From: Gemmatimonadota bacterium
GTDB taxonomy: Bacteria > Gemmatimonadota > Gemmatimonadetes > Gemmatimonadales > GWC2-71-9
DNA length: 43,005 bases
Direction of reading: 5' to 3'
Assembly: GCA_011390645.1 (NCBI GenBank)
Contig: JAABRY010000002.1
Coordinates: forward strand, 1-43,005
The notes under the pieces are model-generated. The model was not told where the DNA came from, did not search any database, and was given only the letters and a program-made list of their open reading frames with translations. This document shows positions 1 through 43,005 of the stretch, piece after piece. Positions within the stretch are counted from its first letter, which is position 1, and the number at the start of each line of letters is the position of its first letter. The position numbers and the translations under genes are program-made.

Positions 1-820
1 CGATGCCAGCCGCCGCCGCCGTGGCGGATTCGAGGCTGGGCGTGACGAAATTGCCGGAAGAATTCTGGAGGTCGGCGAAGGCGAGGCCGTTGGCGATGGC
101 GTAGCCCATCTCGACATAGCCAATCCCGCCCTCCAGCAGCTTGACCTGAGCGGTGACCCCCTCGTTGCCCTTCCCGCCGAGGCCGGCCGGCCAGCGCACC
201 GCGGTGCCGCGGCCAACTTGCTGGGTCCAGTCGGTCGACACCTTGGCGAGATAGTCGGTAAAGACGAAGGTCGTCCCCGAGGCGTCGGAGCGATACGTCA
301 CCACGATGTCGAGATTCGGGAAGGTGACCCCGGGGTTGAGCGCCTGAATCCGCGGATCGCGCCAGGAGGTCACGCGGCCGAGGTAGATGTCGGCGACGAG
401 CGCAGGGTCCAACCGCAACTTCTGCTCACCCGCGGTGGGAAGGTTGTACGTCAGCACGACCGAGCCGATGACGGTCGGGACGTGGAGGACGTTGCCTTGC
501 ACGGCCTCGATCTGATCGTCCTTCATCGCGGCGTCGGAGGCGCCGAAGTCCACCGTACCGCGCGAGAACTGGCGGATGCCCCCACCGGAGCCGATGGACT
601 GGTAGTTGATCCGCACGCCGGTCTGCTGCGCGTAGGTGGCGAACCAGTTGGAGTAGAGCGGATAGGGGAAGGTGGCGCCGGCGCCGGTGATGATCCCTTC
701 GGCCTGTTCCGGGGGCGACACCGGCGCCGCCGTCTGGGCGGTGCCGGGTGTCGGGGAGGGGCCGCCACAGGCGGCCAGCAGTCCGGCGGTTGCGAGTCCA
801 GCGACGGTCCAGATGCGCAT
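1..820 (-). CDS. pstS: Phosphate ABC transporter substrate-binding lipoprotein PstS (3' part outside window)
   Basis: The frame is open from the ATG at 820 down to the first base of the window, so the C-terminus is missing. It starts MRIWTVAGLATAGLLAACGG, a lipoprotein signal with lipobox LLAAC (Cys18), so the product should be anchored in a membrane facing the periplasm. After a Pro/Thr-rich linker comes ITGAGATFPYPLYSNW, then NYQSIGSGGGIRQF and VDFGASDAAM. These are the phosphate-binding signatures of the PstS family (TGAGATFP, GSGGG, DFGASD). It binds inorganic phosphate and delivers it to the PstCAB permease, which is not in the window. It is divergent from the porin gene at 906 and lies near phoB/phoR. 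TAGAAT sits at 832-827, six bases before the ATG, with no ribosome binding site, suggesting a leaderless transcript. Confidence 0.93.
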   Translation of the reverse strand, partial: MRIWTVAGLATAGLLAACGGPSPTPGTAQTAAPVSPPEQAEGIITGAGATFPYPLYSNWFATYAQQTGVRINYQSIGSGGGIRQFSRGTVDFGASDAAMKDDQIEAVQGNVLHVPTVIGSVVLTYNLPTAGEQKLRLDPALVADIYLGRVTSWRDPRIQALNPGVTFPNLDIVVTYRSDASGTTFVFTDYLAKVSTDWTQQVGRGTAVRWPAGLGGKGNEGVTAQVKLLEGGIGYVEMGYAIANGLAFADLQNSSGNFVTPSLESATAAAAGI

Positions 821-905
821 GCGGGAATTCTAGCGTCCCGGGGCCGTACGCGGGACTATCTTCGTCACGGTTATGTCACGAAACCCCTTGCCACTGGAGT
901 GCCTG

Positions 906-2087
906 ATGCGGCCCCTCGTGCCGATGCTCGCCCTCATCTTCGCCGCGCCGCTAGCGGCCCAGAACCACCCTGACCTCGCGGTGGACGGCCGGGGGGTGAC
1001 CTTCAGCTCCGATGACGGCGCCACGACGATCATCATGCGTTTCCGCATGCAGCAGCTCTTCACCGCCCGGTCGGTCGTGGATGACGGTGACGGACTCGAC
1101 GAGGCGTCGTTCCAGGTGCGTCGCACCCGTTTCCGGCTGGGCGGGACGGTGTTCGACCCGAAGCTCTCCTTCAACCTGCAGTTGTCGTTCACGCGCGCGG
1201 ATCAGGACTTCACCGACACCCAGTTCGCGAACATCCTCCGGGACGCCGCGATCACCTACCGCTTCACCGACAATCTGCTGGCCACGGTGGGTCAGACCAA
1301 GCTGCCCGGCAATCGCCAGCGGGTGGTCTCCTCCGCCGACCTCGAGCTCCCCGAACGGTCGATCGTGAACAACCGCTTCACGTTCGACCGCGACATCGGG
1401 GTGCAGGTCTGGTGGGCCGATACCGTGGGCGGCACGCCGCTCCATGTGCGGACGGCGATCAGTGGTGGTGAAGGACGCAACCCGACCACCAACGACGAAG
1501 GCGTGGCGGTCACGGCTCGCGTGGAGTGGCAGCCGCTCGGCCCATTCCTGCCGGGCAGCGACGAGTTCGAGGGAGATCTCGCCATCCATCCGACCCCGCG
1601 GCTCTCCGTGGCGGTCTCGGGGCACCACAACAGCGGGACGATGCGCAGCGGGGGCCAACTCGGGCCGCGGTTGTACGCGCCACGCAGCTTCACGACGCTC
1701 GAAGCGGACGCCCTCCTCAAGTATCGCGGGCTCTCGATCTACGGTGAGGTTGCCACGCGTGACGCCGACGATCCGATCACGACCTCGCCCGGACAGGCAA
1801 ATCGCTATGTGTACGTCGGGTCAGGACGGATGCTCCAGGTCTCATACCAAGTGGGGGGGGGATTCGCACCGGTCGCCCGCTATGCGGTGGTGACCCCCGA
1901 CGCCGAGATCGCCGATCAGGTCGGTGCCGCGCGCCAGGCACAATGGAGTCTCGGCCTCACGAAGTATTTCTATCGGCACCGCGTGAAGAGTTCGCTCGAA
2001 CTGGTGCATGATGCGGTGGAAGCGAACGCGGCGGCGGCGGCGCGGGAGATGTGGATGGTGCGGTGGGGGGTGGAGGTGGGGATTTAG
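906..2087 (+). CDS. Phosphate-selective porin O/P-like outer membrane beta-barrel protein
   Basis: A 393-residue protein with signal peptide MRPLVPMLALIFAAPLAAQ. The mature part has alternating amphipathic strands and motifs seen in the Porin_O_P (OprO/OprP) family: an N-terminal FRMQQLFTARS strand, FQVRRTRFRLGGTVFDPKLSFNLQLSF, a T-V-G-Q-T-K-L-P segment, and a C-terminal strand rich in aromatics. I chose ATG 906 over the in-frame ATG at 873 because GGAG lies seven bases upstream and the signal peptide begins there. The likely role is phosphate or polyphosphate passage across the outer membrane, supported by divergent pstS and nearby phoBR. Family assignment is good; substrate is inferred from context. 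Its stop is followed directly by a heptamer repeat array. Confidence 0.82.
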   Translation: MRPLVPMLALIFAAPLAAQNHPDLAVDGRGVTFSSDDGATTIIMRFRMQQLFTARSVVDDGDGLDEASFQVRRTRFRLGGTVFDPKLSFNLQLSFTRADQDFTDTQFANILRDAAITYRFTDNLLATVGQTKLPGNRQRVVSSADLELPERSIVNNRFTFDRDIGVQVWWADTVGGTPLHVRTAISGGEGRNPTTNDEGVAVTARVEWQPLGPFLPGSDEFEGDLAIHPTPRLSVAVSGHHNSGTMRSGGQLGPRLYAPRSFTTLEADALLKYRGLSIYGEVATRDADDPITTSPGQANRYVYVGSGRMLQVSYQVGGGFAPVARYAVVTPDAEIADQVGAARQAQWSLGLTKYFYRHRVKSSLELVHDAVEANAAAAAREMWMVRWGVEVGI

Positions 2088-2090
2088 TAG

Positions 2091-2274
2091 GGTCGTAGGT
2101 CGTAAGTCGTAAGTCGTAAGTCGTAAGTCGTAAGTCGTAGGTGAACTGAAGCCGGCCTTCTGGATGGGAAGCCGGCTTCGCTGTTCCTAGGACCTATGAC
2201 CTATGACCTATGACCTATGACCTATGACCTATGACCTATGACCTATGACCTATGACCTATGACCTATGACCTAC
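2091..2274. repeat. Inverted heptamer arrays around a terminator hairpin (locus A)
   Basis: Seven tandem units of RGTCGTA occupy 2091-2139, then a hairpin GAAGCCGGC/GCCGGCTTC (2148-2156 and 2171-2179), then twelve tandem units of GACCTAY (2191-2274). The right arm is close to the reverse complement of the left arm, so a transcript could fold into a long stem capped by the inner hairpin. The hairpin sits between convergent genes (porin and phoR) and probably works as a two-way terminator, though the T-run is weak. The phoR stop codon TAG (2271-2273 on the minus strand) is inside the last unit. Confidence 0.9.
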
Positions 2275-3881
2275 GACCCCAGGGGCCACCACGTCACAAT
2301 CGTCGTCCCCTGCCGCGGTATGCTCTCCGCATGCACCCGTCCGCGATGCGCCTCCACGATGTGCCGCACGATGGCGAGGCCGAGTCCGGTGCCGCCTTCC
2401 TCGCGGGAGCGTGAGGCATCCACCCGGTAGAAGCGCTCGAAGATGCGGGGCAGGTGTTCGGAGGGAATGCCGGTGCCGTCATCCGCGACGGCAAGTCGGA
2501 CACCATTGCCGTCGCGCGTCGCGCGGATGGCCACGTTCCCGCCGTCAGGCACGTATCGCATCGCATTGTCCACGAGGTTCGTGAGCACCTGTCGGACGGC
2601 ATCCGGGTCGGCATTGATGGTCCCGACGTCCTCGGCGATGTCGACGGCCAGCGTGATACCGCGCGCCTCTGCCCGATCCGTGAAGAGGTGCAGCGAGTCG
2701 CTCGCGAGCGGCCCCAGCTCGATCGGCTCCAGGTGCGGCGTCCAGCGCCCGGATTCGATGCGCGAGAGGTCGAGCAGGTCGTCCACGAGCCGCTGCATCC
2801 GCTTGGCGTTCGCGACGATCGTGCCGAGAAACCGCGCCTGGGTGGCCTCGTCGACATCGCCCTCTGCCAGCGTTTCGGCATACCCGGAGATGCTGGTGAG
2901 TGGGGTCTTGAGTTCGTGGGACACATTCGCGACAAAATCGCGACGCACCGACTCCAGGCGACGCACTTCGGTGAGGTCATGGAGGACCAGCACGGCTCCC
3001 CCCCCCTCCAGCGAGCGGGCGTTGACTTGCAGCACCCGATTGTCGAGCTCGACCTCACGGCCATGAATGGCGGTACCGTCCAGGACTTCGTCGACGGCCT
3101 CGCGTGCGGCCTTCGCACGGAAGAGGGTGCGGAGGTCGGGAAGGGGCGCGTCCGGCGTGTAGCCCAGCAGGCGGCGTGCGGCGGGATTGGCAATCACGAT
3201 GCGGCCCTTCGGGTCGGCGGCGACGATCCCCTCGACCATCGCGTCGACGATCGCGGTGCTGCCCGCCTTCTCGCGTCGCAACTCCTCGAAGCGTTCGGCC
3301 AGTTGCCGGTTCATCTGACGCAACGCCTGCACAAGTGCATCCACTTCGGGGATGCCGGAGCGCGGGAAGCGCGGCAGTGCCCCGGCCGCAATCGCCCGCG
3401 CGGCACCGCTCAACGCGACCAACGGCGAGGCAATGCTGCGGCCGGCGATGAACGCCAGCACGAGCGCCACCAGAAGCGCGAGCAGGGCCGCACCGGAGAT
3501 GGAACCGCGGGTCCGGCGCACCGCCTCATCCACGCCCTCCAGCGGTGCGCTGACTTCGACCAGCCCGGGCCCCGCCTCGACCTGTACGGTGACGACCTTC
3601 TCTGCGTCGAGCGAGTCGCCCGAGGCGTATTCCGCCCCGCTTGAGTCACGCACGACGATGCGGTGGGTGCTTTGCACCCCCATGCGCTGGATGGCGCTCG
3701 CCCACCGGGCGGGATCGGCAGGGAGCACCTCGGCGACCAGACGGGCTTCGCGCTCGAGCGTGGTGCGCACCTCGCGTTCGAGTCCGGTCCGCAACGCGCG
3801 CTCGGACCCCCACGCGAGGACGAGGAGGGTGAAGACGACGATGGTGAAGGTGCCCAGAACCAGCCGGCTCGCGAAGTTCAC
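2271..3881 (-). CDS. phoR: PhoR-type sensor histidine kinase
   Basis: A 536-residue inner-membrane kinase. Membrane segments lie at about 8-24 and 129-149, enclosing a periplasmic domain of about 100 residues. A HAMP-like linker follows, then a PAS domain at about 205-305 (AIVDAMVEGIVAADPKGRI). The HisKA motif FVANVSHELKTPL puts the phospho-accepting His at 322. The ATPase domain shows NLVDNAMRY, DDGTGIP and GGTGLGLAIV boxes. It would autophosphorylate and pass phosphate to the PhoB-like regulator; its gene start overlaps the end of phoB by four bases. PhoR identity rests on this layout plus the neighbouring pstS and phosphate porin. Unlike E. coli PhoR, the sensory region between the membrane segments is large, as in Bacillus-type PhoR. 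The stop codon is supplied by a heptamer repeat. Confidence 0.9.
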   Translation of the reverse strand: MNFASRLVLGTFTIVVFTLLVLAWGSERALRTGLEREVRTTLEREARLVAEVLPADPARWASAIQRMGVQSTHRIVVRDSSGAEYASGDSLDAEKVVTVQVEAGPGLVEVSAPLEGVDEAVRRTRGSISGAALLALLVALVLAFIAGRSIASPLVALSGAARAIAAGALPRFPRSGIPEVDALVQALRQMNRQLAERFEELRREKAGSTAIVDAMVEGIVAADPKGRIVIANPAARRLLGYTPDAPLPDLRTLFRAKAAREAVDEVLDGTAIHGREVELDNRVLQVNARSLEGGGAVLVLHDLTEVRRLESVRRDFVANVSHELKTPLTSISGYAETLAEGDVDEATQARFLGTIVANAKRMQRLVDDLLDLSRIESGRWTPHLEPIELGPLASDSLHLFTDRAEARGITLAVDIAEDVGTINADPDAVRQVLTNLVDNAMRYVPDGGNVAIRATRDGNGVRLAVADDGTGIPSEHLPRIFERFYRVDASRSREEGGTGLGLAIVRHIVEAHRGRVHAESIPRQGTTIVTWWPLGS

Positions 3882-4585
3882 TTCGTGCGCGCGCCCCGGT
3901 CCATGGACTTGAAGCGGTAGCCGAAGCCCCGCACGGTCTCGATCATCGGTCCCAACTCCCCGAGCTTGGTACGCAGCCGTTGGACGTGCATGTCCACGGT
4001 CCGCGTCTGGATGTCCGGCTGGGCATCCCAGACGGTCTCGAGGAGCTGCGGGCGTGACTGGACGCGGCCCCGTCGCTCCACGAGTGTCACTAGGAGCTTG
4101 TACTCGGTGGCGGTCAGGTTCAACTCCCGGCCATCAAGCAACGCGCGGTGCGCCGCCCGATCGATCGTCAGCGGACCGGCGACCAGCGTCGAACCGGCTG
4201 CGACGGCGGGCGCGGCGAGGCGACGCAGGAGCGCCTGGACCCGGAGCGCCAGCTCTGCCGGGGAAAACGGCTTGACGAGGTAGTCATCCGCGCCGAGTGT
4301 GAGTCCCTTGATCCGATCCGGCTCCTCGCGTCGGGCGGTCAGCAGGATGACGCCAACGTCGCGCGTCTCCTCCCGCTTGCGCAGCTCGGCGAGCACTTCA
4401 TACCCGGAAACGCCGGGCAACATGAGGTCGAGGACCACGATGTCGGGCCGCTCCTCGCGCGCCGCCTTGAGCGCCTCGGGGCCACTCGACGCCGTCGACA
4501 CCCGATGCCCCGCCTTGGCGAGATGGTAGGCCACGAGGGCGGTAATGTCGGGCTCGTCGTCCACGACAAGGATACGGTGCGTCAT
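3878..4585 (-). CDS. phoB: PhoB-type response regulator
   Basis: A 235-residue OmpR/PhoB-family regulator starting MTHRILVVDDEPD. The receiver domain has the acidic pair D9/D10, phospho-acceptor D53 in VLDLMLPG, a conserved Thr in ILLTARREE, and Lys in LVKPFSP. The C-terminal winged helix carries LNLTATEYKLLVTLVERRGRV and ends TVDMHVQRLRTKLG...VRGFGYRF, the signature of DNA-binding OmpR-family domains. It probably controls phosphate-starvation genes such as the nearby pstS and porin. It is translationally coupled to phoR (overlap of four bases) and lies 21 bases after an ArsR-family gene. Confidence 0.92.
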   Translation of the reverse strand: MTHRILVVDDEPDITALVAYHLAKAGHRVSTASSGPEALKAAREERPDIVVLDLMLPGVSGYEVLAELRKREETRDVGVILLTARREEPDRIKGLTLGADDYLVKPFSPAELALRVQALLRRLAAPAVAAGSTLVAGPLTIDRAAHRALLDGRELNLTATEYKLLVTLVERRGRVQSRPQLLETVWDAQPDIQTRTVDMHVQRLRTKLGELGPMIETVRGFGYRFKSMDRGARTK

Positions 4586-4606
4586 CTCGGGGCTCCGAAG
4601 GGCCGG

Positions 4607-4960
4607 CTAGACCGCGGCAAGGCGGTGACTGGTGTGGGTGCGACTGCGCGCCATCGCGCTCTCGCGTTCAGGACGGTACTCCGGCTCCTTGCCGATCGTC
4701 TCGATGATCTCGGCCAGCAGCTTTCCGGCGTTGCCATCGGCGCGTTGCAACCGGTAGAGCACGAACTTCGCGACCGGCGTGTCGCGGACCAATCCCTGCT
4801 GTCGGAGCACGCCGAGATGCCGCGAGACCGTAGGCTGAGGCAGGTCGAGAATGACCTGGAGGTCGGACACGAAGAGTGGTGCCGCGGCGAGGCAGTTGAG
4901 GATGCGGAGCCGGGTCGGCTCCGCAACCGTCTGGAGGAGGTCAGCAGGACTGAGTGCCAT
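4607..4960 (-). CDS. ArsR-family winged-helix regulator heading the phoBR operon
   Basis: A 117-residue protein with the ArsR-fold helix-turn-helix: LLQTVAEPTRLRILNCLAA, then DLQVILDLPQPTVSRHLGVLRQQGLVRD and the wing AKFVLYRL. The usual metal-binding ELCVCDL motif is replaced by LFVSDL, so thiol-based arsenic sensing at the alpha-3 site is unlikely. It lies 21 bases upstream of phoB on the same strand and is probably cotranscribed with phoB-phoR. The C-terminal tail is Arg/Glu-rich. A role in phosphate or arsenate response is plausible from position only; it could also be a redox or non-metal sensor. Confidence 0.85.
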   Translation of the reverse strand: MALSPADLLQTVAEPTRLRILNCLAAAPLFVSDLQVILDLPQPTVSRHLGVLRQQGLVRDTPVAKFVLYRLQRADGNAGKLLAEIIETIGKEPEYRPERESAMARSRTHTSHRLAAV

Positions 4961-5044
4961 ATGCGCTCAAACGAATACGTCCCCGGACCAAACCCCGCAA
5001 GCGCCAATGCGTTGCATCTGGGCACCTTGTGACCGGATATTTAC

Positions 5045-5284
5045 GTGGTGACTTCCCCAACCATTCCCGTCTTCGTGAACGGACGTGTCCTCGCCGCCGT
5101 TCCCGGCACCTCGTTGGCCCAGCTCCTGGGCGAGCATGAACCCACCCTCCTCGCGTCAATCCTCGACGGTGCGCCAGTGACCGATGCCCGCGTCCTGCCA
5201 GTCGATCCGGACGCCCCGGTGTATTCCGGGGCGATTTATCGGGTGAGCGCCCGCGGCCGTCTCTCGGATGCGTCCGATGCGTGA
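5045..5284 (+). CDS. Small beta-grasp-like protein of unknown function, first gene of the nucleoside operon
   Basis: A 79-residue acidic protein starting at GTG 5045 or the next GTG at 5048. The opening IPVFVNGRVLAAVPGTSLAQLLGEH resembles the first strands and helix of ThiS/MoaD or 2Fe-2S ferredoxin-type beta-grasp folds (VNG...PGTSLxxLL). It has no cysteines, so it cannot hold a 2Fe-2S cluster, and no C-terminal GG, so it is not a normal sulfur carrier. It overlaps the adenosine deaminase gene, pointing to cotranslation and a linked role. The fold is a guess from pattern; the function is unknown. Confidence 0.6.
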   Translation: MVTSPTIPVFVNGRVLAAVPGTSLAQLLGEHEPTLLASILDGAPVTDARVLPVDPDAPVYSGAIYRVSARGRLSDASDA

Positions 5285-6296
5285 ACGCCTGCACCGGATG
5301 CCCAAGGCGGAACTGCATGTGCACCTCGATGGCTCGCTCCGTCCGACGACCATGCTCGAGCTCGCGGGTACCGCCGGCATCTCCCTCCCGGCGGCCGAGC
5401 CCAGCGCCCTCGCGGCGTGGATGCTGGTCGACGACGCGCGCAACCTCGAGGAGTACCTGGCGCGCTTTGACGTCACCATCGCGCTCCTGCAGACGCCGGA
5501 GGCGATCGAACGCGTGGCGTACGAGATGGTGCTCGATGCGCATGCCGACGGACTGCGGTACCTGGAGGTCCGCTACTGCCCGGCCCTCAGCACGCGAGAG
5601 GGGCTGGCCCTCGACGATGTGATCCGGGCCGAATGGCGTGGCTTGCAACGGGGGATGGCCGAGACGGGCGTGATCGCGCGGATCATCAACTGCTCCCTCA
5701 GGCACTACGACCCCGCGGTGTCCGTCCAGCTGGCCGAACACTCGGTGCGCATGCGAGATCACGGCGTGGTCGGGTTTGATCTTGCGGGCGGTGAGGCCGG
5801 ACGCCCGCCCCAACGGCACCGGGAGGCCTTCGACATCGCCGCCCGCGGTGGGCTCGGCATCACGATCCACGCGGGCGAGGCGGCCGGATGGGAGAGCATC
5901 TTCGAGGCGATCCATGCCTGCCACGCCACGCGCCTTGGCCACGGCACGCGGCTGTTCGAGAACCCCGACCTGCTCGCCTACGTCCGCGACCGACGCATCC
6001 TGATCGAGACCAACATCACCAGCAACGTGCAGACACACGCCGTGGCGTCCGCGGCGGTGCATCCGGTGCGACAGTACGTGGATGCCGGCTGCGCCGTGAC
6101 GTTGTGCACGGATAGCTGGTTGATGAGTGGCGTGGTGCTGACCGACGAGTACGAGCTGGCCCACAATGCACTGGGCTTCACGCCCACCGAGCTCGAGACG
6201 ATGGCGTTGGCCGCGTTCGAGCACGCCTTCCTTCCGTGGCCCGAGCGGAGCGCCCTGCTGGCGAGCGTCCGGGCCGATCTTGCGAGCCTCCCGTGA
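5268..6296 (+). CDS. add: Adenosine deaminase (variant active-site motif)
   Basis: A 342-residue amidohydrolase. The N-terminal MPKAELHVHLDGSLRP holds the metal-binding HxH pair, HAGE carries a further His and the catalytic Glu, and HATRLGHGTRL is the conserved GHG segment. The last metal ligand lies in CTDSWLMSG; the common form is NTDDP, so the second Asp that contacts purine N7 is Ser here. Related TDNRLMSGT forms are known in actinobacterial enzymes, so this is a subgroup rather than a dead enzyme. It converts adenosine to inosine, feeding the phosphorylase at 7678. Starts at 5268 or 5277 are both possible; neither has a clear ribosome binding site, and both overlap the preceding gene. 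Confidence 0.88.
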   Translation: MRPMRERLHRMPKAELHVHLDGSLRPTTMLELAGTAGISLPAAEPSALAAWMLVDDARNLEEYLARFDVTIALLQTPEAIERVAYEMVLDAHADGLRYLEVRYCPALSTREGLALDDVIRAEWRGLQRGMAETGVIARIINCSLRHYDPAVSVQLAEHSVRMRDHGVVGFDLAGGEAGRPPQRHREAFDIAARGGLGITIHAGEAAGWESIFEAIHACHATRLGHGTRLFENPDLLAYVRDRRILIETNITSNVQTHAVASAAVHPVRQYVDAGCAVTLCTDSWLMSGVVLTDEYELAHNALGFTPTELETMALAAFEHAFLPWPERSALLASVRADLASLP

Positions 6297-7681
6297 CCTT
6301 CCTCCTCGCCACGCTGCAAGACCAGACCGCCGCCGAACGCTTCGCGGCACTCAGCGTCGGACTCGACATCCCGATCGGCCAGCGCCTGATCGGCGTGCTC
6401 GGTATCGCCGTGATGATCGGGTTGGTGGTGCTGATGAGCGCCGACCGCAAGCGGATCAACTGGCGACTCGTGGCGACGGGACTCACGCTGCAACTGGTCT
6501 TCGGCCTGATCGTCCTCAAGACGGAAATCGGCCGGGCCTTCTTCCAGTCACTGGGGGGGGCAATCACCGCGCTGCTCGGGTTCCAGGAACAGGGCGCGCG
6601 CTTCGTCTTCGGCAACCTCGTGCAGAGCAACGTCCCCGTCGGCACGCCCGACGCGGTGGGCTCGCTCGATGGTTCCCTCGGGATGGTCGCCAACACCGGG
6701 GCCTACTTCGCCTTCAACGTCCTCCCCACGATCATCTTCTTCTCCGCGCTGATGTCGGTGCTCTACTACATGGGCATCATGCAATGGGTGGTGAAGGGGC
6801 TCGCATGGGGGATGCAGAAGACGCTGCGGACGTCAGGCGCCGAGACGCTGTCGGCGTCAGGCAACATCTTCCTCGGGCAGACCGAGGCGCCGCTCCTGAT
6901 CAAGCCGTTCATCGGCACGATGACGCGCTCGGAACTCAGCACCGTGATGGTCGGCGGCTTCGCCACGGTGGCGGGCGGCGTGCTCGCGGCGTACGTCGGG
7001 ATGCTGGCCGGTGTCCTGCCGGGCATCGCCAGCCATCTGCTCGCCGCCAGCGTGATGAATGCGCCGGCAGGGCTGTACCTCAGCAAGATTCTCGTGCCCG
7101 AGACCGGCACGCCGGTGACGGCGGGATCGCTCGACTTGCAGGCCGATGCCACCAAGGCCGAATCGAGCGTGGTCGAGGCGGCGGCCAATGGTGCAGCACA
7201 GGGCGTGCAACTCGCGATCAACGTCGGCGCGATGTTGATGGCGTTCATCGCACTGGTCGCGATGCTCAATGCCGGGCTCGGGTGGGTCGGTGACCTGGTC
7301 GGCATGGCAAACCTCTCGCTACAGGCGATCCTCGGCTTCCTGCTGAAGCCGCTCGCCTGGGTGATGGGCGTGCCGTGGCAGGATACCTCGTACGTTGGTG
7401 GCCTGATCGGGCTGAAGACCTCGCTCAACGAGTTTGTCGCCTACGCACAGTTTGCCGGCGACCTCGGCAGTGGTCAGGTCCTGGAGCCGCGCTCCGCGAT
7501 CATCCTCACGTATGCGCTGCTCGGGTTCGCGAACTTCTCGTCCATCGGCATTCAGATCGGTGGCATCGGCGGCCTCGCACCCGAGCGTCGCCCTGAGATC
7601 GCGAAGCTCGGCCTCAAGGCGATGATCGCCGGCAACCTCGCCGCCTTCATCTCCGCAACCCTCGCCGGGATGTTGGCATGA
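6293..7681 (+). CDS. nupC: Concentrative nucleoside transporter (CNT/NupC family)
   Basis: I place the start at GTG 6293, which overlaps the adenosine deaminase stop as GTGA, giving 462 residues. Many hydrophobic segments are visible, with CNT signatures: GNIFLGQTEAPLLIKPF, MNAPAGLYLSK, and GLKTSLNEFVAYAQF followed by TYALLGFANFSSIGIQIGG. These are the substrate- and cation-binding loops of the family, which imports nucleosides with H+ or Na+ across the inner membrane. It sits between the deaminase and the phosphorylase in a tightly coupled operon, so its substrates are probably purine nucleosides. A longer in-frame ORF begins at 6236 inside the deaminase gene and is not needed. Confidence 0.93.
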   Translation: MTFLLATLQDQTAAERFAALSVGLDIPIGQRLIGVLGIAVMIGLVVLMSADRKRINWRLVATGLTLQLVFGLIVLKTEIGRAFFQSLGGAITALLGFQEQGARFVFGNLVQSNVPVGTPDAVGSLDGSLGMVANTGAYFAFNVLPTIIFFSALMSVLYYMGIMQWVVKGLAWGMQKTLRTSGAETLSASGNIFLGQTEAPLLIKPFIGTMTRSELSTVMVGGFATVAGGVLAAYVGMLAGVLPGIASHLLAASVMNAPAGLYLSKILVPETGTPVTAGSLDLQADATKAESSVVEAAANGAAQGVQLAINVGAMLMAFIALVAMLNAGLGWVGDLVGMANLSLQAILGFLLKPLAWVMGVPWQDTSYVGGLIGLKTSLNEFVAYAQFAGDLGSGQVLEPRSAIILTYALLGFANFSSIGIQIGGIGGLAPERRPEIAKLGLKAMIAGNLAAFISATLAGMLA

Positions 7682-8514
7682 CCCACCTCGTCACCACACC
7701 AGATGTGATTGCGCATGCTGCCGACACCGTGCAGGCCGCACTTGATGGCCGCAACCCCACGGTCGCGATCGTCCTCGGCAGCGGCCTCGGTCGACTCGCT
7801 GACCGCGTGACCGATGCGGTGCGGGTCTCCTACGCTGACCTGCCGGGCTTCCATGTGCCCACGGTCGAGGGCCACAAGGGTGAACTCGTCTGCGGCACGT
7901 TGGGTGGCACCACCGTGCTGATGCAGAGTGGGCGTTTCCACATGTACGAAGGTCACTCCGCGTCGGATGCAGTGCTGCCGATCCGCGTCTTCGCGACACT
8001 CGGGATCAAGAGCCTGATCGTGACCAATGCGGCAGGTGGGATTCGCCGCACCTTTCAGGCGGGGACGCTGATGGTGATCAGCGATCACCTGAACCTCACG
8101 GGCCGCAATCCGCTCGAGGGTCCGTCGCTTCCGGGTGAGACCCGCTTTCCGGACATGACCGTGGCGTACGATGCCGAGCTGCGTCAGCGGGCCAAGGACG
8201 TCGCAGCGGCGCAAGGAATCACGCTCGAAGAGGGTGTCTACGCCGGGCTCCTCGGCCCAACCTACGAAACGCCCGCCGAGGTGCGGATGCTCGAACGCCT
8301 TGGCGCAGATGCCGTCGGGATGAGCACGGTCGCCGAGGTGATCGCGGCGCGTGCACGCGGGATGCGGTGCCTGGGGATTTCACTGGTGACCAACCCCGCC
8401 GCAGGCACCTTTGCAGGCGTGCTGGACCACGCCGACGTCATGGCAGTCGCGGCGGAGGCGGGGAAGAAGCTGGCGGGGGTGGTGGAAGGAGTTGTGGTAG
8501 GTCGTAGGTCGTAG
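7678..8514 (+). CDS. punA: Purine nucleoside phosphorylase (PNP/MTAP family)
   Basis: A 278-residue enzyme overlapping nupC by ATGA. Family signatures are IVLGSGLG, FHVPTVEGHKGEL, RFHMYEGH, VTNAAGG, HLNLTGRNPL, GPTYETPAE and GADAVGMSTVAEVIAARARGM. It cleaves inosine or guanosine with phosphate into free base and ribose-1-phosphate, completing the pathway import, deamination, phosphorolysis. This is the trimeric class rather than hexameric DeoD. The natural end seems to have been extended: the last residues (VVVGRRS) and the TAG stop are encoded by a run of GTCGTAG heptamers (8494-8514). Confidence 0.94.
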   Translation: MTHLVTTPDVIAHAADTVQAALDGRNPTVAIVLGSGLGRLADRVTDAVRVSYADLPGFHVPTVEGHKGELVCGTLGGTTVLMQSGRFHMYEGHSASDAVLPIRVFATLGIKSLIVTNAAGGIRRTFQAGTLMVISDHLNLTGRNPLEGPSLPGETRFPDMTVAYDAELRQRAKDVAAAQGITLEEGVYAGLLGPTYETPAEVRMLERLGADAVGMSTVAEVIAARARGMRCLGISLVTNPAAGTFAGVLDHADVMAVAAEAGKKLAGVVEGVVVGRRS

Positions 8515-8676
8515 GTCCCAGTACCTCGTCATCCCGAGCGTAGCGAGGGATCTCCACGGGGCCCACACGACTGAGCAAGGGTATCGCATTCGCAGGCACT
8601 GGAGATCCCTCGCTACGCTCGGGATGACGGGTCGCGACCAACCACGACCTACGACCTATGACCTATGACCTATGAC
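8494..8676. repeat. Inverted heptamer arrays enclosing a perfect 28-bp palindromic element (locus B)
   Basis: Left arm: three units (GTGGTAG, GTCGTAG, GTCGTAG) at 8494-8514. Right arm: CCACGAC, CTACGAC and three CTATGAC at 8642-8676. Between them is an element at 8528-8628 whose 28-base ends (GTCATCCCGAGCG...AGGGATCTCC and its exact reverse complement at 8601-8628) flank a 45-base loop. The arms enter both neighbouring genes: they supply the punA stop (8512-8514) and the thiD stop and last residues (8656-8676). The element probably doubles as a terminator between these convergent genes. Confidence 0.9.
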
Positions 8677-9468
8677 ATCGACCCCATGCCACACCGGCCC
8701 ATGCCCCCCCCCGAGTCCCGGGGCGGCGCGCATCGCGTCCTGGAGGTAGGTGAGGGCGCGTGGGACGATGGCGTCGAGTGCGAGGCCCCGCGCGAGACCG
8801 GCGGTGATCGCGGCGGAGAGGGTGCAGCCGGTACCGTGCGTGGCGCGGGTGTCGAGCCGAGGGCGGGTGAAGCGTGTGGTGCTGGCGGGGGTGACGAGGA
8901 GATCGACGAGCTCGTCCCCCGTGAGATGCCCCCCCTTCACCAACGCGGCACCGGCGCCCATCGCGACGAGAGCCTCACCCGCCCGCTGCATGGCGTCAGG
9001 GTCGCGGACGGGGAAGCCCACCAGCAGTTCGGCTTCATCAAGGTTCGGCGTGACGCACGCGGCAAGCGGCACGAGGCGGTCGCGCACGGCCTCCACGGCA
9101 TCCGCATCGAGCAGCCGATCCCCCGATGTTGCCACCATCACGGGGTCGAGTACGTAGTGCGGCCAGCCACGCTCGGCGATGGTGGCGGCGACCAGTTCCA
9201 CGAGTGGCTTGGTGGCCAGCATCCCGGTCTTGAGGGCGTGGGGGGGGAGATCCTCGGCGAGCGCATCGAGTTGCGCACTGACCACATCGAGCGGCACGGG
9301 ATGAACGGCACGGACACCGAGGGTATTTTGCGCCGTGATGGCGACGATGGTGGAGGTGCCGAAGACCCCCCAAGCCGCAAAGGTCTTGAGGTCAGCCTGG
9401 ATCCCGGCGCCGCCACCCGAATCTGAACCCGCGATGGTAAGTGCAATACGCGTCTTGCCGTCGTCCAC
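8656..9468 (-). CDS. thiD: Hydroxymethylpyrimidine/phosphomethylpyrimidine kinase
   Basis: I place the start at GTG 9468, preceded by GGGAGG, giving 270 residues. A longer frame to 9591 would overlap the divergent gene at 9487 and adds no conserved sequence. Ribokinase-fold signatures are [53 protein letters not shown] and [12 protein letters not shown] with the anion-hole and catalytic Asp region. It phosphorylates HMP and HMP-P in thiamine synthesis. No other thi gene is in the window. The end (VIGHRS then TAG) is encoded by CTATGAC heptamers read on the minus strand, so the repeat has rewritten the C-terminus. Confidence 0.93.
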
Positions 9469-9486
9469 CCTGCCTCCCGAGTCCCG

Positions 9487-10248
9487 ATGTCGCTGCCGAC
9501 CCTGATCCGCGACCTGCACCGCCGCAAGGCGAGAGAGCGCCGTGACCTCGCGCTTGCCGAGGGGGTGCGTCTGGTCGAAGAGATGCTGCAAGCAGGGGTG
9601 ACGTGCAAGGGCGCCGCCGTGTCACCGCAACTCGCGACGACACCACGCGGCCGCGCGCTGCAGGAATCACTGGACGCTGCCGCGGTGCCGGTCACGCACT
9701 GCAGCGAGGGCGAACTCGCCGAACTCGCCGCCACCGAGCATCCGCAGGGCGTGGTCGCAGTCTACGCTCCGCGTGCCTGGACACTCGATGACCTTCGTCC
9801 GACGCCCGGGCATCCGCTGGTGCTGCTCGACGCGGTGCAGGACCCTGGCAATGTCGGGACGATCGCGCGCACGGCCTTTGCGCTGGGGGCGTCGGGGCTC
9901 ATCGCCCTCCCGGGCACCGCTGATCTGGTGAACCCCAAGGTGGTGCGGGGTGCGATGGGGGCGTTGTTCCGCCTGCCGCATCTCGCGGCCGATGATGTTG
10001 GGGTGGCAAGTTGGGTTGCATCCTCCGGCATCAGTCTCTGGGTAACCGACGTGAACGGTGAACGGGTGGGACATGGGGGTGAGGGGGAAACGATCGCCTT
10101 GGTGCTCGGCAACGAAGGGGCCGGGGTGCGCGAGGAGTGGGTCGCGCGCGCGGACCGCCTCGTCTCCATTCCGATCCGCGACGAGGCGGAATCGCTCAAT
10201 GTGGCGATCGCCGCAGGCATCATGCTTCACCTGACGGGGGTGCGGTGA
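9487..10248 (+). CDS. SpoU/TrmH-family RNA 2'-O-methyltransferase
   Basis: A 253-residue protein with an N-terminal substrate-binding domain (about 1-90; [17 protein letters not shown]) and a C-terminal SPOUT domain. The three SPOUT motifs are present: [26 protein letters not shown] and [17 protein letters not shown]. These bind S-adenosylmethionine in a trefoil knot. It methylates ribose in rRNA or tRNA; RlmB- or TsnR-like 23S rRNA methylation is possible but the target cannot be told from sequence. It is divergent from thiD (18 bases apart), and its stop overlaps the pilD start as GTGA. Confidence 0.92.
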
Positions 10249-11045
10249 ACGAGGTCTACACGGACGTGGTCATCACCTATCCGGCGATCTGGTACACGGT
10301 GGTGGTCCTCTTCGGACTCCTGCTCGGCTCGTTCCTCAACGTTTGCATCGTGCGGTGGCCGGCACTCGAGTCGGTGGTGTCCCCGCGCTCACGCTGCCCG
10401 CAATGCACCAACCTGATCGCCTGGTACGACAACATCCCGGTGGTGAGCTGGCTCGCGCTCGGGGCCAAGTGCCGCCACTGCAAGCTGCCGATTCCGGTGC
10501 GCTATCCGCTCGTGGAACTCGGCGTGGGCCTCATCTGGGGGTGGGCGGCGTGGCAGTACGGGCCGTCGGTCGAGATGCTGCGCGCGGCGGTGTTCTTCAC
10601 GATCCTGCTCGGGATCGCGATGACCGATGCACGCGAGTACATCATTCCCGACGAGTTCTCACTCGGTGGCACCGCGCTCGGCATCCTCTTCGCCTTCGCC
10701 GGCGGTGACCTCCCCTGGATGCAGGCGGTACTCGGTGCGGTGGTGGGCTACGGGCTGCTCTGGCTCATCGCGGTCATCGGGTCGAAGGCGTTCGGAGAAG
10801 ACGCCATGGGCGGTGGGGACGTCAAGATGATGGCGATGATCGGCGCCTTCCTCGGGTGGCACGGAGTCCTCCTCTCGCTCTTCCTTGGCGCGCTCCTCGG
10901 TACCCTGATCTTCCTCCCGCTCAAGCTGATGGGCCGCGAGAAGCTGGTGCCGTTCGGGATCTTTCTCGCCATCGGCGCGGCCGCGTGCTGGGTCGCGGGC
11001 GGGACGATCATTCATTGGTACCAGACGACGATTCTCGGGGTATAG
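10245..11045 (+). CDS. pilD: Prepilin peptidase / N-methyltransferase (type IV pilus or type II secretion)
   Basis: I choose GTG 10245 (GTGA overlap with the methyltransferase stop), giving 266 residues. The N-terminal half has GSFLNVCIVRWP and two CxxC pairs, CPQC and CRHC, in the cytoplasmic zinc-binding methylase loop. The aspartyl protease residues lie in TDAREYIIPD and GGGDVKMM. About eight membrane segments follow the known topology. It cleaves and N-methylates prepilin-like leaders. No pilin or secretion gene is adjacent, so its substrates are encoded elsewhere. Confidence 0.94.
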   Translation: MNEVYTDVVITYPAIWYTVVVLFGLLLGSFLNVCIVRWPALESVVSPRSRCPQCTNLIAWYDNIPVVSWLALGAKCRHCKLPIPVRYPLVELGVGLIWGWAAWQYGPSVEMLRAAVFFTILLGIAMTDAREYIIPDEFSLGGTALGILFAFAGGDLPWMQAVLGAVVGYGLLWLIAVIGSKAFGEDAMGGGDVKMMAMIGAFLGWHGVLLSLFLGALLGTLIFLPLKLMGREKLVPFGIFLAIGAAACWVAGGTIIHWYQTTILGV

Positions 11046-11050
11046 CTGTG

Positions 11051-12241
11051 ATGCGCACTCTCCTGCTCGCTTTCGTACTGCTCGTCACCGCCTGCCGCGG
11101 TGATGCCCCTCGCACCGCGAGCGAGCTCACCCAGGAACAACTCGAGGCGATGGTCGATTCGCTGATGCCCAGCGTCGCACGTGCCGCCGGCCTCGAGTTC
11201 AAGGAGACGCCGCGCTCGGCCGTGCGCACGCGGGAGCAGGTGCGCGAGTTCCTGCTCGAGAAGCTTGCCACCGAGTTGCCGCCGGAGCGGCTCGATGGCC
11301 TGGTGAGCGCCTATCGCCTCCTGCAGTTGCTGCCGGATACGCTCGATGTGCGCAGTCTCTTCGTGGACCTGTACACCGAGCAGGTGGCCGGATTCTACGA
11401 CCCGGAATCCTCCACGCTCTTTGCGGTAGGTGGTTCGGACCCGATGTCGCTGAAGCTGATCCTGGCGCACGAATTGGTGCACGCGCTGCAACATCAGTAC
11501 GTCCCGCTCGACTCGATCCTCAATGACCGCAGTGATGCCGATCGACTTGCCGCAGCCCAGGCGGTCCTCGAGGGGCACGCGACGCTGGCCTCATTCCAGG
11601 CGATCGTCCCCGATACCGACTTCATCGGCGATGACGGGATCTGGAGTACGGTGCGTGACCAGATCACGATGCCGCGCGAGGGAATGGAGGTCTTCAACCG
11701 CACGCCACTGGTGATCCGCTCGGCGCTGATCTTTCCGTACCTCGAGGGGTCGGAGTTCATCCGCTGGTTCCGCGTGAACCGCCCCGATGCGCAGCCGTTC
11801 GGCGCCGAGATGCCCCATTCGACCGAACAGATCCTGCATCCGGAACGCTACGCGCGTGGTGACCTGCCGGTCGAGGTGCGTTTCACCGACGACACGACCG
11901 ACGTCATCCACGAGGACACCTTCGGCGAATTCGAGATGCACGTGCTCCGTAGCGTGCTGGTGGGGATCGACCAGGTCGCGACCGATCTCCCGCTCGGTTG
12001 GGGGGGGGACCGCATGCGCGTCTACCGCACCCCCGACGGCCCGGCCCTCGTCTGGCTCACCGCGTGGGATGAGCCGCGCCATGCCGAAGGATTCCAGGCC
12101 CGCGTGCTCGGTCGCTTCCTCGCGAAGGACCGTCCCGGCTATCGCACGTCGATCGAGGCGATGCGGATCGCCGGCAAGCCGGGGGTACGCGTGACCGTGG
12201 CGCCGCAGGAGTGGAGTCGGTGGGCGGCGTTGCCGCAGTGA
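11051..12241 (+). CDS. Gluzincin-like metallopeptidase lipoprotein of unknown substrate
   Basis: Start at ATG 11051 (GTG 11048 directly upstream is possible); 396 residues. The lipoprotein signal is MRTLLLAFVLLVTACRG with the lipobox Cys at residue 15. A zinc-binding HELVH in LILAHELVHALQHQY is followed about 33 residues later by EGHAT, matching the HExxH-plus-Glu layout of gluzincins. The segment AGFYDPESSTLFA before it is typical of extracellular peptidases with a structural Asp/Tyr turn. The gene is six bases after pilD and may be cotranscribed. The stop TGA overlaps the first unit of a GATTGGT heptamer array. The peptidase fold is well supported; the substrate is unknown. Confidence 0.8.
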   Translation: MRTLLLAFVLLVTACRGDAPRTASELTQEQLEAMVDSLMPSVARAAGLEFKETPRSAVRTREQVREFLLEKLATELPPERLDGLVSAYRLLQLLPDTLDVRSLFVDLYTEQVAGFYDPESSTLFAVGGSDPMSLKLILAHELVHALQHQYVPLDSILNDRSDADRLAAAQAVLEGHATLASFQAIVPDTDFIGDDGIWSTVRDQITMPREGMEVFNRTPLVIRSALIFPYLEGSEFIRWFRVNRPDAQPFGAEMPHSTEQILHPERYARGDLPVEVRFTDDTTDVIHEDTFGEFEMHVLRSVLVGIDQVATDLPLGWGGDRMRVYRTPDGPALVWLTAWDEPRHAEGFQARVLGRFLAKDRPGYRTSIEAMRIAGKPGVRVTVAPQEWSRWAALPQ

Positions 12242-12396
12242 TTGGTGATTGGTGATTGGTGATTGGTGATCGGTTGTCATCCCGAGCGAAGCCCGCGAAG
12301 CGGGCGCAGTCGAGGGATCTCCACGCGTGCCCACGCAACGGGGCAACGGTATCCCATTCAGATGCTATGGAGATCTCTCGCTACGCTCGAGATGAC
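12240..12396. repeat. GATTGGT heptamer array plus palindromic GTCATCCCGAGCG element
   Basis: Five tandem GATYGGT units (12240-12274) begin in the stop codon of the upstream gene. They are followed at once by a palindromic element at 12276-12396: left end GTCATCCCGAGCG..., right end GGAGATCTCTCGCTACGCTCG...GATGAC (12369-12396). The left arm has an extra hairpin (GCCCGCGAAGCGGGC) between CGAGCG and CGAGGGAT. The inner part resembles that of the element at 8528-8628 (both contain a GTATCNCATTC block), so they are one family. It lies between convergent genes and fills the whole gap. Confidence 0.85.
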
Positions 12397-12422
12397 AGGC
12401 GCTTTGGGGCTCCGTCCTCCGC

Positions 12423-13886
12423 CTACAGCATCCGATTGATCCCGAACGCGATCGCCCCCACCATCGCGCCGAGCAGGTAGCCCAGCTTCACGATCAGGTC
12501 GAGTTCCTTCTGCGTCACGTTGCGGACGATCTCTTCCATGCGCTGCGTGCTGAAGCCGAGCACCTTCTCCTCGACCATTGCGGGGATCGAGAGGCGCGCC
12601 ACGAGCAGCGGGACCTGACCCTCGACCCAATCCCAGGCACGTTCGTGCGCGGTGCGGCGGAGCTGTGCGGTGGCTTCCGGGCCGAGCCACGCGGCGGGTC
12701 GGCCGATCGGGCGGTCGAGCAGGGCAGTGCCGCTCTTCGCGACGGCACGTGCGACGGCTTCGCGTCCGGCGTCGCTTTCCAGGGCGCGCGCGAGCATTTC
12801 TGGCGCGCGATCGCGCAAAGCACCGCTTGCGCCTCGCATCAGCGTGCCGCGCAGCGCATCGCTGCGCAGCGCGCCGAGCAGCCACCCGCTCACGGTCTCT
12901 TCCAGCTTGTTCGCGCGCTCGGTGCCAAGCGCCGCGAAGCGCTCGGACAGCGGCTTCTCGAGCACGGCGTGGATGCCGCGGTTGATCGCGGCCTGCACGC
13001 GGTCACGCATCGCCGGGGACTTCACCGCCGCGGCAAGTCGGTCCACCCCGGTGCTCTCGAGTGAGCCGAGCAGCTTCTCCATGGTGCGTTCGTTGACCAT
13101 CACCTTCGCGAGCAGGCGCTCGTGCAGCATCATCTGCCGGACGGCGCCGTCGAAGGTCTCGCGCAGCGCCGCAGCAACGGTGCGGCGCGCTTCACCGTCG
13201 CCGAGCAAGCCACCGAGTTGTTCGACCGCGCCGGGGATCGCGTCGCTGATCCCCTGTTCGACCACGGGGACCAGGCCGGCCGGAATCCGTTCACCGAGCG
13301 GGGCGGTGTCCGACGCCAGCTCCGCGAACTGTGCGGTCACCAGGCGACGCACACCCGCCGTCACCTCCGGGCTCTCGGCCACCGCGCTGAGCCAGCGATC
13401 CACCGACTCGCCGCCCTCGCCATCGAGCTTGTCCGCCCATCGCGAGGTCACCGCCACAAAGTCAGGTGAGGCGACATACTCGGCGAGCGAGCCGGACAGG
13501 CGTCCGCCGAGATCCGTCAGTGCGCGATCCACCGAGGCGCGCGCCTCGGTGTCGAGCCGCTCGCCGAGGGGGCCGTGTTCCTGTTCGAGCATCTGGTCGA
13601 GCACGCCGTCGAGCGCTTCGGCGAATGCCGCACGCACCTCCGGGGTGCGCAGCCGCTCGGTCAGGTCGGTCGGGGTGAGGAGCTTCTCGCCCACCACCTT
13701 GCCGATCGCCTTCGCCAGCCGGGCCTTGTTCTTCGGGATCGCCCCATGGAAGGGGAACCAGAGGACGCGGCGCTCGTCATAGGGATGAAAGAGCATCCAG
13801 ACGGCGATGGCATTGGTCAGACCGCCAGAAATCGCGCCGACACCGATAGTGATCGCCGCGGCGACCCAGGGGGAGGAGGAGTCCAT
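12423..13886 (-). CDS. DUF445 family membrane protein
   Basis: ATG 13886 gives 487 residues. The first membrane segment contains AITIGVGAISGGLTNAIAVWMLFHPY, the hallmark of DUF445 (YheB/YjiN-type) proteins, and a second hydrophobic segment closes the C-terminus (GYLLGAMVGAIAFGINRML). Between them lies a long, charged, helical region with repeated units of the kind ...LAxAL...DRVQAAINRGI.... The protein is likely anchored by its two ends, with the helical part in the cytoplasm or periplasm. The function of the family is unknown. TAGATT at 13900-13895, eight bases before the ATG, and no ribosome binding site suggest a leaderless message. A longer frame up to 14462 runs antisense through ffh and is rejected. 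Confidence 0.88.
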   Translation of the reverse strand: MDSSSPWVAAAITIGVGAISGGLTNAIAVWMLFHPYDERRVLWFPFHGAIPKNKARLAKAIGKVVGEKLLTPTDLTERLRTPEVRAAFAEALDGVLDQMLEQEHGPLGERLDTEARASVDRALTDLGGRLSGSLAEYVASPDFVAVTSRWADKLDGEGGESVDRWLSAVAESPEVTAGVRRLVTAQFAELASDTAPLGERIPAGLVPVVEQGISDAIPGAVEQLGGLLGDGEARRTVAAALRETFDGAVRQMMLHERLLAKVMVNERTMEKLLGSLESTGVDRLAAAVKSPAMRDRVQAAINRGIHAVLEKPLSERFAALGTERANKLEETVSGWLLGALRSDALRGTLMRGASGALRDRAPEMLARALESDAGREAVARAVAKSGTALLDRPIGRPAAWLGPEATAQLRRTAHERAWDWVEGQVPLLVARLSIPAMVEEKVLGFSTQRMEEIVRNVTQKELDLIVKLGYLLGAMVGAIAFGINRML

Positions 13887-13944
13887 ATAGTTGGAATCTA
13901 CGGAGGGGCGGGGGGTGGTGTTTCGGAATGGGACGATTCGCTCC

Positions 13945-14054
13945 AAGCCGGCGGCGTCAGCCGCCGGACCCCCCTCCCGATAGTGGATCTCACCAGCCGG
14001 CGGCGTCAGCCGCCGGGTCTCGGGCGTGGTCCGGCGGTTGACACCGCCGGCTGG
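13945..14054. repeat. Cluster of three REP-like palindromes
   Basis: Three copies of a 24-base imperfect palindrome with core CCGGCGGCGTCAGCCGCCGG lie at 13948-13967, 13993-14016 and, in reverse orientation, 14031-14054 (CCGGCGGTTGACACCGCCGG with CTGG tail). One end carries CCAG, so copies can be oriented. They fill the 220-base gap between the divergent DUF445 and ffh genes. Same family as copies at 19385-19535 and 23173. Confidence 0.85.
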
Positions 14055-14106
14055 ATGCATCTCCCCCTCTAGCCCCCACCTGCACTTTCCGCTATCCTTC
14101 TGGGCT

Positions 14107-15444
14107 ATGTTCGATGAGCTCTCCTCCAAGCTGACCGACACCCTCAAGCGCCTGACCGGGCGCGGGGTGCTCACCGAGGAGGCGGTCCGCGAAGGACTCC
14201 GGGAGATCCGGCGTGTCCTCCTCGAGGCCGACGTCTCATTCGATCTGACGCGCGAGTTCCTGGAGCGGGTGCAGGAGCGTGCGGTCGGGCAGGAAGTGCT
14301 CAAGGCGGTCCGGCCCGGGCAGCAGCTGGTGAAGGTGGTGTACGACGAGTTGGTGGCGCTACTGGGCGAGACCCAGGCGCCGCTCTCGCACGCGAGCGTG
14401 CCGCCGACGATCATCCTGATCGTGGGGCTGCAAGGCAGCGGCAAGACCACCACCGCCGGCAAGCTGGCGAAGCGGTTGAAGTTGGAGCAGAAGGCGCCGT
14501 TCCTGATTGCCGCGGACGTGTATCGTCCGGCCGCGATCGATCAGCTCCGGACGCTGAGCGAGCAGGTGCAGGTGGGGTTCCACGGCGAGCCGGGCGAGAC
14601 CGATGTGGTCGCGATCGTCAAGCGCGGGATCGAGGCGGCGGGGAAGGCCCGTGCGCGCACCGTGCTCGTGGACACCGCCGGTCGGTTGCAGATCGACGAG
14701 ACGCTGATGCAGGAACTTGTCCGGCTCAAGGCCGCGACGAAGCCGCATGAAGTGTTGCTCGTCGCCGACGGGATGACGGGTCAGGACGCGGTGCGGATCG
14801 CCAAGGGCTTCCATGATGCCCTCGGCGTCACCGGCGTGATCCTGACCAAGATGGACGGCGATGCCCGCGGTGGCGCGGCGCTCTCCATCTACGGTGTCAC
14901 CAAGGCACCGATCAAGTATGTCGGCGTGGGTGAGACGCTCGATGCGCTGGAGCCGTTCCATCCCGACCGGATGGCGGGACGGATTCTCCAGCAGGGCGAC
15001 ATCCTCTCGCTGGTCGAGAAGGCGCAGGAGCAGGTCAGCGAAGAAGACGCCAAGCGGCTGGCCCGCAAGGCGACGTCCAAGAAGGGCCTGGACCTCGACG
15101 ACTTCCTCGCCTCGATGCGGCAGATGCAGAAGATGGGGCCGCTGAAGAACGTGTTGGGCATGCTGCCGGGGGTGAATCCGGCGATGCTCAAGAACGCCAA
15201 CATCGACGAGAAGCGCCTCAAGCATGTCGAGGCAATCGTCCTGTCGATGACCAAGGCCGAGCGGCGTGAGCCCTCGCTGATGAACGGGTCGCGCCGGGCC
15301 CGTGTGTCCCGTGGCTCGGGACGACCGGTGCAGGAAGTGAATCAACTGCTCAACCAGTTCGAGCAGATGCGCAAGATGATGAAGACCGCGGGGAAGCCGG
15401 GGATGAAGATGCCCTTCGGTGGACGTCCGTTCCCCCCGCGCTGA
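14107..15444 (+). CDS. ffh: Signal recognition particle protein Ffh
   Basis: ATG 14107 gives 445 residues, usual for the family. The N domain begins [16 protein letters not shown]. The GTPase G domain has [18 protein letters not shown] (P-loop), [22 protein letters not shown] (G3) and [14 protein letters not shown] (G4/G5). The methionine-rich M domain (from about residue 320) contains [19 protein letters not shown] and the RNA-binding [11 protein letters not shown]. It binds signal sequences on ribosomes and targets membrane proteins to FtsY. First gene of the ffh-rpsP-rimM-trmD-rplS operon. TATCCT at 14093-14098, eight bases upstream, with no ribosome binding site, suggests a leaderless start. 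Confidence 0.97.
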
Positions 15445-15467
15445 ACCGTACCAGGAGAGGCACCACG

Positions 15468-15707
15468 ATGGCTGTTCGTATCCGCCTGCGTCGCGAAGGA
15501 CGCAAGAAGCTCCCGATGTACCGTATCGTCATCGCCGACAAGACGTCGCCGCGTGATGGCCGCTTCATCGAGACGATCGGGACCTATCGCCCGAAGTCGC
15601 AGACCGACACCCTGACGCTCAACGTCGAGAAGGCGCGTGAGTGGCTGGCCAAGGGCGCGACGCCGAGCGACACGGTCGCGTCGCTCCTGAAGCAGGCCGG
15701 CGTCTAA
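15468..15707 (+). CDS. rpsP: 30S ribosomal protein S16
   Basis: A 79-residue protein starting [35 protein letters not shown], the highly conserved S16 N-terminus, followed by IGTYRP and the [25 protein letters not shown] helix. It binds 16S rRNA early in 30S assembly. AGGAG lies about ten bases before the ATG, in contrast to the upstream ffh start. It is 23 bases after ffh and five before rimM, in the standard operon order. Confidence 0.98.
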
Positions 15708-15712
15708 CTCCG

Positions 15713-16240
15713 ATGGCTGACGCGGCGGCGCCCCCGATCGTCGTCGGGCGGGTGCGCAAGCCGCACGGCCTGAAGGGCGAGCTGGCGATCTTCCCTCTCA
15801 CCGATGACCCGGAAGCGGTCTACGTGAAGGGGCGTGAAGTGTCGCTGCTCGATCTGGGCGGCAAGGTGGTGGGAACGATTCAGATCGAGGCCGCGCGGAT
15901 CTATCATCGCGAATGCCTCCTCCGTCTCGAGAACCACTCCTCGCGCGAGTCGGTGGATGCGTACCGCGGGTTGTTCCTTGGTGTGCCGCGCGAGGCGATG
16001 CCGCCCCTCGCGGACGACGAGATCTACCAGCAGGACCTGGTGGGCTTCGCGGTGCGCAACGAGGCAGACGAGCCGCTCGGGATCGTGAGCGCGGTGTACG
16101 ACTTGCCGGCGGGTGCGACGATCGAGGTGCAGGGTCCGCAGCGGGAGTTCCTGCTGCCGTACCGCACCGAGTACGTGAAGCTGATGGATCGCGAGGGCCG
16201 GCGGTTGGTGGTGTCGGTGCCCGACGGTCTGATCGACTGA
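15713..16240 (+). CDS. rimM: 16S rRNA processing protein RimM
   Basis: ATG 15713 gives 175 residues. The N-terminal beta-barrel has VVGRVRKPHGLKGELAIFPLTDDPE, and the PRC-barrel part has YQQDLVGFAVRNEADEPLGIV and the terminal LLPYRTEYVKLMDREGRRLVV. RimM binds S19 and aids maturation of the 30S head. Placement between rpsP and trmD is the classic order. An in-frame upstream extension to 15641 overlaps rpsP and is not conserved. Confidence 0.95.
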   Translation: MADAAAPPIVVGRVRKPHGLKGELAIFPLTDDPEAVYVKGREVSLLDLGGKVVGTIQIEAARIYHRECLLRLENHSSRESVDAYRGLFLGVPREAMPPLADDEIYQQDLVGFAVRNEADEPLGIVSAVYDLPAGATIEVQGPQREFLLPYRTEYVKLMDREGRRLVVSVPDGLID

Positions 16241-16247
16241 GGTCGTC

Positions 16248-16961
16248 GTGCTGCAGGTGAATGTGGTGACGCTCTTTCCGGAAGCGATGGCGCCGTATCT
16301 GGCGGCCTCGATTCCCGGTCGAGTGGCAGCGGCAGGGAAGGCGTCGTACCGCATGGTGCAGTTGCGCGACTTCACGCACGACAAGCACCAGACGGTCGAC
16401 GACGCGCCCTTCGGCGGCGGTGCGGGGATGGTGCTCAAGGCGGAGCCGTTCCTCGAGGCGGTGGAATCGCTCGGGCCGCGGCAAGGTCCCGTGGTGGTGA
16501 TGTCGGCGCGCGGACGGAAGTTCACGCACGACGATGCGGTACGGTGGTCGATGCAGCCGGATCTCACGATCCTCTGCGGCCACTACAAGGACATCGACCA
16601 GCGCGTGGTCGATCTCCTGCAGGCGGAAGAAGTCAGCATCGGCGACTTCGTCCTCACGGGGGGGGAACCCGCGGCGCTCTGCATCATTGACGCGGTGGTG
16701 CGGCTCCTTCCCGGGGCGATCGGCGATCACGAGTCGGCCAGTTCCGACTCGCATTACGACGGGCTCTTGAGCCCACCAAGCTGGACCAGGCCTGCAGAGG
16801 TGCGCGGGCAGGGGATTCCCGAGGTGCTGCGCTCGGGCAATCATGCGGCCATCGCCGCATGGCGGCAGCAGGAGGCGGAACGCCTCACAAGAGAACGTCG
16901 CCCGGATCTCTGGGACGCGTTCATGGCAACGGAGCGCCACGATGGCGGCGCGAAGTCCTGA
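16248..16961 (+). CDS. trmD: tRNA (guanine-N1)-methyltransferase TrmD
   Basis: A 237-residue SPOUT enzyme starting at GTG 16248, with GAGG close upstream. Signatures are [66 protein letters not shown] and [20 protein letters not shown]. It makes m1G37 in tRNAs with G36, preventing frameshifts. The gene is seven bases after rimM. Length and all knot residues look normal. Confidence 0.96.
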
Positions 16962-16999
16962 CACTACACCGCCGCGCGCGACGCGGATGGAGCATCACG

Positions 17000-17353
17000 A
17001 TGGGCATGGAACTGCTGGATCAGGTGGCCCGCGAAGGGCTGCGGACCGATATCCCCAAGTTCGACGCGGGTGACACGATCAAGGTGATGGTGAAGGTCAA
17101 GGAAGGCGAGAAGACCCGCCTCCAGGCGTTCGAAGGCGTCGTCATTGCGCGCAAGGGCGGCGGGATCAGCGAGACCTTCACGGTCCGCAAGGTGTCGGCC
17201 GGTGTCGGCGTCGAGCGCGTCTTCCCGCTCCACTCACCGATGTGGGCGAACATCGAAGTCGTGCGCCGTGGCCGCGTGCGTCGCGCCAAGCTCTACTACC
17301 TGCGCAACCTGTCGGGCAAGGCTGCTCGGATCAAGGAAAAGCGAGACCGCTAG
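17000..17353 (+). CDS. rplS: 50S ribosomal protein L19
   Basis: ATG 17000 gives 117 residues. Typical L19 segments are [60 protein letters not shown] and [23 protein letters not shown]. It sits at the 30S/50S interface. Last gene of the operon, 38 bases after trmD; it ends three bases before a heptamer array with an enclosed terminator. The in-frame extension to 16859 lies inside trmD and is rejected. Confidence 0.97.
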
Positions 17354-17356
17354 GAA

Positions 17357-17452
17357 GTCGTAGGTCGTAGGTCGTAGGACCTTGAGGGGCCGGCTCCGTG
17401 GGTAGGACCGGCCCTTCGTGTTTCCTACGACCTACGACCTACGACCTACGAC
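17357..17452. repeat. Inverted heptamer arrays around a terminator (locus C)
   Basis: Three GTCGTAG units (17357-17377), a hairpin AGGGGCCGG/CCGGCCCTT (17385-17393 and 17408-17416) and four CTACGAC units (17425-17452). Same architecture as loci at 2091, 8494 and 37634. It ends the ffh-rplS operon. Unlike the other loci, the next gene is on the same strand, so the inverted layout is not just a result of convergent genes. Confidence 0.9.
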
Positions 17453-17454
17453 TA

Positions 17455-17481
17455 TTGACGAACGACTCATAGCTTTACCTT
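17455..17481 (+). promoter_or_regulatory. Probable promoter of the TauE/SafE-enolase operon
   Basis: TTGACG (17455-17460) and TACCTT (17476-17481) are 15 bases apart. The -10-like hexamer ends seven bases before the ATG at 17489, with no ribosome binding site between. This is the best -35 match among the suspected leaderless genes in the window. Confidence 0.5.
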
Positions 17482-17488
17482 TTCCCCC

Positions 17489-18283
17489 ATGCCCTCCACC
17501 GCTCCGCCCACCCTCCCCTCGCCGGGCCAGCTCGGCTTGGGCACCGTCACCAACTTTCTCGACACCCTGGGTGTGGGCTCGTTCGCGGTGACCACGGCGG
17601 CCATGAAGCTCGGCCGCATGATTCCCGACGACGAGATCCCCGGCACCATGAACGTCGGCCACGCGCTGCCGACCACGCTGCAGTCGGCGATCTATCTCGG
17701 CATCATCGCCGTGGACCCGCTCACGATGGGCAGCATGGTGATCGCGGCGGCGTGCGGTGCATGGTTCGGGGCAGGGCGGGTGTCGCGCTGGCCCAAGCGC
17801 ACCATCCAGCGTGCGATGGCAATCGCGCTCTTGGTGACGGCGGGCTTCATCACGCTGCGGCAGACCGGTGTCTTCCCGAGCGGTGGCGACGCGATCGGTC
17901 TGACGGGCATGGCGCTCGTGGTGGCGGTGGCAGCCAGCGGCGTGATCGGGTCGCTGGTGTCGCTCGGCATCGGCAACTACGCCCCCACGATGGCGGTGAC
18001 GTACATGCTCGGGATGAGCCCGCGCGCGGTCTTCCCCGTCATGGCGACCTCCGGTGCGCTGATGCTCCTGGTGGCGGCCTCGCGCTTCTACCGCGCTGGC
18101 CGCTTCAACCGCCGGATGGCGTTGGGTCTCGCACTTGGCGGGATACCCGGCGTGCTGATCGCGGCCTTCATCGTGAAGTCACTCGACGTCACCATCCTCC
18201 TCTGGGTGGTGGTGGTGGTCCTGCTGTATACTGCGGCCTTGCTGTATCACTCGTCGCGCACCCCCGAGGAGAGCCTCGCATGA
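17489..18283 (+). CDS. Sulfite exporter TauE/SafE family membrane protein
   Basis: A 264-residue protein with about seven to eight hydrophobic segments. The N-terminal [24 protein letters not shown] and the repeat-like second half [30 protein letters not shown] fit the TauE/SafE (DUF81) fold of two inverted halves. Family members move organic or inorganic anions across the inner membrane, such as sulfite, sulfoacetate and glycolate-like acids. The stop overlaps the start of the enolase-superfamily enzyme (ATGA), so the transported compound may be that enzyme's substrate or product. Substrate unproven. Confidence 0.8.
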
Positions 18284-19380
18284 AGATCCGCGCCATTCGC
18301 GCCTATCAGATCGACCTGCCCCTGCACGAGGGGAGTTACAAGTGGTCCGGCGGCAACGCGGTGACGGTGTTCGACTCCACGGTCGTCTGCGTGGAAACCG
18401 ACACCGGCCTGATGGGCTGGGGCGAGATCTGTCCGCTGGGCCCCGCGTACCTGCCCGCCTACGCGGCCGGTGCACGGACTGGCATCGCGGAACTCGCGCC
18501 GCACCTGATCGGCCACGATCCGATCGCGCTCGACGAGATCAATCGTCGCATGGACGCCGCGATGCGCGGCCATCCGTACGTGAAGTCGGCGATCGACATC
18601 GCCTGCTGGGACTTGCTCGGTCAGGTCGCCGGGTTGCCGGTGGCCACGCTGCTCGGTGGGCATGTCGGCGAGGACTTCGTGCTGTACCGCGCGATTTCGC
18701 AGGAGGCGCCGCTCGCGATGGCGGCGAAGATCGCCGGGTATCGCGCCGAAGGGTATCGCCGGTTCCAGTTGAAGGTGGGCGGTGACCCGGACACGGACAT
18801 CGAGCGCATCCGCGCGGCCGCCGCCATGCTCGAGCCGGGCGACAAGCTGATCGCCGATGCCAACACCGGGTGGACGCAGCACGACGCGATCCGCGTGGTG
18901 GACGCGGTGCGCGACGTGGATGTCTACATCGAGCAGCCGTGCATGAGCTATGAGGAATGCCTGGCGGTGCGGCAGCACACCAATCGTCCGTTCATCATTG
19001 ACGAGGTCGTGGATGGTCTCGACATGGTGGTACGCGCCGTTGCGGATCGCGCGGCGGACGTCATCAACCTCAAGATCTCGAAGGTGGGCGGCCTCACCCG
19101 CGCTCGCCAGATCCGAGATCTCTGTGTGTCACTCGGCATTGCGATGACGATCGAGGACACGTGGGGGGGGGACATCACCACCGCGGCGATCGCCCACCTC
19201 GCGCACAGCACCCCCGAGCGCCTGCTCTTCACCTCGACCGACTTCAACTCCTACGGCCCGGTGAAGTTCGCGGACGGCGCGCCGCAGCGCGTGCACGGCC
19301 GGATGTCAGCGTCCCGCGAGCCGGGACTTGGGGTAAGGCCGATGATGGATGTGTTGGGTGCGCCGGTTTTGGAGGTCTAG
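18280..19380 (+). CDS. Mandelate racemase/muconate lactonizing (enolase superfamily) enzyme, possibly acting on a proline derivative
   Basis: ATG 18280 gives 366 residues. The capping domain starts [25 protein letters not shown]. The barrel has Lys in RFQLKVGG, metal ligands in IADANTGW (Asp), YIEQPC (Glu) and IIDEVVD (Asp/Glu), a second Lys in [13 protein letters not shown], and [17 protein letters not shown]. The overall pattern ([36 protein letters not shown]) resembles hydroxyproline-betaine epimerases and cis-3-hydroxy-L-proline dehydratases. That subgroup is a resemblance from memory, not proved. It abstracts a proton alpha to a carboxylate. It is coupled by overlap to a TauE/SafE transporter. 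Confidence 0.82.
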
Positions 19381-19384
19381 CACC

Positions 19385-19535
19385 CCAGCCGGCGACGTCA
19401 GTCGCCGGAGATAGCGCGCAGGAGCATCCAGCCGGCGACGTCAGTCGCCGGATCCCCACGCAATGATTCCGGCGGCTGACGCCGCCGGCTGGTTGTGGCC
19501 CCTTCGTACCTCCGGCGACTGACGTCGCCGGCTGG
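19385..19535. repeat. Cluster of four REP-like palindromes, two direct and two inverted
   Basis: Copies lie at 19385-19408 and 19428-19451 (CCAG first, core CCGGCGACGTCAGTCGCCGG) and, inverted, at 19469-19492 and 19512-19535 (CTGG last). Copies 1, 2 and 4 have the GAC/GTC variant and copy 3 the GGC/GCC variant. The direct/inverted layout means copy pairs can also pair with each other into a large stem, which may end the transcript of the enolase-family gene before rnhB. Confidence 0.88.
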
Positions 19536-19555
19536 GATGGGGCTACCTTCCCTGC

Positions 19556-20200
19556 ATGCACCCCCCCTCACGACTAACGACCAACGACCAACGACTCGCG
19601 CGTGAGCGCGACTGCTGGTCCTCCAACCGCCTCCTCATCGGCGTGGACGAAGTCGGTCGCGGGCCGCTGGCCGGACCGGTGGTCGCGGGGGCGGTGGTCT
19701 TCCCGCAGGGCCACCCCGGGGTGCTCGGCGTGCGGGATTCCAAGCTGATCAAGCGGCAGGCCGAGCGCGAGGCGATCGCGCGGGCGGTGCGCACCGAGGC
19801 GCTTGCCTGGGGGCTCGGCGCGGCGAGCGTGCGCGAGATTGCCACGCTCAACATTCGGCGCGCCACGGCGCTCGCGATGAAGCGGGCGATCGCACGGTGC
19901 CGGCAGCAACTGGGCACCGCAGAGGTGCTGGTGCTGGTGGACGGGCTCCCGGTCCCCGAACTCGGCACCGTGCATGAGGCGCTCGTGAAGGGCGATGCCA
20001 ACTGCCACACGATCGGGGCGGCCGCGATTCTCGCGAAGGTCGTGCGCGATCGGCTGATGCACCGCTTGGCGATGCGCCATGACGCCTACGGCTGGGAGAG
20101 CAATGTCGGGTATGGCTCGACCGGACACATGGCGGCGATTCGGGCGCATGGCTTGACCGCGCATCATCGCGAGCAATTTTGCCGGGGCGTGACCGGCTAG
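19556..20200 (+). CDS. rnhB: Ribonuclease HII
   Basis: A 214-residue enzyme. Active-site residues are D31/E32 in IGVDEVGRGPLAGPVVAGAVV, D129 in VLVDGLP, and the KGDANCHTIGAAAILAKVVRD block holding the fourth Asp region. It cuts RNA-DNA hybrids at single ribonucleotides. ATG 19556 is supported by TACCTT six bases upstream (19544-19549) and by the N-terminal ERDCW segment, which aligns with the family's ExxLW helix. Residues about 5-15 (SRLTTNDQRLA) are encoded by a run of CGACYAA heptamers, so a repeat has become coding. Its stop overlaps the convergent TetR stop in a CTAG. Confidence 0.95.
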   Translation: MHPPSRLTTNDQRLARERDCWSSNRLLIGVDEVGRGPLAGPVVAGAVVFPQGHPGVLGVRDSKLIKRQAEREAIARAVRTEALAWGLGAASVREIATLNIRRATALAMKRAIARCRQQLGTAEVLVLVDGLPVPELGTVHEALVKGDANCHTIGAAAILAKVVRDRLMHRLAMRHDAYGWESNVGYGSTGHMAAIRAHGLTAHHREQFCRGVTG

Positions 20201-20877
20201 GCAGGTGTTGCGATCGCCCGGAAGACCAGATCGGTGAGGAAGGTGGTGGTGGATTCGTCGGCATCACCGCGCGTCACCTCGGTGAGCGAGGGCAGGTGCT
20301 CCGCGAAATACTTCTGCATGTGCGAGCTCTCGATCACCGTGGACACGAGCGCGACCGGCCACGGGTAGGTCGGGTTCACCTCGAGAATCAGATCCGCCAC
20401 GGTGCGGCAGACGCGCTTGTAGCTGCGGAACATCCCCTCGCGGTTCTCGGCATCGACGTCGGCGTGCAGGTACGCCTTCGAGGAGTCGGCCACGACCACC
20501 CGATACAGCGCTTCTTCGTCGATACGCGGCGTGGACTCGTCCTTCCGGATGCGTTGCGTCACCTCCCGCAAGGCACCTCGCAGCCGTTCCTCAGGTGAGG
20601 CGACGTTGGCGGTCGCGAGGTGCAGCCGGTACTCCATCCAGCTCCAGTACCAGGCCGTCAGGTACAGCAACAGGCGGTGCTTGCTCTTGAAGTAGCGATA
20701 GACCGACGCCTCGGTCGTGCCGATGCGTTCCGCCAGTTTCCGGAACGTGAACGCTTCATACCCCAGCTCATCGAGCATCAGGATCGCGTGCTCGACAATG
20801 CTCTCGCCGAGCTCGCTGGACGACGGATCCTTGACGAAGAGCTTCTCGTCGAGCTGGAGTACGATGCGATGGCTCAC
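20197..20877 (-). CDS. TetR-family transcriptional regulator of the SulP-carbonic anhydrase operon
   Basis: GTG 20877 overlaps the carbonic anhydrase stop (GTGA), giving 226 residues. The N-terminal helix-turn-helix is ESIVEHAILMLDELGYEAFTFRKLAERIGTTEASVYRYFKSKHRLLLYL, with the TetR signature TFRKLAERIG...VYRYFKSK. The C-terminal ligand domain is not one I recognise. It is the third gene of an operon with a bicarbonate/sulfate-type transporter and carbonic anhydrase. A perfect 13-bp palindrome over the operon promoter (23098-23110) is a good candidate autoregulatory site. The longer frame to 20997 lies inside the anhydrase gene. Confidence 0.88.
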   Translation of the reverse strand: MSHRIVLQLDEKLFVKDPSSSELGESIVEHAILMLDELGYEAFTFRKLAERIGTTEASVYRYFKSKHRLLLYLTAWYWSWMEYRLHLATANVASPEERLRGALREVTQRIRKDESTPRIDEEALYRVVVADSSKAYLHADVDAENREGMFRSYKRVCRTVADLILEVNPTYPWPVALVSTVIESSHMQKYFAEHLPSLTEVTRGDADESTTTFLTDLVFRAIATPA

Positions 20878-21521
20878 GCCGCGCCGATCAGCATGTGCTC
20901 GTCGTAGAACGAGACGGCGCCGGACTCGACGTCGTACATCCCGCCCACAATGGCGATCTCGGAGTTGGCCACCATCTCGGCCAGCAGCGGGCTCCACTCC
21001 ATGATCTGGCGCTTGACGAGCATCACGTTGAGTTCGGCGACGCGCTCGACGAATTCGCTGTTGCTCGAGTTGCGCTCGTTCAGCGTCTCGGTCTCCAGCT
21101 CGACAGCCTCCTCGATCTTCTCGAGCAGGGAGGTCAGGTTGCCGAGGCGGACGCCATCACAGGCGCCCTTCACCGCGCCGCAGCGGGTGTGGCCCAGCAC
21201 GACGATCGCCTTGGCGCCTGCCACCTTGCAGGCGAACTCCATGCTGCCGAGGATGTCGTCGTTGAGGACGTTGCCGGCGATGCGGCAGGAGAAGATGTCG
21301 CCCAGGCCCTGGTCGAAGATCAGCTCGGCCGAGGTGCGCGAGTCGATGCAGCTCAGGACGATCGCCATCGGGTGCTGGCCATCGCTGGTGTCGTTGACTT
21401 GCTGGAGCAGGTTGCGGTTGGCCTTGAGGTTGTTGACGAAGCGCTCGTTGCCCTTGCGGAGCACATCGAGGGCCATCTGGGGCGTCAGGGCGTCGCGCAA
21501 TTCGCGGGTCAGGGTTCTCAT
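20874..21521 (-). CDS. Beta-class carbonic anhydrase
   Basis: A 215-residue enzyme. Zinc ligands are C58 and D60 in LSCIDSRTSAE, H111 and C114 in LGHTRCGAVKGA, with the Asp-Arg dyad (D60, R62) present. It interconverts CO2 and bicarbonate. Four-base overlaps join it to the SulP gene upstream and the TetR gene downstream. The layout suggests that bicarbonate taken up by the SulP protein is handled by this anhydrase. Non-catalytic homologues lack these ligands; here all are intact. Confidence 0.95.
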   Translation of the reverse strand: MRTLTRELRDALTPQMALDVLRKGNERFVNNLKANRNLLQQVNDTSDGQHPMAIVLSCIDSRTSAELIFDQGLGDIFSCRIAGNVLNDDILGSMEFACKVAGAKAIVVLGHTRCGAVKGACDGVRLGNLTSLLEKIEEAVELETETLNERNSSNSEFVERVAELNVMLVKRQIMEWSPLLAEMVANSEIAIVGGMYDVESGAVSFYDEHMLIGAA

Positions 21522-23056
21522 GAGGTCGCCTGGTCAAGGGTAAGGCCGTGGATCTCCACGGCAATCTGGCGTGCCGGGGCCCCGGCACGGAAGTCACGCA
21601 GGATTTCGAGGACGTCGAAGTCCACCACCTTCGAGCGGGTGCCGTCGATCACCACGTGGGAACTGGGCGGGATGAGCTGCAATTGCTGCAGGATCCGCCC
21701 CTTGTTGAGGAAGGAGACTTCCTCGGCCAACTGGATGCGGTATTCAGGTGTTTCCGGCGGGTGCTGCGCGACCGTGAACGGGTTGCGCAGGTTGTGGTGC
21801 AGCACCACCGCCACGCCCACGACCAGGCCGATGCCGATGCCACGCAGCAGGTCGGTGGCGAGGATGCCCGCGACCGTGGCGACGAACGGCACGAACTGCT
21901 CCCAGCCGTGACGGTACATCTGCTGGAAGAGCGCCGGCTTGGCGAGCTTGTAGCCCACCACGAACAGGATGCTGGCGAGCGTCGCCAGCGGGATCAGGTT
22001 CAGCAACGCCGGGATCGTCGCCACCGAGATGAGGATGAGGAAGCCGTGCAGAATGGATGACAGCTTGGTGCGTCCGCCGAAGGCAATGTTCGCGGAACTG
22101 CGCACGATCACCTGGGTGATGGGGAGGCCACCGATCATCCCACTCACGATGTTGCCGAGGCCCTGGGCCTTCAGCTCCCGGTTGGTGGGCGTGATGCGCT
22201 TCTCTGGGTCGAGACGGTCGGTCGCCTCCACGCAGAGCAGCGTCTCGATGCTGGCAATCGCCGCGAGGACTACTGCCACGACATAGACGTCCGAACGCCC
22301 GAGTGCTGAGAGGTCAGGCGTCGAGAACTGTGCGAGGAACTCCCCGAAATTCTCGGCCAACGGGATCGCGACCATCTGATGCGCTCCGAGCGTCCAGGGA
22401 AGCACCCCGGACGACATCAGCACGCTGAGGAGAATGCCGACGGCAACGGCGGCGAGCGGGCCAGGCACCATGCGGAACACCTTGGCGCGCGGGGCCAGCC
22501 AGGCATCCCACGCAATCAGGATGGTCATCGAGACGAGGGTCACCACGACGGCAGCCGGGGTGAGCATGGCGAGGAGGCGATCGAAGGCATGCGCCGCCTC
22601 CTCCCCCCCACTCAGCAGCGACGTCGCATCCGGGCCGGGTACCGTCCCCAGCGCATGGGGGATCTGCTTGATGATGATCAACAGCCCGATGCCGGTGAGC
22701 ATTCCCTTGATGACCGACGAGGGGAAGTAGTAGGCGATCCCGCCGAGGCCGAGGGCGCCCATCACGATCTGCAGGATGCCGGCGAGCACGACCGCGACGA
22801 GGAAGATCTCGTACGACCCCAGCGTACTGATGGCATTGAGGACGATGACGGCCAGGCCGGCGGCAGGGCCGCTGACCCCGAGAGGGGAGCCACTCGCGGC
22901 GCCGACGACGATCCCGCCGACCACACCGGCGATCAGTCCGGCGAAGAGGGGCGCACCCGAGGCAAGGGCGATACCGAGGCAGAGTGGGACGGCGACGAAG
23001 AACACCACGATGCTGGCGAAGGCGTCGTCCCGGAAGTGCTTGAAGAGGGTGGTCAT
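21518..23056 (-). CDS. SulP-family anion transporter (probable bicarbonate)
   Basis: ATG 23056 gives 512 residues. About 10-12 membrane segments begin with FASIVVFFVAVPLCLGIALASGAPLFAGLIAG, and the family motif region includes GVSGPAAGLAVIV and NRELKAQGLGNIVSGMIGGLPITQVIVRSSANIAFGGRTKLSSILHG. The C-terminal cytoplasmic part (about 440-512) has a STAS-like VVIDGTRSKVVDFDVLEILRDF. SulP proteins carry sulfate, bicarbonate or other anions. Direct coupling to a carbonic anhydrase gene argues for bicarbonate, as in known SulP-anhydrase pairs and fusions. A frame start at 23098 is possible but runs over the operator. Confidence 0.9.
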   Translation of the reverse strand: MTTLFKHFRDDAFASIVVFFVAVPLCLGIALASGAPLFAGLIAGVVGGIVVGAASGSPLGVSGPAAGLAVIVLNAISTLGSYEIFLVAVVLAGILQIVMGALGLGGIAYYFPSSVIKGMLTGIGLLIIIKQIPHALGTVPGPDATSLLSGGEEAAHAFDRLLAMLTPAAVVVTLVSMTILIAWDAWLAPRAKVFRMVPGPLAAVAVGILLSVLMSSGVLPWTLGAHQMVAIPLAENFGEFLAQFSTPDLSALGRSDVYVVAVVLAAIASIETLLCVEATDRLDPEKRITPTNRELKAQGLGNIVSGMIGGLPITQVIVRSSANIAFGGRTKLSSILHGFLILISVATIPALLNLIPLATLASILFVVGYKLAKPALFQQMYRHGWEQFVPFVATVAGILATDLLRGIGIGLVVGVAVVLHHNLRNPFTVAQHPPETPEYRIQLAEEVSFLNKGRILQQLQLIPPSSHVVIDGTRSKVVDFDVLEILRDFRAGAPARQIAVEIHGLTLDQATS

Positions 23057-23097
23057 GTGGGTCCGGAGTGCAGGGGGTTGTAATGCAAGCTGACGCA

Positions 23098-23129
23098 ATA
23101 GTAATACTATCGTTGTTTGGGGTGGTCAA
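23098..23129 (-). promoter_or_regulatory. Promoter and palindromic operator of the SulP-anhydrase-TetR operon
   Basis: On the minus strand TTGACC (23129-23124) and TATTAC (23106-23101) are 17 bases apart. A perfect palindrome ATAGTA-A-TACTAT (23098-23110) covers the -10 element, and one more imperfect base pair lies on each side. A repressor bound here would block RNA polymerase. The TetR protein encoded by the third gene is the natural candidate. The predicted transcript leader is about 38 bases. The site is AT-rich in a GC-rich region, which makes chance less likely. Confidence 0.65.
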
Positions 23130-23137
23130 GGGTGCGG

Positions 23138-23164
23138 GTGAGAGTGAGGGGTGAGGGGTGAGGG
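23138..23164. repeat. GTGAGGG heptamer array, left partner of the array at 24539
   Basis: GTGAGA followed by three GTGAGGG units. The inverted form CCCTCAC occurs in the same seven-base phase at 24539-24566, so the two arrays bracket the PAP2-vapCB block. Confidence 0.7.
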
Positions 23165-23172
23165 GGCGAATC

Positions 23173-23196
23173 CCAGCCGGCGGCGTCAGCCGCCGG
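23173..23196. repeat. Single REP-like palindrome
   Basis: One copy of the 24-base family (CCAG end first, core CCGGCGGCGTCAGCCGCCGG), between the divergent SulP and PAP2 genes. Only solitary copy in the window. Confidence 0.85.
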
Positions 23197-23243
23197 TGGT
23201 CCCCCTGAGCGTAGCGCGACGGCCCCCCCGCTACCCTTCCTGC

Positions 23244-23774
23244 ATGCGCAGATACGCGAGCCGACTCAACGAAACCGATCGCCGCTGGTTGCAGGGGGTG
23301 GCGCGGTGGCGCGCTCCAGGATGGGTCAATCGCGGGTTTCTCGTGCTCACCCACTTGGGCGGCGCGATCGCGACCCTCACGATCGGCGCAGTGCTGGTCG
23401 CGATACCACTGACGCGTGCCTTGGGGATTGCAGTGTTGGTGGCGAACGTTGGGTCGCACCTGGTCGTGCAGGTCATCAAGCGCTCCGCGCACCGCCCGCG
23501 GCCACACTTCCAGGACGACACCATCACTTCGCTGATCGCGCACCCGGACGAGTTCTCGCTACCCTCGGGGCATTCGGCCGCGGCCATGGCGATCGCGATG
23601 ACCCTCGTGCTCTGGCGAGGCCTCCCGTTGGTCCCGGGTGTGGTGATGTGGAGCGCACTCGTGCTGGCCATCATCGTGGGGATGTCGCGCGTCTATCTGC
23701 GCGTGCACTATGTCACCGACGTGTTGCTGGGTCAGCTCATCGGGGTCATTGCCGCGATCATCATGACGCGGTAG
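23244..23774 (+). CDS. PAP2-family membrane phosphatase
   Basis: ATG 23244 gives 176 residues. The three phosphatase motifs are complete: K79-SAHRPRP (K-x6-RP type), LPSGHSA at 106-112, and SRVYLRVHYVTD at 148-159 with the catalytic His155. About five membrane segments. Enzymes of this family remove phosphate from lipids such as undecaprenyl pyrophosphate or phosphatidate on the outer face of the inner membrane. TACCCT ends six bases before the ATG and there is no ribosome binding site. The 3' end overlaps the convergent toxin gene by 14 bases. Confidence 0.92.
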   Translation: MRRYASRLNETDRRWLQGVARWRAPGWVNRGFLVLTHLGGAIATLTIGAVLVAIPLTRALGIAVLVANVGSHLVVQVIKRSAHRPRPHFQDDTITSLIAHPDEFSLPSGHSAAAMAIAMTLVLWRGLPLVPGVVMWSALVLAIIVGMSRVYLRVHYVTDVLLGQLIGVIAAIIMTR

Positions 23775-24204
23775 GGGGCTGGCTCGGGTAAGGGGCTGCG
23801 ACCTGCAGTCCGGTGATTTCGCTGGGGAGGCCTGTAATGCCGCGGTCTCGGGTGATGAGTGTCCAACCTGACTCGCGGGCTGAGTGGGCGAGCAGAAGGT
23901 CGTTCTGGTCGGCGGAATTGGTGGGGTGCCCAGCGCGTCCGCCAAGTGAATGACCGGCACGGCGCCAACTCGCGGCACTGGGCGCCACAATCCGCTGCCT
24001 TCGCTCGAAGAGTGCGAGCAATTCCGTTTCAATCAAATTTGCTGCCTCTGGGCTGCGCGCACCCGCGAGCAGCTCCAGTGCGACCACACTGGAGAGTGTG
24101 GTGGTCGGCAGGGCCCACCCCAAGAATTCCTTCAGGCGCGTGAGCTCTGCCGGTTGGCGCACGGCATCAATGATCACATTCGTGTCGAGCGTAAATCGCG
24201 GCAT
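23761..24204 (-). CDS. PIN-domain toxin (VapC-like ribonuclease)
   Basis: A 147-residue protein with the PIN acidic set: D7 in TLDTNVIID, E44 in SSVVALELLAGA, D102 in ADQNDLLLAHSA, and D120 in TLITRDRGI. These chelate the metal used to cut RNA. The start is three bases after the stop of the small antitoxin-like gene. Type II toxin-antitoxin pairs of the vapBC kind have this order and spacing. The RNA target is unknown. Its C-terminus overlaps the PAP2 gene on the other strand. Confidence 0.9.
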   Translation of the reverse strand: MPRFTLDTNVIIDAVRQPAELTRLKEFLGWALPTTTLSSVVALELLAGARSPEAANLIETELLALFERRQRIVAPSAASWRRAGHSLGGRAGHPTNSADQNDLLLAHSARESGWTLITRDRGITGLPSEITGLQVAAPYPSQPPTAS

Positions 24205-24207
24205 CTG

Positions 24208-24420
24208 TCAGCAGCGCGCCGACCCGAAGACGTCTGCTTCGGCAAGCTTGTCGAGTGCGGCGTACAACTCCGCCCGAAAGACCACCGCATCGAGGGCAGC
24301 GTGAACCGTCGCAGTGTCGGTCGGTAGGCCGAGCGCCTGACGCGCGGCGTCCAGCGTGTGCTGATCTACCACGAAGTTCTTGCGCTTCTTCGCGACTGGA
24401 TTGCGGCGAGACTTGGGCAT
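24208..24420 (-). CDS. Antitoxin-like small protein (VapB-type)
   Basis: ATG 24420, with CGGAG upstream, gives 70 residues. A basic start (MPKSRRNPVAKKRK) leads into NFVVDQHTLDAARQALGLPTDTATVHAALDAVVFRAEL, the strand-helix-helix pattern of ribbon-helix-helix antitoxins (xxVDxxxLDxAxxxLG-T-T-xAVxxAL). It should bind its own promoter and neutralise the PIN toxin encoded next. An 8-base inverted repeat upstream (24462-24491) is a likely binding site. An in-frame start at 24483 would bury that site and is less likely. Confidence 0.82.
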   Translation of the reverse strand: MPKSRRNPVAKKRKNFVVDQHTLDAARQALGLPTDTATVHAALDAVVFRAELYAALDKLAEADVFGSARC

Positions 24421-24461
24421 CGGAGCTCCGGGAAACTGGTCTACGAGGAACATCGCTGTGA

Positions 24462-24491
24462 ATACAGATAACTGCAATACCAAATCTGTAT
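24462..24491 (-). promoter_or_regulatory. Inverted repeat in the toxin-antitoxin promoter region
   Basis: ATACAGAT (24462-24469) and ATCTGTAT (24484-24491) form a perfect 8-base inverted repeat with a 14-base spacer, in the only clearly AT-rich stretch here. It is 41-71 bases upstream of the antitoxin start, as expected for an autoregulatory operator of a vapBC-type pair. I could not fix the -10/-35 hexamers. Confidence 0.5.
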
Positions 24492-24538
24492 AAAATGGTA
24501 CCGCCTCGCAGGAATTGGTCCAATGGTGACACTAGGCC

Positions 24539-24566
24539 CCCTCACTCCTTGCCCCTCACCCCTCGC
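24539..24566. repeat. CCCTCAC degenerate heptamer array, right partner of the array at 23138
   Basis: CCCTCAC at 24539, TCCTTGC at 24546, CCCTCAC at 24553 and CCCTCGC at 24560 keep a strict seven-base phase. It is the reverse complement type of GTGAGGG at 23138-23164. Confidence 0.6.
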
Positions 24567-24602
24567 CTGTCATCTCCATAAGAAGCACCTAGATTCCCCC
24601 TC

Positions 24603-25511
24603 ATGATCACTCTCCTCGCTCTCGCCGCCCTGCAGGCCACCGCGCCTGCGCCTGCCGACACCGTCCTCCCTGCCTGGACCCCGCACCGGGTTTACCACGC
24701 CGACAAGAATCGCTGGAGCGACCTCGAGACGATGGCCGCCGAGCTGGCCAAGGCCGATGTGGTCTTCCTCGGCGAGCAGCACGATGACCCGGGGACGCAC
24801 GCATTGCAGCGGGCGATCCTGGAGGCGGTGGCGCGTCGGCGCAGCGACGTGATCCTCTCGATGGAGATGTTCGAGCGCGACGTGCAGCCGGTGGTGGATC
24901 GGTACCTGGCGAGCGAGTTGCCGGAGTCGGCGTTCGTGGCGACGTCGCGTCCATGGCCCCGTTACGCGACCGACTACCGTCCCCTCGTCGAGTGGGCGCG
25001 CGCGCAGGGGTGGCCGGTGATCGCGGCGAATGTCCCGCGACCGATTGCGAGTCGGGTGGCAATGCGTGGTGGGTTGCCGGCGCTGGAGACGTTGCCCGAT
25101 TCACAGCGCGCGTGGGTGGCGGCGGACCGTCAGTGTCCGAACAACGATCGCTACTACAAGCGCTTCGCCCAGACGATGACCGCGCACCCGATGGGTGACG
25201 AGCCGCCGAGCGCGGAGCAGCTCGCCGCGATCACGAACAGCATGTATGCGTCGCAGTGCGTGAAGGACGAGACGATGGCGGAAGCGATCGTGCGCGCGCG
25301 TGCAGCGGTGGGCGGCTCACCATTGGTGATCCACGTGAACGGGGCGTTCCACTCCGACTATGGCGACGGCACCGCGTCGCGCGTGCAACGTCGGTTGCCA
25401 GACGCGAAGATCGTGGTGGTGAGTGCGGTGCCGATCATGGACCTCGACCGGATCGCGACGAAAATCCACCGCAAGCAGGGCGATTGGGTGGTGTATACGC
25501 TGAGGCCGTAG
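24603..25511 (+). CDS. ChaN-family (DUF399) putative heme/iron-related protein
   Basis: A 302-residue secreted protein with short signal peptide MITLLALAALQATAPAPA. The core has VVFLGEQHDDPGTHALQRAILEAV, MEMFERDVQPVVDRYL, YRPLVEWARAQGWPVIAANVPR, and a near C-terminal VIHVNGAFHSDYGDG. These match the ChaN/EreA-like fold (GExHD...H...NGxFH), a heme-binding lipoprotein family linked to iron uptake in some species. No lipobox Cys is visible. No heme transport genes are adjacent. TAGATT ends seven bases before the ATG without a ribosome binding site. A strong terminator follows at 25537. Confidence 0.82.
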   Translation: MITLLALAALQATAPAPADTVLPAWTPHRVYHADKNRWSDLETMAAELAKADVVFLGEQHDDPGTHALQRAILEAVARRRSDVILSMEMFERDVQPVVDRYLASELPESAFVATSRPWPRYATDYRPLVEWARAQGWPVIAANVPRPIASRVAMRGGLPALETLPDSQRAWVAADRQCPNNDRYYKRFAQTMTAHPMGDEPPSAEQLAAITNSMYASQCVKDETMAEAIVRARAAVGGSPLVIHVNGAFHSDYGDGTASRVQRRLPDAKIVVVSAVPIMDLDRIATKIHRKQGDWVVYTLRP

Positions 25512-25536
25512 CGCTCGGAAGCGATCGTGTTAAAAG

Positions 25537-25578
25537 GGCGCTGTCAGCGGTTGACAGCGCCTTGTCGCTTCTGGCAGA
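25537..25578 (+). terminator. Intrinsic terminator after the ChaN-family gene
   Basis: A perfect 10-bp stem GGCGCTGTCA/TGACAGCGCC (25537-25546 and 25552-25561) with loop GCGGT, followed by a T-rich stretch ending in ATTTTT. It separates the ChaN-family gene from the next gene. Confidence 0.85.
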
Positions 25579-25624
25579 TTTTTCAGGGTACACCACGAAC
25601 ACTCCTTCGTGGGATGGAGGCGGA

Positions 25625-27580
25625 GTGCCCTCTCTCGACCAACCTCAGCATCCCGAATCAAGCCCGCTGTGCCGCAGGTGGTACCTGCGCGTCAGCCGAT
25701 GCCTGCTGGCCGCGACGCTCCTCCCGTCACCGCTCCCTTCACAATCGGTAGAGGGGCCCACCGGGTTCGAGCACCTCGACGGCGGTCACCGCCTTGCCGA
25801 ACGTGTGGTTGATGCGTGCGGCTCGGCTCCTGCCGGTGATCTGGCGCGCCTGCATGACGAGCTGGTTCGTTCGATCCAGCACGATGCTTCAGCCCCGGAG
25901 TGGGCCGCCGTTGCGTGCGTGCGCGCGCACTTGGCGATCTCCGGTGCGGCGGTTCGGCACGCAGTCGGTATCCCGTTGGGTCAGGACTGGCGTCGTGCGG
26001 CGCTGGATGCAGCACTCCGGCGGGTGGAAGCCGCACCGGACGACGCTACGCAGGCAGCGTTGTTGGCCGCCCTGGGAATAGCGACCGCGGGGTTGACTGA
26101 TCGTGCCGTCGAGCCATCTCGGATGGTCCGCACACCCAGCCGATACGGCGATCGGGAGCGAATCCTCGGTGCCTTGTTCCGCGCCACACGGGTTGGCGAA
26201 CCACCTCCCAGCGTATACCGCGCGTGCGTCTCTCTCGGAATACAGGACGGTGAGCGTGCTGTTGCCAGAGATTGTCTGACGCGTGCGCTCGAGGCGGGCC
26301 ATGATTCGACCTGGCACCTGCTGCGACTCGCCGCGATGGGCTACTGGGCAGCAGATACCGTCCTCGGGCGTGCGGCGTTTGACCGTGCGGCTCGTGTCGC
26401 GCGCACTCTCGATGCGAAACATGAACTCGGCTGGCACCTTGAGGCCGGGTATGTCGTGGACGGCGTGGCGGGTGGGTCGCGGTATGCGAACGGCATTCTC
26501 AACATGAATTCGGCGACATGGCGCACGCTCCTCCCACTTGGGAGGTTTGCTCCAGAGGAGCGCAAACTGGTCCTCGACCTGCCCGCGGAGCGACATGCAC
26601 ACTGGATTGATTCTGTCGCGCGGGTCCTGCATTCGGATACAGAGTTGCCGCGACGTTCCCAAACTGACCGCTTCAGGCTGTCGTCTTCACCGGGCATGCG
26701 GTACACCGCGATTTGGGATCATGGTGAGCTCGTTACCCGGAAGATCTTCAAACACTTCCACCTGACCGCGTACGCATGGGGTAGCTTTCGGCCCTGCGGC
26801 AACACCGGGCGTTTCAGCATGCCGTGCTTCCCGACGACGATTCCGACCCATAGAGCCGTCATCACTGCATCGCTACAATCTGGTGCAGTTTGGAGTGTGG
26901 CAGATGCCCAACAGCTCCTGGTGGGCTGGGCCACAGCAGGGTCGGGGTTGGAGGGCGCCACGGCGGCCGACATTCGTTGGAGCCGGTGGGGCCTCGAAGT
27001 CGGTACCGCTTTCCAAGCTGAGTCCAAGCTTGATATTCCCGCAACCTATCAACGCAATCAATGGCTGATGGGCGTGAGCACCATCCCCGCCGCGCCCCCA
27101 GATGCTTCAACGCTCGGCATGATGGTCGAGGCAGGGGCGAGTGGGCGCGGCGGAGTGCATCTCGACGGTCTTGCCCCACTCTCCGATGCCGTGCTCGCCA
27201 TCTCCGACCCGGTGCTCGGTCAGGTCGGCAATGCTGTCACGTGGCGTGACAAATCCGGCTACGAAGTACTTATCTCTCCCCTCGCGACCTTCGCACGGAA
27301 GAGCACAGTAGAATTGGCGTATCAAATTCGCCAGCAAGGCACCGACTCTGCCGTCACGACGCGGCTGCGAATCCTGGGGGAGTCCGCCGTGTTCGGTGAC
27401 CTGCGCGAGCCACTTGTGACCCTCCGGTTTCGCGACGCGGTCGTGCCCGGGGTGCAGTGGATGCGACGCACCCTCGACATGCCGGACCTGCCAGCCGGGA
27501 GCTACGCGCTTGAACTCGCCGTGGCCGGAGCCGATGGCGTGTTCGGGGCAGCGCGGGTGGCGCGGTTTGATTTGAAGTAG
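25625..27580 (+). CDS. Large secreted protein of unknown function
   Basis: The start is probably GTG 25625, with GGAGG just upstream, giving 651 residues. The N-terminus CRRWYLRVSRCLLAATLLPSPLPSQS looks like a signal peptide. The central part (about residues 30-300) is rich in Ala/Arg helices of the kind DALLAALG...RAALDRAARVARTL, suggesting helical repeats like TPR. The C-terminal third has beta-rich text and ends in a strand-rich domain (VQWMRRTLDMPDLPAGSYALELAVAGADG), which resembles terminal domains of secreted Gemmatimonadota proteins. I do not recognise a family. Base usage is less extreme than in neighbours. The reading frame extends upstream to 25256 inside the ChaN-family gene, without support. 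Confidence 0.65.
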   Translation: MPSLDQPQHPESSPLCRRWYLRVSRCLLAATLLPSPLPSQSVEGPTGFEHLDGGHRLAERVVDACGSAPAGDLARLHDELVRSIQHDASAPEWAAVACVRAHLAISGAAVRHAVGIPLGQDWRRAALDAALRRVEAAPDDATQAALLAALGIATAGLTDRAVEPSRMVRTPSRYGDRERILGALFRATRVGEPPPSVYRACVSLGIQDGERAVARDCLTRALEAGHDSTWHLLRLAAMGYWAADTVLGRAAFDRAARVARTLDAKHELGWHLEAGYVVDGVAGGSRYANGILNMNSATWRTLLPLGRFAPEERKLVLDLPAERHAHWIDSVARVLHSDTELPRRSQTDRFRLSSSPGMRYTAIWDHGELVTRKIFKHFHLTAYAWGSFRPCGNTGRFSMPCFPTTIPTHRAVITASLQSGAVWSVADAQQLLVGWATAGSGLEGATAADIRWSRWGLEVGTAFQAESKLDIPATYQRNQWLMGVSTIPAAPPDASTLGMMVEAGASGRGGVHLDGLAPLSDAVLAISDPVLGQVGNAVTWRDKSGYEVLISPLATFARKSTVELAYQIRQQGTDSAVTTRLRILGESAVFGDLREPLVTLRFRDAVVPGVQWMRRTLDMPDLPAGSYALELAVAGADGVFGAARVARFDLK

Positions 27581-27712
27581 CGCGTCACCAACTGCGATAG
27601 CAGGCACACCACGCGCTCTCAGCATCCCACCCCCCACAATTGACGCCGAGCAGGTCGGGCGGTAGTCTCCTCTACCGAACACATCCGCTCCTCATCTCTC
27701 CGAGACCGCCCC

Positions 27713-30166
27713 ATGCCCCGTCCCGTGGCCCGCCTCGCGCTTGCCGCCATTGCCCTCACTGGCCCGCTCGGCGCACAGGCCAAGCCCTACGCCACCGTGA
27801 TCCCTGCCTCCGCCAGCACCACGCGCGGCCTCTTCGACGTGCACCGGGTGGAGGCGAAGCTGTTCTTCGAGATTCCCGATTCGCTGCTCGGCCGCGACAT
27901 GATCATCATGTCTCGCTACGCGCAGGTGCAGGACGGGATGTCGCAGGTCGGCGCGAACATGGCCCCGAACATCGTGGTGCGCTGGGAGCGCCGCGATGAT
28001 CGCATCCACCTGCGCGCGGTATCACACCAGACCACTGCCGACTCAGGCACCGCGCGTCACATCGCGGTCGAGGACCAGAACTTTGCCCCGGTGCTCGCCA
28101 CAATGCCGATCGCCGCGCGCGGCGGCGCGAGCTCCGTGATTGATGTGAGCGACCTCTACCTCGGCGAACACCCGGCCTTCACGTTGCAACGCACGCAGCG
28201 CACCCAGCTTGCGGTGCGGCGCTACGAGCGCGACCGCAGTTGGCTGGAGTTCGCGCGCAGCTTTCCGACGAACGTCGAGCTGCGTGTGGTGCAGAGTTAC
28301 GCCGCAGATCAACCGCCGAGCAATGCGCGTGGTGGTGCGGTGTCATTCGAGGTGAACCACTCGATGATTCTCCTCCCGGCAGTGCCGATGCGGCCGCGCC
28401 TCTGGGATGAGCGGGTCGGCTTCATCAGTGTGCAGCGCACCAACTACTCCCGCGACTTCCAGGGCGTGCGGGCCGAGCGCTACGCGCGTCGCTTCCGTCT
28501 GGAGCCGAAGGACACCGCCGCCTTCCTGCGCGGCGAGCTGGTCGAGCCGGTGAATCCGTGGGTCTGGTACATTGACCCGGCGACGCCCGAGGAATGGGTG
28601 CCGTACTTCGAGGCCGGGATCCTGGAGTGGAACGGCGCATTTGAAGACGCCGGCTTCAAGAACGCGATCCAGGTGCGCCGTGCCCCCACGCCCGAGGAGG
28701 ATCCGGAGTTCTCCCTGCTCGATGCGCGCTGGTCGGTGGTGCGCTATGTGCCGACCACGGTGCGTTCCGCGAATTCCGGTGGCGACGTGATTGACCCGCG
28801 GTCGGGTGAGGTGCTGCGCGCCCACACCAACATGTACGAGGCGGTAGCGGAGCGGATGCGCTGGCAGTTGCTGTCGCAGGTCGCCGCGGCGGCCGATGAT
28901 CCGCGCTACCGCAATTCTCGCCTACCTGAGGACCTGATGGGCGAGGCGATCCGCTACGTGATGTCGCACGAGACGGCGCACTCGGTCGGCTTGCCGCACA
29001 ACCAGCGCGCGAACTTTGTGTTTCCCGTGGACTCGATCCGCAATCCCGACTTCGTGCGGCGCATGGGGCACTCTGGGTCGTCGGTCGGCCGCACGCGCTT
29101 CAACTACGCGGCACAACCGGGTGATGGCGTCCCGCCGGAACGCCGGATGGGTGTCTGGGATCGCTGGGCCGTCTACTGGGGCTATCGCCCGATCATCGAG
29201 GCCGCGAGCGTCGAGGACGAGACGGCCACGCTGCATCGGTGGATCACCGAGCGCGCCGACAAGCCGTGGTTCCGCTTTGCCGATGCGCAGTTCGGGATGG
29301 ACGAGGAGTGGGACCCGTACCGGATGACCGAGGGGATCTCCGCCGATCCGGTCGAGGCCGCCTCGCTCGGCATGAACAACCTGCGCATGCTGGCCGATTC
29401 GCTGCTGCCGTGGTTGCTGGAAGAGGGTGATGACTACTACGAGCTCGAGACCCACTACCTGCAGGCGCTGACGCAGTGGAATCGCTACGCCGAGCATGCG
29501 GCATCGGCGATTGGCGGGTCGTGGACGCATCACAAGCGCTTTGGCGAGCCGGGGGTGGTGTACACCGCGATCGAACCGGACTATCAGCGGAAGGCGATGC
29601 GCTTCATCACCGAGCAGGTGCTGGCGACACCGACCTGGGCGCTCAACCCGGATGTGCTGCGCCGGATCGAGCATGCCGGCGCAGTCGAGCGGATCAGGGC
29701 GTACCAGGAGCTCGCGGTCCAGCGCCTGCTCAACCATGCGCGGCTCGCGCGGATGATCGAGCACGAGACGTTCCATGGTGCGGCGACGTACACTCCGAGC
29801 GAGATGCTGGACGATGTGCGCGAGGCGCTGTGGGGTGATGCGACGGCGGGGCGGGCGCTCGACACTTATCGTCGCAATGCGCAGCGCGCGTACTTGGCGC
29901 AGGCGCACCATCTCCTCAAGGAGGCCGACAACGCCGGCTGGTCGCCGCCGCGGTCGGGCGACCTGCGTGTGGGCAGCGACACCGACCCGACGCTCAATGG
30001 CCCGCTCAAGATCGCGCAGTCGGACATCCGGCCGCTGATCCGCGAGCAATTGACGCTGTTGCGCGCTGACCTGCAATCCGCGCTCGGCCGTGGGGTGCGC
30101 GATCGGATGACGCGGATCCATCTGGAGGATGCGGTGCTGCGGATCAATGTGGCGTTGGAGCCGTAG
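27713..30166 (+). CDS. Secreted zinc-dependent metallopeptidase (DUF5117/Met-zincin type)
   Basis: An 817-residue protein with signal peptide MPRPVARLALAAIALTGPLGAQA. The N-terminal half (DUF5118/DUF5117-like) includes DVHRVEAKLFFEIPDSLLGRDMIIMSRYAQ and EVNHSMILLP. The peptidase domain carries VMSHETAHSVGLPHN, the extended zincin motif HExxHxxGxxH, preceded by LDARWSVVRYVPT and followed by MGHSGSS. The large C-terminal region is helical. Related proteins occur in Bacteroidetes, Gemmatimonadetes and Acidobacteria and are presumed exported or outer-membrane-associated peptidases of unknown substrate. Ten bases separate it from the next lipoprotein gene, so they are probably cotranscribed. Confidence 0.88.
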   Translation: MPRPVARLALAAIALTGPLGAQAKPYATVIPASASTTRGLFDVHRVEAKLFFEIPDSLLGRDMIIMSRYAQVQDGMSQVGANMAPNIVVRWERRDDRIHLRAVSHQTTADSGTARHIAVEDQNFAPVLATMPIAARGGASSVIDVSDLYLGEHPAFTLQRTQRTQLAVRRYERDRSWLEFARSFPTNVELRVVQSYAADQPPSNARGGAVSFEVNHSMILLPAVPMRPRLWDERVGFISVQRTNYSRDFQGVRAERYARRFRLEPKDTAAFLRGELVEPVNPWVWYIDPATPEEWVPYFEAGILEWNGAFEDAGFKNAIQVRRAPTPEEDPEFSLLDARWSVVRYVPTTVRSANSGGDVIDPRSGEVLRAHTNMYEAVAERMRWQLLSQVAAAADDPRYRNSRLPEDLMGEAIRYVMSHETAHSVGLPHNQRANFVFPVDSIRNPDFVRRMGHSGSSVGRTRFNYAAQPGDGVPPERRMGVWDRWAVYWGYRPIIEAASVEDETATLHRWITERADKPWFRFADAQFGMDEEWDPYRMTEGISADPVEAASLGMNNLRMLADSLLPWLLEEGDDYYELETHYLQALTQWNRYAEHAASAIGGSWTHHKRFGEPGVVYTAIEPDYQRKAMRFITEQVLATPTWALNPDVLRRIEHAGAVERIRAYQELAVQRLLNHARLARMIEHETFHGAATYTPSEMLDDVREALWGDATAGRALDTYRRNAQRAYLAQAHHLLKEADNAGWSPPRSGDLRVGSDTDPTLNGPLKIAQSDIRPLIREQLTLLRADLQSALGRGVRDRMTRIHLEDAVLRINVALEP

Positions 30167-30176
30167 GAGAATCGGT

Positions 30177-31397
30177 GTGATCGCAGCGAAGGCATTACTA
30201 GGGAACTCCAGCTGGGCTGCGATCACATTGCTGGCTTCGCTCGCGTGTGCTGATGCCCCGCCCTCGCAGCGGGGAGCCGTTCGTGCCGACTCCGCGGGGG
30301 TGACGCTCGTTCACCTCCCGCCGGGTCACGCGGATGAGCTCCCCACGCTGACGACACGACTCATCTTCTCGACCGCTACGCTGGAAGATCTCCAGTTGGG
30401 TGAGGCCCGATCACTATCGGCGCGCTTCATCAACGACACTCTCTGGGCCGTGGCGCAGGGTCAGGAGATCTGGTTGCTGACGCCGGATGGAACGGTGGTA
30501 CGCAAGATCGGTCGCGCCGGTGAAGGACCGGGTGAGTACCAGATGATCCTGTCGCTGGGGATAACGCGTGACGGGAACCTGTTGGCCAACGACTTCATGT
30601 CCGGTCGGGTGACCGAGGTCACCCTCGACGGCGAGGTGCGCCGCATCGTGCCACGATTGGCAACGTACGCGGACGGCATCAACAATCTGCCGCTGACCGA
30701 TTTGCCGGGCGGGCGACTGCTCGTGTTGCCAATGCAGTGGCGCCCCGCGAGGGCGGCGTTCCAGGGAATGGAGGGTGAGCGTTACCCGCGCGACCCTGTC
30801 CCGCTGCTGGTATACGATTCGACTGGTGCGATTGTGGATTCGGTGGCGCGGTGGCCTGGCATCGAACGACACGACGGCATGGTGGTGCCGTTCGCGAGAA
30901 GTGTCCTCCATCACAATCGCGACGATGCCATTGCGATCGGACCGACAGATTCACTGTCCGTGTCGCTCTTTGAGGGGACGGCGCTGCGGCTGCGCCTGAC
31001 CTCGCCCCGGACCACCGCTGCTCCCGATGAGGCGATGCGTGCGGCGCGTGACCGTGCGCTGGTTGCATTGATGGGTGAGTTGGGGCAGGTCGTGGTGGAT
31101 CACCAGCGCTCGCTACCGGGGCCGGAGCACCTGCCGGCCGTAGGTGGGCTCGTGCTCGACACAGAATTCAACATTTGGGTCGGCGACTATCTCCCGTCTG
31201 GCGGAGTGCTTCGGCGCTGGGTGCGCTACGGCGCTGACGGGACACCCAACGCATTGCTCCGCCTGCCCGGGCGCGTGGATCCGTTGCTGCCAGGGCCGAG
31301 TGAGCTATTGGATGCGACGCGTACCCATCTCCTGGTGCTCACCGAGGACGAGGACGGGGAGAGTTTTGTTGAGGTGCATGAGGTTGTGGGAGGATAG
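30177..31397 (+). CDS. Lipoprotein with predicted six-bladed beta-propeller
   Basis: GTG 30177, with AGGAGA upstream, gives 406 residues. The lipoprotein signal ends LLASLACADA with the Cys of the lipobox. Repeated blade-like segments follow: LWAVAQGQEIWLLTPDGTVVRKIGRAGEGPGEYQMI, LGITRDGNLLANDFMSGRVTEVTLDGEVRR, and GGLVLDTEFNIWVGDYLP. The GRxGEGPGEY motif is characteristic of six-bladed (6-NHL-like) propeller proteins frequent in Gemmatimonadota and Bacteroidetes. Ligand and role are unknown. It directly follows the zinc peptidase gene. Confidence 0.78.
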   Translation: MIAAKALLGNSSWAAITLLASLACADAPPSQRGAVRADSAGVTLVHLPPGHADELPTLTTRLIFSTATLEDLQLGEARSLSARFINDTLWAVAQGQEIWLLTPDGTVVRKIGRAGEGPGEYQMILSLGITRDGNLLANDFMSGRVTEVTLDGEVRRIVPRLATYADGINNLPLTDLPGGRLLVLPMQWRPARAAFQGMEGERYPRDPVPLLVYDSTGAIVDSVARWPGIERHDGMVVPFARSVLHHNRDDAIAIGPTDSLSVSLFEGTALRLRLTSPRTTAAPDEAMRAARDRALVALMGELGQVVVDHQRSLPGPEHLPAVGGLVLDTEFNIWVGDYLPSGGVLRRWVRYGADGTPNALLRLPGRVDPLLPGPSELLDATRTHLLVLTEDEDGESFVEVHEVVGG

Positions 31398-31453
31398 GTG
31401 GGTGGGCCGAGGGGTGTGGCTGACCTGAGCCTGACATCAGACGAAGCCGAACC

Positions 31454-32107
31454 TCACCCCACCCACCCCATCACTTCTTCCACCCACTTCGGTGACGTGG
31501 TCTCGACCACCGGAATGTCGGGTCGGACGCGCCGCAGTGCATCCGCATTCCTGCCACGCGAGTGATCATCCCCCGACACATCCGGCATCGCGTTCATCAC
31601 CACGCCCGGACAGGTGAGGCCCGCGAGGTCGAGCACCGCGAGGGTGAGCAGCGTGTGGTTCAGCGTACCGAGCCGGTCAGCCGCCACCACGATCGTCGGT
31701 GCGCCCAAGCGGCGCGCCACGTCGAGCATGTTGCGACGCCAGGTGAGCGGCGCATACAAGCCGCCCGCACCCTCCACGAACGTGATGTCGGCGCTCTCCG
31801 CCATCGCCTGCACTTCGGTGATTGTGTCGGTGAGGTCGAACGGCCGCCCCTCCAGCTCGGCCGCTTCCGCCGCGGCCACTGGGGTGCGATATCGCCGCAA
31901 CGCATGCAGCGGCGCGGCCTGCCGCGTGGCCCGAGCGAGCAGTGCACCATCTTCCGTGGGGGACGGTTCCTCCGGGGTGCCGGTCTCGACCAGCTTGACC
32001 GCCCGCACCTCGAGGCCGCTGCCGTAAAGCGCTCCACCCAGCGCACAACCGACCCATGTCTTGCCGACGCCGGTGTCCGTACCACTCAAGAGCACGATCC
32101 TACCCAC
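31454..32107 (-). CDS. bioD: Dethiobiotin synthetase
   Basis: GTG 32107 overlaps the end of bioA by eight bases and gives 217 residues. The P-loop is GTDTGVGKTWVGCALGGAL; AVKLVETG carries the catalytic Lys, and VEGAGGLYAPLT is the conserved VEGAGG segment. It closes the ureido ring of dethiobiotin from DAPA, CO2 and ATP. Part of a bioB-bioA-bioD minus-strand cluster. The longer frame to 32158 lies inside bioA. Confidence 0.94.
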   Translation of the reverse strand: MGRIVLLSGTDTGVGKTWVGCALGGALYGSGLEVRAVKLVETGTPEEPSPTEDGALLARATRQAAPLHALRRYRTPVAAAEAAELEGRPFDLTDTITEVQAMAESADITFVEGAGGLYAPLTWRRNMLDVARRLGAPTIVVAADRLGTLNHTLLTLAVLDLAGLTCPGVVMNAMPDVSGDDHSRGRNADALRRVRPDIPVVETTSPKWVEEVMGWVG

Positions 32108-33446
32108 ACGCCACCTCGATCCCGGCTTCCAGCGTGTCGAAGAGGATGTCGAGTTCATCGCGCGTGATGGTGAGCGGCGGCATCACGATCACGACATCGC
32201 CGATCGGCCGAAGGAAGACACCACGCCGCTTCGCCTCGGTACACACTCGCATTCCCGTGCGCCGCGCACTCGGGAACGCAGCACGCGTGGCCACGTCGGC
32301 CACCAACTCCACACCCAGCGCGAGCCCGTACCGGCGCACATCGCCCACATGCGGCAGGGCACGCATGCGGTCCGCACGTTCCGCGAAGTGCGCAATCGTG
32401 TCGGGCAATCCGTCGAGTACCTCAGGCATCAGATCAAGCGTCGCATGCGCGGCGGCGGCAGCCAGGGCGTTGCCGGTGTAGGTGTGGCCGTGGAAGAAGG
32501 TGCGGCCTTCCTCCGGCCGCCCGAGGAAGCCCGCGAAGATCCGCTCGGTGGTGAGCGTCGCCGCCATTGGGAGATAGCCGCCGGTGAGCCCCTTGGCGAG
32601 GCAGAGGAAGTCGGGCTCGAGTCCTTCCACCTCGCTCGCGAACATCAAGCCGGAGCGACCGAAGCCCACCGCCACCTCATCCACGATCACCAGGGCACCG
32701 GCCGCACGCGCCGCTGCCGCGATCCGCGCGGCAAAGCCGTCGGGTTGCGTGACCATCCCCGCGGCACCCTGTACCCCTGGCTCGATCACGACCGCGGCGA
32801 TCTCGTCCGCATGCTCCGCAATCATTCGCTCGCCGATGCTCACGCACTCCACATTGCAGGTGGTGCGTTCCAGTCCGAGCGGGCAGCGATAGCAGTACGG
32901 CTGCGGTGCCTGCAGGGTGGGGAAGAGGAGTGGGCGATAGACCTCGTGGAAGAGGTCGATCCCGCCGAGCGAGACGGCGCCGACGGTGTCGCCATGGTAA
33001 GCGCCGCCGATCGTAACGAAGCGGGTGCGCTTGGCGTCGGCCGCATTGCCGGTCTGCTGCCAAAATTGGTAGGCCATCTTCATCGCGACCTCGACAGCGG
33101 TGGAGCCGTTGTCGCTGAAGAAGACGCGCGAGAGTCCGGCGGGAGCAACGCCCACGAGCCGAGCAGCGAGCTCTACCGCTGGTGCACTGGCATTGCCGAG
33201 AAAGGTGCTGTGCGCGAATCGGCCGAGCTGCGCGGTGATCGCGGCATCGAGCTCGGGGCGGCGATGGCCGAAGAGGTTGCACCAGAGCGACGCGACGCCA
33301 TCGAGATAGCGCTGGCCGTCGGCATCAATGAGCCAGTGTCCCTCCGCCGCGACGACCATTAGTGGATGCTCGTCGGCGTAGACGCTGTGCGGCGTGAAGG
33401 GATGCCAGACGTGCTGGAGGTCGGTGGCGTGAAGGGGAGAGGACAT
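32100..33446 (-). CDS. bioA: Adenosylmethionine (or lysine)-8-amino-7-oxononanoate aminotransferase
   Basis: A 448-residue class III PLP aminotransferase. It starts HVWHPFTPHS, typical of BioA, with YLDGVASLWCNLFGH, the PLP site IVDEVAVGFGRSG and LCLAKGLTGGYLPMAATL (catalytic Lys). It makes DAPA from KAPA. The segment YCYRCPLGLERTTCNVEC places four cysteines together; a YRCPLG...C form is seen in the Bacillus BioK type, which uses lysine as amino donor, so lysine cannot be excluded. TACGTT (33459-33454) ends seven bases before the ATG, with no ribosome binding site. Confidence 0.94.
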   Translation of the reverse strand: MSSPLHATDLQHVWHPFTPHSVYADEHPLMVVAAEGHWLIDADGQRYLDGVASLWCNLFGHRRPELDAAITAQLGRFAHSTFLGNASAPAVELAARLVGVAPAGLSRVFFSDNGSTAVEVAMKMAYQFWQQTGNAADAKRTRFVTIGGAYHGDTVGAVSLGGIDLFHEVYRPLLFPTLQAPQPYCYRCPLGLERTTCNVECVSIGERMIAEHADEIAAVVIEPGVQGAAGMVTQPDGFAARIAAAARAAGALVIVDEVAVGFGRSGLMFASEVEGLEPDFLCLAKGLTGGYLPMAATLTTERIFAGFLGRPEEGRTFFHGHTYTGNALAAAAAHATLDLMPEVLDGLPDTIAHFAERADRMRALPHVGDVRRYGLALGVELVADVATRAAFPSARRTGMRVCTEAKRRGVFLRPIGDVVIVMPPLTITRDELDILFDTLEAGIEVACG

Positions 33447-33477
33447 GGCGGGAAACGTAAGGCTGGGAAGGGAAAAC

Positions 33478-33625
33478 GTGAAACGTGAAAGGGGGTGTGA
33501 ATGTCATCCCGAGCGCAGCGAGGGATCTCCAGTGGTCGCTGTGCACCGATCCGGTCTCGTCGCGAATGGATCCTCTGGAGATCCCTCGACTACGCACCCC
33601 TGCGGGGTGCTGCGCTCGGGATGAC
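33478..33625. repeat. GTGAAAS heptamers plus palindromic GTCATCCCGAGCG element between bioB and bioA
   Basis: Two heptamers GTGAAAC, GTGAAAG (33478-33491) precede a palindromic element at 33503-33625. Left arm GTCATCCCGAGCGCAGCG...ATCTCC (33503-33530). The right arm (33577-33625) is its complement interrupted by a small hairpin GCACCCCTGCGGGGTGC. The element begins three bases after the bioB stop codon on the minus strand. Confidence 0.85.
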
Positions 33626-33627
33626 AA

Positions 33628-34620
33628 TCACACCGCCGCCACAATCTCCGCCACCTCGAATCCCGCATCGCGGATCATCTGCATGTCATGCTCGGCGCCG
33701 GCACCCGGTGTCGTCAGGTACCCATCCACGAATAGAGAGTTCGCGGGGTACAACGCGAGCGCCTGCATGCTGCGCAGGTTGACCTCGCGACCACCGGCAA
33801 TGCGGATGTCGCGCGACGGATTCGCGAAGCGGAACATCGCCAGCGTCTTGAGGCACTCGGCCGGCGTCATCCGCTCGTTGTCGCCCATCGGCGTGCCGGG
33901 GCGCGGGTCGAGGAAGTTGACCGGGATCGACTCCACCTCGAGGTCGCGCAGCGAGAGCGCAAGGTTGACACGATCCTCAAGCGATTCGCCCATCCCCATG
34001 ATGCCACCGCAGCAGGCCTCCAGGCCCGCGGCCTTCGCGCGCTTCACCGTCTCGACACGGTCGTCCCAACTGTGCGTGCTCACCACTTCGCCGAAGTACT
34101 CGCGCGAGGATTCCAGGTTGTGATTGAATCGTGTGACGCCAGCCGCCTTGAGGCGCTCCGCCTGGCCGTCCTTCAGAAGCCCCAACGAGGTGCAGATGTT
34201 GATGTTGCACTCGGACTTGATCTGGGTGACGGCATCGCAGATCGTGTCGAGGTCGCGCTCGCTCGGGCCGCGTGTCGCGGTGACGATGCAGTACTTGACG
34301 GCGCCGAGTGCGGCGGCCTCGCGCGCACCCGCGACAATCTCATCCACAGTCTGCAGCTTCTGGCGGCCGACGCCGCTGTCATAGCGGGAGCTCTGCGAAC
34401 AGAAGCCGCAGTCTTCCGGGCACGCGCCGAGCTTGGCGTTCTGCAGCACATGGATGCGCACACCGCGACCGTGGTAGTGCTGCCGCACGCGGAAGGCCTG
34501 GTGCAGCAGGTCCAGCAGTTCGGCGTCGGGGGCGCGCAGCACCTCGATGGCGTCGCCCGCAAGCAGCGGGTGGCCGGCGAGGGCGTTGTCGGCGAGGTCG
34601 GACCAGAGGGTGCCGTGCAT
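33628..34620 (-). CDS. bioB: Biotin synthase
   Basis: ATG 34620 gives 330 residues. The radical-SAM cluster motif CPEDCGFC (C67, C71, C74) is followed by SQSSRYDSGV. The 2Fe-2S ligands lie in CIVTATRGPSERD, CNINICTSLGLL and RIAGGREVNLRSMQ. It inserts sulfur into dethiobiotin. An in-frame extension to 34827 translates the antisense of tRNA-Lys and is not real. bioF and the pimelate genes are absent from this cluster. Confidence 0.96.
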   Translation of the reverse strand: MHGTLWSDLADNALAGHPLLAGDAIEVLRAPDAELLDLLHQAFRVRQHYHGRGVRIHVLQNAKLGACPEDCGFCSQSSRYDSGVGRQKLQTVDEIVAGAREAAALGAVKYCIVTATRGPSERDLDTICDAVTQIKSECNINICTSLGLLKDGQAERLKAAGVTRFNHNLESSREYFGEVVSTHSWDDRVETVKRAKAAGLEACCGGIMGMGESLEDRVNLALSLRDLEVESIPVNFLDPRPGTPMGDNERMTPAECLKTLAMFRFANPSRDIRIAGGREVNLRSMQALALYPANSLFVDGYLTTPGAGAEHDMQMIRDAGFEVAEIVAAV

Positions 34621-34713
34621 GGTAGGGGGTATCCGGGGCTGGGCGGTTGATGGGAAGATGGAAAGGTGAAACGTGAAAGGTGAAAGGGGAAGGCGGGTCG
34701 GGGACCGTCGCGC

Positions 34714-34719
34714 TATCTT
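34714..34719 (+). promoter_or_regulatory. Probable -10 element of tRNA-Lys
   Basis: TATCTT lies nine bases before the tRNA 5' end, the usual place for a transcript with a very short leader. No good -35 is visible. Confidence 0.4.
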
Positions 34720-34728
34720 TGTATCCAC

Positions 34729-34802
34729 GGGGGTGTAGCTCAGTTGGTTAGAGCATCCGGCTTTTAACCGGCAGGTCGTGGGTTCGAATCCCACCGCCCC
34801 TA
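34729..34802 (+). tRNA. tRNA-Lys (anticodon TTT)
   Basis: 74 bases fold into a cloverleaf. Acceptor GGGGGTG pairs with CGCCCCT (two G-U pairs). D stem GCTC/GAGC, anticodon loop CTTTTAA with TTT, and T arm GTGGG-TTCGAAT-CCCAC follow. Discriminator A; CCA is not encoded. The first anticodon-stem pair is T-C, a mismatch. The antisense yields the well-known false peptide GFEPTTCRLKAGCS. Confidence 0.96.
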
Positions 34803-34874
34803 TCTCCGACAAAGATACCCCTTTCACGTTTCACCTCTAGCGACACCCCACTCACCTTTCACCTCCTCCCCTCC

Positions 34875-35735
34875 ATGCCCCCACTCGTCTGGATCAACGG
34901 CACCATCCATCCACCAGAGACGGCCACCGTCTCGGTGTTCGATCACGGCCTCCTCTATGGCGACGGCGTCTTCGAGGGGATGCGCACCTACGGCGGGAAG
35001 GTGTTCCGGCTCGAGGCACACCTGCGGCGACTCGAGGCCTCGGCGAAGGCGATTGCGCTCGAGGTGCCGGTGCCGTTCGATGACCTGGTGACGGTGACCA
35101 ACGATCTCGTGCACCGCACCGGCTTCGCCGACGCGTACCTCCGGCACATCGTGACGCGCGGAGTCGGCGACCTCGGCATTGATCCGCGTCGCTGCACGTC
35201 GCCATCGGTGATCATCATCTGCGACGAGTTGAAGATGTTCCCCGCGGAAAAGCTCGCGGCCGGATTGCGTGTCGTCACTGCGGGCACACCGATGCCCCAT
35301 CGCGAAGCATTGTCACCGCGCGTGAAGTCGCTGAACTACCTCCCGCATGTGCTTGCGAAGCATGAGGGTGGGACCGCCGGTGCGGATGAAGTGCTGATGC
35401 TCGACAGCAGCGGACATGTCGCGGAAGGCTCCGGACAGAATCTGTTCATCGTGACCGAGGGGGTGGTGCGTACTCCCCCCCCCAGCGCCGGCATCTTGAA
35501 GGGTGTGACGCGTGACGTGGTGATCGAACTCGCGGGACGCGAAGGAGTGCCAGTGCGCGAGGAGTTGCTGAATCGCTATGACGTCTACACCGCCGATGAG
35601 GTGTTCCTGACGGGGACGGCCTCGGAGATCGTCCCGGTGCGGGAGGTGGACGCGAGGGCCATCGGGGCGGGGTGCCCGGGCCCGGTGACACAGCGACTGA
35701 TGGCCGGCTTTCGGCGCCTGACCAGAGGGGGGTGA
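34875..35735 (+). CDS. ilvE: Class IV aminotransferase, probably branched-chain
   Basis: A 286-residue PLP enzyme of fold type IV. WINGTIHPPETATVSVFDHGLLYGDGVFEGMRTYGGKVFRL matches the BCAT N-terminus (Y/FGDGVFEGxRxY). The PLP-binding Lys is in ALSPRVKSLNYLPHVLA, and the cofactor phosphate segment is GHVAEGSGQNLFIV, with TGTASEIVPV near the end. It transfers amino groups between glutamate and branched-chain 2-oxo acids; D-amino acid or aminodeoxychorismate activities are alternatives in this fold, but FEGMRTY and SGQN favour IlvE. It stands alone after tRNA-Lys. Confidence 0.88.
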   Translation: MPPLVWINGTIHPPETATVSVFDHGLLYGDGVFEGMRTYGGKVFRLEAHLRRLEASAKAIALEVPVPFDDLVTVTNDLVHRTGFADAYLRHIVTRGVGDLGIDPRRCTSPSVIIICDELKMFPAEKLAAGLRVVTAGTPMPHREALSPRVKSLNYLPHVLAKHEGGTAGADEVLMLDSSGHVAEGSGQNLFIVTEGVVRTPPPSAGILKGVTRDVVIELAGREGVPVREELLNRYDVYTADEVFLTGTASEIVPVREVDARAIGAGCPGPVTQRLMAGFRRLTRGG

Positions 35736-35857
35736 GCGGTCGGGGTTGCCCTGCGTGGAAAAAAGCGCTAACTATTGGTCGTAGGCCCACTTGGGTCCAG
35801 GTGCCCCCCCCTCTCTTGGGCCCGACCCGTTCCTCACGTCGCAGGTGGCGAATCCCC

Positions 35858-36100
35858 ATGGCCTGGCGAACCCTGGCGGTTGAGAATTGTGAATGGTCGG
35901 TATCGGTTGCGGTCGAGCGCCGTCCCGGCTCCAGCGACTGGACCCTCGTCGCGGGGTTCCGCTCGTCAGCGCCGGAACCTCGCCGATACTGGATTCCGTT
36001 GCCTGTGAGCTCCTCGTCGAAGGCCGCGCTCTTCGCCCACGCGGACAACTTGTCACACGACGATCTGGTGGGGCTGCTACGGGCCCAGTTGACTGGGTGA
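35858..36100 (+). CDS. Small conserved-looking protein of unknown function
   Basis: ATG 35858 gives 80 residues. Text WSVSVAVERRPGSSDWTLVAGFRS...RRYWIPLPVSSSSKAALFAHADNLSHDDLVGLLRAQL looks like a real protein: an antiparallel sheet, a W/P stretch, then SSKxALFAxA and a helix. I recall similar short proteins in Gemmatimonadota, but name no family. No clear ribosome binding site. A longer frame to 35672 overlaps ilvE. The 67 bases to mltD hold only that gene's GGAGGA site. Confidence 0.55.
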   Translation: MAWRTLAVENCEWSVSVAVERRPGSSDWTLVAGFRSSAPEPRRYWIPLPVSSSSKAALFAHADNLSHDDLVGLLRAQLTG

Positions 36101-36167
36101 TGCGACGCTCTGGTCCGATGGGGCATCGGAAAGAGATCAGCCCTGCTCTCCCTCGGAGGAGTCCCGC

Positions 36168-37631
36168 GTGAAGCAATCCTCGTGGCGTCTGGCGCCGCTC
36201 TCTCTGTTGATGGCCTGCGGGTCCTTGGTCGTCGAAACGACACCTCCCGCAGCCCCTGCGCCCACCGCCACGACCGAACCTGCTGCTCCGGGTACTCGCC
36301 GAGCGGCGGGTCCGACCCGACCGACTCTTGATGCACAGATTGCGGCCGATTCGGTGGCCGACGCGACCGCGCTCGACAGGCTCCAGTCCGCCAGTGCGAC
36401 TGACGCGCTCCCGGAACTGTCGCTGGACGGTGAGCCGACCTGGGACCTCAACGTCGCCGAGTACACTGCCCACCCGCGCGTTGAGTACTACGTCAACTAC
36501 TTCACGACCACCGCGCGCGAGCGATTCCAGATCTGGATCGAGCGGATGCCGCACTACGAGCAGTTCGCTCGTGAGCAGTTGGTGGCGCAGGGGCTCCCCG
36601 GCGATCTCGTCTACCTGGCGCTGATCGAGTCGGGCTTCTCGCCGGTGGCGGTGAGTCGCGCCAAGGCGGTGGGGATGTGGCAGTTCATGCCGGCCACAGG
36701 CAAGTCGTATGGTCTGCGCGTGACTCCGTGGCTCGATGAGCGTCGCGATCCGATCAAGAGCACCGTCGCCGCCGCGCGCCACCTCAAGGACCTGACCGAT
36801 CGCTTTGGTTCGCACTATCTCGCCGCCGCGGCGTACAACGGGGGGGCCGGACGCGTTGGCCGCGGCCTGAAGCAGATCGCAGACGCGATGGGGTACGGTG
36901 ATGAATCGCCCGACCTCACCAGCGACGAGGCGTTCTTCGAGTTGGCGAGCACGCGGCACATCTATCAGGAAACCAAGGACTACGTCCCCAAGCTGATCGC
37001 CGCGGCACTCGTCGCGAAGGCGCCGTTCCGCTACGGCCTCTCGCCCGCGGAGCCGGTCGATCCGTTCCCACTCGACTCGGTGATTGTCGAAGGCGGCACC
37101 GGACTCGACAAGATCGCCAAGCTGGCGGGCGTCGAGCTCGAGGTGATTCGCGCGCTGAATCCGCACATCCTGCGTGCGGTGACCCCACCGGGTGAGAAGT
37201 ACGCGGTGCGTCTCCCGACGGGCACGGCGGCGAGTGTCACGGCAGCGTATGCGGCGCTCCCGCCCGAGGAGCGGCCGACCGTGCTGACGCACGTGGTCAA
37301 GCGTGGCGAGACGGTGAGCGGGATCGCACAGCGCTACGGCGTGTCGCAGAACCTGCTGATGTCGGCGAATCGTGTGGCACGCGCGCGGTCGCTGCAGATC
37401 GGCACGACGCTCTATATCCCGGTGAGTGGCACCGAGATCCCGGCCACGCTCCTGCGCGAGACCGCGCCTGCTCGTCCCGCGCCCGCTCCCGTGACGCATG
37501 TGGTTCGCCGCGGCGAAACCGTCGGTGGCATTGCCAATCGCTACGGGGTGACGCAGCGTCAGGTGATTTCGCTCAACAAGCTTGGTCGCCGCGCGGTGAT
37601 CAAGGTGGGGCAGCGGTTGCGGGTGAAGTGA
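36168..37631 (+). CDS. mltD: Membrane-bound lytic murein transglycosylase D with two LysM domains
   Basis: GTG 36168 with GGAGGA eight bases upstream gives 487 residues. Lipobox LSLLMACGS anchors it to a membrane. The SLT domain has LPGDLVYLALIESGFSPVAVSRAKAVGMWQFMPATGKSYGL (catalytic Glu in LIESGF) and AAAYNGGAGRV. Two LysM domains follow (about residues 375-420 and 440-487; THVVKRGETVSGIAQRYGVS and THVVRRGETVGGIANRYGVT). It cuts glycan strands of peptidoglycan to form 1,6-anhydro ends. It converges on a second transglycosylase gene. Confidence 0.94.
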   Translation: MKQSSWRLAPLSLLMACGSLVVETTPPAAPAPTATTEPAAPGTRRAAGPTRPTLDAQIAADSVADATALDRLQSASATDALPELSLDGEPTWDLNVAEYTAHPRVEYYVNYFTTTARERFQIWIERMPHYEQFAREQLVAQGLPGDLVYLALIESGFSPVAVSRAKAVGMWQFMPATGKSYGLRVTPWLDERRDPIKSTVAAARHLKDLTDRFGSHYLAAAAYNGGAGRVGRGLKQIADAMGYGDESPDLTSDEAFFELASTRHIYQETKDYVPKLIAAALVAKAPFRYGLSPAEPVDPFPLDSVIVEGGTGLDKIAKLAGVELEVIRALNPHILRAVTPPGEKYAVRLPTGTAASVTAAYAALPPEERPTVLTHVVKRGETVSGIAQRYGVSQNLLMSANRVARARSLQIGTTLYIPVSGTEIPATLLRETAPARPAPAPVTHVVRRGETVGGIANRYGVTQRQVISLNKLGRRAVIKVGQRLRVK

Positions 37632-37633
37632 GG

Positions 37634-37755
37634 GTCGTAGGTCATAGGTCGTAGGTCGTAGGACCAAAGAGGCCGTCACCCCAATCGGGATGCCGGCCTC
37701 TCGCGTTTCCAACCTACGACCTACGACCTACGACCTACGACCTGCGACTTACGAC
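37634..37755. repeat. Inverted heptamer arrays around a terminator (locus D)
   Basis: Four units GTCRTAG at 37634-37661, hairpin AGAGGCCG/CGGCCTCT (37668-37675 and 37694-37701, then TCGCGTTT), and six units (four CTACGAC, CTGCGAC, TTACGAC) at 37714-37755. Between convergent mltD and the second transglycosylase gene. Confidence 0.9.
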
Positions 37756-37758
37756 CCC

Positions 37759-38373
37759 TCAGATCCCACTCAACACCTTCCGCGAATACCGCCCCCGAAC
37801 TTCTTCACCTGCGGCCATCTGGGTGGTGATCAGCGTCGGTCCCTTGTTGTAGGCCTCGAGGGCCAGGGCGAGATCGTTGTCGAACCGCTTCAGCAAATCC
37901 TTCAGGTAGCGGAACCCGATGCGGAGATTCACGTCCGGATTCATGAGGTCCGACTCGTCGATCGTCGGGTCATACGCGCGCGCGGTGAGGATGCGGAGCT
38001 GAGTCAGCCCGATCGCCGCCATGTGGCTCTGCGCGGTGTTCTTGAACTCGCTCTCGATCTTGACGAGCTGGAAGCCCAGGGCGGGGGGGATCCCCTCGGC
38101 GAGGGCAGTATCATAAATCCGGGCCGTCAGATCGGCCGGGATGCGGTAGCGTCCGGAAAACTCCAGGATTCGATGGGCGCGTTCCAGTTCGGCACGGGTG
38201 GTGACGAGCTGTCCGGCCATCGTCGTCGAATCAGCAGGGGCGTCAGCGTCGATGCTGATCTCCGTGCTGGTCGGCGTCGGACCCGAGAGGATGCTCGACA
38301 CCGTGCCGAGTCCCATCAGGGCCAGTGCCCCGACACCGACCACGGCGCCTTGGGCAAGTAATCGCTTCAGCAT
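37759..38373 (-). CDS. Lytic transglycosylase with membrane anchor
   Basis: A 204-residue protein. An N-terminal hydrophobic segment (VVGVGALALMGLGTVSSIL) is an anchor or uncleaved signal. The SLT fold has IPPALGFQLVKIESEFKNTAQSHMAAIGLTQLR with the catalytic Glu, then LMNPDVNLRIGFRYLKDLLKRF and LALEAYNKGP. Its ribosome binding site GAAGGAG lies in the end of moaC, one base from its own start, so the two are coupled. It is an odd partner for moaC and holB; cotranscription may be incidental. Confidence 0.88.
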   Translation of the reverse strand: MLKRLLAQGAVVGVGALALMGLGTVSSILSGPTPTSTEISIDADAPADSTTMAGQLVTTRAELERAHRILEFSGRYRIPADLTARIYDTALAEGIPPALGFQLVKIESEFKNTAQSHMAAIGLTQLRILTARAYDPTIDESDLMNPDVNLRIGFRYLKDLLKRFDNDLALALEAYNKGPTLITTQMAAGEEVRGRYSRKVLSGI

Positions 38374-38874
38374 TCAAACTCCTTCTTCAAGGTCCAGCGC
38401 ATCGGGGGCGCGCCAGTCACCGCGCGCACCACCCGACTTCTCTAGGACGCGGATCCCCTCGATCCGTGCACCTCGATCCGCCGCCTTGACCATATCGAAT
38501 ACGGTGAGGGCGGCGACGCTTGTGGCCACGAGGGCCTCCATCTCGATCCCGGTACGGGCCGTGGCACTTGCTGTCGCCACGATCCGCACCCCGGGCCATT
38601 CCGCCATCGGCTCCACCACGACCGTGACTCGGTCGAGTGGCACCGGATGACAGAGTGGGATCAACGCACCCGTCAACTTCGCGCCCATCACCCCGGCCAC
38701 TTCGGCCACGGTGAGGACGTCACCCTTGTTCGCGGTCGCATCGAGCACGAGCGCAAATGCGTCGGCGCTCATGATGACACGACCCTCCGCCACGGCACGC
38801 CGCGCGGTGACTGGCTTATCCCCGACATCCACCATGCGGGCCCGCCCCTCGGCATCGAGATGCGTGAGGGTCAT
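38374..38874 (-). CDS. moaC: Cyclic pyranopterin monophosphate synthase MoaC
   Basis: A 166-residue enzyme. It has MVDVGDKPVTARRAVAEGRV at the start, GDVLTVAEVAGVMGAKLTGALIPLCHPVPL with the catalytic His, GIEMEALVATSVAALTVFDMVKA and the catalytic Lys near LEKSGG. It makes cPMP in molybdenum cofactor synthesis with MoaA, not in this window. ATGA overlap with holB upstream and one-base spacing to the transglycosylase downstream. Confidence 0.95.
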   Translation of the reverse strand: MTLTHLDAEGRARMVDVGDKPVTARRAVAEGRVIMSADAFALVLDATANKGDVLTVAEVAGVMGAKLTGALIPLCHPVPLDRVTVVVEPMAEWPGVRIVATASATARTGIEMEALVATSVAALTVFDMVKAADRGARIEGIRVLEKSGGARGDWRAPDALDLEEGV

Positions 38875-39935
38875 GCGGCACCGAGCGCGGCGAGGTCGCT
38901 ACCCAGTGTGGCAAGCAGGAGCTGCGGGTTGACGTTCCCCTGCGCCTGCTCGCGTGCGACCAGGACGCGTTCGACGCCAGCGAGCCGCGCGTTGATGCTC
39001 ACGGTTGCGCCGCCACGTTCGAGCTCACTGCGCGCTCCCGCAGCCAATTGGAGGGCGAGGGCGTCGAGGAGATCGGTGAACTCGCCACGCGCCTGGGCCA
39101 CGCCCTGCCGGAGCGACCGCGCCGTGAGCCGAACCGGTCCACCGGCGACGGCGGCCAGGAAGTCCTTGGCGGCGGCGTCGGCCTTGGCCGAGCGGTCGTC
39201 GCCGCTGGCGAGGGCAGCCCCAATGGCCCCCCGCGCTCCCATGACCACCCCATTGGTGGCAAGCTCCGGCTTGTGCTCGGCCAGGAAGGTCCTGACCTCG
39301 CCGTCGTCCAGGCGGGGCAGGCGGATCGGGATTGACCGGGAGCGGATGGTGGGTAGCACGAGCCCGGGCTCCGCCGTGGTCAGGATGAAGAGCGACCGCG
39401 GTGGCGGCTCTTCGAGAAGCTTGAGGAGGGCGTTGGCCGCCTCCTGGCTCGACTCCTGAGGGACCAACCGCTCTGCGCGCCCGATGATGAAGACTCGCCA
39501 GCCGCCCTCGGCCGCGGTGAGCGAGGCGCGCTGCTGGATGAGCCGCGCCGAGGCAATGCCATGGCTCGACATCCCGTCGGGCGGGCCCCAGAGGCCGCTG
39601 GCCCGACGCTCTGCCATGATGCCCTCGAGCGACTCGGCGACTTCTTCCATCTGCTTCTCGGACTCGCCGGCCTTGGGCCGCGGCACCGGGACGAACCAGT
39701 GGAGGTCGGGATGCGCCAGGCCCAGCACCTTGCGGCACGGGGCGCATTCGCCGCAGGGCTCCGTTCGCGCGCTCGCCTCACAAAGGACGCGCTGCGCGAG
39801 CCACAGCGCCAGGCGCTGCTTCCCGCCCCCTCGGGGGCCGGTGAGGAGGACGACCTGGGGCAGCTTGCCAGCGGTGACTGCCGTGGCGAGTTGCTCCCTG
39901 AGCTGCAGGTGTCCGACGAACGGGGCCAAAGTCAT
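38871..39935 (-). CDS. holB: DNA polymerase III delta' subunit
   Basis: ATG 39935 gives 354 residues. It is an AAA+ clamp-loader protein: VGHLQLREQLATAVTAGKLPQVVLLTGPRGGGKQRLALWLAQ (P-loop region) and four zinc-binding cysteines (one in VLCEAS, then CGECAPC). Then SSQEAANALLKLLEEPPPRSLFILTT and the sensor-type LPTIRSRSIPIRL. The C-terminal third is the helical collar. It helps load the sliding clamp. TACCTT (39947-39942) ends six bases before the ATG and no ribosome binding site is seen. The frame reaching 40016 is not conserved. Confidence 0.92.
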   Translation of the reverse strand: MTLAPFVGHLQLREQLATAVTAGKLPQVVLLTGPRGGGKQRLALWLAQRVLCEASARTEPCGECAPCRKVLGLAHPDLHWFVPVPRPKAGESEKQMEEVAESLEGIMAERRASGLWGPPDGMSSHGIASARLIQQRASLTAAEGGWRVFIIGRAERLVPQESSQEAANALLKLLEEPPPRSLFILTTAEPGLVLPTIRSRSIPIRLPRLDDGEVRTFLAEHKPELATNGVVMGARGAIGAALASGDDRSAKADAAAKDFLAAVAGGPVRLTARSLRQGVAQARGEFTDLLDALALQLAAGARSELERGGATVSINARLAGVERVLVAREQAQGNVNPQLLLATLGSDLAALGAA

Positions 39936-40399
39936 GAGACCAAGGTAGCAAACGGGCGGCGAAATGGAAGGGGTGACGGTAGTGTAAAGGGTTGATTTAC
40001 AACGACTTGTGTACATTTCGTGGCGTGCGGTAGCGGCCAGAGTGGCTGACTTGGCCGCTCAAGTGCAAGAGCGAGCACTCACGTCATTTTGGTGATTGTG
40101 AGTGTCTGCTCATTTTGCGTGTTAAGTCGTGTTGGATCAACGTTCTGTGGTTCTGGTCTGAAAATCGGTCCGGGGAAGTACGGTGCCTGTCGAGATGGCA
40201 GGATGCCGCCTCATGGGCAGGGGGTTCCAGGGTCACTCGGTCTAGCGTTTTGGGGAAGGGTGAGGGGTGAAGGGGGTCTGGGGTGTGGTTTGGGCGGTAG
40301 GCCGTGCCCGGAATGAGTAGCGTTCCATGCCCCTTGCCGACACCCTTGGTGTTGCCCTATTTTGCTTGGCTGTCACCCAAGTGTTGTGGGCGGCAATTT
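39936..40399. other. 464-base intergenic region with stacked inverted repeats
   Basis: No convincing gene. Inverted repeats follow one another: TGTAAA/TTTACA (39983-39988, 39996-40001), a perfect 8-base stem AGCGGCCA/TGGCCGCT with 12-base loop (40032-40059), and CACTCAC/GTGAGTG with outer GAGC/GCTC (40073-40112). The first 200 bases are less GC-rich than the rest of the window. Promoter-like TTGCCG (40334-40339) and TATTTT (40358-40363), 18 apart, precede tRNA-Asn. Nothing recognisable at 40120-40320 besides a few GTGAGGG-like bases at 40259. Confidence 0.5.
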
Positions 40400-40472
40400 T
40401 CCCGAGTAGCTCAGTTGGTAGAGCAGCTGACTGTTAATCAGCGGGTCACAGGTTCGAGTCCTGTCTCGGGAG
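40400..40472 (+). tRNA. tRNA-Asn (anticodon GTT)
   Basis: 73 bases. Acceptor TCCCGAG/CTCGGGA, D stem GCTC/GAGC, anticodon arm GCTGA-CTGTTAA-TCAGC with GTT, T arm ACAGG-TTCGAGT-CCTGT, discriminator G. CCA not encoded. A broken second copy lies at 41738-41858. Confidence 0.96.
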
Positions 40473-40492
40473 CTATCTAGGACAACGACTTA

Positions 40493-40520
40493 CGCCACCT
40501 CGACACCGGGTGGCGTTTTT
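40493..40520 (+). terminator. Terminator of tRNA-Asn
   Basis: Stem CGCCACC/GGTGGCG (40493-40499 and 40509-40515) followed by TTTTT. The same terminator is duplicated after the tRNA pseudogene at 41880-41906. Confidence 0.85.
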
Positions 40521-40566
40521 CGTGTCCGCTGACTTGTCCGCCTAGTCTGGGCACCACGACGCACCA

Positions 40567-40848
40567 TCACCCCGCCTGGCGTCGCTTTCCCTTTCCCTTC
40601 TCAGCTCCTGTCGAGGGCGCGTTGTCTTTCTCGATTGTCGCCAGCATCGACTCTGCCCGCTCTCCTGATAACCCAAGCTGCTCCGGCATCTCCCTTAGCC
40701 ACGCCTCATAGAATGCGGATGGTTTGTCTGTCGTCGCCGCTGAGGAGAAGATGATCGCCTCCCGCCGCGAAGAGCGTAAGAGGGTACAGGAGGATGTAGC
40801 GTGGTGGCAACATGGTGTCGGCCGCGTACCACATTGTGACAACGGCAT
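40567..40848 (-). CDS. Short ORF of unknown function, possible gene remnant
   Basis: A 93-residue frame on the minus strand. The C-terminal half (KPSAFYEAWLREMPEQLGLSGERAESMLATIEKDN and a basic tail KGKGKRRQAG) reads like the end of a real helical protein, but the N-terminal half is Cys/Ser-rich and unlike protein. It may be the surviving 3' end of a larger gene lost when this region between the two tRNA-Asn copies was rearranged. No ribosome binding site or family recognised. Confidence 0.35.
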   Translation of the reverse strand: MPLSQCGTRPTPCCHHATSSCTLLRSSRREAIIFSSAATTDKPSAFYEAWLREMPEQLGLSGERAESMLATIEKDNAPSTGAEKGKGKRRQAG

Positions 40849-40884
40849 CGCCCACCACGGCTGGTTTTACGGTCGGTGGGCGAC

Positions 40885-40900
40885 CGGTCCTAATCTTGCT
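40885..40900 (+). promoter_or_regulatory. Sigma-54-like promoter of the first PEP-CTERM gene
   Basis: CGGTCCTAATCTTGCT has GG at 40886-40887 and GC at 40898-40899, exactly ten bases apart, with the TTGC block of the -12 element. Compare the sigma-54 consensus TGGCACG-N4-TTGCW. The implied leader to ATG 40985 is about 74 bases. The second PEP-CTERM gene has a matching site. Confidence 0.55.
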
Positions 40901-40984
40901 CTGATTAGTTTATATCCCTCACATTGCTCTATGGCGTCATCCATTTGCCCGTCGCCGCGTGAGCGTCCATTGCCGGAGCACACA

Positions 40985-41620
40985 ATGTCAAAGCATGTCT
41001 TGCTCGCCCTACTCATAGGCGCCACGCCGATGTCAATCGGTGCCCAGTCGCTGAGTACGATTTTCGCCGCGGACAATGCTGGCGCTCTTGGTGGGGCGGT
41101 GTACTTCGATCTGACAGTAGGGGCCAACCCGATCAATGTGACGGGATTCACCACCAACACGTCCACGTCACAGACCGGATCGTTTGGGTGGACGGTCTAC
41201 ACCATCCTCGGAGGGTCGAGCGGTGTCCAGACCAATCAGGGGCTCTGGACCCAGGTCGCTACCGGATCGGGTGTCGCTGCTGGCTTTGACAACATTAGTG
41301 TCGTCACGCTGAACAATTCGTTCTCACTTTTTGCCAACACCTTCTACGGGATGGCGCTTGTCATGGGCCCGGAGGCGGAGCACCTCTACACGAACGGGAC
41401 TGGCACCAACCAGCAGTACTCGAACAGCGATCTGACCCTCGATTTTGGCAGTGTGACGAATGCGCCGTTTACTGGCGAGGTATTCAATCCCCGAGTCTGG
41501 AACGGATCGATCGAGTACACGACGGGGACGGAGGTCGTCCCCGAACCCGCCACGATGACATTGCTTGCCACCGGCCTCGCCGGCATGGCGGCGGCACGGC
41601 GGCGGAAGCGGAACGCGTAA
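40985..41620 (+). CDS. PEP-CTERM sorting-domain secreted protein
   Basis: ATG 40985, with GGAG seven bases upstream (CCGGAGCACACAATG), gives 211 residues. Signal peptide MSKHVLLALLIGATPMSIGA. The mature domain is Gly/Thr/Asn-rich beta structure (GGAVYFDLTVGANPINVTGFTTNTS), like surface or matrix proteins. The C-terminus has the sorting signal VPEPATMTLL, a hydrophobic segment GLAGMAAA and a basic RRRKR tail. An exosortase (EpsH/XrtA type) cuts at PEP and attaches the protein outside; no exosortase is in the window. The tail is nearly identical to that of the convergent gene at 42222. Confidence 0.9.
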   Translation: MSKHVLLALLIGATPMSIGAQSLSTIFAADNAGALGGAVYFDLTVGANPINVTGFTTNTSTSQTGSFGWTVYTILGGSSGVQTNQGLWTQVATGSGVAAGFDNISVVTLNNSFSLFANTFYGMALVMGPEAEHLYTNGTGTNQQYSNSDLTLDFGSVTNAPFTGEVFNPRVWNGSIEYTTGTEVVPEPATMTLLATGLAGMAAARRRKRNA

Positions 41621-41643
41621 CCGCGGGGCCCCGCGCGTCAGGC

Positions 41644-41673
41644 AAGAGGCCCGCGCGATGCGCGGGCCTCTTT
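41644..41673 (+). terminator. Terminator of the first PEP-CTERM gene
   Basis: A 13-base perfect stem (AAGAGGCCCGCGC and its complement, 41644-41656 and 41660-41672) with a three-base loop, followed by T's. Confidence 0.9.
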
Positions 41674-41737
41674 GCGTTGCGGAAATTCCTCCGAAGGGGA
41701 GGCTACGCCGCGTGGGATCGGACCCAGATTCGTTTTC

Positions 41738-41858
41738 GCTCATGGACACGCTGACTATTAGCCAGCGGGTCACAGGTGGAGCTGCGCCTGTTGCGCAGGC
41801 TCGCTCGCCTGTCCTTCGCTGGCGCTCAGGACGAGCGGCTCGAGTCCTGTCTCGGGAG
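41738..41858 (+). pseudogene. tRNA-Asn pseudogene with a 62-base insertion in the T loop
   Basis: From GCTGACTATTAGCCAGCGGGTCACAGGT (41750-41777) it copies tRNA-Asn from anticodon stem to T stem with a few changes (anticodon GTT to ATT, TCAGC to CCAGC). A 62-base insert (41778-41839) follows, then TCGAGTCCTGTCTCGGGAG (41840-41858), identical to the tRNA 3' end. The D arm is shortened (GCTCATGGACAC) and the 5' acceptor strand is lost. It cannot fold as a working tRNA. Confidence 0.85.
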
Positions 41859-41879
41859 CAAACAACTGCAACGACTCAC

Positions 41880-41906
41880 GCCACCTAGCGATCGGGTGGC
41901 GTTTTT
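41880..41906 (+). terminator. Duplicated tRNA-Asn terminator
   Basis: GCCACC/GGTGGC stem followed by TTTTT. Sequence before and after (ACGACT-ACGCCACCT..., GGGTGGCGTTTTTCGTGT) matches that after the intact tRNA-Asn, so the duplication covered tRNA plus terminator. At 41914-41941 a further GC-rich hairpin follows. From there to 42160 I see no gene. Confidence 0.8.
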
Positions 41907-42167
41907 CGTGTACCCCCGCCCTCGCGCAGCGAGCGGCGGGGTCTCCTCGGGTATCGTGGGCCAACGGTCGTCTTGGCCCTGCGCACTCCGCGGGACCCTC
42001 CCTTCGCGGGCTCCCCGACGGCCGTGCGCTCGCACATCCCAGGGACCACGACCGGCCGTCGATGCCCGCTCCGGGAGGCCCCGCATCGTGCTGGGGGGAC
42101 GGAGTGGTTCAACGCTGACTGGCCCTCGTGCCGATTCGCTCAGCGTCCTCATTCCTGTTGAAACGAA

Positions 42168-42194
42168 AGAGGCCAGCGCAATGCGCTGGCCTCT
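42168..42194 (-). terminator. Terminator of the second PEP-CTERM gene
   Basis: A perfect 12-base stem AGAGGCCAGCGC/GCGCTGGCCTCT with a three-base loop, followed on the minus strand by TTCGTTTC. It closely resembles the terminator at 41644. Confidence 0.88.
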
Positions 42195-42221
42195 CCTGTT
42201 TCCTCATCCCTGCGACTCGAC

Positions 42222-42809
42222 CTACGCCTTCCGCTTCTTCCGACGTGCCGCCGCCATGCCGGCGAGGCCGGTGGCGAGCAGCGTCATCGTCGCGGGCTCG
42301 GGGACCACTTCGGCTGATTGGTAGGCCCAGATGTTCAGGTCTGCGCGGCCGCCGCCAGGCGGGTCGAAGGACCAGGCCGCCTGGTCGAGCTCGAGCTGCC
42401 AGGTTGTTTGGAACGAATAGGCGTACCCCCAACCTTGTTCCGTCGTGACCCCCGTGTCGTACAATCCCCAATACAAATCCCGTGCGGGGGAGTCACCCAA
42501 AATCGGCTGATAGGAGAGCCACTGGCCACCACCGAGAGGCAGGCTCGACCAAAGCAACTGGACTTCGCTCAGTGTGGCCAGCGTGAATCCTTGGGCAGCC
42601 GCAGCGGACACCATGGCGAACGGGGTCATGTTGTAGAAGTTGTCGAGCCGGAGCCACTGGAGGCCCGTCTGAGTGTCGATGAACGTGCCAAAGCCGCCGA
42701 CATTCCCGCCAGCAATCACCTGAGCGGACGAGTTCGCCGGAGTGCCGGCGAAGAGAACGGCTGCGAATATTGTCACGGGCAACAAACGGCGGGGGCGTGA
42801 GAGCAGCAC
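42222..42809 (-). CDS. PEP-CTERM sorting-domain secreted protein
   Basis: GTG 42809 with CTGGAGCACACC upstream gives 195 residues. Signal peptide MLLSRPRRLLPVTIFAAVLFAGTPANSSAQ. The segment TFIDTQTGLQWLRLDN...GFTLATLSEVQLLW follows the DxxTGLxWLxL...GxxxATxxEVxxL pattern common in PEP-CTERM and DUF1566-like proteins. It ends VPEPATMTLL, then GLAGMAAARRKK. It should be exported and processed by exosortase. It converges on the PEP-CTERM gene at 40985, with the tRNA-Asn pseudogene between. Confidence 0.9.
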   Translation of the reverse strand: MLLSRPRRLLPVTIFAAVLFAGTPANSSAQVIAGGNVGGFGTFIDTQTGLQWLRLDNFYNMTPFAMVSAAAAQGFTLATLSEVQLLWSSLPLGGGQWLSYQPILGDSPARDLYWGLYDTGVTTEQGWGYAYSFQTTWQLELDQAAWSFDPPGGGRADLNIWAYQSAEVVPEPATMTLLATGLAGMAAARRKKRKA

Positions 42810-42881
42810 GGTGTGCTCCAGGTAGTAAGGATTGCTAGGGGATGCTGCGATGGCCTACAACGGGAAGCAACGTTAAGTTGC

Positions 42882-42897
42882 CGCAAGATCGAGGCCG
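42882..42897 (-). promoter_or_regulatory. Sigma-54-like promoter of the second PEP-CTERM gene
   Basis: Minus strand CGGCCTCGATCTTGCG: GG at 42896-42895, ten bases, GC at 42884-42883. It shares CGG and ATCTTGC with the site at 40885. The implied leader is about 62 bases. The rest of 42898-43005 shows no gene. Confidence 0.55.
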
Positions 42898-43005
42898 CGT
42901 CAGAAACCGCGCAAACCCAGTCGTGGCGGGCGATCGGGCCGACAACCTGTGGCAATCGAACCATGATTGAGGTGGCTGCACAACAGCTTCACGCCCGCCG
43001 GGGAG

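Follow-up and report, generated by a model that had tools for sequence, protein, structure and literature searches.

Tandem heptamer arrays paired in a constant order at gene ends of a Gemmatimonadota genome, with words that differ between congeneric species

Arrays of tandemly repeated 7-nt units lie close to gene ends across the genome of a Gemmatimonadota bacterium (G000; 2.93 Mb, 295 contigs), the source of the DNA described here. Where two arrays flank a common core, a G-rich arm, the core and a C-rich arm follow one another in this order, and both the paired-arm layout and its constant order hold throughout the genome, whichever way the neighbouring genes run. The repeated words are specific to species, with different words occupying both arms at an orthologous site in different members of the genus. 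Among long simple repeats, heptanucleotides are reported to be the most abundant class in the majority of the bacterial genomes that have been surveyed (PMC4679880). The genus represents a natural experiment on why the unit has seven bases and why arrays are paired, since different words stand at the same junctions across species under a constant order, which makes ideas of slippage, copying and termination directly testable.

Four loci of the window, meaning the whole 43,005-nt stretch of DNA that was analysed, were originally predicted to share a design of GTCRTAG-type heptamers on the left and CTAYGAC-type heptamers on the right. Arms were located at all four, with GTCRTAR-type arrays to the left of a core and YTAYGAC-type arrays to the right. 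Gene models are codon-usage predictions made in this analysis. The features, including arrays of other words in the window, are as follows.

2092-2140, + strand: left (G-rich) arm of locus 1, GTCGTAG/GTCGTAA x7, 4 nt past the stop of the + strand gene 906-2087
2141-2190, no strand: core of locus 1, GC hairpin
2191-2277, + strand: right (C-rich) arm of locus 1, CCTATGA x12-13, extending as far as the end of the histidine kinase gene 2271-3881 (- strand)
8497-8517, + strand: left arm of locus 2, GTCGTAG x3; the nucleoside phosphorylase frame stops inside the arm (TAG 8512-8514)
8527-8629, no strand: core of locus 2, long palindrome of GTCATCCCGAGCG...CGCTCGGGATGAC type
8646-8676, + strand: right arm of locus 2, CTACGAC/CTATGAC
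12238-12274, + strand: single G-rich arm, GTGATTG x5, spanning the stop of the + strand gene 11048-12241 and followed by another long palindrome
17357-17378, + strand: left arm of locus 3, GTCGTAG x3, 3 nt past the rplS stop
17383-17418, + strand: core of locus 3, hairpin (predicted fold)
17424-17452, + strand: right arm of locus 3, CTACGAC x4, upstream of a + strand TauE-like gene
23144-23165, + strand: single G-rich arm, GTGAGGG x3
33474-33490, + strand: short AAACGTG array; the same junction in congener G297 has a TGGATGA cassette
34661-34689, + strand: left arm, GTGAAAS heptads, ahead of tRNA-Lys
34729-34802, + strand: tRNA-Lys(ttt), occupying the core position of the heptad cassette 34661-34835
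34818-34835, + strand: right arm, TTTCACS heptads, behind tRNA-Lys
37634-37662, + strand: left arm of locus 4, GTCRTAG x4, directly past the stop of an SLT/LysM gene
37668-37701, + strand: core of locus 4, hairpin (predicted fold)
37712-37756, + strand: right arm of locus 4, CTACGAC x4 and variants, adjoining the end of a - strand SLT gene

Flanking genes are convergent at three of the four loci and tandem at 17357, where rplS and the TauE-like gene both lie on the + strand. The entire cassette is predicted to form a single long stem at loci 3 and 4. At locus 3 the predicted outer stem pairs 17357-17379 with 17423-17445 (-73.5 kcal/mol, z -9.3 for 17354-17455), and the whole cassette of locus 4 reaches a predicted -79.9 kcal/mol (z -10.7 for 37632-37757). 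The arms of locus 1 differ by two bases and the G-rich, or R-type, arm still comes first. No right arm was seen for the GTGATTG array at 12238-12274. Rfam at gathering thresholds returned two tRNAs only across the window, and a consensus hairpin/T-run terminator scan of positions 1-20000 gave 3 sites, none of them at the three array loci in that range. The window loci seem to have weak T-runs or none; in G297, TTTT follows the rplS hairpin.

Genome-wide, G000 has 143 forward and 184 reverse matches to GTCRTAGGTCRTAG and none to its reversed control, so that chance is excluded. An unbiased sample, formed by the first 20 kb of each of 20 G000 contigs picked by number, comprised 129,949 readable bases. 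Ten masked stretches add nothing to the readable bases counted here and in other genomes. Arrays of at least three exact copies in this sample were 23 of period 7, 3 of period 14 and 1 of period 15, with none of the remaining periods between 3 and 20; other periods are therefore not equally common, 23 arrays standing against four of periods 14-15 in 130 kb. Across all G000 stretches the units are diverse (GTCGTAG, GTGAACG, GTGAAAG, GTGAAAC, GTGATTG, GTGAGGG, TTGGATG and others), and period 7 is nearly exclusive, independent of unit sequence. The provision of stop codons in all three frames was rejected as a general cause of the heptamers, since stops are present in runs of GTCGTAG, GTCGTAA and GTGAACG and none are found in runs of GAGAGAC, GGAGAAG or TTGGATG.

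Pairing is predominantly inverted. An inverted partner within 220 bp accompanies 16 of the 26 arrays in the unbiased sample and a direct partner only 3 of the 26, while in control trials with heptamers of other families an inverted partner turned up 14 times out of 130. A looser partner search (14 nt, up to 2 mismatches) gave an inverted partner for 76 of 125 G000 arrays and none for the other 49. Clustering of arrays of at least 16 nt across the full set of G000 stretches, of which 280 kb had mostly been picked for GTCRTAG arrays, gave 93 clusters. Both arm types are present in 41 of them, the R type alone in 31 and the C-rich, or Y, type alone in 21. The expectation that arrays occur as inverted pairs thus holds in that inverted partners far exceed direct ones, but many arrays are single, as 52 of the 93 clusters have one arm type.

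The order of the arms is constant. The R arm comes first in 41/41 two-arm cassettes of G000 and in all 17 of the two-arm clusters among 68 clusters from eight congeners. Two abutting GTCRTAG units followed, after 20-50 bases, by two CTAYGAC units occur at 12 places genome-wide, and the reverse order at 0. Furthermore, coordinate lists from the word searches hold, among the matches listed, 34 pairs with R first against 0 of opposite order, at loci which partly overlap the 12; these lists cover G020 alone for GAGAGAC and leave out some contigs of the TGGATGA and GTGAAMG searches. The constant left/right order claimed by the original prediction, including that at the non-convergent locus 17357, is upheld by these counts. 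A weak exception appears under the looser test in a G020 array between two tRNA genes, whose partner was matched with two mismatches.

Arms of one locus are within one base of each other in 31 of 41 two-arm cassettes, compared with a shuffled mean of 16.3 and a maximum of 26 in 2000 shuffles. The remaining ten, whose arms differ by two bases in 3 cases and by at least 3 in 7, are all R first. Predicted stem energy is identical whichever arm comes first, which rules out pairing strength as the cause of the order; neither quadruplexes nor stem stability account for it. The arms share a word, yet without a common unit-by-unit history: read from the core outward, unit variants match between arms at 14 of 34 positions in the ten usable cassettes against 13.0 when shuffled, and 754 of 2000 shuffles did equally well in this test, which with ten cassettes has low power. 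Base-by-base copying between the arms is, at that power, not supported by the unmirrored unit order. As tandem heptads pair in any 7-nt register, an unmirrored order is nevertheless compatible with selection for pairing.

Cores of at least 8 nt are present in 39 of the 41 two-arm cassettes. Judged against 60 mononucleotide shuffles per core, 15 of these 39 fold with z < -2, a few of them owing the fold to imperfect heptads left in the core. The cores are mostly unlike one another by eye; at least four have one type of palindrome in common, several form GC hairpins where two genes converge, and the contents of the core position include dissimilar palindromes and a tRNA gene. The description of the arrays as arms around hairpins is consequently apt for the cores that fold, but not for the 24 of 39 without a strong hairpin, nor for the core that is a tRNA gene.

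Arrays are over-represented in convergent gaps and near stop codons. By context, 30 of the G000 clusters lie between convergent genes, 45 between tandem genes, 12 between divergent genes and 6 at an edge, whereas only 5.6 kb of the 38 kb of intergenic sequence (gaps of at least 60 nt) is in convergent gaps. Of 25 arms in the unbiased sample, 18 come after a gene that lies on the G-rich strand of the arm, and 17 of those 18 begin -21 to +19 nt from the stop of the gene. Two-arm clusters at tandem genes number 21 in G000. In control genomes, ten hairpins at convergent gene ends without arrays gave a purine minus pyrimidine value of +0.14 upstream and -0.15 downstream, while values were near zero or mixed in the other array-free groups; the gene models of control genomes were made with the codon table of G000, and their coverage of some of these genomes is poor. 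Arm order may in part be inherited from such purine-rich and pyrimidine-rich terminator flanks, as far as these small samples indicate.

Comparison of ten congeners demonstrates that the words turn over between species. Counts are of three-copy matches in whole genomes, one array giving several matches. GTCRTAR was found 253 times in G000, 18 times in G297 and 0 times in the other 8 (its reversed control had one match, in G295), and GATGACR 135 times in G102 and 0 times in the other 9. GAGAGAC was matched 150 times in G219, 61 in G296, 51 in G020, 22 in G298 and 2 in G102; TGGATGA 37 times in G236, 30 in G102 and 6 in G297; and GTGAAMG 101 times in G000, 27 in G295, 5 in G020 and 1 in G236, with none in the others in each case. 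Several of the genomes are fragmented and incomplete, so that contamination could account for a few of the stray counts. In a three-protein tree with gaps for G236 and G298, G296 and G000 are sisters (support 1.0), and despite this position the G296 word GAGAGAC is absent from G000.

An orthologous site that illustrates this turnover is the junction at which the nucleoside phosphorylase gene meets the Phos_pyr_kin gene. The word there is GTCGTAG in G000, TGGATGA in G297, GATGACR in G102 and GAGAGAC in G020, and each of the four stands in both arms, with the right arm of G020 imperfect. Of the two arms G295 has just the C-rich one, both are missing from G219 and G072, and in G236 other sequence follows the phosphorylase; the G296 contig ends within the gene and G298 gave no match. 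Several congeners are likewise without arms behind rplS and behind the LysM/SLT gene. At another junction a full GAGAGAC cassette is present in G020 (L253, 16211-16327), with almost no gap between the genes in G000, G102, G297, G295 and G072. Of the two candidate readings originally suggested, a termination structure and the product of a mobile or replication-linked process, species-specific word turnover favours the latter.

Intergenic tandem heptamers are familiar from cyanobacteria as STRRs. The present arrays share their intergenic placement and tandem 7-nt units; the GGGGA(C/T)T heptamer repeats of Nostoc differ in that few paired ones are reported (PMC4692102). The closest known system is the GGGAATC heptamer of Xanthomonas, for which 70 and 75 convergent inverted pairs were counted in two genomes, with repeats near the upstream ORF, and to which the authors could assign no function (Rehm et al. 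2015, PMC4692102). Convergent heptamer pairs are thus already in print, and the layout is not the undescribed class it had been taken for. Likenesses extend to the period of 7, a mostly intergenic position, a strong stop-codon bias, a coding-strand preference downstream of ORFs, an under-representation in divergent gaps, and loci which are mostly common to two species while varying in length and sequence; the Xanthomonas pairs lie on opposite strands, convergently, which is read here as G-rich arm first (PMC4692102). A preference for four units is a further trait of the Xanthomonas type. The Gemmatimonadota arrays correspondingly have a tandem 7-nt unit of at least two copies, convergent G-rich-first pairs and, by the predicted gene models, an intergenic position near stops.

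Xanthomonas differs in having one word type, with G-tracts that form quadruplexes in vitro (PMC4692102). The Gemmatimonadota arrays, in contrast, comprise many words per genome, species-specific and mostly without G-tracts of three, and different both-arm words at orthologous sites. GTCRTAR, GAGAGAC, TGGATGA and GATGACR lack the tract that Xanthomonas-type quadruplexes would use, while GTGAGGG and GGGAACA are among the words that contain one. The order rule for unlike arms and the tRNA gene in a core have no counterpart in the available part of PMC4692102. The case fits the Xanthomonas kind in period, place and order; it departs from it in words that are species-specific, for the most part incapable of three-tetrad quadruplexes, and different in both arms at orthologous sites.

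Other systems are more distant. The TAACTGA heptamers of Beggiatoaceae are also abundant and intergenic in one lineage, but are direct repeats, mostly upstream of start codons, with one inverted case (PMC4679880). Heptanucleotides of Geobacter metallireducens are tandem at many loci, and some putative regulator sites are paired on opposite strands; they differ as proposed regulatory elements, and neither the order rule nor species turnover is found in the part of PMC2700814 available. Bidirectional intrinsic terminators resemble the several cores that form GC hairpins where genes converge, whereas the arms here lie outside the hairpin and the T-runs at the window loci seem weak or absent. Nothing on Gemmatimonadota heptamers appears among the literature matches listed, from a search whose coverage leaves most subscription papers outside, and Gemmatimonas is not named in the available part of PMC4060949.

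The reading we prefer, tentatively and at somewhat less than an even chance, is that the strand-polar arms are products of a mutational process, any cellular use being secondary. A nascent strand that advances on a palindrome or hairpin where a gene ends would stall, and its 3' end, rich in G and poor in C, could realign in 7-nt steps on its own template or on an array elsewhere in the genome, lengthening or replacing the local heptad run. With each strand approached from its own 5' side, the growing strand would receive the G-rich word at both flanks of the core, which on one strand would read as G-rich arm, core, C-rich arm regardless of gene directions. Copying from array to array would disperse few words over many loci and leave species with different words. 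A link between slippage of bacterial heptamers and a 7-nt polymerase contact has been proposed previously (PMC4679880, PMC4692102). Stalling at replication, realignment, copying between loci and the preference for G-rich 3' ends are steps that we infer; taken together, 7-nt realignment and copying between arrays would explain the period, the order, the dispersal, the single arms and the unlike arms. Counted in favour of the mutational process are the near-exclusive period of 7, the turnover of words between species, the constant order, which persists in cassettes with unlike arms and for which stem energy gives no reason, the one-arm clusters, and the unmirrored unit order, which looks as if arms were extended separately. 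Counted against it are the sharing of a word by 31 of 41 arm pairs, as selection for pairing would also give this, the 24 of 39 cores without a strong hairpin to stall a fork, and the purine skew at the ten array-free convergent hairpins, which runs in the same direction as the arms.

The main rival sees the cassette as an extended bidirectional terminator or RNA stabiliser. Its arms would pair in read-through RNA, and the long stem would stop transcription, block exonucleases or be cut by RNase III, with selection keeping the arms complementary while the word drifts. This is rather unlikely as an account of the arrays, and a termination role is possible. The words shared within a locus above chance are what such a stem accounts for, and the four words of the phosphorylase junction, each in both arms, would follow in the same way, but order, single arms and weak cores are left without explanation: arm order is neutral for stem energy, more than half of the clusters have one arm type, and most cores lack a strong hairpin. 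The very stable stems predicted at loci 3 and 4 and the enrichment at convergent gaps near stop codons agree with it, as does the finding that Xanthomonas transcripts start and stop more at G4-capable than at control repeats (PMC4692102). Against this stand arms differing by at least 2 bases in 10 of 41 two-arm cassettes, a T-run consensus scan of 1-20000 without a site at the arrays, and the armless state of the same junctions in several congeners.

A small mobile or dispersing element, in which cassettes or heptad seeds enter gene gaps as units with arbitrary cores through an activity in trans, is improbable to a further degree. The whole cassette of G020, at a junction where the genes of five congeners nearly abut, has the appearance of such an entry, and a word at dozens of sites in one species that is absent from close relatives, or a core position holding a tRNA gene or unlike palindromes, would suit it as well. 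The cores are, however, mostly dissimilar by eye and the arms variable in length, and a telomerase-like RVT_1 reverse transcriptase occurs in only 1 of 10 congeners. Least probable by some distance is a 3'-UTR signal, a protein binding G-rich heptads in mRNA behind the stop codon, which agrees with the 18 of 25 arms preceded by a gene on the G-rich strand, 17 of these arms starting close to its stop, but not with the C-rich second arm that stands behind tandem genes too, where it would be G-rich in no known transcript, nor with the wholesale change of words between species.

The preferred mutational reading can be taken further, to a proposal we regard as doubtful: that a strand-polar process of the genus writes 7-nt words on either side of structures at gene ends and replaces them across the genome in less time than a species lasts, always with the G-rich word on the 3'-growing strand and possibly through a dedicated activity, as a bacterial counterpart of satellite-library turnover. 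Telomerase-like repeat addition by an RVT_1 enzyme is disfavoured, RVT_1 being absent, by one family model, from G102, G020 and G219 among others.

Among the matches listed for rplS, the closest named relative is a Gemmatimonadetes bacterium (L143), with 85% identity over residues 37-164. Period-7 arrays of at least three exact copies numbered 0 in 24 genomes of other genera (442,396 bases). Paired arms of the same layout, with shorter arrays, were read by eye in two genomes of other genera, G194 and G225. At one locus of G225 (L286) the arms look mirrored by eye.

Paired heptad arms are also present in two genomes from other genera of the family, at 3185-3265 of stretch L284 (G194) and at 2640-2720 of L286 (G225), in both cases built from other words, and the feature is therefore not confined to one genus. 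Within the window, the reading frame of the nucleoside phosphorylase continues into its own array, where the third heptad terminates it (8498-8514), so the end of a protein can be set by arrays.

At 34661-34864 of the window, heptad arms lie on both sides of tRNA-Lys, which is additionally bracketed by the inverted repeat ATCTTTGT / ACAAAGAT. The congener G297 has heptads of another kind on either side of this tRNA. Across the retrieved stretches of the genus, an exact array lies within 200 bp of a tRNA for 3 of the 31 tRNAs. The gap downstream of rplS in G297 (L235) holds multiple heptad words in succession: AGTCGTG-type heptads come first, next a hairpin that ends in TTTT, and after it two more G-rich words, GTGAGGG and GGGAACA, each repeated in a run, along with a C-rich run.

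Gene ends repeatedly carry long GTCATCCCGAGCG...CGCTCGGGATGAC-type palindromes, which in some cases form the core of a heptad cassette.

Occurrences of the GTCATCCCGAGCG...CGCTCGGGATGAC-type long palindrome
Window, 8527-8629
Window, 12276-12396
Window, from about 33505
L108, 9723-9836
L116, 9753-9903

Palindromes resembling this type are found at the phosphorylase junction, between the nucleoside phosphorylase and Phos_pyr_kin genes, in the congeners G219 and G295. A further palindrome, GCCGGCGACGTCAGTCGCCGG-like, has several near-copies in gene gaps of the window (19380-19643 and about 23174-23197), and constitutes another repeat family.
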